From the NCBI GenBank assembly GCA_040753085.1, contig JBFMHI010000009.1:1-40909 (forward strand): a DNA stretch of 40,909 nucleotides, in the 5' to 3' direction. Under the pieces are notes generated by a model that did no database searches, was not told the DNA's origin, and was given only the letters and a program-made list of their open reading frames with translations. The translations under genes were made by a program, and so were the position numbers. Source of the stretch: a bacterium (lineage in GTDB: Bacteria > UBA9089 > JASEGY01). This document shows, piece by piece, positions 1 through 40,909 of this stretch (positions are counted from its first letter, which is position 1; each line of letters opens with the position of its first letter).

Positions 1-107
1 GCTCCGTAGGAGCGACCTGTTTTTAGTAGTAGTAGAGCTTGAATATCTATGTCTATGGGAAATTTCTTGCATTTTATTAGACCTATTTCACAGGTCGAAA
101 AATTATT
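1..107 (+). repeat. Dispersed repeat, GGAGCGACCTGTTT family, copy 1
   Basis: The first ~107 bases match, in inverted orientation, the stretch at 10060-10142, sharing the palindrome GCTCCGTAGGAGC, then GACCTGTTTTTAGTAGT and a degenerate middle containing ATCTATG. The end (CCTATTTCACAGGTCGAAAAATT) recurs almost exactly at 10322-10344. GACCTGTTT at the left and ACAGGTC at the right are complementary, so the unit can fold on itself. It has no coding potential. Bases 108-200 show nothing recognisable. Confidence 0.7.
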
Positions 108-200
108 TAAAGATGGGATTAAAAGATGCCCGCTGACTGTTATAATATACAAATCCCCCGCAGAAGTCAAAGAGAAAAACTGTGGCGCCGAGCCTTTTCC

Positions 201-230
201 TTGACAGAGAGGGGGGATATATAGTATACT
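201..230 (+). promoter_or_regulatory. Sigma-70-type promoter for the nucleotidyltransferase gene
   Basis: A perfect -35 box TTGACA (201-206) is followed 18 bases later by TATACT (225-230). The gene starts at 258, so the leader would be about 20 bases. A ribosome binding site AAAGGGAG lies just before the start. This gives the gene its own transcript. Confidence 0.65.
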
Positions 231-257
231 ATGGGTGGGTAAAAGGGAGTAGATATT

Positions 258-812
258 ATGACAGAAAAAGAATTTATGAACCGCCTCGCTAATGGACAGG
301 TAGACATATTGCAGCAATTTCTTGATTTGTTAAATGATATGGAAATTGACTATTGTGTCATTGGTGGATTAGCGGTGAATGCGTATGCTGAACCTGTAGT
401 CAGTTTAGATTTAGATTTAGTAGTTGTGGCCGAGGCGATAGATAAGCTGAGCCAAGCCGCCGAAAATATGTTTACTATAAAAAGGCTTCCCCACTCCTTC
501 AATCTGAAAAGTCCGCACTCTGATTTGCGAATTCAACTACAAACTGACCGGCGTTATCAAGCTTTCATCAGCAATGCGGCCCGTAAGAAAGTAATGGGAT
601 ATGAGATGAAGGTCGCCTCTTTAGAAGATGTCTTACGAGGCAAAATTTGGGCATATTCTGATGGTCAAAGACGCAAGAGCAAGCGACAAAAAGACTTGGC
701 TGATATATTTCGTTTGGTTGAGGCATATCCGCACTTAGCTGATTTATTACCAGAGTCTATAACTCGATGTTCAAGTTTTTTCGACCTGCGCGATCAGATT
801 TTTAGGGGTTGA
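258..812 (+). CDS. MNT/AbiEii-like nucleotidyltransferase domain protein, orphan
   Basis: The 184-residue product has the nucleotidyltransferase fold signature: a short helix, then VIGGLAVNAYAEPVVSLDLDL at about residues 35-55 (GG motif followed by the DxD pair that would bind Mg-NTP), a central LEDVLRGKIWAY stretch and a C-terminal KRQKDLADI helix. This pattern is typical of the AbiEii/MNT family, whose members act as toxins or antitoxins by transferring nucleotides to RNA or protein. ATG at 258 follows AAAGGGAG. No HEPN, AbiEi or other partner gene sits next to it, so a toxin-antitoxin role is only inferred; a stand-alone housekeeping or relic role is equally possible. The stop codon abuts a hairpin repeat that starts at 813. 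Confidence 0.7.
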   Translation: MTEKEFMNRLANGQVDILQQFLDLLNDMEIDYCVIGGLAVNAYAEPVVSLDLDLVVVAEAIDKLSQAAENMFTIKRLPHSFNLKSPHSDLRIQLQTDRRYQAFISNAARKKVMGYEMKVASLEDVLRGKIWAYSDGQRRKSKRQKDLADIFRLVEAYPHLADLLPESITRCSSFFDLRDQIFRG

Positions 813-964
813 AACCGCTAAAGCGGTTATGATTCTGGATGTTATCCTATCCGTAACACCCTGATAAATCAGGGTGCTAAACTCAATAAGCCTGAGAATA
901 GCACCCCGATTTATCGGGGTGAATTGGGGGACACTAATAAACCAAAGTAACCGCTTTAGCGGTT
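813..964. repeat. Cluster of four short perfect palindromes with differing arms
   Basis: Four hairpins sit in 150 bases: AACCGCT-AA-AGCGGTT (813-828), CACCCTGAT-AA-ATCAGGGTG (857-876), CACCCCGAT-TT-ATCGGGGTG (902-921) and AACCGCT-TT-AGCGGTT (949-964). Arms are fully complementary, loops are two bases, and the four are two related pairs in mirrored order. A similar cluster occurs at 10377-10597. No transposase is near. No ORF of note overlaps. Confidence 0.8.
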
Positions 965-1012
965 TATAAGAAAACCTTGAACATCGAGTATAAGATTATT
1001 GTAACCATTACT

Positions 1013-1066
1013 TGATGCTGGATGCTGGATGCTCGAGCATCCAGCACCCAGCATCGAGCATCGAGT
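1013..1066. repeat. GATGCTG/GATGCTC heptamer array, palindromic
   Basis: Heptamers GATGCTG and GATGCTC repeat on the left and their complements (GAGCATC, CAGCATC) on the right, meeting at CTCGAG. The array can fold into one hairpin. It ends a few bases before the ribosome binding site of cysS, and if translated in the cysS frame would add a spurious N-terminal extension. Confidence 0.85.
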
Positions 1067-1085
1067 TGCGGCAGGAGGCCGCCCT

Positions 1086-2561
1086 ATGAACCAAGGACCA
1101 GGATTGAGGCTATATAATACCCTGACCGGACAAAAAGAGGAATTCATCCCACTTGATCCGCGGCTGGTCAAGATCTATGTCTGTGGGATTACGCCTTACG
1201 ATCATTGTCACCTGGGCCATGCCCGCTGTTATCTCACCTTTGATCTACTGAGACGATACATAGAGCATCTTGGTTACAACCTTCTTTATGTTCAGAACCT
1301 GACGGATGTAGATGACAAGATTATTGAGCGGGCTAATGAAATGGGGGTGCCTATTCAGGAACTGACCCGAAAGTATATTAAGGAATACTTCCGGGTGATG
1401 GAGGCCTTAAATATCAAGCCGGCTTCCATCTATCCCAGGGCTACCGAGCATATTCCTGAGATGAAAGAAGGTATATCCAGGCTTATTGAAAAGGGGTATG
1501 CTTATCAAGCCGGGGGCGATGTCTTTTTTGAGGTATCAAAACTCGATGGCTATGGCTGTCTGAGCGGCCGGAATCCGGAAGAGATAAACAGCCTTGGGGC
1601 AAGGTTAGAACTAAACCCGGAAAAGCGTAATCAGGCTGATTTTACCCTGTGGAAGAAAAGTAAAGAGGGTGAGCCTAAGTGGGATAGCCCCTGGGGAGCC
1701 GGACGTCCTGGCTGGCATACTGAATGTGTGGTTATGTCCACCAAATATTTAGGGGAGGAGTTTGATATCCATGGCGGAGGGGCAGACCTGATCTTTCCCC
1801 ATCACGAAAATGAGATAGCCCAGGTCAGGGGATTGACCGGTAAATCCCTGGCCAGATATTGGCTGCACAACGGTTTTTTAACTTATGAAGAGGAAAAAAT
1901 GTCCAAGTCCCTGGGCAATGTTGTCTTATTGAAGGATCTTTTAGAAACCTATTCCGCAGATATTCTCCGACTCTTCTTTTTTAATGCCCACTATCGAAGT
2001 CCCCTTAGTTTCACTCTGGACAAGCTGGACCAGGCAGCGAAGGCTTTGGACCGTCTGAGGGGGGCTTTGACCAATATCAGCCACTGCCTTAGTGAGACAG
2101 CGGGAGATACATCTGAGGCCGCCGTCCCGGCATTATCTTTCGATGAACTCTCTAAGGAAGAAAGCGAGTTTTATCAACAGACGGAGAAAAGCCAACAGGA
2201 CTTTGAATCTGCTCTGGCTGATGACCTCCATACCCCCAAAGCTCTATCCGTCATCTTTGACTTAGTAGCGGCGGTCAATCAGTTCCTTGTCCTTCCGATG
2301 ACACCTCTTCGGAAGAGATTACTGAAGAAGGCCAGGGATAAGATTGAAGAAGCCAAAGGCGTGCTGGGACTTTCTCGGGGAGAAAAGGATTATCAGAAGG
2401 AGGTGCTGGGGCAGGATTTGCTGCCACTCCTTATTCATCTGCGAGAAAAAGCCAGACAGAGGCGAGACTGGGCAGAAGCCGATTGGATAAGAGAGGAGCT
2501 GGGCAAGTTGGGTATTATTCTCGAAGATCTGCCCGGCGGGACACGATGGAAGAACCGGTAG
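1086..2561 (+). CDS. cysS: Cysteinyl-tRNA synthetase
   Basis: This cytosolic class I synthetase charges tRNA-Cys. The 491-residue length is typical. The catalytic domain shows the family start YVCGITPYD with the zinc-binding Cys33, the HIGH variant HLGH (residues 42-45), the zinc-site segments WHTECVVMS and HHENE near residues 210-245, and KMSKSLGN near residue 270; the C-terminal DALR-like and anticodon domains follow. I place the start at ATG 1086 because GGCAGGAGG lies 7-8 bases upstream; an in-frame ATG at 1029 would only translate the heptamer array. cobD overlaps its 3' end by 16 bases, so the two are probably translationally coupled. Confidence 0.96.
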   Translation: MNQGPGLRLYNTLTGQKEEFIPLDPRLVKIYVCGITPYDHCHLGHARCYLTFDLLRRYIEHLGYNLLYVQNLTDVDDKIIERANEMGVPIQELTRKYIKEYFRVMEALNIKPASIYPRATEHIPEMKEGISRLIEKGYAYQAGGDVFFEVSKLDGYGCLSGRNPEEINSLGARLELNPEKRNQADFTLWKKSKEGEPKWDSPWGAGRPGWHTECVVMSTKYLGEEFDIHGGGADLIFPHHENEIAQVRGLTGKSLARYWLHNGFLTYEEEKMSKSLGNVVLLKDLLETYSADILRLFFFNAHYRSPLSFTLDKLDQAAKALDRLRGALTNISHCLSETAGDTSEAAVPALSFDELSKEESEFYQQTEKSQQDFESALADDLHTPKALSVIFDLVAAVNQFLVLPMTPLRKRLLKKARDKIEEAKGVLGLSRGEKDYQKEVLGQDLLPLLIHLREKARQRRDWAEADWIREELGKLGIILEDLPGGTRWKNR

Positions 2562-3496
2562 TTCTTATTATGGCCTTTTTAATTGACCTCGGTATAGGTG
2601 ATCCTCATTGGATGCCCCACCCGGTCAGGACCATCGGAAGGATTATTGAGCGAGGAGAAGGCCTGAGCCGAAGTCTTTTCCTCTCTGAAAAGAAGGCCGG
2701 TATTTGTCTTACTCTTTTCGTGGTGGGCATGGTCTATGGACTCACCCATCTTTTACTTTTTTTAAGCCTTGGATTTTCTTCTTTCCTTTATCATTTGGTA
2801 AATGTGGGGCTTATTTTCACCACTCTCTCGGTTAGATCCCTGGGCGAAGCCGGTCTTGGGGTTTATCGGGCGCTGGAAAGAGGTGGCTTGAGCCAGGCCC
2901 GAAGTCAAGTAGCTACTTTGGTCGGCAGGGATACCGGAGCGTTGAATGAAGCCGAAGTAGTTCGGGCCGGGGTAGAAAGTGTGGCTGAGAACACGGTGGA
3001 TGGGGTGATTGCCCCGCTTTTTTACGCCTTCTTAGGGGGCGCGCCTCTGGCTCTGGCCTACAAGGCGATTAATACCCTTGATTCTATGGTCGGCTACAAA
3101 AACGAGAGATATGCTCAATTTGGCTGGGCCTCGGCCAAATTGGATGATTTAGCCAATTTTATCCCGGCCAGAATAGCAGGACTTATTTTACCGCTGGCGG
3201 CAGGCTTGACCGGCCAAGCTGGTATCAGAAGTGTAAAAACTATCCTGAGGGACAGAAAGAACCATCCCAGTCCTAATGCCGGCATACCTGAGGCGGCTGT
3301 AGCCGGCGCCCTGGGTGTCCAGCTTGGGGGTCTGAATTACTACCAGGGACTGCCTTCAGCCAGGCCCCTAATTGGAGATAGAATCAATCCCCTTTCTCCG
3401 ATCCGGATTAAAGAGACCGTCTATATAATGTATGCGGCCTCTCTTCTTTTTGTGGCAATGATTATCATTTCGGCCATTATGAACCAGGTTTCCTGA
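2546..3496 (+). CDS. cobD: Adenosylcobinamide-phosphate synthase (CobD/CbiB)
   Basis: This integral membrane protein attaches aminopropanol (phosphate) to adenosylcobyric acid in cobalamin synthesis. The 316 residues carry the family signatures DPHWMPHPVRTIG near the N-terminus, GVESVAENTVDGVIAPLFY, INTLDSMVGYKNERY and NHPSPNAGIPEAAVAGAL, plus hydrophobic segments at about residues 45-75, 165-190, 220-240 and the C-terminus. ATG 2546 is preferred over an upstream ATG at 2483 because the family starts a few residues before the DPHW motif; ATG 2570 is also possible. It overlaps cysS. No other cobalamin gene is in the window, so here it rides on the cysS transcript. The stop lies inside a 25-base palindrome. 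Confidence 0.93.
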   Translation: MEEPVVLIMAFLIDLGIGDPHWMPHPVRTIGRIIERGEGLSRSLFLSEKKAGICLTLFVVGMVYGLTHLLLFLSLGFSSFLYHLVNVGLIFTTLSVRSLGEAGLGVYRALERGGLSQARSQVATLVGRDTGALNEAEVVRAGVESVAENTVDGVIAPLFYAFLGGAPLALAYKAINTLDSMVGYKNERYAQFGWASAKLDDLANFIPARIAGLILPLAAGLTGQAGIRSVKTILRDRKNHPSPNAGIPEAAVAGALGVQLGGLNYYQGLPSARPLIGDRINPLSPIRIKETVYIMYAASLLFVAMIIISAIMNQVS

Positions 3497-3516
3497 AGAA
3501 ACCTGGTTTCTTCAGG
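3492..3516. terminator. Palindrome at the end of cobD, terminator-like hairpin
   Basis: CCTGAAGAAACC-T-GGTTTCTTCAGG is a perfect hairpin with 12-bp arms that contains the cobD stop codon TGA. It lies between the convergent cobD and Nudix genes. There is no U-run, so it may act as a weak or bidirectional barrier or be another palindromic repeat. Confidence 0.4.
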
Positions 3517-3546
3517 GCTCAAGTGGCCGAAACGATAACCACCGCC

Positions 3547-4134
3547 TTACAATCTTTTTAAGTAATCGTAAACAATCTGTGACCACGATTCCATCTTATC
3601 ATAAAAAGGTTCAATTTCAGAGAGGGATAAGAGTTGGCCGATCATCTCGTGGTCCTCCAGGACAGTTATAAGGGAAGAATAGCCCTCAAACAAATAGAAA
3701 AGACCCAGGTGAACCCGGCTAACTTCGCGAGAATCATCGTTAATAAATCCAACTAAGGAGTGAGAAAGCCCGCCTTCGTAGCTGACTTCTTCTGCCCACT
3801 CACGCCAGAGTCCGGCTTCAACAGGATTGGCTCCTTGGGTATCTTCAAGGTTAATATGCCCCCCCAGTCCCAGGGAATACTGGTGATGAAGCCGATGTTC
3901 GGCTGAGTGTTCTAATCGCTTGACTAATAAGTAGCTATGATTATACCGGAAGACTATATAGGGAATTATCTGCTGCCAGGAAGGATCGTCTTCCACCAGG
4001 TGGCGAGAAAGGAATGAGTGTCTTTCTTGAATAATCTTTAGTAAGGTATCAATCCCGTCTGTTTTAAGACCCTGCCAGCTCTCATTTTTAAATACCTCAG
4101 CCGTAGCCACCACCATTACTTTTTCTGTGGTCAA
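3547..4134 (-). CDS. Nudix hydrolase-like protein
   Basis: The 195-residue product contains a Nudix box: LGGHINLEDT followed by an inserted stretch and AGLWREWAEEVSYEGG at about residues 91-122, keeping the G...E...REWAEE core that binds metal and the diphosphate. The start motif EKVMVVATAEVF resembles a family of predicted phosphoesterase/Nudix proteins of unknown substrate. The start is taken as TTG 4134 because this keeps that motif; ATG 4116 would remove six residues, and neither has a strong ribosome binding site. A terminal-inverted-repeat element begins 13 bases upstream and may have cut it off from its native leader. It is last in the dap gene run, separated from dapB by that element. 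Confidence 0.75.
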   Translation of the reverse strand: MTTEKVMVVATAEVFKNESWQGLKTDGIDTLLKIIQERHSFLSRHLVEDDPSWQQIIPYIVFRYNHSYLLVKRLEHSAEHRLHHQYSLGLGGHINLEDTQGANPVEAGLWREWAEEVSYEGGLSHSLVGFINDDSREVSRVHLGLFYLFEGYSSLITVLEDHEMIGQLLSLSEIEPFYDKMESWSQIVYDYLKRL

Positions 4135-4146
4135 GAATCTTGTTCC

Positions 4147-4266
4147 GTAACTACTCAGGTTGTTTAGACTGAAGGCTGAAGGCTGAAGGCTGTCCCTAAA
4201 AGCCTTCCACCTTCAGCCTTCAGCCTTCAGCCTAAAAGCCTTCAGCCTATCTACCTGAGTAGTTAC
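4147..4266. mobile_element. TIR-bounded non-coding element, GTAACTACTCAGG type, copy 1
   Basis: The ends GTAACTACTCAGGT (4147-4160) and ACCTGAGTAGTTAC (4253-4266) are a perfect 14-bp terminal inverted repeat. The interior is a palindromic array of the heptamer GGCTGAA and its complement. Related copies are at 20180-20250 and 23585-23657. It has no ORF; if mobile it would need a transposase encoded elsewhere. Confidence 0.7.
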
Positions 4267-4288
4267 CCTCTTCCTTTCCGTATTCGGA

Positions 4289-5092
4289 TTATTTAAACCC
4301 CAGGACATCGCCCATATCATAAAGTCCTGGGAAAGCCTGGGAGACGAACCTGGCTGCCCGGAGGGCGCCTCTGGCAAATATCTCTCGCGAACTCGCCTGA
4401 TGGGTGAGTTCTAACCTCTCTCCTTCCCCAAGGAAGAGAACCGTGTGTTCTCCCACCACGTCTCCCCCTCTGATAACAGAGATGCCGATTTCCTCCCGGG
4501 GCCTTGGTCCAATCATTCCTTTGCGACCATAGGTCCCCACTTTTTCCAGGTCCCTGCCCAGTATTTCTGCCACAATCTTGGCCAGCCTGAGGGCTGTGCC
4601 TGATGGGGCATCGTGTTTATGATGATGATGGGCCTCAATAATCTCACAGTCGTAATATTCCCCTAATACAGCCGCCGCCGTCTTGACCAGCTTAAGGAGG
4701 AGGTTTACGCCTACCGCCATGTTAGGGGCAGAAACCACGGGGATGGTTTTGGAGACCTCTTTAAGTTGTTGGAGATGATAGGATCCAAATCCAGTGGTCC
4801 CAATAACCATAGCCTTTCCAGCCTGCAGGGCCAACTTTAGATGGCTGATACTGGCCTCAGGGGTGGTAAAGTCGATCAGAACATCGGCTCTATCAATAAT
4901 GGCTGAAAGATCGTCTGATAAAACAACCCCCTTTTCTTCTAAACCAATTAAAGGGCCAATATCAGCGCCTAAACAGGGATGCTTTTCCCTCTCCGTTACT
5001 CCTGCCAGCTCCATATCCCTCTCCAGGCAAACCAGTCTGGTAATGGCACTCCCCATTTTCCCTGTAGCGCCAGGGACAATGACTCTAATCAT
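4289..5092 (-). CDS. dapB: 4-hydroxy-tetrahydrodipicolinate reductase
   Basis: DapB reduces hydroxy-tetrahydrodipicolinate to tetrahydrodipicolinate with NAD(P)H in the cytosol, the second committed step to DAP and lysine. The 267 residues show the nucleotide-binding loop GATGKMGSA (residues 8-16), IGTTG near residue 98, SAPNMAVGVN near 121, and the active-site segment EAHHHHKHDAPSGTA (153-167) with the catalytic His and Lys159. ATG 5092 follows AAGGAGGAG at ideal distance. It lies downstream of dapA on the same strand, with the coiled-coil protein gene between them. Confidence 0.97.
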   Translation of the reverse strand: MIRVIVPGATGKMGSAITRLVCLERDMELAGVTEREKHPCLGADIGPLIGLEEKGVVLSDDLSAIIDRADVLIDFTTPEASISHLKLALQAGKAMVIGTTGFGSYHLQQLKEVSKTIPVVSAPNMAVGVNLLLKLVKTAAAVLGEYYDCEIIEAHHHHKHDAPSGTALRLAKIVAEILGRDLEKVGTYGRKGMIGPRPREEIGISVIRGGDVVGEHTVLFLGEGERLELTHQASSREIFARGALRAARFVSQAFPGLYDMGDVLGFK

Positions 5093-5111
5093 TTATCTCC
5101 TCCTTTATTTC

Positions 5112-5162
5112 TGGTAACTGGTGAATGGTGTCTGGTAGGCGAGGCTTGCCAGACTACCAGAC
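5112..5162. repeat. Short TCTGGTA heptamer array
   Basis: The stretch reads as degenerate heptamers ACTGGTG, AATGGTG, TCTGGTA followed by complements (GACTACCAGACC), forming a hairpin between dapB and the coiled-coil gene. A related array is at 40594-40672. Confidence 0.6.
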
Positions 5163-5189
5163 CTCAGACTGCCCGGACCTCAGGATTAC

Positions 5190-6158
5190 TTACCGCTGAT
5201 AAGAAGCCACTAACAGTATATCGTTTTCCCTGGCTACCTCAGACGCGGTGGGATGGATGTAGTAACCAAACATCACCTTAATTACCGGCTTCTGTAGGCT
5301 TTGTTCTACCAGAATAGCCTGTTTAGCAAAATCAGCCGCTTCTCTGCCATATATCCTTGATTTGCTCTCTCCCAGAATAATTACCTCTTCTCCATCCTCA
5401 CGCTTCCCTTCACCATAAAGGTCTATCTCAACTTCTTTACTGTCCACGACAAAGAACTTCCTGGTCAATTCTTCGACAAAGATATGGAGGTGTCTTTCCA
5501 GATAACCGGGCAACACCAGGCGGGCAATATCTTCCAATCCAAAACCTATGTTGTCGGACAACCTACCTACATTGACTGATAGGGCCGCCAGCGCTTCTTC
5601 TGTTTTTTTCTGAGCCTGAGCCAGTTCTTCTATGGCTTGCTCCACCCTGGTCAACCTCTCTTCCGAGGCTTTTTGGGCCTGAGCAAGCTCTTGTATGGCT
5701 TGCTCCACCCTGGTCAACCTCTCTTCCGAGGCTTTTTGGGCCTGAGCAAGCTCTTGTATGGCTTGCTCCACCCTGGTCAACCTCTCTTCCGAGGCTTTTT
5801 GGGCCTGAGCAAGCTCTTGTATGATTTGCTCCACCCTCGTCAACCTGTCTTCCGAGGCCTTCTGAGCCTGAGCAAGCTCTTCGACTCTTTCTTCCGTTCT
5901 TTGCTGGGCCTGAGCAAGTTTTTCTATGGCTTGCTCCACCCTGGTCAACCTGTCCTCCGAGGCTTTCTGGGCCTGAGCAAGTTTTTCAATGGCTCGCTCC
6001 ACCCCGGTTAACCTGCCTTCCGCGGCTTTCTGGGCCTGAGCCAGCTCAGCTACAATTCCTCTCAACTCACTGAAATCCTGGCGAATAATATCACTTTTTT
6101 CAACCCGCTCATCAACTATTTTCACCACAAGATCATACAGCTCGGCTGATATAGCCAT
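5190..6158 (-). CDS. Coiled-coil protein with C-terminal PD-(D/E)XK-like nuclease domain
   Basis: The 322-residue protein has a short N-terminal helix, then about residues 35-195 of 21-residue repeats of the form LAQAQKASEERLTRVEQAI, three heptads each, giving a long coiled coil. The C-terminal ~110 residues contain VEIDLYGEGKRE, then EEVIILGESKSRIYG, which fits the D...E-x-K core of PD-(D/E)XK nucleases (DUF3782-like proteins have this build). A second protein of the same plan is at 13548-14231. Function is unknown; a DNA-end or structure-specific nuclease held by a coiled-coil rod is a guess. ATG 6158 follows GGAGGCG. It sits between dapA and dapB in a biosynthetic operon with no evident link to lysine. 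Confidence 0.7.
   Translation of the reverse strand: MAISAELYDLVVKIVDERVEKSDIIRQDFSELRGIVAELAQAQKAAEGRLTGVERAIEKLAQAQKASEDRLTRVEQAIEKLAQAQQRTEERVEELAQAQKASEDRLTRVEQIIQELAQAQKASEERLTRVEQAIQELAQAQKASEERLTRVEQAIQELAQAQKASEERLTRVEQAIEELAQAQKKTEEALAALSVNVGRLSDNIGFGLEDIARLVLPGYLERHLHIFVEELTRKFFVVDSKEVEIDLYGEGKREDGEEVIILGESKSRIYGREAADFAKQAILVEQSLQKPVIKVMFGYYIHPTASEVARENDILLVASYQR
5635..5823 (-). repeat. Three identical 63-bp tandem repeats inside the coiled-coil gene
   Basis: Units 5635-5697, 5698-5760 and 5761-5823 appear identical base for base, each encoding 21 residues (three coiled-coil heptads). Flanking units at 5824-5886, 5929-5991 and 5992-6054 are diverged, and 5887-5928 is a 42-bp short unit. 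Base-level identity suggests recent expansion by slippage or recombination, so rod length likely varies between strains. Confidence 0.9.
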
Positions 6159-6228
6159 CTTTCATCGCCTCCTTAACTCGAATTAAATCCAATACCTGAC
6201 GGCTGACACTTGAAGGCTTACCATCAGG

Positions 6229-7110
6229 TTACAACAATCCATATTCTGTCAGCACACTTCTTAGCTTCTCTCTCGAACTATCCTTTAGCGGCACCAGGGG
6301 CAATCGCAGTTCAGATGAAGGCAAGAGTCCCATCATATACAGGGCTTCTTTAGCCGGCGCCGGGTTGGTTTCCATAAACATGGCGCCACAAAGAGGTAGG
6401 AGTTTATAATGGAGCTTCCTGGCCTCCTCCAGGTGGCCGGCCTGAAATTCCCTGATCAAAGCAGCTACATCAGTCGGAGCCACATTGGCCGTAGCCGCAA
6501 TAGCCCCGGCGCCTCCTACTGAGAGAATAGGCAAAAGATTGGCATCCTCACCGCAGAGGATGGTGAAATCCTTTCCACAAAGCCGGATGATTTCGCTTAC
6601 TTGCTGCATGTCTCCAGAGGCTTCTTTGATCCCAATGATATTTTTAATCTCAGCCATCCTGGCGATGGTAGCTGGTTCCATGTTTCTTCCGGTGCGTGAA
6701 GGAACATTGTAGAGAATAATGGGGAGGTTCACCCGTTGGGCGATATAGCTGAAGTGGGCGTAAATACCCTCCTGAGTAGGCTTATTGTAATAGGGGGTAA
6801 TGGAAAGAACGGCATCAGCCCCGACAGATTCAGCATATCTGGCCAACTCCAGGGCCTCGGCCGTAGAATTGGAACCAGCCCCGGCCACTATCGGCACCCT
6901 GCCGGCCACACATCTTATCACAAATCTGACTACCTCCTTATGCTCTTCGTGAGAGAGAGTGGCTGACTCACCCGTGGTCCCGCAGGGCACAAAACCATTA
7001 GTTCCCTTATTAATATGAAACTTGATTAGCTTCTCCAGGGTGGCATAATCAACCTTACCCTCCTTAAATGGCGTCACTATGGGCACAATAGAGCCTGAAA
7101 ATTTTATCAT
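6229..7110 (-). CDS. dapA: 4-hydroxy-tetrahydrodipicolinate synthase
   Basis: DapA condenses pyruvate with aspartate semialdehyde, the first committed step of the DAP/lysine pathway. The 293-residue TIM barrel is standard length. Visible residues are GTTGES (44-49) that binds substrate, Tyr134 in LYNVPSRTG, Arg139, and the Schiff-base Lys162 in GIKEASGD. ATG 7110 follows AAGGAGGAG. It is 18 bases downstream of dapF, clearly in the same transcript. Confidence 0.97.
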   Translation of the reverse strand: MIKFSGSIVPIVTPFKEGKVDYATLEKLIKFHINKGTNGFVPCGTTGESATLSHEEHKEVVRFVIRCVAGRVPIVAGAGSNSTAEALELARYAESVGADAVLSITPYYNKPTQEGIYAHFSYIAQRVNLPIILYNVPSRTGRNMEPATIARMAEIKNIIGIKEASGDMQQVSEIIRLCGKDFTILCGEDANLLPILSVGGAGAIAATANVAPTDVAALIREFQAGHLEEARKLHYKLLPLCGAMFMETNPAPAKEALYMMGLLPSSELRLPLVPLKDSSREKLRSVLTEYGLL

Positions 7111-7128
7111 CTTATTATCTCCTCCTTC

Positions 7129-8004
7129 TTACGTCTTTATGTCTCGGCGAGAGACTACTACTTTATTTATATCCAATTCTCCCCGATAAACCACCTGGAC
7201 ATCCCCTTCCAGGTAGACCTCTTTGATCCAGCTCCCCTCAGCCTCAAAGTAGACCGTTAAGACCTCACCACTTCTTGTCTCAACTGCCACAGGGGGTTTA
7301 AGAAAGCCAAGCAGGTAAGCCACGATTGCCCCGGCCACAGAACCGGTTCCACAAGAGAAGGTCTCATCCTCTACTCCCCGCTCGTAGGTTCGGATCTTGA
7401 TGTGATCAGATTCAATCTCGATAAAATCTACATTGGTCCCTTGAGGCTGAAAGGCCGGGTGGTATCGTATCCGGCGGCCGAGTTCAACTACTTCTGCCCG
7501 TTTCACATCTCTTGTCACCAGAACAGCGTGTGGCACCCCGGTGTTTAAATAAGCTACTCTTTCCCGATCTCTCCCCTCCAGGTTAATTTCCTTCGAGAGG
7601 ACAATATCAGCGGGTTCAGTCAGCTTCACCTTAACCCGGGCATCTTCAACCTCAGCTCTAACCGGTCCGGCCAGGGTTTCAATAAGCATATCAGATTTAG
7701 CCATTCCGGTTGAATGCGCAAAATAGGCCATACAGCGAGCGCCGTTACCACACATCTCCGCCTCACTTCCATCGGCATTGATAATCCTCATCTTAAGGTC
7801 GGCCCATTCAGAAGACTCGGCCAACAATAAGCCATCGGCTCCCACCCCGAACTTTGGCCGGCAGATAGCTTGAACCCAGGCCGGATCGGTCGGGATATTA
7901 CCATCGCGATTGTCCATCACGATAAAATCGTTCCCGCTGCCATTCATCTTCCAAAAATTTCGCACCCCCTTTGTGGGTAGCCGGCCTTTCGAGTCAGATG
8001 TCAT
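7129..8004 (-). CDS. dapF: Diaminopimelate epimerase
   Basis: DapF converts LL-DAP to meso-DAP using two cysteines. The 291-residue protein shows KMNGSGNDF (residues 19-27), GVGADGLL, the first catalytic Cys85 in EMCGNGARC and the second Cys218 in ETFSCGTGS. I choose ATG 8004, preceded by GGAAGAAGGAA, over an upstream TTG at 8028 that has no better site. The gene overlaps the end of lysA by 11 bases, consistent with translational coupling. The N-terminus is about 15 residues longer than usual before the NFWKMNGSGND start motif. Confidence 0.96.
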   Translation of the reverse strand: MTSDSKGRLPTKGVRNFWKMNGSGNDFIVMDNRDGNIPTDPAWVQAICRPKFGVGADGLLLAESSEWADLKMRIINADGSEAEMCGNGARCMAYFAHSTGMAKSDMLIETLAGPVRAEVEDARVKVKLTEPADIVLSKEINLEGRDRERVAYLNTGVPHAVLVTRDVKRAEVVELGRRIRYHPAFQPQGTNVDFIEIESDHIKIRTYERGVEDETFSCGTGSVAGAIVAYLLGFLKPPVAVETRSGEVLTVYFEAEGSWIKEVYLEGDVQVVYRGELDINKVVVSRRDIKT

Positions 8005-9253
8005 TACCAATTCCTTCTTCCTGAGCAATCATATCTTCATAAGTCTGTCTTCTTCGAATGAGGTAATATTTATCTCCCTTTACCAACACCTCCGGCAAAA
8101 GGGGTCTGGCATTGTAATTAGAAGCCATAGAGTAACTATACGCCCCGGCATCTAAAACAGCCATTAAGTCTCCTACGTGAGGACGCGGGAATCTCCTCTC
8201 TTTTCCCAGATAATCGCCTGACTCACAGATAGGACCTACGATATCGACTGTCAGGACATTACTTTCCCTGATTATTCCTGGTATAATACGATGATAACTT
8301 CCATATAAGGTTGGCCGAATAAGGTCATTCATGCCGGCATCAACTACCAGGAAGTTTTTACGAAGGGTTTCTTTAACATAGAGCACCTGGGTTATTAAGG
8401 CGCCGGCATTACCCACTATGCTCCGGCCGGGTTCTAAGATAAGACGGCAGCCTGTTTCTCCTACCAGCGGACGAAAGGCCTCAGCCATCTCAGCCGGGGT
8501 AGGCGGGGTATCCACTTCTTGATAAGATATTCCCAAGCCGCCACCTAAGTTAATGTAGCTAATATCAATACCCATGCCCTTCAGTTCTAAGACCAGGTCG
8601 GTTAATTTTTTAAGGGCTTCCACAAATGGAGCGGATTCAGTAATCTGTGATCCAATATGAGTATGGATGCCAATAATCTCGATATGGTTAAGCTCAGAGG
8701 CCAGTTGATAAACCTCGCCGGCTTGAATAATATGGACGCCGAATTTGCTTTCTGCCAGGCCGGTAGCAATATAAGGATGAGTGCCCGGGTCAATGTCAGG
8801 GTTAACCCGAAGGGCAATCCTGGCTCTTACACCTTTCTCCTTAGCTAATTCATCGATAAAGACCAATTCATCCTTTGAATCCACATTAAACATCAGGATG
8901 TCAGAATCAAGGGCAAATTCAATCTCAGCCTTTGTCTTTCCGTTGCCATTAAAAACAATTTTCTCTACCGGCACCCCCGCCCTAAAGGCCTTAAATAACT
9001 CTCCCCCAGAAAGCACATCAGCTCCACAACCCATTTGAGCCAGCAATCGACAGATAGAGAGATTGGAATTGGCCTTGTAGGCATAGCAAATGAGCGGGTC
9101 AAGTTCCGCGAACCCTTCCTGATAAGCCGCATAGTTGGCTGCCAGGGTCTCATAACTATAGACATAAAAAGGCGTGCCTACCTCTTCGGCTATATCCATA
9201 AGTCTGACATCATCGCAATAAAGATCCTGATGGTAATAACTAAATCCTGCCAT
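7994..9253 (-). CDS. lysA: Diaminopimelate decarboxylase
   Basis: LysA is a PLP enzyme that decarboxylates meso-DAP to L-lysine. The 419-residue length is normal. The PLP lysine is Lys60 in CYAYKANSN; HIGSQI, NLGGGLGI, EPGRSIV and the active-site ICESGD (near residue 347) follow in the expected order. ATG 9253 follows AGAGGGGGGC. It overlaps dapF and is second in the minus-strand operon, after the TPR lipoprotein. Confidence 0.97.
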   Translation of the reverse strand: MAGFSYYHQDLYCDDVRLMDIAEEVGTPFYVYSYETLAANYAAYQEGFAELDPLICYAYKANSNLSICRLLAQMGCGADVLSGGELFKAFRAGVPVEKIVFNGNGKTKAEIEFALDSDILMFNVDSKDELVFIDELAKEKGVRARIALRVNPDIDPGTHPYIATGLAESKFGVHIIQAGEVYQLASELNHIEIIGIHTHIGSQITESAPFVEALKKLTDLVLELKGMGIDISYINLGGGLGISYQEVDTPPTPAEMAEAFRPLVGETGCRLILEPGRSIVGNAGALITQVLYVKETLRKNFLVVDAGMNDLIRPTLYGSYHRIIPGIIRESNVLTVDIVGPICESGDYLGKERRFPRPHVGDLMAVLDAGAYSYSMASNYNARPLLPEVLVKGDKYYLIRRRQTYEDMIAQEEGIGNDI

Positions 9254-9288
9254 TGGTCATGCCCCCCTCTGATTTCGGATTGCGGATT

Positions 9289-9873
9289 TTATTTCTTCTC
9301 CATCTTCTCAATCTGTTTCTCCACCTTCTGTTTCGCTTTTTGAGCCCATTTACTTTCCGGAAAGCGATCCAGCACCTTAATTACTTCTTCTCTGGTCAAT
9401 CTCCCCCATTCGGTATTAAAATATTTCTTGTCCTTGAGTAATTTCTGGTAAGTCTTTACGCCATCTTCCCACCTCTCGACCTTAATGTAAGTGGAGGCCA
9501 TTCGGTATAAGGCCTCAGGAACAAGATCAGATTTTTTATGATTTTCAACCAGAAGGGTGTAAGCGACGATAGCTTCCTGCCATTGATCGAGTTCTTCAAA
9601 GCACCTCCCAATACTCATCTGGGCTTCATCAGCATAATAAACATCAGGATAGTAATCAAGAAAATGCCGGTACTCAGTAATGGCTAACTCAAATTTCTCC
9701 TCTTTCTGATAGGTTTGAGCCATATTAAATTGCAAGGCAGCCGATTGATTAGCGGTATATCGGTAATGAGCTATCGGGTCTTCATGGCCACCGCAGGCCA
9801 TAAGTGAAAAAAGAAACAGGCTACTAAAGGCAGCATTTATTGTTTTCCTGTATTTATGCCAAAGGTCACCCAT
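9289..9873 (-). CDS. TPR outer-membrane lipoprotein, BamD/YbgF-like
   Basis: The 194-residue protein has a lipoprotein signal peptide: positive start, hydrophobic AAFSSLFLFSLMAC with lipobox LMAC and the lipidated Cys27. About residues 45-185 form three to four TPR-like hairpins of the outer-membrane assembly lipoprotein type (FELAITEYRHFLDYYPD, WQEAIVAYTLLVENH, WEDGVKTYQKLLKDK), then a charged KVEKQIEKMEKK tail. BamD scaffolds beta-barrel assembly, and this is the closest shape, but it is shorter than E. coli BamD. The start at ATG 9873 follows GGGAGG; a longer frame to 10002 only translates the heptamer array. It is the first gene of the dap operon. Confidence 0.78.
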   Translation of the reverse strand: MGDLWHKYRKTINAAFSSLFLFSLMACGGHEDPIAHYRYTANQSAALQFNMAQTYQKEEKFELAITEYRHFLDYYPDVYYADEAQMSIGRCFEELDQWQEAIVAYTLLVENHKKSDLVPEALYRMASTYIKVERWEDGVKTYQKLLKDKKYFNTEWGRLTREEVIKVLDRFPESKWAQKAKQKVEKQIEKMEKK

Positions 9874-9888
9874 AGCGCGGCCTCCCGT

Positions 9889-10005
9889 CTCGATGCTCGA
9901 TGCTCGATGCTCGAGCATCCAGCCTCGAGCATCCAGCATCCAGCATCCAGCCTCGAGCATCGAGCATCCAGCCTCGAGCATCCAGCATCCAGCCTCGAGC
10001 ATCGA
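9889..10005. repeat. GATGCTC heptamer array in the leader of the dap operon
   Basis: About 117 bases of GATGCTC on the left and of CGAGCATC/CCAGCATC-type units on the right. It lies between the promoter at 10024-10052 and the lipoprotein start, so it would be transcribed into the 5' leader and fold into a hairpin. Confidence 0.9.
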
Positions 10006-10023
10006 ACCTGATAGGCTGCGTTT

Positions 10024-10052
10024 AATATACCATTAAAGCCATAAGAAGTCAA
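10024..10052 (-). promoter_or_regulatory. Sigma-70-type promoter of the lipoprotein-lysA-dapF-dapA operon
   Basis: On the minus strand TTGACT (complement of 10047-10052), a 17-base spacer, then TATATT (complement of 10024-10029). Transcription would start near 10016 and read through the heptamer array to the lipoprotein gene. No lysine riboswitch is recognisable in the leader. Confidence 0.65.
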
Positions 10053-10059
10053 TAAAAAA

Positions 10060-10347
10060 TTCCGACCTGTTTAAATAAGAGACAAGAAACTTTCCATAGA
10101 TATAGATAGCTTTACTACTAAAAACAGGTCGCTCCTACGGAGCTGCAAATATATTGCTTTTGCGAAATACTACAAACAGATTGCTCCTAACGGAGCTTTA
10201 TTCAGGTTAGCTCTAGAGGAGCGACATGTTTGTAGAATATATCTCTCATAACAAATTAGAGATCCAGAGGAGCGATCTGTTTATTCTCTTTCTCACCCTA
10301 ATTGGGGGATATTTGTATAAACCTATTTCACAGGTCGAAAAATTCCG
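10060..10347. repeat. Copies of the GGAGCGACCTGTTT repeat family
   Basis: 10060-10142 is the inverted counterpart of bases 1-107, ending in GCTCCTACGGAGC. 10171-10194 and 10206-10235 are partial variants (GGAGCGACATGTTTGTAGAA). 10264-10347 carries GGAGCGATCTGTTT and ends with CCTATTTCACAGGTCGAAAAATT as at bases 85-107. The stretch is non-coding. Confidence 0.7.
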
Positions 10348-10376
10348 ACCTGTAGAGATTACAAGCAATTCTCTTC

Positions 10377-10597
10377 AAACCTGAAAGGTTTGAATTTTAC
10401 ATAACCACAGGTGAAATCTGCGGAAGGCGAAACAGCTCCGAACATCTCAACCCTGAAAGGGTTGAATTCTAGGCGATGGATAATATTCGACCCTTGCAGG
10501 GTCGAGCGTGGCGATTTGTTTCCGTAGATTGCATCTACGGCTATTTAAAATTCGACGCTTTCAGCGTCAGTAGTCTACAACCTAACTATACAGGTTG
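10377..10597. repeat. Five short palindromes with unrelated arms
   Basis: Hairpins at 10377-10391 (AAACCT-GAA-AGGTTT), 10449-10463 (AACCCT-GAA-AGGGTT), 10487-10505 (TCGACCCT-TGC-AGGGTCGA), 10522-10540 (CCGTAGAT-TGC-ATCTACGG), 10554-10568 (GACGCT-TTC-AGCGTC) and 10578-10597 (CAACCT / AGGTTG). Arms differ between sites but pair perfectly within each. Several are followed by TTGAATT or TTGAAAAATT. They resemble the cluster at 813-964. Confidence 0.75.
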
Positions 10598-10605
10598 AAA
10601 AATTC

Positions 10606-10650
10606 GGCTCAAGGCGGATCTCCTCAAATTCGCCTTGAGCCTTTTTTTTT
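10606..10650 (+). terminator. Rho-independent terminator without an upstream gene
   Basis: GGCTCAAGGCGGA and TTCGCCTTGAGCC pair around a 10-base loop and are followed by nine T residues (10642-10650), a textbook intrinsic terminator for plus-strand transcription. No plus-strand gene precedes it in the gene-free stretch from 10053, so it either ends an unrecognised RNA or stops stray transcription toward yggS. Confidence 0.7.
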
Positions 10651-10652
10651 AG

Positions 10653-10680
10653 TTGCATTATTTCAGAATTATGATACAAT
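10653..10680 (+). promoter_or_regulatory. Possible promoter upstream of the yggS cluster
   Basis: TTGCAT (10653-10658), 16-base spacer, TACAAT (10675-10680), immediately after the terminator. If used, its transcript would have a ~570-base leader before yggS. Only partly consensus. Confidence 0.35.
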
Positions 10681-10841
10681 ATCTCTAAATTATTCCGAAT
10701 TTGAAGGACGGCCTAGCCCGAAACTCAAGTATTGCGGAAGTGTAGCGTAGTGTATCCATAGGGACAGCGGCCTGACCTTCTCGAAAGCTCAGAACTTTCG
10801 GGAAGGTAGATGACTGTCCCACGTTTACCTTTACTACCGCT

Positions 10842-10892
10842 CGGCGAAAGTTTCTGGGCGGTTTCAGCCGGGTTCGAGGATTCAAGGGTTCA
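10842..10892. repeat. Dispersed repeat shared with 33568-33617
   Basis: The segment ending GGTTCGAGGATTCAAGGGTT is found inverted at 33568-33589 with the flanking GGTTTCAGC also conserved. The rest of 10681-11035 holds hairpins (CGAAAG/CTTTCG near 10780-10800 and a perfect 32-base palindrome at 10964-10995) and no credible gene. Confidence 0.65.
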
Positions 10893-10963
10893 AGACCGTA
10901 GGGGCACGTTGCAACGGGCCCCTACAGTAAGGGCGATTTGCGAATCGTCCTTGCAAAAGGAAG

Positions 10964-10995
10964 AGGTAGGGGCGAATAATTATTCGCCCCTACCT
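10964..10995. repeat. Perfect 32-base palindrome
   Basis: The left arm AGGTAGGGGCGAATAA (10964-10979) is followed directly by its exact complement (10980-10995) with no loop. The motif GTAGGGGC...GCCCCTAC also frames 10900-10926. Likely a repeat element core; a protein-binding inverted repeat is the alternative. Confidence 0.7.
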
Positions 10996-11035
10996 TTAAA
11001 GAGACTTTACCCATAAATACTAACGTGACAAGGCA

Positions 11036-11201
11036 CTAGTGCTCTGTGACATTTGATTTGATGGTCTCCTCCCCCACACCTCAATCCTCTCCCCCAGGGG
11101 AGAGGAAGGGATAAATTTCCCTCGCCCCAGCGGGGAGAGGGTCAGGGTGAGGGGGAAAAGAAGAGGCTCAACCCACAATTTCAAGCGTCACAGAGCACTA
11201 G
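11036..11201. mobile_element. 166-bp element with 15-bp terminal inverted repeats, next to yggS
   Basis: CTAGTGCTCTGTGAC (11036-11050) and its exact complement (11187-11201) bound a non-coding interior rich in CCCTCTCCCC/GGGGAGAGGG motifs. Similar interior motifs (GGGAGAGGG, AGGGTGAGGG) occur at 25200-25325. No clear target-site duplication flanks it. It ends 44 bases before the yggS start. Confidence 0.65.
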
Positions 11202-11245
11202 GAACTTACGTCGTGTTGTTCTACGTGGCCACGGGAGAAAAGAAG

Positions 11246-11947
11246 TTGTCCCGATTGAAGAAAAGATTGGAGGAAGTCAAGGCTCGTATCTTTAGAGCCG
11301 CCGAAAGAAGTAGTCGCGACCCCTCCCGAATTAAGTTGGTAGCTGTAACCAAACAGGTTGAAGTAGACACAATTAGAGAGGCTATTTCGGCCGGGGTGAC
11401 CATCATCGGTGAAAGTCGTGTCCAGGAGGCAAGCAGAAAGTATGATCAGATGGGGCGTGCTGGTCTGGCCTGGCATTTAGTAGGCCATTTACAGACGAAC
11501 AAGGTTAAGCGTGCCCTGGAAATATTTAATTTTATCCATTCGGTGGACCGGCTCTCTTTGGCTGAGGAGATCGATCGCCGCGCCCGTCAGGAGGGCAAGG
11601 TAGTTCCGGTTCTTATTCAGGTGAATGTAGCGGCTAAGGAGAGCCAATTCGGCCTATTGGAAGATCAGCTTTTTCCTCTCCTCTCCAAGATAGATGGTCT
11701 GGAACATCTCCAGATCGAGGGCCTGATGACTATCGCCCCCCTGACCACTGATCCGGAAGAGGCACGACCTTATTTTAGACGCCTTCGAGAAATAGCTGAA
11801 GAGGTTAAGCATCGGACCTGGAAGTCAATCAAGATGAAATACCTTTCTATGGGGATGAGTAATGATTTTGAAGTGGCCATCGAGGAGGGGGCTAATATGG
11901 TCCGAATCGGTTCGGCTATCTTTGGAGGTTGGAGCTATCGAGGATAA
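11246..11947 (+). CDS. yggS: YggS/PLPBP family PLP-binding homeostasis protein
   Basis: PLPBP proteins hold PLP and affect vitamin B6 and amino/keto-acid balance; no catalytic activity is established. The 233-residue TIM barrel has the PLP lysine at about Lys36 in LVAVTKQV, GESRVQEA, WHLVGHLQTNK, and the C-terminal LSMGMSNDFEVAI and VRIGSAIFG that hold the phosphate. I choose TTG 11246 because GGGAGA lies 8-9 bases upstream and the length then fits the family; GTG 11225 and ATG 11147 would extend into the upstream element. yggS-proC-yggT-DUF167 is a classic order. The heptamer array begins right at its stop. Confidence 0.92.
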   Translation: MSRLKKRLEEVKARIFRAAERSSRDPSRIKLVAVTKQVEVDTIREAISAGVTIIGESRVQEASRKYDQMGRAGLAWHLVGHLQTNKVKRALEIFNFIHSVDRLSLAEEIDRRARQEGKVVPVLIQVNVAAKESQFGLLEDQLFPLLSKIDGLEHLQIEGLMTIAPLTTDPEEARPYFRRLREIAEEVKHRTWKSIKMKYLSMGMSNDFEVAIEEGANMVRIGSAIFGGWSYRG

Positions 11948-12051
11948 ATTGCGAATTGCGAATTGCGAATTGCGAATCGCGAATCTATTTTTTAAAATCC
12001 GCAATTCGCAATCCGCGATTCTCAATTCGCAATCCGCGATTCGCGATAAGG
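11946..12051. repeat. GCGAATT heptamer array, palindromic, between yggS and proC
   Basis: Tandem GCGAATT units run left to right, then a TATTTTTTAAAA centre, then complementary AATTCGC/AATCCGC units. Folding gives a long hairpin with an A/T loop. The same layout with the same loop occurs at 29013-29078 and, split by an insertion, at 34834-35130. Confidence 0.85.
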
Positions 12052-12060
12052 TAAACCCCT

Positions 12061-12876
12061 ATGATTAATAAGACCCTGGGTTTTATTGGGACCGGCAATA
12101 TGGGCCAGGCCCTGATCAAGGGCCTTTTGAAGGCCGGAAGGATTGAGTCCCAACAGATTATAGCCACTGACCTTGACAAGGCCAAGCTGGCCTTCTTAGA
12201 GGGCGAGACAAACATCAGGATAGTGGAGCAAGATAAACAGGCCGTGGAAGTATCTGAGGCGGTCCTTCTTTGTGTCAAGCCGGCAGCTATTACTCATCTC
12301 CTGAAAAACATAGCCCCGGTTCTTACGCCTGAAAAGGTCATTATCTCCATCGCCGCCGGAATTGGGACTCAACAGATTGAAGAGATCATCGGAGAGGGTA
12401 TCCCTGTTATCCGGGTGATGCCCAATACGCCGGCCATGGTTGGGGCTGGAATTTCAGCTATCTCTCCAGGAAAGTATGCTGGCCCGGGTGAAGCCCAACT
12501 GGCCGTGGCCATATTTGGGGCGGTAGGTGAAGTAGTGGCTATTAACGAAAGCCTGATGGACGTTATTACCGGACTTTCCGGTAGTGGCCCGGCCTACATT
12601 TTTACCGTTATCGAAGCCTTGTCTGAGGCCGGTGTGGCCGGCGGACTTCCCAGAGAGACCGCCTTAAAAACCGCTGTCTGGACAGTTTTGGGCGCGGCTA
12701 AAATGGTTTTGGAGACCGGACAACATCCCGCCCTTCTTCGCGAAATGGTTACTTCCCCGGGAGGAACAACTGTCGCTGGGCTTAAGGCCTTAGAGGAGAG
12801 GGGCATAAGAGGGATGTTTATGGAGGCAGTAGATCAGGCGACCAGACGATCTAAGGCATTAGCTAAGAGCCAATAG
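12061..12876 (+). CDS. proC: Pyrroline-5-carboxylate reductase
   Basis: ProC reduces pyrroline-5-carboxylate to proline with NAD(P)H, last step of proline synthesis, as a soluble oligomer. The 271-residue product begins with the Rossmann loop LGFIGTGNMGQALI, then VLLCVKPA (near residue 62), RVMPNTPAMVGAG (near 119), and the C-terminal family signature SGSGPAYIF...REMVTSPGGTTVAGLKALE. ATG 12061 follows TAAGGT. It is second in the yggS cluster, with a hairpin overlapping its stop. Confidence 0.96.
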   Translation: MINKTLGFIGTGNMGQALIKGLLKAGRIESQQIIATDLDKAKLAFLEGETNIRIVEQDKQAVEVSEAVLLCVKPAAITHLLKNIAPVLTPEKVIISIAAGIGTQQIEEIIGEGIPVIRVMPNTPAMVGAGISAISPGKYAGPGEAQLAVAIFGAVGEVVAINESLMDVITGLSGSGPAYIFTVIEALSEAGVAGGLPRETALKTAVWTVLGAAKMVLETGQHPALLREMVTSPGGTTVAGLKALEERGIRGMFMEAVDQATRRSKALAKSQ

Positions 12877-12878
12877 GG

Positions 12879-12918
12879 AACAGCCCGAAGGCGGATGGCC
12901 TATTCCCTCTGGGCTGTT
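12879..12918 (+). terminator. Hairpin between proC and yggT
   Basis: AACAGCCC (12879-12886) pairs with GGGCTGTT (12911-12918), followed by only three T residues. AGGGAA and TTCCCT within it allow an alternative pairing. It could attenuate readthrough from proC into yggT. Confidence 0.4.
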
Positions 12919-12941
12919 TGCCTAATTGGCGGAGGTGAAAG

Positions 12942-13241
12942 ATGTTTATCTTGGGACAACTTCTGTATTCAGCAGGCGGCCTTCTGGATATACTCTGTAA
13001 AATATTTTACTTCTTACTCGTAGCCAGGATATTTCTCTCGTGGGTCAACCCTGATCCCTATCACCCGATTGTTGAATTTATCTACAAAATTACTGAGCCT
13101 ATCCTGGGACCTATTAGGCGAATTATCCCGCTTCAGGTGGGGGTGATTGATCTGTCCCCTATTATTGCCTTTATTGCCCTAGATTTTTTGCGTCGATTCC
13201 TGGTTGGCTCATTATATCACCTGGCAGGACAATTGATGTGA
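12942..13241 (+). CDS. yggT: YggT family membrane protein
   Basis: The 99-residue protein has two hydrophobic helices (about residues 5-30 and 65-85) around the family segment LSWVNPDPYHPIVEFIYKITEPILGPIRRIIP. YggT proteins are small inner-membrane proteins of unknown exact role, linked by context to division (near sepF/divIVA in Gram-positives). ATG 12942 follows GGAGGTGAAAG. Its TGA overlaps the next start by 4 bases. Confidence 0.93.
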   Translation: MFILGQLLYSAGGLLDILCKIFYFLLVARIFLSWVNPDPYHPIVEFIYKITEPILGPIRRIIPLQVGVIDLSPIIAFIALDFLRRFLVGSLYHLAGQLM

Positions 13242-13534
13242 GTTTTGAAACTACACCTTGCAAGGGAGGAATACGGTTCAAGATCAAGGTCATCCCCAGA
13301 TCGTCAGTCAACCGGATTGTTGGTCCTGAGGAAGGGATGCTCAGGGTGAAAGTGACACCTCCTCCGTCAGAGGGAGAGGCTAATGAGGCGGTGATCAAGC
13401 TGTTGGCCAAAAGTTTAGGAATAAGTAAATCTTCAATTATGATCGTCTCTGGTCACCACAGCCGGATTAAGGAGATCCAGATTAAGGGAATAACCGATGA
13501 GGAATTAAAGAGGAATATAACCAGTTTAGTTTGA
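13238..13534 (+). CDS. yggU: DUF167/YggU family protein
   Basis: The 98-residue protein has the DUF167 signature: IRFKIKVIPRSSVNRIVG, LRVKVTPPPSEGEANEAVIKLLAKSLGISKSSIMIVSGHHSRIKEIQI. The family fold is known but the biochemical role is not. GTG 13238 overlaps the yggT stop in the GTGA arrangement, indicating coupled translation. Confidence 0.93.
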   Translation: MSFETTPCKGGIRFKIKVIPRSSVNRIVGPEEGMLRVKVTPPPSEGEANEAVIKLLAKSLGISKSSIMIVSGHHSRIKEIQIKGITDEELKRNITSLV

Positions 13535-13547
13535 AGGGGGAAATACA

Positions 13548-14231
13548 ATGCTTGATAAAATTGATAAGATACAAGAAATATTAGAGAGATTAGCTGTCAG
13601 TCAAGAGAAAACTGATGAAGAACTAAAAAAACTTACTGAAAGTCAGAAAGAGACCGATGAAGACCTAAAAAAACTTGCTGAGAGTCAGAAGAAGACCGAT
13701 GAAGAATTAAGGGATTTGAGTAAGGAAGTAAGCAAGCTGACGAAAAGTGATGAAATCCTTCGCAAGCAATTAGGAGAGTTCACTAATAGTTGGGGCAAGT
13801 TTGTCGAAGGCATGGTAGCCCCTTCTGTGCCCGAGATATTTAAACACCTTGGGATAGAGGTACTTACCCTTTACCAACGCGCCCTAAAACACAAAAAAGG
13901 GGAGGAGATGGAGATAGATATCCTTTGTCGTGGGAGGAGGGATGATGGCCGGGAGATAATTATCGTCACTGAGGCCAAAAGCACTTTTGAGGTAGAGGAT
14001 ATCAATGAATTTGTAGAGCGGCTTATGGAATTCAAGGAATTCTTCGATGAGTATAGGGAGCAGGATGTAGTGGGGGTTACGGCTGGAACAACCTTTCGGC
14101 AGGAAGTAAGGAAATATGCTCAAAGGAAGGGGCTTTATGTCCTGGTGCCTTCTGGTGAAATAATGAAGCTCTGGAATAAACCTGATTTTAAACCGAAGAT
14201 ATGGAACGGACAGGCAGTAGATGAGTCTTAG
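13548..14231 (+). CDS. Coiled-coil protein with C-terminal PD-(D/E)XK-like domain
   Basis: The 227-residue product starts with a coiled coil (about residues 1-75) with repeats of the type LAESQKKTDEELKKL. The C-terminal domain has EMEIDILCRGRRDDGREIIIVTEAKSTFEVEDI, matching the D...E-x-K core seen in the protein at 5190-6158; the helical KYAQRKGLYVLVPSGE near the end is also similar to that paralogue. It lies 13 bases after DUF167 and 11 bases before ileS, in the slot where divIVA often sits in other bacteria, but shows no DivIVA features. ATG 13548 follows GAAGGGGG. Function unknown. Confidence 0.7.
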   Translation: MLDKIDKIQEILERLAVSQEKTDEELKKLTESQKETDEDLKKLAESQKKTDEELRDLSKEVSKLTKSDEILRKQLGEFTNSWGKFVEGMVAPSVPEIFKHLGIEVLTLYQRALKHKKGEEMEIDILCRGRRDDGREIIIVTEAKSTFEVEDINEFVERLMEFKEFFDEYREQDVVGVTAGTTFRQEVRKYAQRKGLYVLVPSGEIMKLWNKPDFKPKIWNGQAVDES

Positions 14232-14242
14232 GAGAATAAATA

Positions 14243-16975
14243 ATGAACTATCAAGACACATTAAATCTACCTAAAACAGATTTTCTTATGCGGGCTAAGC
14301 TGCCCCAGCGGGAGCCGGAGATGGTTAAATCATGGGAAGAAAAGGATATCTATGCCCTTCTGAGAGAAGCCGGGCAGGGTAAGCCAAAATATATCCTCCA
14401 TGATGGTCCGCCTTATGCCAACGGCGATATCCATATGGGACACGCTTTAAATAAGATATTGAAAGACATCATCGTCAAGTATAAGTCAATGTTCGGTTTT
14501 GATTCCCCTTATATTCCCGGTTGGGATTGCCACGGTCTGCCTATCGAATACAAGGTGATGCAAATCTTAAAGGATAGAAAAGACTTAACTCAAGCTGAGA
14601 TTAGAACCGAATGTGAGAAGTATGCCAGACACTATGTGGATGTCCAGCGGGATCAATTCAAGCGGTTGGGTGTTTTTGGCGATTGGGACCATCCCTATCT
14701 TACCCTCACGCCTGATTACTGCGCCACGATTATTGAGGCCTTTGGAGAGCTGGTCAAACGAGGCCACATCTATCGCGGGTTGAAGCCGGTTCACTGGTGC
14801 AGTTCCTGTCAGACAGCCCTGGCCGAGGCCGAGGTAGAATATAAAGATAAATCTTCACCCTCCATTTACGTCCGATTTCCTTTGAAAGAGGCCGTAGGAG
14901 GAGCGGAAGCCGATGTCCTTATCTGGACAACCACCCCCTGGACCCTGCCGGCTAATGTGGCTATTGCTCTCCACCCGGCCTTTACGTATGCCCTGGTCGA
15001 AACGGATGGCCGCAGATTAATAATAGCTGAGGCCCGGGTCAAACCCGTAATGGAGGAGATGGGCCTCAAGGATTATCAAATCAGACAGACTATGTCCGGT
15101 AGTGAACTGGAAGGGAAAGAAGCCCTTCACCCCTTTATGAAGAGGGATTCCCGGATTATCCTGGGTGAATACGTGACGATGGATCAAGGGAGCGGGTGTG
15201 TCCATATCGCCCCGGGACACGGCCTGGATGACTATGAGGCCGGCCTGGCTTACCACCTGCCCATCATTACCCCAGTGGATGATAAGGGCTGCTTTACCTC
15301 CGAGGCAGGAGAATTTGCCGGTCAGGAGGTCTTTTCAGCCAACAGGGCCATTATTAAGCGTTTAACTGATGATGGTTATTTGCTTTACGCCACGGCTATC
15401 ATCCACTCCTATCCGCACTGCTGGCGGTGCAAAAGGCCCATTGTCTTCAGGGCTACCAGGCAGTGGTTTATTGACTTAGAGAAAAATGATCTTCGAGCTA
15501 AGGCGCTGGAGGAAACCCGGCGGGTGAAATGGATCCCGGTCTGGGGGGAGAGCAGGTTCTACAATACTATCAGGAGTAGACCTGATTGGTGCATCTCCAG
15601 ACAAAGGGCCTGGGGTGTGCCTATCCCGGCTTTTCACTGCTCAAGTTGTGGGAACCACCTGCTCCTGCCGGAAACTATCGAAAAGATAAAAGAAAAAGTC
15701 GCTCAAGAAGGCATTGAGGTGTGGTTTTCAGAAGACTTGACCGAGCTTATCCCCCCCGAGACTTCGTGCAGTGCCTGCGGTGGGCAGGAATTTGTCCAGG
15801 AGACCGATATCCTGGATGTCTGGTTTGAATCAGGGGTGAGCCACTTAGCTGTTTTCAGCCCTGATTCCGGCCTCCCCTGGCCGGCAGACCTATACCTGGA
15901 GGGAAGTGACCAGCATCGTGGCTGGTTTCAATCTTCAATGCTGACCTCGGTCGGCATAGGCAAGTCGGCCCCTTACCGAGTGGTGCTCACTCACGGCTTT
16001 ATGTTGGATGAAAAAGGGAAGGCCATGAGCAAATCAGAAGGTAATGTCATCTCTCCAGAGGAGATTATTAGCCGCTACGGAGCCGATGTCTTACGGCTCT
16101 GGGTGGCCTCGGAGGATTATCGAGAGGATGTCCGTCTGGGAGAAGAGATCCTCAAGAGAATGATTGATGCCTACCGGAAGATTCGCAACACCTGTCGATT
16201 TATCCTGGGCAATCTTTATGATTTTGATCCTGATCGAGACATGGTTGAAATTGATTCTATGTTGGAGATAGACAGATGGATCTTGCACCGGTTGGCTAAT
16301 TTTATCCAGCAGTGTCAAAAGGCTTACGAAGACTTTGAATTTCACCGGCTGTATCACGCCCTGAATAATTTCTGTGTAGTTGATCTTTCTTCGCTTTATT
16401 TAGATATTATCAAAGACAGGCTTTATACCTATCCAGCCGATTCCAAAGGGCGTCGAGCCGCCCAAACCGCTATGTATGAAGTTTTGACCGGTCTGACCTC
16501 CTTGATGGCCCCGGTACTTAGTTTCACGGCTGAAGAGGTCTGGCAGCATCTGCCTCCGCAGAAGGATAGACCCGCCAGTGTTCATTTAAGCCGGATGCCG
16601 TCAGTGAAGGAAAAATATGTCACTGAAGAATTAGCCAAAAGATGGGAAAAGATTTTCAAGATAAGGGAAGAGGTCTCCCGTGGCATGGAAGAAGCCAGAA
16701 GAGCGGGAATAATCGGCAATTCCCTGGAAGCCAGGGTGACTTTAAGTGTGCCTGAGACTGAAGCTGAGCTTTTAGCCGCCTATGAAAAACAGTTGCCGGC
16801 TATATTTATTGTCTCTCAGGTTGAACTTAAGGCGGCGGAGAAGATAGAGGTAAAGGTAACCAAGGCTGAAGGGGTAAAATGTGAGCGTTGTTGGAACTAC
16901 AGTCCAACCGTAGGTGAAGATAAACAGCACCCGGGCTTATGCGCCCGGTGCCTAAAAGTTATCATAACCGTTTAG
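14243..16975 (+). CDS. ileS: Isoleucyl-tRNA synthetase
   Basis: Cytosolic class I synthetase for tRNA-Ile. The 910 residues show [16 protein letters not shown] (HIGH motif near residue 64), a CP1 editing domain with [13 protein letters not shown] near residue 228, GSDQHRGWF near 552, KAMSKSEGN near 593, an anticodon-binding domain and a C-terminal zinc finger (CERCW near 883 and CARC near 897). ATG 14243 follows TAGGAGAATA. No T-box leader is visible. The last codons GTT TAG are formed by the terminal inverted repeat of the element that starts at 16965 (GTAACCGTTCAG with C changed to T giving the stop). Confidence 0.97.
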
Positions 16976-17191
16976 CCACAGATGCACACAGATGAAACAC
17001 GGAAAATCCGTGAGCCGTGTCCGTGATTCGGGTCTGTCCTTAGGCTGTAGGGACAACCCTTGTGGTTGTCCGTCTACGGAACGGACAGGGATAAGCACGG
17101 ACATGGACAAGCCCTGTCCCTACAATTCCGCCTTCTGCCCTGTGTTACTTATCGGTGTTAATCCGTGTGTGCAGCTATACCTGAACGGTTA
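16965..17191. mobile_element. ~225-bp TIR element, GTAACCGTTCAG type, copy A
   Basis: Bounded by TAACCGTTTAG and CTGAACGGTTA, with an interior containing CACGGAAAATCCGTG, GTAGGGACA.../TGTCCCTAC and GGACAACCC palindromes. It is closely similar over its whole length to copies B (23653-23878), C (26711-26938) and D (34876-35096). There is no ORF. Copy A shares its left end with the ileS stop codon. Confidence 0.85.
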
Positions 17192-17286
17192 CAAGTTATA
17201 ATAGCCTGACTGCTCAGCCACCAAGCCACAAAGACACGGTGTCTTGGTGTCTGAGTACTCCAAAGTGGAAGTTGAGGTGAAATTAT

Positions 17287-17655
17287 ATGGAAGTAAGGCA
17301 GCATCAAAAGAAATTGGAAGAGATGAGGGCGGATCTGGCGGATAAGATTCGTCGGCTGGAAAAGGAGGAGATGCGTTGCTCTTGTCGTGAATCAACCGGA
17401 GATTTGTCCGGGTATTCTCAACATATGGCGGAGACGGCGGCGGCCTCCTTTGAACAGGAAAGGCGAATTGGTTTAATCTCGAGAGAGACGGATATCCTTT
17501 ACGAAATTGATGAGGCCCTCTATCGGATCAGAGATGGTAAATTCGGGATATGCGAAGGATGCGGAGAAGAGATAAATTCTCACCGACTGGAAGCCGTTCC
17601 CTACGCCAGGTTTTGTATTGAATGTCAAAAAAAGATGGAGTCTAATCGGCGGTAA
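17287..17655 (+). CDS. DksA/TraR family zinc-finger protein
   Basis: The 122-residue protein has an N-terminal coiled coil (residues 1-80) and a C-terminal C4 zinc finger: Cys89, Cys92, Cys110 and Cys113 in ICEGCGEEINSHRLEAVPYA and FCIEC. Such proteins insert into the RNA polymerase secondary channel and modulate initiation, DksA with ppGpp. An extra CSC pair at 31-33 is unusual. The acidic tip DxxDxA expected of true DksA is only partly kept (DEAL near residue 75), so a YocK/TraR-like role is possible. ATG 17287 follows GAGGTGA. It lies between ileS and lspA, its usual place. Confidence 0.88.
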   Translation: MEVRQHQKKLEEMRADLADKIRRLEKEEMRCSCRESTGDLSGYSQHMAETAAASFEQERRIGLISRETDILYEIDEALYRIRDGKFGICEGCGEEINSHRLEAVPYARFCIECQKKMESNRR

Positions 17656-17696
17656 AGTCGGGGGACGTGCCCGTTATCCGTGTCTGGAAAAGAAAA

Positions 17697-17823
17697 GTAA
17701 CCGTTCAGCACATGATGCTGGATGCTCGATCCTCGATGCTCGATCCTCGATGCTGGTAAAGGATCCAGTATCCAGGATCGAGCATCGAGCATCGAGTTTG
17801 TGTCTTTGTGGCTGAACACTTAC
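17697..17823. mobile_element. TIR-bounded element carrying a GATGCTC heptamer array
   Basis: GTAACCGTTCAG (17697-17708) and CTGAACACTTAC (17812-17823) bound a palindromic array of GATGCTC units (17713-17796) and the flank TTGTGTCTTTGTGGC. A like element with the same inner flank is at 29320-29461. It lies between dksA and lspA. Confidence 0.7.
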
Positions 17824-17873
17824 AAAAAAACGGACACGAGCCACGGACACGGCCAATGGAGATAGGTTGAGCC

Positions 17874-18344
17874 TTGATCTTACATTTAGTTACTATTGTC
17901 ATTGCTGGTTCGGTCATTATTTTAGATCAGATAACGAAAGCGATTATTTCTACCCGGCTGGAGCCAGGTAAGAGTATCTTTATCCTGAAAGACTATGTGG
18001 CGCTATCTTATGTCACTAATCCAGGGGGCGCCTTTGGTATCCTTGGAAAGTGGGGAGGATTCTTTACCGTCTTTAGCATAGGGATTATTGTCCTCATTAT
18101 TATCTTGTTAAAGGGTCTCCCCCGATCCAATCACTGGCTCAGGGTGGCTTTTGGATTAATTTTGGGAGGAGCCGGCGGAAATCTGATTGATCGGCTTAGA
18201 ATAGGGGAGGTAATCGATTTTATTGATATGGGGGTTGGTTATTGGCGCTGGCCGGCCTTTAATCTGGCGGACACCTGTATTTGCTTGGGAGTAGGGATGG
18301 CGGCGTATCATTTATACAGGGCCCAGAGCCCAGAAGATAGCTAA
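17874..18344 (+). CDS. lspA: Lipoprotein signal peptidase
   Basis: LspA is the inner-membrane aspartyl protease that cleaves lipoprotein signal peptides before the lipidated cysteine. The 156-residue protein has four hydrophobic segments and both catalytic aspartates: Asp106 in GGNLIDRL and Asp133 in FNLADTCI, plus DQITKA near the N-terminus and NPGGAFG near 49. The start is TTG 17874, placed 7-8 bases after ATGGAGATAGG. It would process the lipoprotein at 9289-9873. Confidence 0.94.
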   Translation: MILHLVTIVIAGSVIILDQITKAIISTRLEPGKSIFILKDYVALSYVTNPGGAFGILGKWGGFFTVFSIGIIVLIIILLKGLPRSNHWLRVAFGLILGGAGGNLIDRLRIGEVIDFIDMGVGYWRWPAFNLADTCICLGVGMAAYHLYRAQSPEDS

Positions 18345-18362
18345 TACATTAGGAGGCACTCG

Positions 18363-19229
18363 ATGGCTAACAGTATGACCGGCTTTGGTCAGGGTGGGAA
18401 TGAATATCTCTTCTGCGAGATAAGATCTTTAAACCATAAGTTTTGTGAAATAGGGGTTAAATTGCCACTCCAGTTGAATATCCTTGAAGGTAAGGTTCGA
18501 GATTACATCAAGCAGAAGATTGCTCGGGGCAGAATCTCTGTCTTTATCAGAACCGAACCTTCCTTGGAAATAGGTAAGGAAGTGGCAGTCAATCTTGAGG
18601 TAGCCAGGGCTTATCTTAATGCCAGCCACCAATTATCTGCTGCGCTCCATCTGGAAAACGACGTGAAGGCCTCTTATCTATTAAGCATGAATGATGTGGT
18701 CACCACTCGAAAGGCTGAAATTGATCTTGATTCTATCTGGGAAGGGCTTAAGGACGTGATAGATACGGCCCTCGCTTTACTTCTTGAAATGAAGGCTATC
18801 GAGGGAAAAGAATTACAACGGGATATAACTGAGAGGGTGGAAGTAATGGAAAAGATGACCACCGCCATAAATGACCTGGCTCCAGAGGTGGTAGATGAAT
18901 ATCGGGAAAAACTTAGTCAACGACTTTCTGTGATTATGCCTGATCAAGCATTAGATGAAACCAGGTTAGCTATGGAGGTGGCCATTTTTGCCGATAAATC
19001 CGATATCACCGAAGAAGTGGTCAGACTTTCAAGCCATCTTAAACAGATGAAAGAAGTTTTAACTATAAAAGGCCCTATCGGACGCCAATTAGAATTTTTG
19101 TCTCAGGAAGTAGCCAGAGAGGTAAATACTATCTCTGCCAAGACGTCAAACTTGAAAATAACCCAACTTACCCTCAAGATGAAAAATGAACTGGAGAAAG
19201 TAAGAGAACAACTCCAGAATGTAGAATAG
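18363..19229 (+). CDS. yicC: YicC family endoribonuclease
   Basis: The 288-residue product has the YicC N-terminal signature MANSMTGFGQG...EIRSLNHKFCEI and the C-terminal DUF1732 segment FLSQEVAREVNTISAKTSNLKITQLTLKMKNELEKVREQLQN. YicC proteins are RNases that act on small RNAs such as RyhB in E. coli. ATG 18363 follows AGGAGGCAC. The order yicC-remA-gmk-rpoZ is conserved in many bacteria. Confidence 0.95.
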   Translation: MANSMTGFGQGGNEYLFCEIRSLNHKFCEIGVKLPLQLNILEGKVRDYIKQKIARGRISVFIRTEPSLEIGKEVAVNLEVARAYLNASHQLSAALHLENDVKASYLLSMNDVVTTRKAEIDLDSIWEGLKDVIDTALALLLEMKAIEGKELQRDITERVEVMEKMTTAINDLAPEVVDEYREKLSQRLSVIMPDQALDETRLAMEVAIFADKSDITEEVVRLSSHLKQMKEVLTIKGPIGRQLEFLSQEVAREVNTISAKTSNLKITQLTLKMKNELEKVREQLQNVE

Positions 19230-19239
19230 ATTGGTAAGT

Positions 19240-19312
19240 GGTCATCGGTGCTCGGTGATCGGTGATAACCGGTAACCGCTTTCTACTCACCGATAACCTG
19301 ATAACCGATTAA
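19240..19312. repeat. TCGGTGA heptamer array
   Basis: ATCGGTG, CTCGGTG, ATCGGTG, ATAACCG heptamers on the left and ACTCACCGATAACC on the right form a hairpin between yicC and remA. An inverted relative is at 25097-25160. The array ends seven bases before the AAAGGAGG site of remA. Confidence 0.75.
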
Positions 19313-19324
19313 AGGAGGTCTAAG

Positions 19325-19564
19325 ATGATGAAGCTGATCAACATTGGTTTCGGAAACGTGGTGGCTGGCTCCCGGGTGATAGCCATTGTTTCTCCTGAAT
19401 CAGCCCCTATTAAGAGGATCAAGGAGGAGGCCAGAGATGAGGGGAGGCTAATCGATGCTACCTATGGTCGCCGCACCAGGGCAATTATTATTACTGATTC
19501 CAACCATGTTATCCTATCAGCCGTTCAGCCGGAGACTATGGCTCAAAGACTGGCCAGTGATTAA
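19325..19564 (+). CDS. remA: RemA/DUF370 family regulator
   Basis: The 79-residue protein matches the RemA family: [56 protein letters not shown]. In Bacillus subtilis RemA is a ring-forming DNA-binding activator of matrix and osmoprotection genes; outside Firmicutes its role is unknown. The family name is secure, the function here is not. ATG 19325 follows AAAGGAGGT. gmk begins two bases after its stop. Confidence 0.92.
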
Positions 19565-19566
19565 AT

Positions 19567-20187
19567 ATGACTAATCTCCTTCTGGTTATTTCCGCTCCCT
19601 CAGGGACAGGAAAAACCACTATTTGTGATCGACTTGTTTCTTCCTGTCCTGATTTAGCTTATTCTATTTCTTTCACTACCAGGTCACCCCGAGCTGGTGA
19701 AATAGAAGGTAAACATTACCAGTTTGTCTCGGAGGAAGGATTTAAGACCTTGATCAGGCAGGGTGAATTTGTGGAATGGGCTATGGTGCATGGGAATTAT
19801 TACGGGACTCCCAGAGGTCCTTTGGAAGAATCTTTAGCCAAAGGTAAAACCCTGGTTATGGATATAGATGTTCAGGGGGGTATTCAGATAAAAGAAAAGT
19901 ACAAAGAATCGGTCCTGATATTCATTATACCTCCTTCTCTGGAAGAACTTAAGCTACGGCTTAACCGTCGTAAAACCGAGGATAAAGAAACAATTACCAA
20001 ACGCCTTCGTGGAGCTCAAGAAGAGTTAAAGTATGCTTCCTGTTATGATTACTGTCTTATTAACCACCAGATTGATGAAACAGTGAACCAGCTAAAAGCA
20101 ATTATTGCAGCCGAAAAATGCAGGGTGAAACGGATGAGTTTTGATGTCTTCTGGCTATTAGAAAATAATGACTACTTAGGTAGATAG
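19567..20187 (+). CDS. gmk: Guanylate kinase
   Basis: Gmk phosphorylates GMP to GDP. The 206-residue enzyme has the P-loop SAPSGTGKTT (residues 9-18), the GMP-binding FTTRSPRAGEIEGKHYQFVS, DIDVQGG near residue 98 and the lid RLRGAQEE. ATG 19567 is two bases after remA. The last codons TAC TTA GGT AGA TAG coincide with the end of a GTAACTACTCAGG-type element (canonical CTACTCAGGTAGATAG), so the element contributes the C-terminus YLGR and the stop. Confidence 0.95.
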   Translation: MTNLLLVISAPSGTGKTTICDRLVSSCPDLAYSISFTTRSPRAGEIEGKHYQFVSEEGFKTLIRQGEFVEWAMVHGNYYGTPRGPLEESLAKGKTLVMDIDVQGGIQIKEKYKESVLIFIIPPSLEELKLRLNRRKTEDKETITKRLRGAQEELKYASCYDYCLINHQIDETVNQLKAIIAAEKCRVKRMSFDVFWLLENNDYLGR

Positions 20188-20250
20188 GCTGAAGGCTTTT
20201 AGGGACAGTCTTCAGTCTTCAGCCTTCAGTCTAAACAACCTGAGTAGTTA
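20180..20250. mobile_element. GTAACTACTCAGG-type element, copy 2
   Basis: Read on the minus strand this resembles the element at 4147-4266: GTAACTACTCAGGTTGTTTA (complement of the right end), GACTGAAGGCTGAAG heptamers, TGTCCCTAAAAGCC, and ATCTACCTAAGTAG. Its left end overlaps the 3' end of gmk; its right end lies just before rpoZ. Confidence 0.7.
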
Positions 20251-20273
20251 CGAAAGGGGTTAAGATAAAAGGT

Positions 20274-20471
20274 ATGGATATAGAGAAAATAGAGAAATTA
20301 TTTTCTAAATCAAAAAATCGGTATTATTTGCTGACGTTAGTGGCCAAAAGGGCCTGTCAACTTAAAGAGGAAGGCGTTAGTAAAGCTCAATCAGAATCGG
20401 AACTAGCCAAGCCTACTATTATTTCTTTAACTGAATTGGCAGAGGACAAAATCCAATATCATGAAAAATGA
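20274..20471 (+). CDS. rpoZ: RNA polymerase omega subunit
   Basis: Omega helps fold and assemble the beta' subunit of RNA polymerase. The 65-residue product has the family core SKNRYYLLTLVAKRACQL (near residues 14-31) and ends LAEDKIQYHEK, with KPTIISLTELAEDKI matching the second conserved block. ATG 20274 follows AAAAGG. It is shorter than E. coli omega but normal for many phyla. Its stop overlaps an AAAAGGGAGG ribosome binding site that appears to belong to fabH. Confidence 0.92.
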   Translation: MDIEKIEKLFSKSKNRYYLLTLVAKRACQLKEEGVSKAQSESELAKPTIISLTELAEDKIQYHEK

Positions 20472-20480
20472 AAAGGGAGG

Positions 20481-20554
20481 CTCGATGCTTGATGCTCGAT
20501 GCTCGAGGATCGAGCATCGAGGATCGAGCATCGAGCATCGAGCATCGAGCATCA
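20481..20554. repeat. GATGCTC heptamer array between the fabH ribosome binding site and its start
   Basis: GATGCTT/GATGCTC units and their complement GAGCATC/GATCGAG run from just after AAAAGGGAGG (20471-20480) to the base before the native ATG at 20555. The array is self-complementary, so folding could bring the two ends together. Confidence 0.9.
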
Positions 20555-21541
20555 ATGAGAAATGCAGCTATAATTGGAACCGGCCGACATCTTCCTGATA
20601 AGGTCTTAACCAACACTGAGTTGGAAAATATGGTGGAGACATCGGACGAGTGGATTAGGACTAGAAGCGGGATCAAGGAAAGACGGATAGCCGAGCCGGG
20701 AACATCCGCTTCTTCCCTGGGAGTTCCGGCAGCCAGGCGTGCCCTGAAGAAAGCCGGGGTAAGGCCGACTGATTTAGATCTCATTATTGTGTCGACTATG
20801 ACCCCTGATATGCCTTTTCCGGCTACAGCCTGTCTTATTCAACGTGAACTGGGCGCCAAAAAGGCCATTGCCTTTGACCTCCAGGCAGCGTGTTCGGGTT
20901 TTCTCTATGGGCTGGAGGTGGGCAGACAATTTATTGCTACGGGGACATATCAATACGTTCTGGTCTGTGCCTCGGAAGTGATGTCATCTGTTATCGACTG
21001 GACAGATCGAAGCACCTGTGTGCTTTTTGGTGATGGAGCAGGGGCAGCCGTGCTGGCTCCTTGTGAGAGCGGTTATGGAATTTTAACCAGCCACCTTCAC
21101 TCAGATGGCCGGGAGGCTGATCTGATCGAGATGCCCGGCGGAGGCTCCAGGAATCCGGCTACCCACGAAACCATTAATACAGGCTTGCATTATTTGAAAA
21201 TGAAAGGAAATGAGGTCTTTAAGCTCGGGGTGAGACTGATGTCCATGTCTGTTCGCCATGTTTTAGCCGAAAGCGGTATTTCCGAAGACAACATCGATCT
21301 TCTGATCCCGCATCAGGCTAATATCCGCATTATCTTGGCTATGGCCGAGCGATTAAAAATCCCTTTGGAAAAGGTCTATATTAACTTATCCAGATATGGA
21401 AATACTTCGGCGGCCTCAATAGCGATAGCCTTAGATGAAGCCCTGGAAGAAAAAAGAATAGCCTCTAACGATGTGGTGGTCCTTTCTGCCGTTGGTGCTG
21501 GGCTTTCCTGGGGCGCTGCTTGTATCCGATGGCCGGCCTGA
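20555..21541 (+). CDS. fabH: 3-oxoacyl-ACP synthase III
   Basis: FabH condenses acetyl-CoA (or branched acyl-CoA) with malonyl-ACP to begin fatty acid synthesis. From ATG 20555 the 328 residues fit the family (E. coli 317): start RNAAIIGTGRHLPD, TSDEWIRTRSGI, Cys113 in AACSGF, His253 in PHQANIRI and Asn283 in YGNTSAAS form the triad. No ribosome binding site directly precedes this ATG; the good one lies before the heptamer array. In-frame ATG 20492 inside the array, 11 bases from that site, would add 21 residues of array-encoded sequence. Which start is used cannot be told from sequence. Confidence 0.93.
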   Translation: MRNAAIIGTGRHLPDKVLTNTELENMVETSDEWIRTRSGIKERRIAEPGTSASSLGVPAARRALKKAGVRPTDLDLIIVSTMTPDMPFPATACLIQRELGAKKAIAFDLQAACSGFLYGLEVGRQFIATGTYQYVLVCASEVMSSVIDWTDRSTCVLFGDGAGAAVLAPCESGYGILTSHLHSDGREADLIEMPGGGSRNPATHETINTGLHYLKMKGNEVFKLGVRLMSMSVRHVLAESGISEDNIDLLIPHQANIRIILAMAERLKIPLEKVYINLSRYGNTSAASIAIALDEALEEKRIASNDVVVLSAVGAGLSWGAACIRWPA

Positions 21542-21544
21542 AGT

Positions 21545-21815
21545 TCGGATAGCGGATGGCAGAATTCGGGATTCGAATTGCAGAACGAGTAACCGTTCAG
21601 CCACAAAGCCACTGAGGCACAAAGAGAATAATGGAATAGCCCACGGATGACACGGATTTTGGCGGATTCTCACGGATTTTTTTAATAAATTTTTATCCGT
21701 GTCAATCCGTTTCATCCGTGCAATCCGTGTGCTATTATTTGTAATCTTTGTGCCTTAGTGGCTGAACGCTTACCAGAACAAAAAATCCGAAATCCGCTAT
21801 CTACAATCCGCTATC
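21545..21815. mobile_element. TIR element (21589-21773) lying inside a palindromic array
   Basis: GTAACCGTTCAGCCAC (from 21590) and GTGGCTGAACGCTTAC (to 21772) bound an interior of CACGGAT and ATCCGTG units. Outside it, ATAGCGGAT (about 21550-21558) on the left and ATCCGCTATC on the right (21790-21814) are complementary, so the element appears to have landed between the two arms of an older array. The flank 21816-21940 contains TTCTTCGTG heptamer-like units and no gene. Confidence 0.65.
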
Positions 21816-21940
21816 AAGAGAGGCTTATTCTTACCCACAAATCGGGTAAAAGGATGGGGTAAATTCTTCGTGCCCTTCGTGTTCTTCGTGGTTTTTAAAA
21901 GATGTGGGTAAGGGTAAGATCAAGAGAGGAGGGGTTAGTA

Positions 21941-22165
21941 ATGAGCAGATTTATTCAGTTCATCCTGGTTATGGGCGGCTTAGTCCTGATCACCTTTTTA
22001 ATAGGCACAGGGTTCCAAGCCAGGGATAGTTTGGCTCAAAAGGGGCAGGACTCGATTGTGACGATGTCAGGCAATTATATCACAGCTATCAATCGAGATA
22101 AGATCATCCTTATGAAAATAACCAAGGATGAAAAATTGAAGGTCCTGGATATTAAGAATTGGTAG
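21941..22165 (+). CDS. Small single-pass membrane or secreted protein, unknown
   Basis: The 74-residue product has one N-terminal hydrophobic helix (about residues 4-25, FIQFILVMGGLVLITFLIGTGF), then a polar 45-residue tail ending KVLDIKNW with the segment DSIVTMSGNYITAINRDKIILMKI, which could be a small beta fold. ATG 21941 follows GAGGAGGGG. It sits 10 bases before fabD in the fatty-acid cluster. I do not recognise the family. Confidence 0.65.
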   Translation: MSRFIQFILVMGGLVLITFLIGTGFQARDSLAQKGQDSIVTMSGNYITAINRDKIILMKITKDEKLKVLDIKNW

Positions 22166-22175
22166 GTTATGAGGC

Positions 22176-23568
<1,393 letters not shown>

Positions 23569-23584
23569 CAACAAAGAGGAAGGG

Positions 23585-23657
23585 GTAATTACTCAGGTAG
23601 ATAGGCGGTAGGCATTTAGACCTTCGGCTTTCAGTCTAAACAATCTGAGTAGGTAAC
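23585..23657. mobile_element. GTAACTACTCAGG-type element, copy 3
   Basis: GTAATTACTCAG (23585-23596) and CTGAGTAGGTAAC (23645-23657) bound a shortened, diverged interior with TAGGCATTTAGACCTTC and CAGTCTAAACAATCTGAG. Its right end is fused to the left end of copy B, and another CTGAGTAGTTAC lies just after copy B at 23879-23890. Confidence 0.7.
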
Positions 23658-23878
23658 CGTTCAGGTATAGCTGCACGGATTAGCACGGATAAATAACACA
23701 GGACAGAAGGCGGAAGTGTAGGGACAGGGCTTGTCCCTGTCCGTGCTTGTCCATGTCCGTTCCGTAGACGGACAACCACAAGGGTTGTCCCTACAGCCTA
23801 AGGACAGACCCGAATCACGGACACGGCTCACGGATTTTCCGTGTTTTCATCTGTGTGCATCTGTGGCTGAACGGTTAC
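23653..23878. mobile_element. ~225-bp TIR element, copy B
   Basis: GTAACCGTTCAGG at the left and CTGAACGGTTAC at the right. It is in the opposite orientation to copies A and D. It sits between two CTGAGTAG(G/T)TAC ends, consistent with insertion into, or next to, a GTAACTACTCAG-type element. Confidence 0.85.
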
Positions 23879-23908
23879 CTGAGTAGTTACAGGGAAGGGA
23901 ATAACCCT

Positions 23909-24655
23909 ATGAAAGAATTAGAGAACAAGACCGCCATCATTACCGGTGGGGCCAGGGGGATTGGTCGGGCTATTGCTCATACCCTGGCTAAAGAGGGGAT
24001 CAATTGTGTTATATCTGATTTGGATAGTCCCGGGGCCGCCGCTGCCGCCGAAGAAATAGCCTCGCTTACGGCCACTGAAACTATGGCCGTGGGTTGTAAT
24101 GTGGCTGATTCAAAATCAGTGAACGAAATGTTAAAAAAGGTGCTTGACAAATTTAACTCGATTGATATACTAATAAACAATGCTGGAATTACCGCTGACC
24201 ATCTTTTAGTGCGGATGAAGGAGGAAGATTGGCAAAAGGTTATTGATATTAATCTGACCGGTGCTTTTAATTGCCTGCGGGCCGTGGGTAAACCTATGAT
24301 GAAACAGCGCTCGGGAAAGATAGTGAATATCTCTTCCATTATCGGCTTGCGAGGCAATGCCGGGCAGGCTAATTATGCCGCTTCCAAGGCTGGTTTGATC
24401 GGCTTAACTAAATCAGCCGCCAGGGAATGGGCGGCTCGGGGTATAAATGTTAATGCCGTATGTCCGGGCTTTATTATGACTGAAATGACGGACCGGCTCC
24501 CTGAGGCGGTCAAATCAGAGCTGCTTACTCAAATACCTTTGGCCCGATTTGGAGAGCCTGAGGATGTGGCCAGGGTTGTTTTATTTCTGGTAAGTCCAGC
24601 GGCTGCCTATATTACTGGGCAGATCATTGTGGTCGATGGAGGGATGATGATGTAA
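23909..24655 (+). CDS. fabG: 3-oxoacyl-ACP reductase
   Basis: FabG reduces 3-oxoacyl-ACP with NADPH. The 248-residue short-chain dehydrogenase has the cofactor loop GGARGIGRA near residue 13, NNAGIT near 88, the catalytic Ser in NISSI near 142, Tyr156 and Lys160 in YAASK, and VCPGFIMTEMT. I choose ATG 23909, after AGGGAAGGGA; an upstream ATG at 23855 lies in the repeat. It follows a long repeat stretch that separates it from fabD. Confidence 0.96.
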   Translation: MKELENKTAIITGGARGIGRAIAHTLAKEGINCVISDLDSPGAAAAAEEIASLTATETMAVGCNVADSKSVNEMLKKVLDKFNSIDILINNAGITADHLLVRMKEEDWQKVIDINLTGAFNCLRAVGKPMMKQRSGKIVNISSIIGLRGNAGQANYAASKAGLIGLTKSAAREWAARGINVNAVCPGFIMTEMTDRLPEAVKSELLTQIPLARFGEPEDVARVVLFLVSPAAAYITGQIIVVDGGMMM

Positions 24656-24656
24656 C

Positions 24657-24780
24657 TTAAGTTTCGGGTTGCCACTTTCGAGTGGCAAGTTTTGAGGAGC
24701 AGGAAACGGGAAGCCTAATAAATCCGAAGCTCACCAATCCGAATGAACTCGAAACCCGAAACCCGAAACTCGAAACTTAA
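24657..24780. repeat. CGAAACC heptamer array between fabG and acpP
   Basis: AAGTTTCGGGTTG and CACTTTCGAGTGGCAAG on the left, CTCGAAACCCGAAACCCGAA (about 24748-24767) then ACTCGAAACTT on the right. The right arm is four heptamers; the left arm is a degenerate complement. It ends before the AGGGGGT site of acpP. Confidence 0.75.
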
Positions 24781-24802
24781 ATCTATAGGGGGTAAAAAAC
24801 AA

Positions 24803-25039
24803 ATGAATGTAGAAGAGAAGGTAAAGGAAATAATTACTAACCAGCTTGGAGTAGAGAAACCCAAGGTGATCCCCTCGGCTTCCTTTGTTGAGGACTTAGG
24901 GGCGGATTCTTTGGATACGGTTGAGTTGGTAATGGCTCTGGAAGAAGAGTTTGATCTGGATATATCGGATGAGGATGCTGAATCCATTACCACCGTGGGT
25001 CAAGCCATAACTTATATTAAGGAACGCACTTCGGAATAG
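24803..25039 (+). CDS. acpP: Acyl carrier protein
   Basis: AcpP carries growing acyl chains on a 4'-phosphopantetheine arm. The 78-residue acidic protein starts [16 protein letters not shown] and has the modification site [16 protein letters not shown] with Ser36. ATG 24803 follows AGGGGGTA. Flanked by fabG and fabF as in most bacteria. Confidence 0.97.
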
Positions 25040-25096
25040 CGTCGACCACCAGACGGTCAGTCTGTCAAGTTTGTTTTGGCGGAATGAGACTAACAA

Positions 25097-25160
25097 CTCA
25101 GGTAATCGGTGCTCGGTAATCAGGTTATCGGTGAGTGTGTGGAAAGCGGGTAACTACTCA
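25097..25160. repeat. TCGGTGA heptamer array, second copy
   Basis: CAGGTAATCGGTGCTCGGTA and GGTTATCGGTGAG, then GAAAGCGGGTAACTACTCA. It is the inverted counterpart of the array at 19240-19312, and ends in a GTAACTACTCA terminus. A third related stretch (GGTAATCGG/CCGATTAC) is at 25432-25462 directly before fabF. Confidence 0.65.
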
Positions 25161-25199
25161 AAACTAAGTTAAGCAGTTAGTTGGGAGACAAAGCAAAAT

Positions 25200-25325
25200 T
25201 CCCTCTCCCTTGATGGGAGAGGGATAGGGTGAGGGTGAAATGGGCGGGCAATATTATTACTCTTGCTAAAAACCTTAGAAAAAGAGCTACCACCCCCCTA
25301 ACCCCTCCCATCAAGGGAGGGGAAG
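25200..25325. repeat. CCCTCTCCC inverted-repeat element
   Basis: CCCTCTCCCTTGATGGGAGAGGG at the left and CCCCTCCCATCAAGGGAGGGG at the right, with AGGGTGAGGG inside, resemble the interior of the element at 11036-11201. Non-coding. The remainder of 25161-25199 and 25326-25431 shows only a weak TATAAT (25379-25384) without a convincing -35. Confidence 0.6.
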
Positions 25326-25471
25326 CTTTTATGCCGACGCTGTCGGTACAAAAGGAGATGAAACTTAACCCATAGCACTATAATCTGTAATGAGCTTACT
25401 TTTTTAACTTGATTTTGAGTAGATACGAAAGCGGTAATCGGTTATTACTGATTACCGATTACAGGATTATG

Positions 25472-26728
25472 ATGGATACAAAACGTCGGGTAGTAGTTAC
25501 TGGCCTGGGGGCGATTACGCCTCTGGGAAATACCGTGGAAGAATTTTGGGGTGGTCTTGTCAAGGGGATATCCGGTATAGGCCGGATTAGTCATTTTCCG
25601 GTTGATGAGTATTCTTCTAAGATCGCCGCTGAAGTAAAAGATTTTGACGCGGCGGTTTATATTGACTCCAAAGATATTAAGCGCACGGCCAGGTTCACTC
25701 AATTTGCCGTTGCCTCGGCTTCTCAGGCCATTGAAGATGCCAAGCTCGAGCTTGGCAGAGAGAACCCAGATCAAATCGGAGTATTGGTGGGTTCCGGCAT
25801 CGGGGGATTAGATGTAATTGAAGCCCAGCATAATGTTCTTCTTAACCGTGGGCCTCATCGTGTCTCACCTTTTCTTATCCCGATGCAGATTATTAATATG
25901 GCCTCGGGGATGATATCCATCTATTTTGGGCTAAAAGGGCCTAATTCGGCGGTAGTTACTGCCTGTGCTTCGGGGACAAATGCTATTGGTGATGCCTTTA
26001 GAATCATCCAGCGAGGAGAGGCCGAAGTAATGATTGCCGGCGGCACAGAGGCGGCTATTACCCCCCTGTCCTTTGCCGGCTTTTGTTCTGCCAGGGCCTT
26101 ATCCACCCGAAACAATGACCCTTCAGGCGCTTCTCGTCCCTTTGAGGGGGGTAGAGATGGCTTTGTAATGGGGGAAGGGGCCGGAATAGTCGTTCTGGAA
26201 TCCCTGGAACACGCTATTTCCAGGGGAGCTGAGATCTATGCCGAGGTGGTTGGTTACGGTATTTCCGGTGATGCCTATCATATGACCGCCCCTGCTCCCG
26301 AAGGAACAGGCGCAGTCAGGGCAATAAAAGCCGCCCTTAATGATGCTGGGATTGAGCCTCAGGAGGTGGATTACATTAATGCCCATGGGACATCAACCGT
26401 CCTGAATGACAAATACGAAACAATAGCCATCAAAAGTATTTTTGATCAGTGGGCTTATTCTTTGGCCATATCATCTACCAAATCTATGACCGGTCATCTC
26501 CTGGGGGCGGCTGGTGGAATAGAATTTATTGCCGCTGTTCTAACCGTTCAGCATGAACTTATTCCGCCAACTATTAATTACGAGACCCCTGACCCTGAAT
26601 GTGACCTTGATTATGTGCCGAATGAAGCTCGAAGAGCCAGGGTAAACGTGGCCTTGTCAAGCAGCTTTGGCTTTGGAGGACAAAACGCTATTCTGGCAGT
26701 TAGGAAATACGTAACCGTTCAGGTATAG
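25472..26728 (+). CDS. fabF: 3-oxoacyl-ACP synthase II
   Basis: FabF elongates acyl-ACP by condensation with malonyl-ACP. From ATG 25472 the protein is 418 residues, starting [15 protein letters not shown], with Cys165 in TACASG, His305 in NAHGTST and His342 in TGHLLGAAG, the Cys-His-His triad. AGGA lies 5 bases upstream of ATG 25472; ATG 25469 is too close. The family normally ends after [15 protein letters not shown]; here five more residues, VTVQV, and the stop TAG are read from GTAACCGTTCAGGTATAG, the left end of element copy C. Confidence 0.95.
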
Positions 26729-26938
26729 CTGCACGGATTAGCATGGATAAATAACACAGGACAGAAGGCGGAAGTGTAGGGACAGGGGGCTTGTCCCTGT
26801 CCGTGCTTGTCCATGTCCGTTCCGTAGACGGACAACCACAAGGGTTGTCCCTACAGCCCTAAGGACAGACCCGAATCACGGACACGGCTCACGGATTTTC
26901 CGTGTTTCATCTGTGTGCATCTGTGGCTGAACGGTTAC
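26711..26938. mobile_element. ~225-bp TIR element, copy C, overlapping the fabF 3' end
   Basis: GTAACCGTTCAGG (from 26711) to CTGAACGGTTAC (to 26938); nearly identical to copy B with small indels. Its first 18 bases serve as the last codons and stop of fabF, so insertion appears to have replaced or extended the native stop. Confidence 0.85.
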
Positions 26939-26973
26939 GGAAATACACTAAAGAGGAGGCGGAAGGATAGAAG

Positions 26974-27024
26974 ATGTCTGAAAATTTAGCCGGAGGTATG
27001 GAGCGATTAAGTGATTTAGCTTGA
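26974..27024 (+). CDS. Possible 16-residue peptide in a structured leader
   Basis: ATG 26974 follows AGGAGGCGGAAGG and opens a 16-codon frame (MSENLAGGMERLSDLA) ending at TGA 27024. The frame covers the left half of the hairpin at 26989-27061. It may be a leader peptide for rnc or chance; there is no homologue to compare. Confidence 0.3.
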   Translation: MSENLAGGMERLSDLA

Positions 27025-27061
27025 AAGCTAATGACTTAATGGGTCAATACCTCTAAGCGGC
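26989..27061 (+). ncRNA. Two-stem hairpin between fabF and rnc
   Basis: Outer stem: GCCG (26989-26992) and AGGTAT (26994-26999) pair with ATACCT (27047-27052) and CGGC (27058-27061). Inner stem: ATTAAGT (27006-27012) pairs with ACTTAAT (27034-27040) and TTAGC (27016-27020) with GCTAA (27027-27031), loop TTGAAA. The segment is flanked by element copy C and by a CCTGAGCAGTTAC terminus (27086-27098). It could be a cis-regulatory leader of rnc, a known RNase III autoregulation target type, or a small repeat. Confidence 0.4.
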
Positions 27062-27122
27062 TCCTTAACTATGTCTAAACCACCTGAGCAGTTACTCCAA
27101 AACAAGAAAGGAAGTATTCATC

Positions 27123-27848
27123 ATGGTATCCGATACTAGAAGAGAAGAGCTTAGAAATTTAGAGGCAGCTATTGGGATTGAGTTTAAAAACATTGATCTT
27201 TTGAATCAAGCCGTAACCCATAGATCGTATGTTTATGAGGCGGAGGAGGAGAATGTCAATCAAAATGAACGGATGGAATTCCTGGGCGATGTGGTCCTCT
27301 CCCTCATCGTCAGTAAATATCTTTATGATTCCTATCCCGACTATGTAGAAGGAGAGTTGGCCAAGATTCGGGCTATTGTAGTCAGTAAACACGTTCTCTC
27401 TCAAAGGGCGAAGGCCATTAATCTGGGACAGTATCTCCTTCTGGGTAAAGGGGAGGAAATGACCGGTGGACGAGAGCGGGATTCTATTCTGGTAGATGCT
27501 TTTGAGGCGGTTATCGGGGCGCTCTTCCTGGATCAAGGAATTGAATCGGCCCGCACCTTTGTCATGAATCAAGTCAAAGAAGAGATAGAAGTGGTTGACC
27601 GGAATGAAGGGCTGCGGGATTATAAAACCCTCCTTCAAGAATATACCCAGAACCGCTTCAAAACCTTACCTCATTATGAAGTGGTGGTAGTTAAGGGGCC
27701 GGATCACCGTCAGACCTTTGAAATGAGTGTCTCACTGGCCGGTGAACTTTGGGGTAAAGGGAAAGGAAAGAGTAAGAAAGAGGCAGAACAGAGGGCCGCT
27801 TATGAAGCCCTTCGGAAGTTAGAGGAAGAAGGTCAAGAATATAAGTAA
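27123..27848 (+). CDS. rnc: Ribonuclease III
   Basis: RNase III cuts double-stranded RNA in rRNA and mRNA maturation. The 241-residue product has the signature NERMEFLGDVVLSLIVS (near residue 43), DAFEAVIGALFLDQG (near 122) with the catalytic acidic residues, and a C-terminal double-stranded RNA-binding domain DYKTLLQEYTQ...GKGKSKKEAEQRAAYEAL. ATG 27123 follows AAAGGAAG. It follows the fab cluster as in many bacteria; hairpin-rich spacers all along this window would be natural substrates. Confidence 0.96.
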   Translation: MVSDTRREELRNLEAAIGIEFKNIDLLNQAVTHRSYVYEAEEENVNQNERMEFLGDVVLSLIVSKYLYDSYPDYVEGELAKIRAIVVSKHVLSQRAKAINLGQYLLLGKGEEMTGGRERDSILVDAFEAVIGALFLDQGIESARTFVMNQVKEEIEVVDRNEGLRDYKTLLQEYTQNRFKTLPHYEVVVVKGPDHRQTFEMSVSLAGELWGKGKGKSKKEAEQRAAYEALRKLEEEGQEYK

Positions 27849-27867
27849 CAATAATTGGAGGTAAGAA

Positions 27868-29004
27868 ATGAATTTTGATTTTACGGAAGATCAGCAGCTT
27901 ATTCTTGGAGCAGCCAGAGATATCTGCCGGGAAGAGTTGGCGTCTAAGGCTAACGAGGTAGATAAGAAAGGCGAATTCCCCTGGGATAATGTGAAAACCC
28001 TAGCTCAATACGATTTGATGGGTATCCCCATTCCAGAGGAGTACGGTGGGTTGGAATCGGATTTCCTTAGCTGGGCCGCCGTGGGGGAAGAAATATCCAG
28101 GGCATGCACCACTACGGGAGCTATTTACGGGGCTAATATGCTCTGTATGTATCCTATCTACCAATTTGGAACTGAGGAACAGAAGCGGAAATACCTGACT
28201 CCCTTGGCTAAGGGAGAAGTAATTGGCGCCTTTGGTTTGACTGAACCCAATGCCGGTTCTGATGCGGGGAATGTCCAGACCAGGGCGGTTAAAGACGGCG
28301 ATGAGTATATCTTGAATGGAACCAAAATCTTTATCACCAATGGCGGCGAGGCTGAAATCTATGTTATTCTTACTTCGACATCTCCTGGAAAAGGGGCCAG
28401 AGGAATGAGCGCTTTTATCATAGAGCGAGGCACACCCGGTTTTAGCTTTGGCAGAGATGAGGAAAAGATGGCTTATCCTGCCCTGGCTAATCGGGAGCTG
28501 ATATTCACTGACTGTCGGGTCCCGGCGGCCAACCTTCTTTCTAAGGAAGGAAGAGGATTTCGGGTGGCGATGGAGACATTGGATGTAGGGCGTATTGGGA
28601 TGGGTATTGGCGCGGTCGGGCTGGCTCAGGCCGCCTTTGAGGAGGCCGTGAAGTATTCCAAGCAAAGGGTTCAGTTTGGCAAGCCTATTTCGAGCTTCCA
28701 GGCTATTCAATTTATGCTGGCTGATATGGTTACTAAAATTGAGGCCGCCCGTCTCCTGATATTAAAAGCGGCTTATCTTAAGGATCATGATAAGCCCTTT
28801 TCACAGATCGCCGCCTCTGCTAAGCTCTATGCTTCTGAGGTGGTGATGGAGGTAACTAATAAGGCCGTCCAGATTCACGGCGGATATGGTTATACCCGTG
28901 AATATCCGGTGGAGCGTTATTTTAGAGAAGCTAAATTGTTTGAAATAGTCGAGGGAACATCTGAAATCCAACGGGGAGTGATTGCCAACGCCGTGCTTAA
29001 GTAA
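27868..29004 (+). CDS. Acyl-CoA dehydrogenase
   Basis: This FAD enzyme oxidises acyl-CoA to enoyl-CoA and passes electrons to an electron-transfer flavoprotein. The 378-residue length and motifs fit the short-chain/butyryl-CoA subgroup: FGLTEPNAGSDAG (near residue 127), FITNGGEA, RVQFGKPISSFQAIQ, QIHGGYGYTREYPVERYFREAK and the catalytic base Glu362 in EIVEGTSEIQR. ATG 27868 follows GGAGGTAAGAA. No etf or beta-oxidation gene is adjacent, so substrate is inferred only by subgroup. The next spacer is a heptamer array. Confidence 0.93.
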   Translation: MNFDFTEDQQLILGAARDICREELASKANEVDKKGEFPWDNVKTLAQYDLMGIPIPEEYGGLESDFLSWAAVGEEISRACTTTGAIYGANMLCMYPIYQFGTEEQKRKYLTPLAKGEVIGAFGLTEPNAGSDAGNVQTRAVKDGDEYILNGTKIFITNGGEAEIYVILTSTSPGKGARGMSAFIIERGTPGFSFGRDEEKMAYPALANRELIFTDCRVPAANLLSKEGRGFRVAMETLDVGRIGMGIGAVGLAQAAFEEAVKYSKQRVQFGKPISSFQAIQFMLADMVTKIEAARLLILKAAYLKDHDKPFSQIAASAKLYASEVVMEVTNKAVQIHGGYGYTREYPVERYFREAKLFEIVEGTSEIQRGVIANAVLK

Positions 29005-29012
29005 TTATCAAT

Positions 29013-29078
29013 ATCGCGAATTGCGGATTGCGGATTAAAAAATAGATTGGCGATTCGCAATTCGCAATTCGCGATTAT
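29013..29078. repeat. GCGAATT heptamer array
   Basis: CGCGAATTGCGGATTGCGGA, then AAAAAATAG, then GGCGATTCGCAATTCGCAAT. Same arm and loop plan as the array at 11946-12051. It ends 17 bases before the zinc-ribbon gene. Confidence 0.85.
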
Positions 29079-29095
29079 AGAAGAGGTATATTTTT

Positions 29096-29296
29096 GTGTT
29101 CGACTTTGAAACAGGCTACTACCAGAAAAAAGCGCATACATATTGTTGTGAAGACTGTAACTACCGGTGGGAAGTAGAGACTGAATTAGATGAGACTGAG
29201 GATGAAGAGATTTCCCTTGATTATGAAGATTCCTTTGATGGTCTTTTCTCCTGGGTTTGTCCTATGTGCGGTAGTAGTTATGTGAGCGAAATATAG
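29096..29296 (+). CDS. Small zinc-ribbon protein
   Basis: The 66-residue protein has CCEDC near residue 17 and CPMC near residue 55, two CxxC knuckles around an acidic middle (ELDETEDEEISLDYEDSFDG). This is a zinc ribbon, probably nucleic-acid or protein binding, of unknown role. GTG 29096 follows AGAAGAGG. It lies between the acyl-CoA dehydrogenase and miaB. Confidence 0.7.
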   Translation: MFDFETGYYQKKAHTYCCEDCNYRWEVETELDETEDEEISLDYEDSFDGLFSWVCPMCGSSYVSEI

Positions 29297-29319
29297 GCAC
29301 AATTATCCATTAATAATTG

Positions 29320-29461
29320 GTAGCCGTTCAGCCACTAAGGCACAAAGACACAACCTCGATCCTCGATGCTCGATCCTGGATACTGGATCCTTTACCAGCA
29401 TCGAAGATCGAGCATCGAGCATCGAGCATCGAGCATCCAGCATCATGTGATGAACGGTTAC
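29320..29461. mobile_element. TIR-bounded element carrying a GATGCTC array
   Basis: GTAGCCGTTCAGCCAC at the left and ATGAACGGTTAC at the right; interior AGGCACAAAGACACAA then GATGCTCGATCC and GAGCATCGAGCATC units (29353-29444). Its relative is at 17697-17823. Confidence 0.7.
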
Positions 29462-29498
29462 AATTATTGTTAATTGATAATTGTTAACTGATAATTGA
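29462..29498. repeat. TAATTGA heptamer array overlapping the miaB start
   Basis: TTAATTGATAATTGTTAACT then GATAATTGAAG reads as four heptamers TAATTGA/TAATTGT/TAACTGA/TAATTGA. The last unit contains the TTG start codon of miaB. Confidence 0.7.
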
Positions 29499-30802
29499 AG
29501 AGAGTCCATATCATCACCTATGGTTGTCAGATGAATAAGAGCGATTCAGAGATGATGAACGGACTTCTAAGACAGAAAGGGTATTTACCTGCGGCGGCCA
29601 TAGAGGAAGCCGATCTTATTCTGGTCAATACTTGTAGTGTCAGGGCTCATGCCGAGTCCCGGGCTTTAGGCCGCCTGGGAGAATTAGCCCGCCTGAAACG
29701 TAAACGGCCTGATATTATCCTGGGGGTCTGTGGATGTATGGCCGAGCGCCAGAGAGATCATCTGCTCCAGAAAGCCCCTTACCTTGATTTTATTCTTGGT
29801 CCACGCCGTTTGGCTGAGCTTCCTGAAATAGTTGACTCAGTTAATAGTAGAAATAGCCCTCTCCTATGCACTGGCCCCGAAAGAGACCCCTCTCCCCCTT
29901 CTTTGCATCTTTCCCTTAGAGAAAACAACTTGAAGGCCTGGTTGCCCATAAGCCTTGGTTGTAATAATTTCTGTGCTTACTGCATAGTGCCGAGCTTGCG
30001 AGGTCCTTTAAAAAGCCGTGATTCCGGGGAGATTATTAAAGAAGCTGAATCCCTGGCGGAAAATGGCTACCGGGAAGTTACCCTTCTGGGACAAAATGTA
30101 AACGCTTACGGTCAGGATAGACCTGGAGAAATTGATTTTGCTGGGCTTTTAGAGCAGCTCAACGCGGTGGCGGGACTAAGCAGGATAAGATTTGCTACTT
30201 CTCATCCGAAGGATATCTCCTCCCGAGTAATAGATGCCTTAGCAGATTTGCCCAGCGTATGTGAGGCCCTTCATCTTCCCATTCAAGCCGGATCAAATAA
30301 TGTTCTCGCCCGGATGAAACGGGGTTATACGGTGGAGCGTTACCTGGAGATAATCTCCCAAATAAGGGAGAAGATACCTAAGATCGCTATCAGCACGGAT
30401 ATCATTGTGGGGTTCCCTGGAGAGACAGAGGATGATTTTGAAGCCACCCTGGCTTTAGTGGAGGAAGCAGGCTTTGATGGGGCCTTTACCTTCAAATATT
30501 CTCCCCGACCTGGCACGCCGGCGGCAGAAATGCCCGATCAAATTCCGGAGGAGGTAAGAAAGGCGCGACTCGACAGACTGATCAAGCTCCAAAATCGAAT
30601 CACCCAACAGAAGAACGAAGCCCTTATTGGCAGCGAGCAGGAGGTTTTAGTGGAGGGGAAGAACCCAAAAAGACCCGGTTTTTTGCTTGGCCGGACCAGG
30701 ACTGATAAGACCACCACCTTTGCCGGCCATGAAAGCCTGATTGGGCAGATAGTTAATGTTAATATTACTAAAGCTACTACCTGGTGTATTGGTGACTGGT
30801 AG
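29495..30802 (+). CDS. miaB: tRNA 2-methylthio-N6-isopentenyladenosine37 methylthiotransferase
   Basis: MiaB adds a methylthio group to i6A37 in tRNAs reading UNN codons. The 435 residues show the UPF0004 domain with Cys10 (YGCQMNKSDSE), Cys near 46 (NTCSVRAHAE) and Cys near 80 (CGCMAE) for one cluster, the radical-SAM CNNFCAYC (Cys156, 160, 163), and a TRAM domain ending VNVNITKATTW. The start TTG 29495 lies in a TAATTGA heptamer and has no ribosome binding site; no better start precedes the conserved N-terminus. Translation may thus be weak or its native start was lost. Confidence 0.95.
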   Translation: MKRVHIITYGCQMNKSDSEMMNGLLRQKGYLPAAAIEEADLILVNTCSVRAHAESRALGRLGELARLKRKRPDIILGVCGCMAERQRDHLLQKAPYLDFILGPRRLAELPEIVDSVNSRNSPLLCTGPERDPSPPSLHLSLRENNLKAWLPISLGCNNFCAYCIVPSLRGPLKSRDSGEIIKEAESLAENGYREVTLLGQNVNAYGQDRPGEIDFAGLLEQLNAVAGLSRIRFATSHPKDISSRVIDALADLPSVCEALHLPIQAGSNNVLARMKRGYTVERYLEIISQIREKIPKIAISTDIIVGFPGETEDDFEATLALVEEAGFDGAFTFKYSPRPGTPAAEMPDQIPEEVRKARLDRLIKLQNRITQQKNEALIGSEQEVLVEGKNPKRPGFLLGRTRTDKTTTFAGHESLIGQIVNVNITKATTWCIGDW

Positions 30803-31171
30803 TTACAAAATGACGCCCTGTGAAAATCCCAGGTTTTACTACTAAAGCTACTACTGGTGTATTGGTGACTGGTAGTTACAAAATGACGCCCTGTGAAAAT
30901 CCCAGGTTTTACTACTAAAGCTACTACCTGGTGTATTGGTGACTGGTAGTTACAAAATGACGCCCTGTGAAAATCCCAGGTTTTACTACTAAAGCTACTA
31001 CCTGGTGTATTGGGGACTGGTAGTTACAAAATGATGCCCTGTGAAAATCCCAGGTTTTACTACTAAAGCTACTACCTGGTGTATTGGTGACTGGTAGTTA
31101 CAAAATGATGCCCTGTGAAAATCCCAGGTTTTACTACTAAAGCTACTACCTGGTGTATTGGTGACTGGTAG
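30767..31171 (+). repeat. Five 73-74-bp tandem repeats copied from the miaB 3' end
   Basis: Units start at 30803, 30876, 30950, 31024 and 31098 and end at 31171. Each ends in the last 36 bases of miaB (ACTAAAGCTACTACC... to the TAG). The copies are nearly identical, so this is a recent expansion seeded by the gene end. CCAGGT and ACCTGG in each unit can form a hairpin. 31172-31295 adds GTCCACCGAGTCCACCGTCC like the array at 38638-38727. Confidence 0.9.
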
Positions 31172-31295
31172 GCCTTGATCATCGTTTTGCCCGTTGGGAT
31201 AGAGTCCGCTGTCCACATAATAGTCCATCCCGTCCACCGAGTCCACCGTCCACAGTAGCCGAAACAACCACCATCACCGACGGGTAATTCCCCAC

Positions 31296-32417
31296 TCAAA
31301 ACCTTCGGAAAAAGAGTATATCCGCCAGACCGGACATCTCTACCGCAAAGATAGCCCTGGAGAAGCGGCCGGCCGGGGCGTCAAACTTGCTTTCCATGCC
31401 TATCCGTTCCAGGGCATAAGGATCACTTGATCTATCTACCACCCCATAAACACTGGAACAAGCACAAATAAATCCCGCCTCTTTGACCATTTCCTTTACT
31501 TCTTCATTGAAATCACCAAAAGGATAGCAAAAAACAGCCACAGGTTTCCCCAATTTTTGCTCTATTTCTTCTTTGGAAGCCGTTATCTCATATCTGGCCT
31601 GTTTCGGATCTATCCTGGTTAAAGGAGGGTGAGTTAAGGTATGGGCCCCAAATTCAATCCCGCCGGTATCCATTTCAGCCACCTGTTCCCAGGAAACAGG
31701 CAGGCTACGTTCCCAATTTCCCTGCCGCCAATCTATTCGCTGGGAGAGATTATTAACAACGGCCTTGGCCTCTTTGTCATCTAATCTCTTTAGAAGACTC
31801 ATCAAGTTTTGGAGAAGCTCTATCCGTTGGCTGAAAGTCTCCAGCTTAGCCTGAGTAAGTATCTCCCTAACTTCTTTCGGATAGGCAGGATTAGCGGCTT
31901 CTTGATTTATCTCTGATAAACCGGCCCTTCTGACTATCTCCGCCAGTTCATCTCGCCAGGTAATAACTCTTGGTCCTGTATAGCTAGGATTGATGAAAAC
32001 AGTGGCCTTGGCTCCATACTCTTGGAGAATAGGATAAGCCAGGGTAAAGACATCTTCATAACCATCATCAAAGGTGATAACTACAGACAGAGGCGGCAGC
32101 CCACCCTCTCCTTTAAGGCAAGTGGCAGCTTCTTTTAAGGAGATAATTTGATGCCTTTGGGAAAGATAGCGAATCTGGCGCTCAAAATCTTTAACCCTTA
32201 CCCCAACCTCAAAAGGAAAAGCCTCTTCTCCTTTTTTGAAGTTACTTATCCGGTGGTACTTAAGGACAAAGACCTTTCTTTCTCGGCTTAGCCTGGAGTA
32301 TATAAATTGGAGAAGGAAAAGGGCCCCACTGTAAAAAAGGCAGGCGCTCCAGGTAATCTTGAATACGTCCCTTATCCACCGGCGGATGGCGGATGGCGGC
32401 TTGCGGATTAAATACAT
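31296..32417 (-). CDS. Polysaccharide deacetylase (NodB-type, CE4)
   Basis: The 373-residue protein has a membrane anchor (about residues 22-42), then a CE4 deacetylase domain: VITFDDGYED (near residue 113) with the metal Asp, GAHTLTHPPLT (near 280) with the metal histidines, and FCYPFGDFNEEV (near 320) with the catalytic segment. A long insert between the first two motifs is unusual. It would remove N-acetyl groups from a glycan at or outside the membrane. ATG 32417 is the only start; its first ~17 residues are encoded by a GGCGGAT heptamer array, so the native N-terminus may have been altered. Downstream of the PP-loop gene by 26 bases. Confidence 0.85.
   Translation of the reverse strand: MYLIRKPPSAIRRWIRDVFKITWSACLFYSGALFLLQFIYSRLSRERKVFVLKYHRISNFKKGEEAFPFEVGVRVKDFERQIRYLSQRHQIISLKEAATCLKGEGGLPPLSVVITFDDGYEDVFTLAYPILQEYGAKATVFINPSYTGPRVITWRDELAEIVRRAGLSEINQEAANPAYPKEVREILTQAKLETFSQRIELLQNLMSLLKRLDDKEAKAVVNNLSQRIDWRQGNWERSLPVSWEQVAEMDTGGIEFGAHTLTHPPLTRIDPKQARYEITASKEEIEQKLGKPVAVFCYPFGDFNEEVKEMVKEAGFICACSSVYGVVDRSSDPYALERIGMESKFDAPAGRFSRAIFAVEMSGLADILFFRRF
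32383..32410. repeat. GGCGGAT heptamer array inside the deacetylase 5' end
   Basis: GGCGGAT, GGCGGAT, GGCGGCT, TGCGGAT in tandem, read in the deacetylase frame on the minus strand. Confidence 0.75.
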
Positions 32418-32443
32418 TCTTTTTGGGCAGCGTGAACGGCTGG

Positions 32444-33211
32444 CTAGCTAATTAATCTAAACATCTTGCTGCCTTCTCTATCCTTCAGGTATTCATCTAT
32501 ATATTTCTGCATCATCCCAAATTTATCTTCGTAATACTTGTAGGCCACCTCATCCAGCCTGTCGTAACCCCACAAATTAACATAATATCCCTGGGTAGCC
32601 GTATGATAGATTGATTTTTGATGACAAGTAGGTTCTATCTCCTGGTTTTTCCCGGCGGCTTTCATATCCTTTGAATCGACTATTCCCATCTCAAACAAGA
32701 TTCTATCGGTGTCCAGAGGCTCATCGAATACCGGAGAACTGTACTTGACGCCGTAGGTCGCGTAGAATTTTTTATGGAATTGCATAAACCTTAGAGTTTC
32801 AGAGGGGTATGTTCTCTCCCTGGCTCGATTAGCCCCATCACAGGCCTGGCCAAGTTTATTATCTAAACAGTGAACCAGTGTTCTGGTATGCATCGCCACC
32901 TTGCAGATAGTACACATCGCCAGATTGAAAAATCCGTGTTTAAAGATATCTCTCAGATACCTTCCGTAAAGTAACTCCCGGAACATCTTATCCAGATTAA
33001 TAATCTGATGGACAAATCTTGTCCGGGGGAATTTCTCCCTGAGCCGGTCTACATTGACCTTAGTAGTATCTAACCTTATCGCTCCCAGGTGATAATATGA
33101 AAGGAGGTGTATCTCGTCACAATCTTTGGCCATTAAAGCAGCCGCATAAGTGGAATCACATCCCCCTGAATACAGGACAGCCGCTTTATTATCATTCAGT
33201 CCGGAGTTCAT
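32444..33211 (-). CDS. PP-loop (ATP pyrophosphatase) family protein
   Basis: The 255-residue protein has the PP-loop VLYSGGCDSTYAAALMA near residue 12, which binds ATP and adenylates substrates in ThiI, QueC/ExsB and N-type amidotransferases. Cysteines in MCTICKVAMHTRTL near residue 100, and ACDGANRARERTYP after it, resemble QueC-like or sugar-amidation relatives but do not decide. ATG 33211 follows AAAAGGAGAT. It is between a small membrane protein and the deacetylase, so cell-surface glycan modification is possible, yet a tRNA or nucleotide-modification role is not excluded. Confidence 0.72.
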   Translation of the reverse strand: MNSGLNDNKAAVLYSGGCDSTYAAALMAKDCDEIHLLSYYHLGAIRLDTTKVNVDRLREKFPRTRFVHQIINLDKMFRELLYGRYLRDIFKHGFFNLAMCTICKVAMHTRTLVHCLDNKLGQACDGANRARERTYPSETLRFMQFHKKFYATYGVKYSSPVFDEPLDTDRILFEMGIVDSKDMKAAGKNQEIEPTCHQKSIYHTATQGYYVNLWGYDRLDEVAYKYYEDKFGMMQKYIDEYLKDREGSKMFRLIS

Positions 33212-33275
33212 CTTTATCTCCTTTTCACCTTATTCCTCATTCCTCGAAGGTTTTTACCGGAAAATTCCTCTAACG

Positions 33276-33434
33276 TTAAAAGAGGGCATTTATGGTCTCT
33301 TTAAATCTGACCAGAATATGCGAATATTTCTTACGAGCTTTGTAAGGAAGTAATAAGGCGATGGTACAGACAGCCGAGGCAAAAAGAGCTACCACTATCT
33401 TAAGCCCCCATCTCAGTGGTTTATTTTCTATCAT
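33276..33434 (-). CDS. 52-residue small membrane protein
   Basis: Minus-strand ATG 33434 follows AGGAGGG at 7 bases and opens a 52-residue frame: MIENKPLRWGLK, one hydrophobic helix (IVVALFASAVCTIALLLP, residues 13-30), then a basic tail (YKARKKYSHILVRFKET) and TAA 33276. The strong ribosome binding site and the clean membrane-helix/positive-tail plan support a real gene. It sits between spoVS and the PP-loop gene, and no family is recognised. Confidence 0.62.
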   Translation of the reverse strand: MIENKPLRWGLKIVVALFASAVCTIALLLPYKARKKYSHILVRFKETINALF

Positions 33435-33567
33435 TTTAGGCCCTCCTGCTTGAGTTTTCTTGGTGGCCTATGGGCATTGCACCGTCGGCGTAAATTCCTG
33501 GTCGATTTGGAGTCGGGTAGGAATAAGGCTTCCAGGGTTCAAGTGAATATTAACACAAACCCACCCC

Positions 33568-33617
33568 TGAACCCTTGAATCCTCGAACCATGCTGAAACC
33601 GGGCAGGAACTTCCGCC
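33568..33617. repeat. Dispersed repeat, inverted copy of 10842-10892
   Basis: TGAACCCTTGAATCCTCGAA and GCTGAAACCGGGC on the plus strand are the complement of the copy near 10850. It overlaps the very end of the region behind spoVS. Confidence 0.6.
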
Positions 33618-33627
33618 AAGAGCTGTC

Positions 33628-33909
33628 CTATCCACTTTCCCTGCTCTGGAACCTGGGCTGAACGATAAGCCTTATAGCTGTCCGCTCCTGGTCGCCAATA
33701 GTTACATCCTGAAAAGCTGGTATGCAAATCAGGTCTATTCCACCCGGGGCCACAAAACCTCTGGCTATGGCTATGGCTTTAATAGCCTGATTAAGGGCGC
33801 CTGCCCCAATGACCTGAACTTCTACTGACCCCCTTTCCCTTACAATTCCTGCTAATGCTCCGGCAACTGAGTTTGGCTTTGAGTGCGATGACACCTTCAG
33901 GACTTGCAT
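33628..33909 (-). CDS. spoVS: Stage V sporulation protein S (SpoVS) family
   Basis: The 93-residue protein is an easy match: MQVLKVSSHSKPNSVAGALAGIVRE, GAGALNQAIKAIAIARGFVAPGGIDLICIPAFQDV, ERTAIRLIVQP. SpoVS has an Alba-like fold and in B. subtilis affects late sporulation and septation; it also occurs in many non-sporulating bacteria, where its role is unknown. The start is ATG 33909, six bases after AAGGAGG; ATG 33912 is too close. It follows ymdB by 78 bases on the same strand as rny and ymdB. Confidence 0.95.
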   Translation of the reverse strand: MQVLKVSSHSKPNSVAGALAGIVRERGSVEVQVIGAGALNQAIKAIAIARGFVAPGGIDLICIPAFQDVTIGDQERTAIRLIVQPRFQSRESG

Positions 33910-33987
33910 CATCCCCCTCCTTTTTCATATTATTGCTGTAATTATTCTGCGTTTAGGCGTTGAAGTCATTGAAACGCATAACCTAAG

Positions 33988-34770
33988 TTATTCTAATGAG
34001 AGTTGAATCCTCTTAATACCCGTAGCCTTGCCAGTAGATTCATCTATTTCCACGATGGCTCCACAAAACTGACCTGCCCCGTCAGCCGTCTCAAGCCTTA
34101 AGGGAAGTTGGGTAAGGAATCTCCTGATGGCGATATCCTTCTTTACCCCGATGACGGAATCAGTCGGCCCGGTCATGCCAATATCGGTAATATAGGCCGT
34201 CCCCCCAGGGAGAATCTTTTCATCCGCGGTTGGGACATGGGTATGAGTTCCGATAATCGCACTAACCTGGCCATCTAAATACCAGCCCAGGGCAATTTTT
34301 TCTGAGGTGGCTTCAGAGTGAATATCTATAACTATATTAGGGGTATGCTCCCTTAGCCGTTTTATCTCTTCTTTAGCTGTCCGAAAAGGACATTCTAACT
34401 CCTGAAGAAACACCCGGCCGGATAGATTGATCACCGCCAGTGAAAAGCCGTTCGCCAGACTAAAAAGGGCCGATCCCCGACCCGGCACACCTTTAGGATA
34501 ATTAAGCGGTCTGAGCAGCCTCTCTTCTTCATCTATGATCTGATATATCTCCTTTTTGCTCCAGATATGATTTCCACCGGTTAAACAATCAACCCCATAA
34601 GAGAATATCTGACGGGCAATCTTTGGCGTAAGGCCAAAACCACCGGCTGCATTCTCTCCATTAGCCACCACGAAATCTATCTGCTCAGATTGTCTGACTT
34701 GCGGTAAAAGGTGGGAGAGCAACCTGCGACCCACCTTGCCCACCACATCTCCCACTATTAAAATCTTCAA
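33988..34770 (-). CDS. ymdB: YmdB family metallophosphoesterase
   Basis: The 260-residue TIGR00282-type protein has MKILIVGDVVGKVGRRLL, VVANGENAAGGFGLT, TGGNHIWSKKE, VIDIHSEATSEKIALG and GTHTHVPTADE, the residues of a di-metal active site. B. subtilis YmdB is a cyclic-nucleotide phosphodiesterase/regulator next to rny. Start TTG 34770, with a weak or distant GGGAGGATAAAGAG upstream. It lies 387 bases after rny, with element copy D in between. Confidence 0.93.
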   Translation of the reverse strand: MKILIVGDVVGKVGRRLLSHLLPQVRQSEQIDFVVANGENAAGGFGLTPKIARQIFSYGVDCLTGGNHIWSKKEIYQIIDEEERLLRPLNYPKGVPGRGSALFSLANGFSLAVINLSGRVFLQELECPFRTAKEEIKRLREHTPNIVIDIHSEATSEKIALGWYLDGQVSAIIGTHTHVPTADEKILPGGTAYITDIGMTGPTDSVIGVKKDIAIRRFLTQLPLRLETADGAGQFCGAIVEIDESTGKATGIKRIQLSLE

Positions 34771-34833
34771 TCTTTCTCTTTATCCTCCCGTTTCCTGCTA
34801 TGGCCTTGTTCATTGTTTCGGCCACTCATAACT

Positions 34834-35130
34834 TAATCGCGAATCGCGGATCGCGAATTGCGAATTAAAAAATAGGTAACCGTTCAGCCACAGATGCACA
34901 CAGATGAAACACGGAAAATCCGTGAGCCGTGTCCGTGATTAGGGTCTGTCCTTAGGCTGTAGGGACAACCCTTGTGGTTGTCCGTCTACGGAACGGACAT
35001 GGACAAGCACGGACAGGGACAAGCCCTGTCCCTACACTTCCGCCTTCTGTCCTGTGTTATTTATCCGTGCTAATTCGTGCATACCTGAACGGTTACAAAA
35101 ATAGATTCGAGATTCGCGATTAACGATTCA
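34834..35130. repeat. GCGAATT-type heptamer array split by element copy D
   Basis: ATCGCGAATCGCGGATCGCG...AATTAAAAAATAG (34834-34875) on the left and AAAAATAGATTCGAGATTCG...CGATTAACGATT (35097-35130) on the right are the two arms of one palindromic array. Copy D (34876-35096) lies exactly between them. Confidence 0.75.
34876..35096. mobile_element. ~225-bp TIR element, copy D
   Basis: GTAACCGTTCAGCCACAG (from 34876) and CTGAACGGTTAC (to 35096), interior as in copy A and same orientation. It is inserted in the loop of a GCGAATT array between rny and ymdB. Confidence 0.85.
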
Positions 35131-35157
35131 ATAAGTGGCCGAAACGATGACCTCGCC

Positions 35158-36711
35158 TTACTTAGCATACTTTACAAAGCGAGTTTCTCTAATGACCGTC
35201 ACCTTAATTTGACCTGGGTATTCCAGCTCAACTTCAATCTTCTTGGCAATCTCCATGGCCAAAACAGCCGACTCATCATCGCTTATATCCTCACTTTGAA
35301 CTATCACCCGCACCTCGCGTCCCGCCTGAATAGCATAAGCCTTCTCTACCCCCCTAAAAGAAGCCGCGATTCCCTCCAACTTTTCCAGGCGTTTGACGTA
35401 TGTTTCCAGGTTCTCTCTTCGGGCGCCCGGTCGAGCCGCCGAGATGGCGTCGGCGGCCTGAATGAGCACAGCTTCAACGGTTCTGGGTGATTCTTCCATA
35501 TGATGAGAGGCAATAGCATTAACGATGGTCTTTGACTCACCCAATTTTCTGGCTATATCTGCCCCGATAAGGGCATGGGGGCCTTCTACTTCAGCATCAA
35601 TGGCCTTGCCTAAATCATGAAGCAAACCCGCCCGTTTAACCAGGGCCACATTAGCCCCTAACTCAGAAGCCATAAGAGTCCCCAGCCTGGCCACTTCCTT
35701 GGAATGGGCCAGGACATTCTGTCCAAAGCTGGTTCTATATCTAAGCTTACCCAAAAGACGAATAGACTCAGCCGGAAGGCCCTGAACCCCCATATCAATG
35801 GCCGCCTGTTCACCCTCTTCTTTAATGCTTCGTTCGATATCTTCCTTGGCTTTGGCCACTACCTCTTCAATCCTGGTCGGATGAATTCGGCCATCGGAGA
35901 TCAATTTCTCTAAGGCCACCTTGGCTATTTCCCGCCGGATAGTATCAAAACCGGAAAGGATAACCGCCTCAGGGGTATCATCGATGATAAGATCAACACC
36001 GGTTAAGGTCTCCAAGGTGCGAATATTCCTGCCTTCTCGGCCGATAATTCGCCCCTTCATCTCGTCAGAGGGCAGAGAAACCACTGAGACAGTGCTTTCC
36101 ATCGTGTGCTCAGCCGCACACCGCTGGATAGCCTGAGTAATTATTTCTCGCGCCTTTCTATCACCTGTTTCTCTGGCCTCTTCTTCAATCTGACGGATAA
36201 GTTTAGCCGCCTCATGTCGGCTCTCCACCTCAATGTTTCTTAAAAGAATCCTCTTGGCGTCCTCAGTAGATAATCCGGATATTTGCTCTAACTGTTTTCG
36301 CTGTTCTTCCCGAAGTTGCTTGACCTCTTCTTCTTGTTTGGCTAAGTCTTGCTCCTGCTTGAGCACCGCCTTCTGTTTCTTGGATAGATCTTCTATTTTT
36401 CGATCAATATTTTCTTCCTTTTGGAGAAGACGAGACTCTAATCGTTGAGTTTCACCCCGGCGCGATCTAGTCTCCCGTTCAAACTCCGTTCGCTCACGGT
36501 ATATCTCCTCTTTAGCTTCAAGGAGCGCTTCCTTCTTTATGGCTTCTCCTTTCTCTTTACTTTCGGCGATGATCTGTTCGGCTATTTTCTCCGCCTGACC
36601 AATCTTGATCTTGGTGATATATTTTCGATAGAAATAACCAAAAGTAATGCCACTTATAAGAGAAAAGAGAATAACTATTACAAAAAATGGATAATTGTCT
36701 ATAGCTTTCAC
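35158..36711 (-). CDS. rny: Ribonuclease Y
   Basis: RNase Y is a membrane-anchored endoribonuclease that starts mRNA decay. The 517-residue protein has an N-terminal membrane helix ([18 protein letters not shown]), a long coiled coil (about residues 35-185), a KH domain with [15 protein letters not shown] near 222, and an HD domain with the metal pair in LLHDLGKA (about residue 360) and [17 protein letters not shown]. The start is GTG 36711, which overlaps the end of AAGGAGGTG; see finding about an ATA codon placed seven bases after that ribosome binding site. A structured leader and promoter precede it. Confidence 0.95.
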
Positions 36712-37022
36712 CTCCTTACCCTATAAAATTTTCTTTAAAATCAGCTCGTTCTATCTCGACAGTTAAAAGTTCTGGCTCAACGTGGATTCGAGAGGTAAAC
36801 GCCCTCAGGTATCAGGTGTCAGGCATCACTGGTTAGCTCACTGTTGACGGCTGACACCTGATACCTGAACACTTACAATATTACCCCACGAATTCACGTT
36901 GACCCAAAGTTCTACACAAGTCATTGGTATTGTGGGCTTTTGCAGGCCTGATCGCCTTTTGAGGCAAGCGCCTTATTTTGAAGGGGTTAGGCTTGGAAGC
37001 GCACGAGAACTTTTAACTCTCG
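36712..37022 (-). ncRNA. Structured 5' leader or small RNA upstream of rny
   Basis: From the predicted start near 37022, the RNA begins CTCGAGAGTTAAAAGTTCT and ends near 36757 with AGAACTTTTAACTGTCGAG, complementary in 18 of 19 positions. A second stem pairs GGTCAACGTGAATTCG (near 36895-36910) with CGAATCCACGTTGAGCC (near 36770-36787). Between them are small hairpins (CAAGC...GCTTG, GCCT-CAAA-AGGC, CACAA...TTGTG), and a CAGGTRT array is inserted in the second stem. An internal AGAACTTT competes for the 5' strand. It could be a long leader of rny, a 6S-like RNA (zapA-6S-rny order is known in deltaproteobacteria) or unrelated. Confidence 0.45.
36795..36876. mobile_element. CAGGTRT heptamer element in the rny leader
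   Basis: GTAAACGCCCTCAGGTATCA and CTGACACCTGATACCTGAAC-ACTTAC are inverted; heptamers CAGGTAT, CAGGTGT, CAGGCAT read in tandem. Its outer bases GTAA..TCAG/CTGAACACTTAC match the element class seen at 17697-17823. Confidence 0.7.
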
Positions 37023-37028
37023 AGTTCT

Positions 37029-37057
37029 ATTTTATACCTATTAAATGGATATGTCAA
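37029..37057 (-). promoter_or_regulatory. Strong sigma-70 promoter of the rny leader
   Basis: Minus strand: TTGACA (complement of 37052-37057), 17-base spacer, TAAAAT (complement of 37029-37034). Near-perfect consensus, divergent from the promoter at 37076-37104. Confidence 0.75.
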
Positions 37058-37075
37058 GATATAAAAATAAAAAGT

Positions 37076-37104
37076 TTGACCTTTTCTTTTTTTTGTGGTA
37101 TAAT
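37076..37104 (+). promoter_or_regulatory. Strong sigma-70 promoter facing the FG-GAP gene
   Basis: TTGACC (37076-37081), 17-base spacer, TATAAT (37099-37104). Only 18 bases separate its -35 from that of the divergent rny promoter, so one could affect the other. Confidence 0.8.
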
Positions 37105-37149
37105 GATGGCGTTTTAATCTTGGAACCAGTTTGATTTCAAAAAGTTGCA

Positions 37150-37378
37150 GTAACTACTCAGCCCTCATTTGAAACACAGATGGTTCTTTGGTATTTGCCG
37201 TGGTGCGTGTGATGTTAAGCCTGCATATTGTGGACAAGCCGCCTGCTACTGCAATATGTTGTGTGGCTACAAGGTCACTGAGGGCAATACCACGGGAAAT
37301 ACCAAAGAGCCACACAGATTACACAGATTATCCAGAGGGCCCATCTGTGTTTCTCTTTTTGTCCGGCTGAGTAATGAC
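37150..37378. mobile_element. Nested inverted-repeat element in the leader of the FG-GAP gene
   Basis: Ends GTAACTACTCAGCC (37150-37163) and GGCTGAGTAATGAC (37365-37378). Inside, GAAACACAGATGG (37171-37183) pairs with CCATCTGTGTTTC (37341-37353), and CTTTGGTATTTGCCGTGGT (37186-37204) with its near-perfect complement (37289-37307). The whole element would be transcribed as a long hairpin between promoter and gene. Confidence 0.75.
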
Positions 37379-37403
37379 GAGTGGCCAAAGGAGGATAAAT
37401 GGC

Positions 37404-38582
37404 ATGAGGACAAGAAAACTCAAGCTTTGTTTACTTATATTGATTTTCCTCCTTCATGCCGGGGGCGGGCGGGCTGAAATTACCAACCAACCAGGCTGGC
37501 CTATATCTACTAATGATTGGATTACCTCCTCTATTACCTTAGGTGATATAGATAAAGATGGAAATCCGGAGGTGGTGGTGGGCTCATGGAATGGCAAAAT
37601 ATACGTATTTGAACCGGATGGGTCATCGCCTCCCGGATGGCCGGTAAAACTGAAGGCTTATGTCTCATCCTCTCCTGTTTTAGGCGATGTAGACGGGGAT
37701 TATTCACCGGAAGTAGTGGCTGCCTCAGCCGAAGGAGAAGTCTATGCCTGGACCGGCCAGGGGAAGCTTCTCCCTGGCTGGCCTGTTTCTTTTAATCGGC
37801 CGGGGCGTAATTTTCTGAAGCTGGATGAACTTGATGGGGAAAAGGGCTACGAAGTAATTATTGGACTGGCTGATGGAGAAGTAGCCGCGATTCGAGGGAC
37901 AGGAGAAAAAATAACCTCCTTAAAAGACGATCAATGGGTCTATTCCTGTGGCGCTGATATTAATGGAGATGGAAATAAGGAGTTTATTACCGCCTTAGCC
38001 AACGGAGAGGTGAAGGTCTGTCGGGAAAATGGGGAGGCCGCGCCTGGTTGGCCGGTAAATATTGGCGCCTGGATTAATTCCACCCCGGCTCTGGCCGACC
38101 TGAATGGAGACGACCGGATAGAAATAGTAATCGGTTGTAGAGATAACCAGGTTTATGTGTTAAATAGTGAAGGGAAAATACTTCCCGGATGGCCACAGCT
38201 TACCGGAGACTGGATTGAGGCCTCTCCACTTATCGGAGATATAGATGGGGATAATAAGGTTGAAATTTTGGCCGTCTCCTTTGACCATAAGATTTATGCC
38301 TGGGAGACAGATGGAAGATTGGTTCCAGGTTTCCCCATAGAAATAGGGGCAAGTATTTATTCCACTCCCGGCTTAGGTGATATTGATGGAGATAGGGCGC
38401 TCGAACTAATTGTCGCCTCCTTAGACGGACGAATTTACTGTTTTGACCTGGGGGCAGATAGTTTTAAGGGTGAAGAATTAATTCCCTGGCCTATGTTTAG
38501 AAGAGATGCCATTCATAGCGGCCTATTTCAAAGGCCACTGTTCACCCCGGATGCCTCCCGGAATAACACTGATCTCAAATAA
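37404..38582 (+). CDS. Secreted FG-GAP/VCBS repeat beta-propeller protein
   Basis: The 392-residue product has a signal peptide (RTRKLKLCLLILIFLLHAGGGRAEIT) and then at least six ~48-residue repeats with GDIDGDGNPEVVVGSWNGKIYVF, a Ca-binding DxDGD loop, and GWPV spacers, typical of the seven-bladed integrin-alpha-like FG-GAP fold. Such proteins are exported and often bind polysaccharides, metals or other proteins; no enzymatic motif is evident. The start ATG 37404 follows AAAGGAGGATAAA; an earlier in-frame ATG at 37374 lies in the repeat. It is convergent with polX. Confidence 0.85.
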   Translation: MRTRKLKLCLLILIFLLHAGGGRAEITNQPGWPISTNDWITSSITLGDIDKDGNPEVVVGSWNGKIYVFEPDGSSPPGWPVKLKAYVSSSPVLGDVDGDYSPEVVAASAEGEVYAWTGQGKLLPGWPVSFNRPGRNFLKLDELDGEKGYEVIIGLADGEVAAIRGTGEKITSLKDDQWVYSCGADINGDGNKEFITALANGEVKVCRENGEAAPGWPVNIGAWINSTPALADLNGDDRIEIVIGCRDNQVYVLNSEGKILPGWPQLTGDWIEASPLIGDIDGDNKVEILAVSFDHKIYAWETDGRLVPGFPIEIGASIYSTPGLGDIDGDRALELIVASLDGRIYCFDLGADSFKGEELIPWPMFRRDAIHSGLFQRPLFTPDASRNNTDLK

Positions 38583-38592
38583 CCGTCCTTGT

Positions 38593-38609
38593 CTTCCTGG
38601 CTCAGGAAG
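38593..38609 (+). terminator. Hairpin after the FG-GAP gene
   Basis: CTTCCTG-GCT-CAGGAAG (38593-38609) lies 11 bases after the stop; there is no T-run, so termination strength is uncertain. Confidence 0.35.
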
Positions 38610-38637
38610 CAAATCAGACGCTTTGGTAGACTCCACC

Positions 38638-38732
38638 GTCCACCTAGTCCACACCGTCCACCTAGTCCACATCGTCCACCTAGTCCACATCGTCCACCTA
38701 GTCCACACCGTCCACCTAGTCCACATCGTCCA
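38638..38732. repeat. 18-bp tandem repeats GTCCACCTAGTCCACAYC
   Basis: Five full units (38638-38727) of an 18-bp sequence, each two 9-bp halves GTCCACCTA and GTCCACATC/ACC. A hairpin GTCCATAGAC...GTCTATGGAC follows (38728-38757). Related bases occur at 31216-31250. This array has a 9-base, not 7-base, half-period. Confidence 0.85.
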
Positions 38733-38808
38733 TAGACAGCAGTTTGCCGTCTATGGACCGTGAACCGTGGACCGTCTTAGAGCGGCCGAAACCATAAACA
38801 AGGCCCAT

Positions 38809-40512
38809 TTACCAATCACCGCTTACCAATCGATCCAGAGAAAAGGTATTAAGAATATTAGCCGGCTCAAGCCAGCCCCGGCGGGCTACACCGACTCCAA
38901 ATCGCATCATTTCGAGTTGAGAGAGGGCGTGGCTGTCAGTCGAAATAGCCAATTTGACTCCAAGTTCTTTGGCCCGCCGGCAGTTTATATCGTCCAGGTC
39001 CAGGCGTTCGTGATAAGCGTTTATCTCGAGGACAGTGCCGGTCTTAGCCGCCCCTTTTATGACCTTCTCTATGTCCACGGCATATCCCTCCCGGGATGAG
39101 ATAAGCCGACCGGTAGGATGGGCAATAATATCTACGTGGGGGTTCTCCATCGCCCGGCAGATTCGCTCCGTCACATTGTGCTTGAATCCGGAATGGACGG
39201 CCGCCACTACTATATCAAATCCGGCAAGGATATCATCAGGGTAATCCAGGGTCCCATCGGCCCTTATGTCAACCTCTGTTCCAACCAGGAGCTTAAACCC
39301 TTTTAGTTGACTATTTATCCTGGCTATCTCTTCGGCCCGCTCCTTGAGCCGCTCTTCAGAAAGACCACCCGCATATCTGGCCAGAGGGGAATGATCGCAG
39401 AGGAGAATATATTCATAACCCATTTCCCGGCCTCTTTGGGCTATATCTGTCAGGGAAGAAAAACCATCACTGTATCGGGTGTGCACATGAAAATCACCCT
39501 TGATATCCTTAAGTTCGACTAAACCAGGCAGCCTATCTTCAAGGGCGGCTTCAATTTCGCCTCTATCTTCTCTAACCTCCGGCGGTATCCAGGGCAGCCC
39601 CAAGGTCTGGTAGACCTCTGACTCCTCAGCGCCGGCTATTTTCGTCTTTCCTTCAAAGACACCGTATTCGTTGATCTTAAGGCCTTTGGCCCTGGCCCTC
39701 TCCCGAAGTTTGATGTTATGTGCCTTGGAACCAGTGAAGTACTGACTGGCTGCTCCAAATGACCCGGCTTCAACTACCCTCAGATCAACCTGAACCCCTT
39801 CGTGGGTAATAATTGACCCCTTGGTCTGGCCAGCCGCCAGGACCTCCTCTACCTGAGGCAATTGGGTAAAAAACCGGACTATCTCCTCCCCTGACTCGCC
39901 GGACACCAGGATATCAATATCGCCTACTGTTTCTTTCATTCGTCTGAGGCTTCCGGCCGGTGAGACCCTGACCACTTCCTTCAGACCCTCCAGCTCGGAT
40001 ATTATCTCCTCTACCAGGGGCAGGGCCACGCCTAATAAAAGTCGCTCCTGGGATGTTTGATATAACTTTATCCCCCGACGGATATTATCTACCTTTTTCT
40101 CACCCATACCAGGAAGAGCCGCCAGGCTTCCGTCATTGACTACCTTTTTCAGGTCTTCCAGGTCCCTGACCCCAAGTTTGCGAAAGGCCATGGCCAGAGT
40201 TTTAGGCCCGAGATCCTGAATCTTCAAAAGATCCACCAGACCTTCAGGGATTTCCCGCTTAGCCTCTTCGTAAGTATTTATCTCACCGGTTGTAAGATAT
40301 TCTTCAATTCTTTCGGCGATGCCTTTCCCTATCCCCGGTATTTCAGTTAATCTCCCCTCCCTCCAGATCACCTCGATGTCTTCGGTCAGATCGCCAATGA
40401 CACGCACCACCTTTCGGTAGGCATTCACCTTAAATTGATTCTCACCCTTGATTTCCAGGATGTCACCCAACCGCTGAAGGATAGAGGCTACTGGTTGATT
40501 CTTTGTAATCAT
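38809..40512 (-). CDS. polX: DNA polymerase X family protein with PHP domain
   Basis: The 567-residue protein combines a PolX core (helix-hairpin-helix ITEIPGIGKGIAERI near residue 55 and ALPGMGEKKVDNI near 135, palm VGDIDILVSG with its aspartates near 197-199) and a C-terminal PHP domain from about 340 (DFHVHTRYSDG, CDHSP, DSHALS) with 3'-5' exonuclease/phosphatase residues. Bacterial PolX acts in gap repair. ATG 40512 has no strong ribosome binding site. A sigma-70 promoter lies at 40696-40724. Confidence 0.94.
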   Translation of the reverse strand: MITKNQPVASILQRLGDILEIKGENQFKVNAYRKVVRVIGDLTEDIEVIWREGRLTEIPGIGKGIAERIEEYLTTGEINTYEEAKREIPEGLVDLLKIQDLGPKTLAMAFRKLGVRDLEDLKKVVNDGSLAALPGMGEKKVDNIRRGIKLYQTSQERLLLGVALPLVEEIISELEGLKEVVRVSPAGSLRRMKETVGDIDILVSGESGEEIVRFFTQLPQVEEVLAAGQTKGSIITHEGVQVDLRVVEAGSFGAASQYFTGSKAHNIKLRERARAKGLKINEYGVFEGKTKIAGAEESEVYQTLGLPWIPPEVREDRGEIEAALEDRLPGLVELKDIKGDFHVHTRYSDGFSSLTDIAQRGREMGYEYILLCDHSPLARYAGGLSEERLKERAEEIARINSQLKGFKLLVGTEVDIRADGTLDYPDDILAGFDIVVAAVHSGFKHNVTERICRAMENPHVDIIAHPTGRLISSREGYAVDIEKVIKGAAKTGTVLEINAYHERLDLDDINCRRAKELGVKLAISTDSHALSQLEMMRFGVGVARRGWLEPANILNTFSLDRLVSGDW

Positions 40513-40593
40513 GGCATATTTCGGCCTGATTCATCGTTTCGGCCATTGTCTCAGTTTCGAGTTTCTGGTTTAGAAAAGGGCGAAATTCCTAAA

Positions 40594-40672
40594 CCGTTCA
40601 GGTAGTCTGGTGTCTTGGTGTCTGGTAGCCTGGTATTTATTAGACCACCAGGCACCAGACGACACCCTGTGT
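40594..40672. repeat. TCTGGTA heptamer array upstream of polX
   Basis: GTCTGGT, GTCTTGGT, GTCTGGT, AGCCTGGT then TTATTAGACC, CACCAGGCACCAGAC form a palindromic array that begins with AACCGTTCAGG, like the element ends. It would be transcribed from the promoter at 40696. Confidence 0.7.
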
Positions 40673-40695
40673 CTTCCCAAAACCTAAGTGCCATC

Positions 40696-40724
40696 AGTAT
40701 ACTTTATTTATGGGATAATTGCAA
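40696..40724 (-). promoter_or_regulatory. Sigma-70-type promoter for polX
   Basis: Minus strand TTGCAA (complement of 40719-40724), 17-base spacer, TATACT (complement of 40696-40701). The leader to polX is about 180 bases and holds the TCTGGTA array. Confidence 0.6.
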
Positions 40725-40758
40725 CATAAAATTTGCCTGGCCGTAAGATTTCAGTTCA

Positions 40759-40909
40759 GCCGACCGCTTCGCGGTCGGCGGTACGGCGCGGCGGGCTTCG
40801 CCCGCTTGTTCGGCCTTGCTCGCTTACGCTCGCGGCGGCCGAACAAGCGGCTGGAGCCGATGCTCGCATCGGCGAGCAAGCTCGCCTCCGCTCGCACGGC
40901 TCAGCCGCC
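40759..40909. repeat. GC-rich cluster of hairpins at the window edge
   Basis: GCCGACCGC-TTC-GCGGTCGGC (40759-40779), GCGGGC-TTC-GCCCGC (40791-40805), a 13-bp pair CGCTTGTTCGGCC / GGCCGAACAAGCG (40803-40815 with 40837-40849), GCCGATGC-TC-GCATCGGC (40856-40873) and GCGAG/CTCGC. Base composition jumps to strongly GC-rich. No ORF is apparent; it continues off the end. Confidence 0.7.

Follow-up and report, generated by a model that had tools for sequence, protein, structure and literature searches.

Why do the spacers of a single bacterial contig carry tandem heptanucleotides of differing sequence in one common architecture, in which a left arm of one heptamer faces a right arm of its complement? 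A first-pass annotation of the window, a stretch of 40,909 nucleotides that is contig 9 of a 3.05-Mb MAG (G000; 250 contigs, 97% complete), had described such arrays and suggested that one shared mechanism may make and spread them. We analysed 1.216 Mb of G000, about 190 kb of a genus-mate (G001, the sister species) and parts of G018, G013 and G007, within a phylum comparison set of 19 species (G000, G001 and 17 more).

Tandem heptamers are abundant between genes

Period-seven tracts were present at 11 of the 11 places where the annotation had put arrays. Counted by period, runs in the window numbered 23 for period 7 and 0–5 for periods 4–6 and 8–13, and across 1.216 Mb of G000 there were 425 runs of period 7, alongside 23 of period 6, 110 of period 8 and 81 of period 9. 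When the period-seven signal was checked against shuffled sequence it held: the rate was 34.9 per 100 kb in G000 versus 0.16 in composition-shuffled G000. For 20 genomes of other phyla (268 kb in total) the rate was 4.8, and it reached 50.7 in G001 and 29 to 43 in G018 and G013; the parts of G001, G018, G013 and G007 were picked partly for carrying elements, so their rates may run high. Tandem heptamers, mainly intergenic (50 period-7 bases per kb between genes versus 5.3 elsewhere), exceed chance in G000. As to an assembly artefact, the sequences flanking the arrays are unique and differ from one another, and arrays turn up again in sister and relative genomes that were assembled independently. 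They do sit in spacers, although in far fewer than the 'almost every spacer' of the annotation: 162 of 555 spacers of at least 40 bp (29%) genome-wide and 10 of 22 in the window. Nor was it confirmed that the heptamers are unrelated, several being one base apart (GATGCTC/GATCCTC/GATACTC; GCGAATT/GCGGATT/GCGAATC).

Ten of the 11 arrays fold as DNA hairpins, with z scores of −3.5 to −11.6 against shuffles, the exception being 24748–24780, which taken alone gives z −1.2 and whose partner arm lies at about 24656–24672. Adjacent similar runs in G000 formed 75 inverted and 38 direct pairs. Permuting the units yielded a mean of 14.8 inverted pairs (maximum 28 in 300 trials), and flipping strands at random already gave 57 ± 5, so the inverted-over-direct excess is real but moderate. 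The proposal that most arrays pair complementary arms thus survives in direction, inverted pairs moderately exceeding shuffled controls, but not in extent, since 146 of 425 runs (about a third) lie in detected dyads.

Many heptamer dyads are stems of miniature transposons

Many of the dyads are stems of miniature transposons, enclosed by shared ends that read GTAANCGTTCA...TGAACGNTTAC in family A and GTAACTAYTCA...TGARTAGTTAC in family B. In 1.2 Mb of G000 we found 179 end pairs no more than 350 bp apart with at most one mismatch per end; end counts by genome were 374, 200, 182 and 48, and a reversed-pattern control gave 0. An exact 8-bp flanking duplication accompanied 60 of the 179 pairs, whereas no more than 2 pairs had one of any other length from 5 bp upward, and the middle six bases of the duplication were 68–78% A+T. 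Allowing up to two end mismatches gave 78 elements with perfect duplications, all 600 bp or shorter, and no longer copies with perfect duplications in 1.2 Mb of G000. Elements measured 49–555 bp (median 197, n = 100), and in 90 of 100 an inverted 8-mer was common to both halves. Their interiors vary, comprising heptamers (GATGCTC, GGCTGAA), 8- and 9-mers (ACACAGAG, CACGGATGA) or unrelated sequence. Apparent gene fragments were seen in element interiors of G018 and G013.

Transposon ends enclosed 106 of the 425 period-7 runs (25%), where 16 were expected at random. The share differed by heptamer, from 53 of 106 runs of GATGCTC, the commonest kind, and 17 of 36 of GGCTGAA to 1 of about 70 in the GCGAATT/GCGGATT classes. 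The features of the window are as follows, with strand where assigned; 'naked' means lacking transposon ends.

1013–1066: naked GATGCTS heptamer dyad; z −6.0
4147–4266: family-B miniature transposon with GGCTGAA stem; ends GTAACTACTCAGGT/ACCTGAGTAGTTAC, flanks CTTGTTCC/CCTCTTCC (6/8 match); z −11.6
9889–10005: naked array, GATGCTC left arm and longer inverted right arm
11946–12051, minus strand: GCGRATY dyad with conserved loop TTTAAAAAATAGATT; short period-7 tract only in the sister species
16964–17192: family-A miniature transposon without heptamers; target duplication 7/8 (AAGTTATC/AAGTTATA)
17697–17823, plus strand: family-A miniature transposon with GATGCTS arms; ends GTAACCGTTCA...TGAACACTTAC, core TGGTAAAGGATCCAGTATCCAG
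19240–19312: naked TCGGTGA dyad
20168–20251: probable decayed family-B element with CAGTCTT/GGCTGAA units; right end CCTGAGTAGTTAC
20481–20554: naked GATGCTC dyad; z −7.5
21589–21773: family-A miniature transposon; duplication 7/8 (CAGAACGA/CAGAACAA)
23585–23890: family-B element hosting the nested element 23653–23878; the sister species has a family-B element here too
23653–23878: family-A miniature transposon nested in 23585–23890; exact duplication CTGAGTAG
24656–24773: clean insertion of ~118 bp that the sister species lacks, with arms of CGAAACC; AACTTAA stands at each edge and a single time in the sister, suggesting a 7-bp duplication
25150–25426: family-B miniature transposon in the loop of a TAATCGG dyad; exact duplication GAAAGCGG
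26711–26938: family-A miniature transposon; exact duplication GGAAATAC
29013–29078, plus strand: naked GCGRATY dyad with loop ATTAAAAAATAGATT
29320–29461, minus strand: family-A miniature transposon with GATGCTC arms; duplication 7/8 (AATAATTG/AATTATTG)
32381–32408, minus strand: GGCGGAT tandem overlapping the start of ORF 31296–32417 (minus strand)
34834–35121, plus strand: GCGRATY dyad with its loop split by the element 34876–35096
34876–35096: family-A miniature transposon; duplication AAAAATAG, identical to the loop conserved in intact GCGRATY dyads
36795–36876: dyad of CAGGTAT units whose termini resemble transposon ends (GTAAACG.../...TGAACACTTAC, the left one degenerate); z −6.0

Two of these insertions have an empty counterpart. 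The element at 34876–35096 splits the loop ATTAAAAAATAGATT and duplicates AAAAATAG, while other GCGRATY dyads keep that loop whole; the element at 23653–23878 interrupts a family-B element, with a duplication of CTGAGTAG, and this insertion is missing from the sister copy. With shared terminal inverted repeats, a duplication of fixed length, small size, no transposase of their own and both filled and empty sites, the elements are MITEs. A preference for inserting into hairpin loops was considered and set aside, strong stems flanking 4 of 99 elements versus 0.6–0.8% in controls, a suggestive excess of few cases. A candidate autonomous element in G001 (contig C55, ends 2.9 kb apart) proved to be a pair of distinct 185-bp elements flanking restriction-modification genes.

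The same ends carry different stems, and arms change by 7-bp steps

Genes in syntenic blocks of G000 and G001 are ~75–87% identical, and the spacers are almost wholly turned over. GATGCTS arrays gave 398 matches in G000 but do not occur in G001, where the main units are AATCCGC, AAATTGG and AACTTAC. One transposon family carries GATGCTC, GGCTGAA and probably CAGGTAT dyads in G000, and the same ends enclose AAATTAG/AAATTGG and GGTTCAA dyads in the sister species. At the 11946–12051 locus both species have period-7 DNA and G000 alone has a dyad. At the 19240–19312 locus both have a dyad, of different units (TCTGGTG-like in the sister), and the sister dyad holds in its loop a family-A element whose AAATTAG/AAATTGG stem represents a third unit.

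Change was also visible among copies within G000. A 22-bp core is common to 64 GATGCTC copies, 36 of which have both ends and 20 neither. The left arm of the two-ended copies measured 1 modulo 7 in 31 of 36 (36, 43, 50, 57, 64, 71, 78, 113 and 148 bp), and its length correlated with that of the right arm at only 0.06. Arms therefore differ by whole 7-bp steps, left and right independently, indicating that units were gained or lost after the copies had spread. This pattern fits slippage or unequal recombination within one arm; copying from arm to arm was rejected because the two lengths are uncorrelated.

An IS66-type transposase as the probable mover

To judge from their ends and duplications, the probable mover of the elements is an IS66-type transposase that acts in trans. 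IS66 elements have ends that start GTAAGCG and 8-bp repeats (PMC11946415), and the elements described here match them in ends beginning GTAA and in 8-bp duplications. IS66 transposase (PF03050) was found in 12 of the 19 genomes of the phylum, with 0 in G000, a 97% complete MAG, and 0 in G001; assembly can lose multicopy genes. A search with a C-terminal model was uninformative, as it also missed G013, which has IS66. In G013, a full-length, twice-interrupted IS66 gene (L248, 893–2455) carries the 15-bp end GTAACCGTTCAGGTA at both sides, its right end 28 bp past the reading frame and its left end equal, over 20 bases, to the left end of a common 225-bp G000 element. G007 has a truncated IS66 gene with a GTAACTATTCAGCA end on either side (L270, 9793–11006). 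Both genes are decayed and their 8-bp flanks do not match, so IS66 is best read as a strong candidate for the mover. Near-matching ends are dense in those relatives, falling within 340 bp downstream of 24% of random points, and the single-ended cases L256 and L260 consequently carry little weight.

Making and spreading as two probable processes

We consider that two overlapping processes, the making of heptamer arrays and the spreading of dyads by an IS66-type mover, probably explain the architecture. In the making, a heptamer seed in non-coding DNA would be amplified by whole 7-bp steps through unequal recombination or slippage during replication; many bacteria have this step size in common. 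Slippage alone does not make inverted arms, and its part here is one that we infer. In the spreading, dyads lying between GTAANCGTTCA or GTAACTAYTCA ends would be copied genome-wide as miniature inverted-repeat (foldback) transposons, each insertion duplicating 8 bp of AT-rich target, most likely with an IS66-type transposase acting in trans. The ends would be held by selection for transposition and the stem would be free to gain, lose or change heptamers, so that copies and sister species would display one architecture in different sequences. The suggestion of a single shared mechanism is borne out by one vehicle and one 7-bp step serving differing heptamers, but only in part, since about 75% of runs lie outside elements; heptamer tandems are moreover common in other phyla without these ends, and making and spreading thus look like two processes.

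Were these only ordinary heptameric simple repeats, each array would have been born in place by slippage, with dyads arising by chance or as selected hairpins. According to two reports, heptamers outnumber every other long simple repeat in many bacteria (PMC4692102, PMC4679880), and we found GATGCTC triples in very many phyla (at least 118 contigs), rarely inverted (4 of 118) and, among the contigs listed, in no case with transposon ends within 200–250 bp. Yet 64 copies with one 22-bp core, 14 with the loop ATTAAAAAATAGATT and many target duplications point to copies, not independent births, which contradicts birth in place for the copied families and makes it unlikely as the whole account, although coreless single tandem arrays may still fit it.

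The 319 of 425 runs (about 75%) that are not between transposon ends include two dyad families with conserved loops. The GCGRATY dyads, of which 14 share the loop ATTAAAAAATAGATT, and 20 naked copies of the GATGCTC core belong to these runs. Such naked dyads might be eroded miniature transposons that lost their ends, a tentative reading suggested by the 20 of 64 core copies that lack both ends yet retain core and arrays, and by half-elements in several spacers, for example at 20168–20251. Against it, naked cores tend toward the variant GTGTCCAG, not GTATCCAG; transposon ends were never seen directly outside the arms of GCGRATY dyads; and other flanking inverted repeats occurred at 9 of 217 naked clusters, equal to a mismatched-flank control. 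Searching for empty sites of naked arrays within G000 and the sister gave 32 of 217 spanning matches, nearly all too diverged to place edges. It is a somewhat doubtful proposition that heptamer dyads without transposon ends, such as the GCGRATY (loop ATTAAAAAATAGATT) and naked GATGCTC (core GGTAAAGGATCCAGTGTCCAG) dyads, are themselves mobile, using neither a Y1 transposase nor recognisable ends, with the dominant heptamer replaced genome-wide in each species.

Movement of the hairpin dyads in single-stranded form, with a Y1 transposase (TnpA-REP) as the enzyme, as in REP/RAYT systems, would suit intergenic hairpins with conserved loops and naked copies without obvious target duplication, and Y1 transposases occur in 10 of the 19 phylum genomes, one of them in the genus-mate. 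However, a search of G000 found no Y1 gene, for which reason a RAYT was rejected as the mover there, and period-7 arrays also occur in genomes without a detected Y1 gene (G000, G007). End-bearing copies have clean 8-bp duplications, which Y1 enzymes are not known to produce, and we regard this route as very unlikely. Strong folding and a mostly intergenic position would likewise suit hairpins that selection maintains as transcription terminators or RNA regulators, but arrays occupy 22% of convergent gene pairs versus 30% of tandem and 32% of divergent pairs. Terminator function was rejected for want of this convergent bias; with spacer occupants also differing between sister species, selected RNA hairpins are a highly improbable explanation.

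Relation to known systems and significance

The elements resemble IS66 and its derived MITEs in GTAA-start ends and 8-bp target duplications (PMC11946415) and as short transposase-less derivatives with common ends. They differ in that G000 has no detected IS66 gene, that their interior forms a foldback stem, in many cases one of tandem 7–9-mers, which varies among copies and species, and that the ends (GTAACYRYTCAG) have ~11–15 conserved bases rather than the 20–30 bp of the GTAAGCG type. The heptanucleotide repeats of cyanobacteria, Xanthomonas/Nostoc, Beggiatoaceae and Geobacter metallireducens are also multicopy intergenic tandem heptamers, sometimes inverted (PMC4692102, PMC4679880, PMC2700814); those reports describe one or few heptamers per genome and name no carrier element, whereas G000 has dozens of related units and a quarter of its runs in a transposon with target duplications. 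Animal foldback transposons (FB, Galileo) likewise have long inverted ends, which can consist of tandem subrepeats and grow or shrink, around a variable interior (PMC4168063), and the arms here are inverted and built of tandem subrepeats in variable number. Unlike FB and Galileo, these elements are bacterial, about 50–550 bp long and flanked by 8-bp duplications; their subrepeat is 7 bp rather than the about 140 bp of a described Galileo copy (PMC4168063), no P-type transposase is known for them and no autonomous copy was found. REP/BIME sequences with RAYT are dispersed intergenic hairpins too, but differ by the lack of a detected Y1 transposase in G000 and by the 8-bp duplications of the end-bearing class.

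A polymerase footprint of some 7 nt has been proposed to explain the number seven, an idea quoted in two reports (PMC4692102, PMC4679880) that would be compatible with the 7-bp arm steps. The occurrence of GATGCTC triples across very many phyla indicates that bacteria in general make heptamers; their dispersal as transposon stems is the special feature of this lineage. The abundance of heptamers in bacterial spacers has long been noted, with no agreed cause. For part of it a concrete carrier can now be named, a foldback transposon of bacteria with a heptamer stem and 7-bp length steps; sister genomes allow its turnover to be measured, and the maker and the spreader of heptamers are separated, both of them testable.

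At window 24656-24773, AACTTAA lies on either side of an inserted CGAAACC element and is present as a single copy in the sister species; the pair is possibly a 7-bp duplication, a length equal to the array period. An additional palindromic family, with ends like GGCCTTGNTCATYGTTTCGGCCATT, was found in two further DNA stretches (L039 18926-19066 and L062 12349-12469) and in the spacer of the genus-mate G001 corresponding to window 20115-20590, its interior holding GCGRATY arrays in G000, the source of the window, and other 7-8-mers in G001.

The window also carries longer tandem repeats: an 18-bp unit, CACCGTCCACCTAGTCCA (38634-38732; 5.5 copies, 96% alike), and a 74-bp unit (30766-31171; 5.5 copies, 98% alike) that includes ...GGTGACTGGTAGTTAC, reminiscent of the right end of family B miniature transposons. 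Repeats of 63 bp (5607-6047) lie within ORF 5190-6158 on the minus strand, which encodes a repetitive protein.

In G018, another species of the phylum, elements sharing ends with the G000 miniature transposons (L228 14502-14795, L231 17113-17444 and L235 17506-17789) seem to carry putative host-gene fragments, in which they resemble Pack-type transposons.

Among the matches listed, contigs with GATGCTC triples (L108-L225) span many phyla, and several triples sit at contig ends, the assemblies having broken there at the arrays. A GGGACCA-type heptamer dyad in L281 (1104-1293; GGGACCAGGGACCA ... TCCCTGATCCCTG), from G034 of another phylum, has the same architecture, distant from the phylum of G000.

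Follow-up and report, generated by a model that had tools for sequence, protein, structure and literature searches.

Short mobile repeats that become part of bacterial transcripts are known from several groups. The Correia/NEMIS elements of Neisseria are ~100-160 bp long, carry ~25-bp terminal inverted repeats (TIRs), occur in many copies and are co-transcribed with neighbouring genes; in the transcribed copies, the TIRs form a stem in the mRNA that can be cleaved by RNase III (PMC2649163; PMC10969869). ERIC/IRU, RUP, BOX and other bacterial MITE-like repeats are likewise short, non-coding, palindromic, intergenic and mobile, and able to alter mRNA stability. The gene considered here also has a described control by its own product. 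In Bacillus subtilis, RNase Y holds down the level of its own mRNA through cleavage within the first 50 nt of the 5' UTR and early in the ORF (PMC10303841).

The locus that we compare with these systems is the leader of rny, the gene for RNase Y, in a window of 40,909 nucleotides (the whole stretch of DNA that was analysed). We hold it very probable that this leader is made up of two nested MITEs, here called A and B, sitting at the start region of rny, and that its long-range pairing, its internal motif and its strong fold all derive from them. Like the Correia/NEMIS elements, A and B are short multi-copy MITEs with TIRs. They differ in sequence and in the target-site duplication (TSD), which is TA for Correia elements and 6-8 bp here; they also differ in that the element here lies at the predicted 5' end of an mRNA and holds a second MITE. 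The likeness to ERIC/IRU, RUP and BOX is one of form, with no sequence kinship claimed, and A is confined to this genus save for one related copy in another family of the phylum (G003). The element family appears to be uncharacterised so far. With B. subtilis the locus has in common the gene whose product acts there on its own mRNA (PMC10303841), but no conserved structured leader is shared, the leader here being an insertion. The features are collected in Table 1.

Table 1. Features of the rny leader and its nested elements, numbered from the first base of the window.
Feature	Positions	Strand	Basis or remark
rny (RNase Y)	35158..36711	-	RNase_Y_N, KH and HD domains (Pfam)
rny promoter: -35 TTGACA 37057-37052, 17-nt spacer, -10 TAAAAT 37034-37029	37029..37057	-	predicted
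rny Shine-Dalgarno, AAGGAGGT	36710..36717	-	read from sequence
MITE A: 130 bp + nested 132-bp insertion + 8-bp duplication = 270 bp	36755..37024	-	multi-copy; boundaries from other copies; 17-copy alignment
A TIR, promoter side, CTCGAGAGTTAAAAGTTCTC	37005..37024	-	arm pairing and repeat search
A TIR, rny side, CTCGACAGTTAAAAGTTCT(G), last base part of B	36755..36774	+	arm pairing and repeat search
A TSD, promoter-side copy (TTCTAT on +, ATAGAA on -)	37025..37030	.	flanks of copies
A TSD, rny-side copy (TTCTAT on +)	36749..36754	.	flanks of copies
MITE B, 132 bp, imperfect TIRs GGNTCAACGTGRATTCGWGRGGTAA, inside A's rny-side TIR	36774..36905	-	full copy elsewhere and TIR matches
AGAACTTT, B TSD (the supposed competing motif)	36906..36913	-	single in undisturbed A copy
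AGAACTTT, second copy of B TSD	36766..36773	-	sequence comparison
Palindromic core of B (TCAGGTATCAGGTGTCAG...CTGACACCTGATACCTGA)	36805..36868	.	matched over short stretches in several further genomes of the phylum

The rny Promoter and the Empty Site in the Sister Species

The predicted rny promoter matches the consensus at 11 of the 12 hexamer bases, which bears out an earlier reading made from the sequence alone (the sequence-only reading), where it was called near-consensus. It is also present in the sister species G001, the one same-genus genome, where the two hexamers ahead of rny are conserved, as is most of the spacer (TTGACA-17-TAAAAT). The order of the locus is the same in the two species, with a divergent FG-GAP gene, rny and ymdB. 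The intergenic alignment spans the promoter (TTGACATATCC-TTTTAATGGG-TATAAAATAGA) and then runs through a short leader straight to AAAGGAGGTGA; in this alignment, neither A nor B is present in the rny leader of the sister. Judged by this comparison, the promoter predates the insertion. The transcription start site used in all readings of the leader given below is the one predicted for this promoter.

The 5' region of the divergent FG-GAP gene (37150-37378) holds an inverted-repeat insertion of its own, of ~220 bp, with arms at 37181-37204/37289-37312, 37171-37183/37341-37353 and 37150-37163/37365-37378. Since it also is absent from the sister, the divergent promoter region has been invaded in both of its arms.

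The start of the rny reading frame has a peculiarity of a different kind. No ATG, GTG or TTG is found at the normal spacing from the Shine-Dalgarno sequence (36711-36697, minus strand). An in-frame ATA occurs 8 nt past GGAGG at the rny genes of this species, the sister and L012 (loci listed: L003, L012), which suggests AUA as the start codon of rny.

Two Nested Repeat Families

In a DNA search, the leader fell apart into two families of repeats. Positions 36906-37028 match many sites in the genome itself and in that of the sister; positions 36774-36905 match a different set of sites. Element A was delimited by searching with its sequence as reconstructed without B, and the intact element proved to be 130 bp long, with 20-bp inverted repeats, CTCGASAGTTAAAAGTTCTC, at its ends. 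A search with the pattern of these TIRs gave 25 matches in the genome itself (12 + 13) and 50 in the sister (26 + 24), and the reversed pattern, used as a control, gave zero in either. At least eight full or near-full copies are present in each of the two genomes, besides truncated and assembly-broken ones; they occupy many intergenic sites, and a rough test against ORFs places them outside these. Most are flanked by direct duplications (ctcaaca, atctgta, atgtgtc, aagaacg, atcttaa, taaaataa, and ttctat at rny), with lengths that vary from 6 to 8 bp and some of them degraded. At rny, the promoter-side duplication overlaps the final two bases of the -10 box. Short and non-coding, with TIRs, boundaries shared among copies, TSDs and an empty site in a relative, A has the characters by which a MITE is recognised.

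The sequence-only reading had proposed that the first 19 bases of the RNA pair with a stretch about 250 nt downstream. The arms that confirm this lie at 36755-36773 and 37006-37024; they are 19 nt long and 95% complementary, with 232 nt between them. By their agreement with the other copies of the element, these arms are the TIRs of A.

Element B interrupts A within the rny-side TIR. Its own TIRs are ~25 bp and imperfect, and matches to them appear also in the sister and in other genomes of the phylum. Copies of B were found on contigs C5, C23 and C77; the one on C5 (G000:C5:8861-8992) is full-length, 96% identical over 132 bp and flanked by an 8-bp TSD, GTTCAATA (gttcaata). B, too, is classed as a MITE from its characters: it is short and non-coding, has TIRs and TSDs, and is present in multiple copies. 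The internal AGAACTTT that had been singled out as a motif is indeed there, on the minus strand. In an undisturbed copy of A (G000:C7:28006-28138), it occurs once and joins both halves of the element. Since AGAACTTT flanks B on both sides at rny and is single in undisturbed A, what had been taken for a 'competing' AGAACTTT is a trace left by the insertion of B.

The sequences show how the leader was built. A entered an existing rny promoter, past the -10 box and ahead of the likely start site, and thereby duplicated ATAGAA. B later entered the rny-side TIR of A, duplicating AGAACTTT and contributing a long hairpin of its own to the leader. Transcription of rny would still proceed from the old promoter, so placed that the mRNA would now begin inside A's TIR with its 5' end in a stem, and the leader would be ~300-310 nt long instead of ~40. 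The ribosome-binding site would be unaffected by these events. The pairing of the rny Shine-Dalgarno sequence is predicted to be identical with and without the element, and occlusion of the ribosome-binding site by the element was rejected on this ground.

A Probable Parent Transposon

On contig C138 of the sister, a TIR identical to A's adjoins a truncated, frame-broken transposase gene, and the contig ends before a second TIR would be reached. In the genome under study, a remnant of this gene sits close to a related TIR (G000:C41). The C138 fragment matches the NCBIfam IS701 model weakly, at 20 bits, and a Pfam search of the fragment gave no match. It is 33-37% identical to annotated transposases of Paraburkholderia, Caballeronia and Polaromonas plasmids, and one such annotated relative scores 156 bits against an IS701 subfamily model, under the cutoff of 170. 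A search for the source of the transposase among viral contigs found none. From its position beside an identical TIR, the element carrying this fragment is the probable parent of A, and it is IS701-like at best. The likeness to IS701-like transposons consists of the transposase fragment beside the A-identical TIR and its weak match to the IS701 model. IS701 elements usually give 4-bp TSDs, and because of this the family name is uncertain, the duplications here being 6-8 bp and the parent copy being truncated.

Fold of the Leader and Rival Explanations

The claim that the RNA folds strongly stands. From ~37022 to the ribosome-binding site, the leader folds at -120.1 kcal/mol, compared to -78.6 for shuffled sequences (z = -8.5). 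Since the predicted start of the RNA is inside A's TIR, the 5' nucleotides are predicted to be nearly all paired with the element present; they are mostly unpaired without it. The proposed switch between two pairings did not hold up. The outer pairing, between the TIRs, comes to -135.4 kcal/mol and the alternative pairing to -126.7. The outer pairing is better by 8.7 kcal/mol, and therefore there is no balanced switch; the origin of AGAACTTT as the TSD of B rules it out as well. A lack of covariation in homologues was an outcome that the sequence-only reading had itself named as refuting it, and this is what was obtained. Among 17 aligned copies of A, the TIR stem is paired in 97% of the cells, yet covariation in this stem did not rise above that of shuffles by any measure; one pair has a two-sided change, and 333 of 500 shuffles scored as high or higher. 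The helix is therefore explained by conservation of the TIR at the DNA level. RNAalifold predicted two short internal helices in A, of 2-4 pairs each.

These results bear on the idea that the leader is a conserved cis-regulatory RNA of rny, switching between two pairings, with cleavage by RNase Y or RNase III serving autoregulation. The strong fold speaks for it, as does the precedent of B. subtilis, where RNase Y autoregulates through cleavage in the 5' UTR (PMC10303841), and, provided that the start site is predicted correctly, transcripts of the rny promoter would include the element. However, the sister has the promoter without any such RNA, the arms are the TIRs of a multi-copy element found elsewhere, covariation does not exceed that of shuffles, and the alternative pairing is energetically the poorer one and depends on a TSD. 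We consider a conserved leader very unlikely. The suggestion of a divergent 6S-like RNA transcribed before rny fares worse, and we give it next to no credence. Its attraction is the long closing stem, which is a superficial likeness since the stem is a transposon TIR. The 6S covariance model (RF00013) has no match at the leader at the gathering threshold or at E<=10, other Rfam families match there at chance level only, and the one 6S RNA of the genome is a good match (94.6 bits) on another contig, C64. On these grounds, 6S RNA was rejected. The background statement that 6S can lie near rny in some bacteria gained one supporting instance, an Rfam 6S hit ~1 kb upstream of rny in L026.

A further possibility accepts the nested MITEs but supposes that A has been domesticated, so that selection keeps the TIR stem at the 5' end of the transcript because it stabilises the rny mRNA or blunts autoregulation. 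The position of the insertion, past the -10 box and ahead of the likely start, with promoter and ribosome-binding site left intact, speaks for such a role, and so does the predicted shift of the 5' nucleotides into a paired state. In B. subtilis, autoregulation acts within the initial 50 nt of the 5' UTR (PMC10303841). Against this, the insertion is found in one species only, A has been disrupted by a nested insertion as unconstrained DNA would be, and copies of A lie in many other intergenic sites. We regard domestication as unlikely. Disrupted by nesting and seen in a single species, the insertion has the look of neutral mobile DNA, and the leader is most likely ordinary mobile DNA, neither a conserved RNA switch nor 6S RNA.

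Other Repeats in the Window

The window is rich in repeats of other kinds. Short tandem arrays lie at 4169-4233, 9889-10003, 11947-12044, 17714-17796, 20477-20553, 24746-24777 and 29355-29444. Nearly all have a period of 7 or a multiple of it, with runs of at least 14 matches at lags 7, 14 and 21, the sole other lag being 18, in one array. The heptamers of the period-7 arrays differ from one another (AGCCTTC, GATGCTC, AATTGCG, AACTCGA) and are often paired in inverted orientation, which gives hairpins; for comparison, Beggiatoaceae have TAACTGA repeats (PMC4679880). Just past the FG-GAP gene, at 38634-38732, is an 18-bp tandem array of CACCGTCCACCTAGTCCA with 5.5 copies and 96% matches. Longer units are found at 30766-31171 (74 bp, 5.5 copies, 98% identical) and at 5607-6047 (63 bp, ~7 copies, a codon-like period). 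A 16-bp unit, ACGGACAGGGACAAGC or its near reverse complement, stands twice in tandem at 17081-17112, 23729-23760, 26789-26820 and 34993-35024, and is perhaps another dispersed repeat.

Implications for RNase Y and for Calling Riboregulators

Returning to the nested MITEs, their presence in the leader could alter the stability or the autoregulation of rny mRNA. By analogy with known 5'-terminal stems and with the transcribed elements of Neisseria, the insertion may stabilise the mRNA or create a site for RNase III, and autoregulation by RNase Y might be weakened in a leader that bears the element. The leader may also be cut by RNase Y. The strongest form of this idea is that the element has taken over the transcription start of the gene for a global mRNA-decay enzyme and sets the stability of the mRNA, the stem shielding the 5' end of the transcript against RNase Y and against 5' exonucleases and so uncoupling rny from autoregulation of the Bacillus type. 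We think it improbable that matters have gone so far.

What the locus does illustrate is how closely nested MITEs can mimic a structured regulatory RNA. There is a strong promoter, an extreme fold score, a long-range helix and an apparent alternative pairing, all put down to TIRs and a TSD. It serves as a warning that riboregulators should not be called from a single genome. If the insertion does change the decay of rny mRNA, the two sister species would constitute a natural experiment on the autoregulation of RNase Y.
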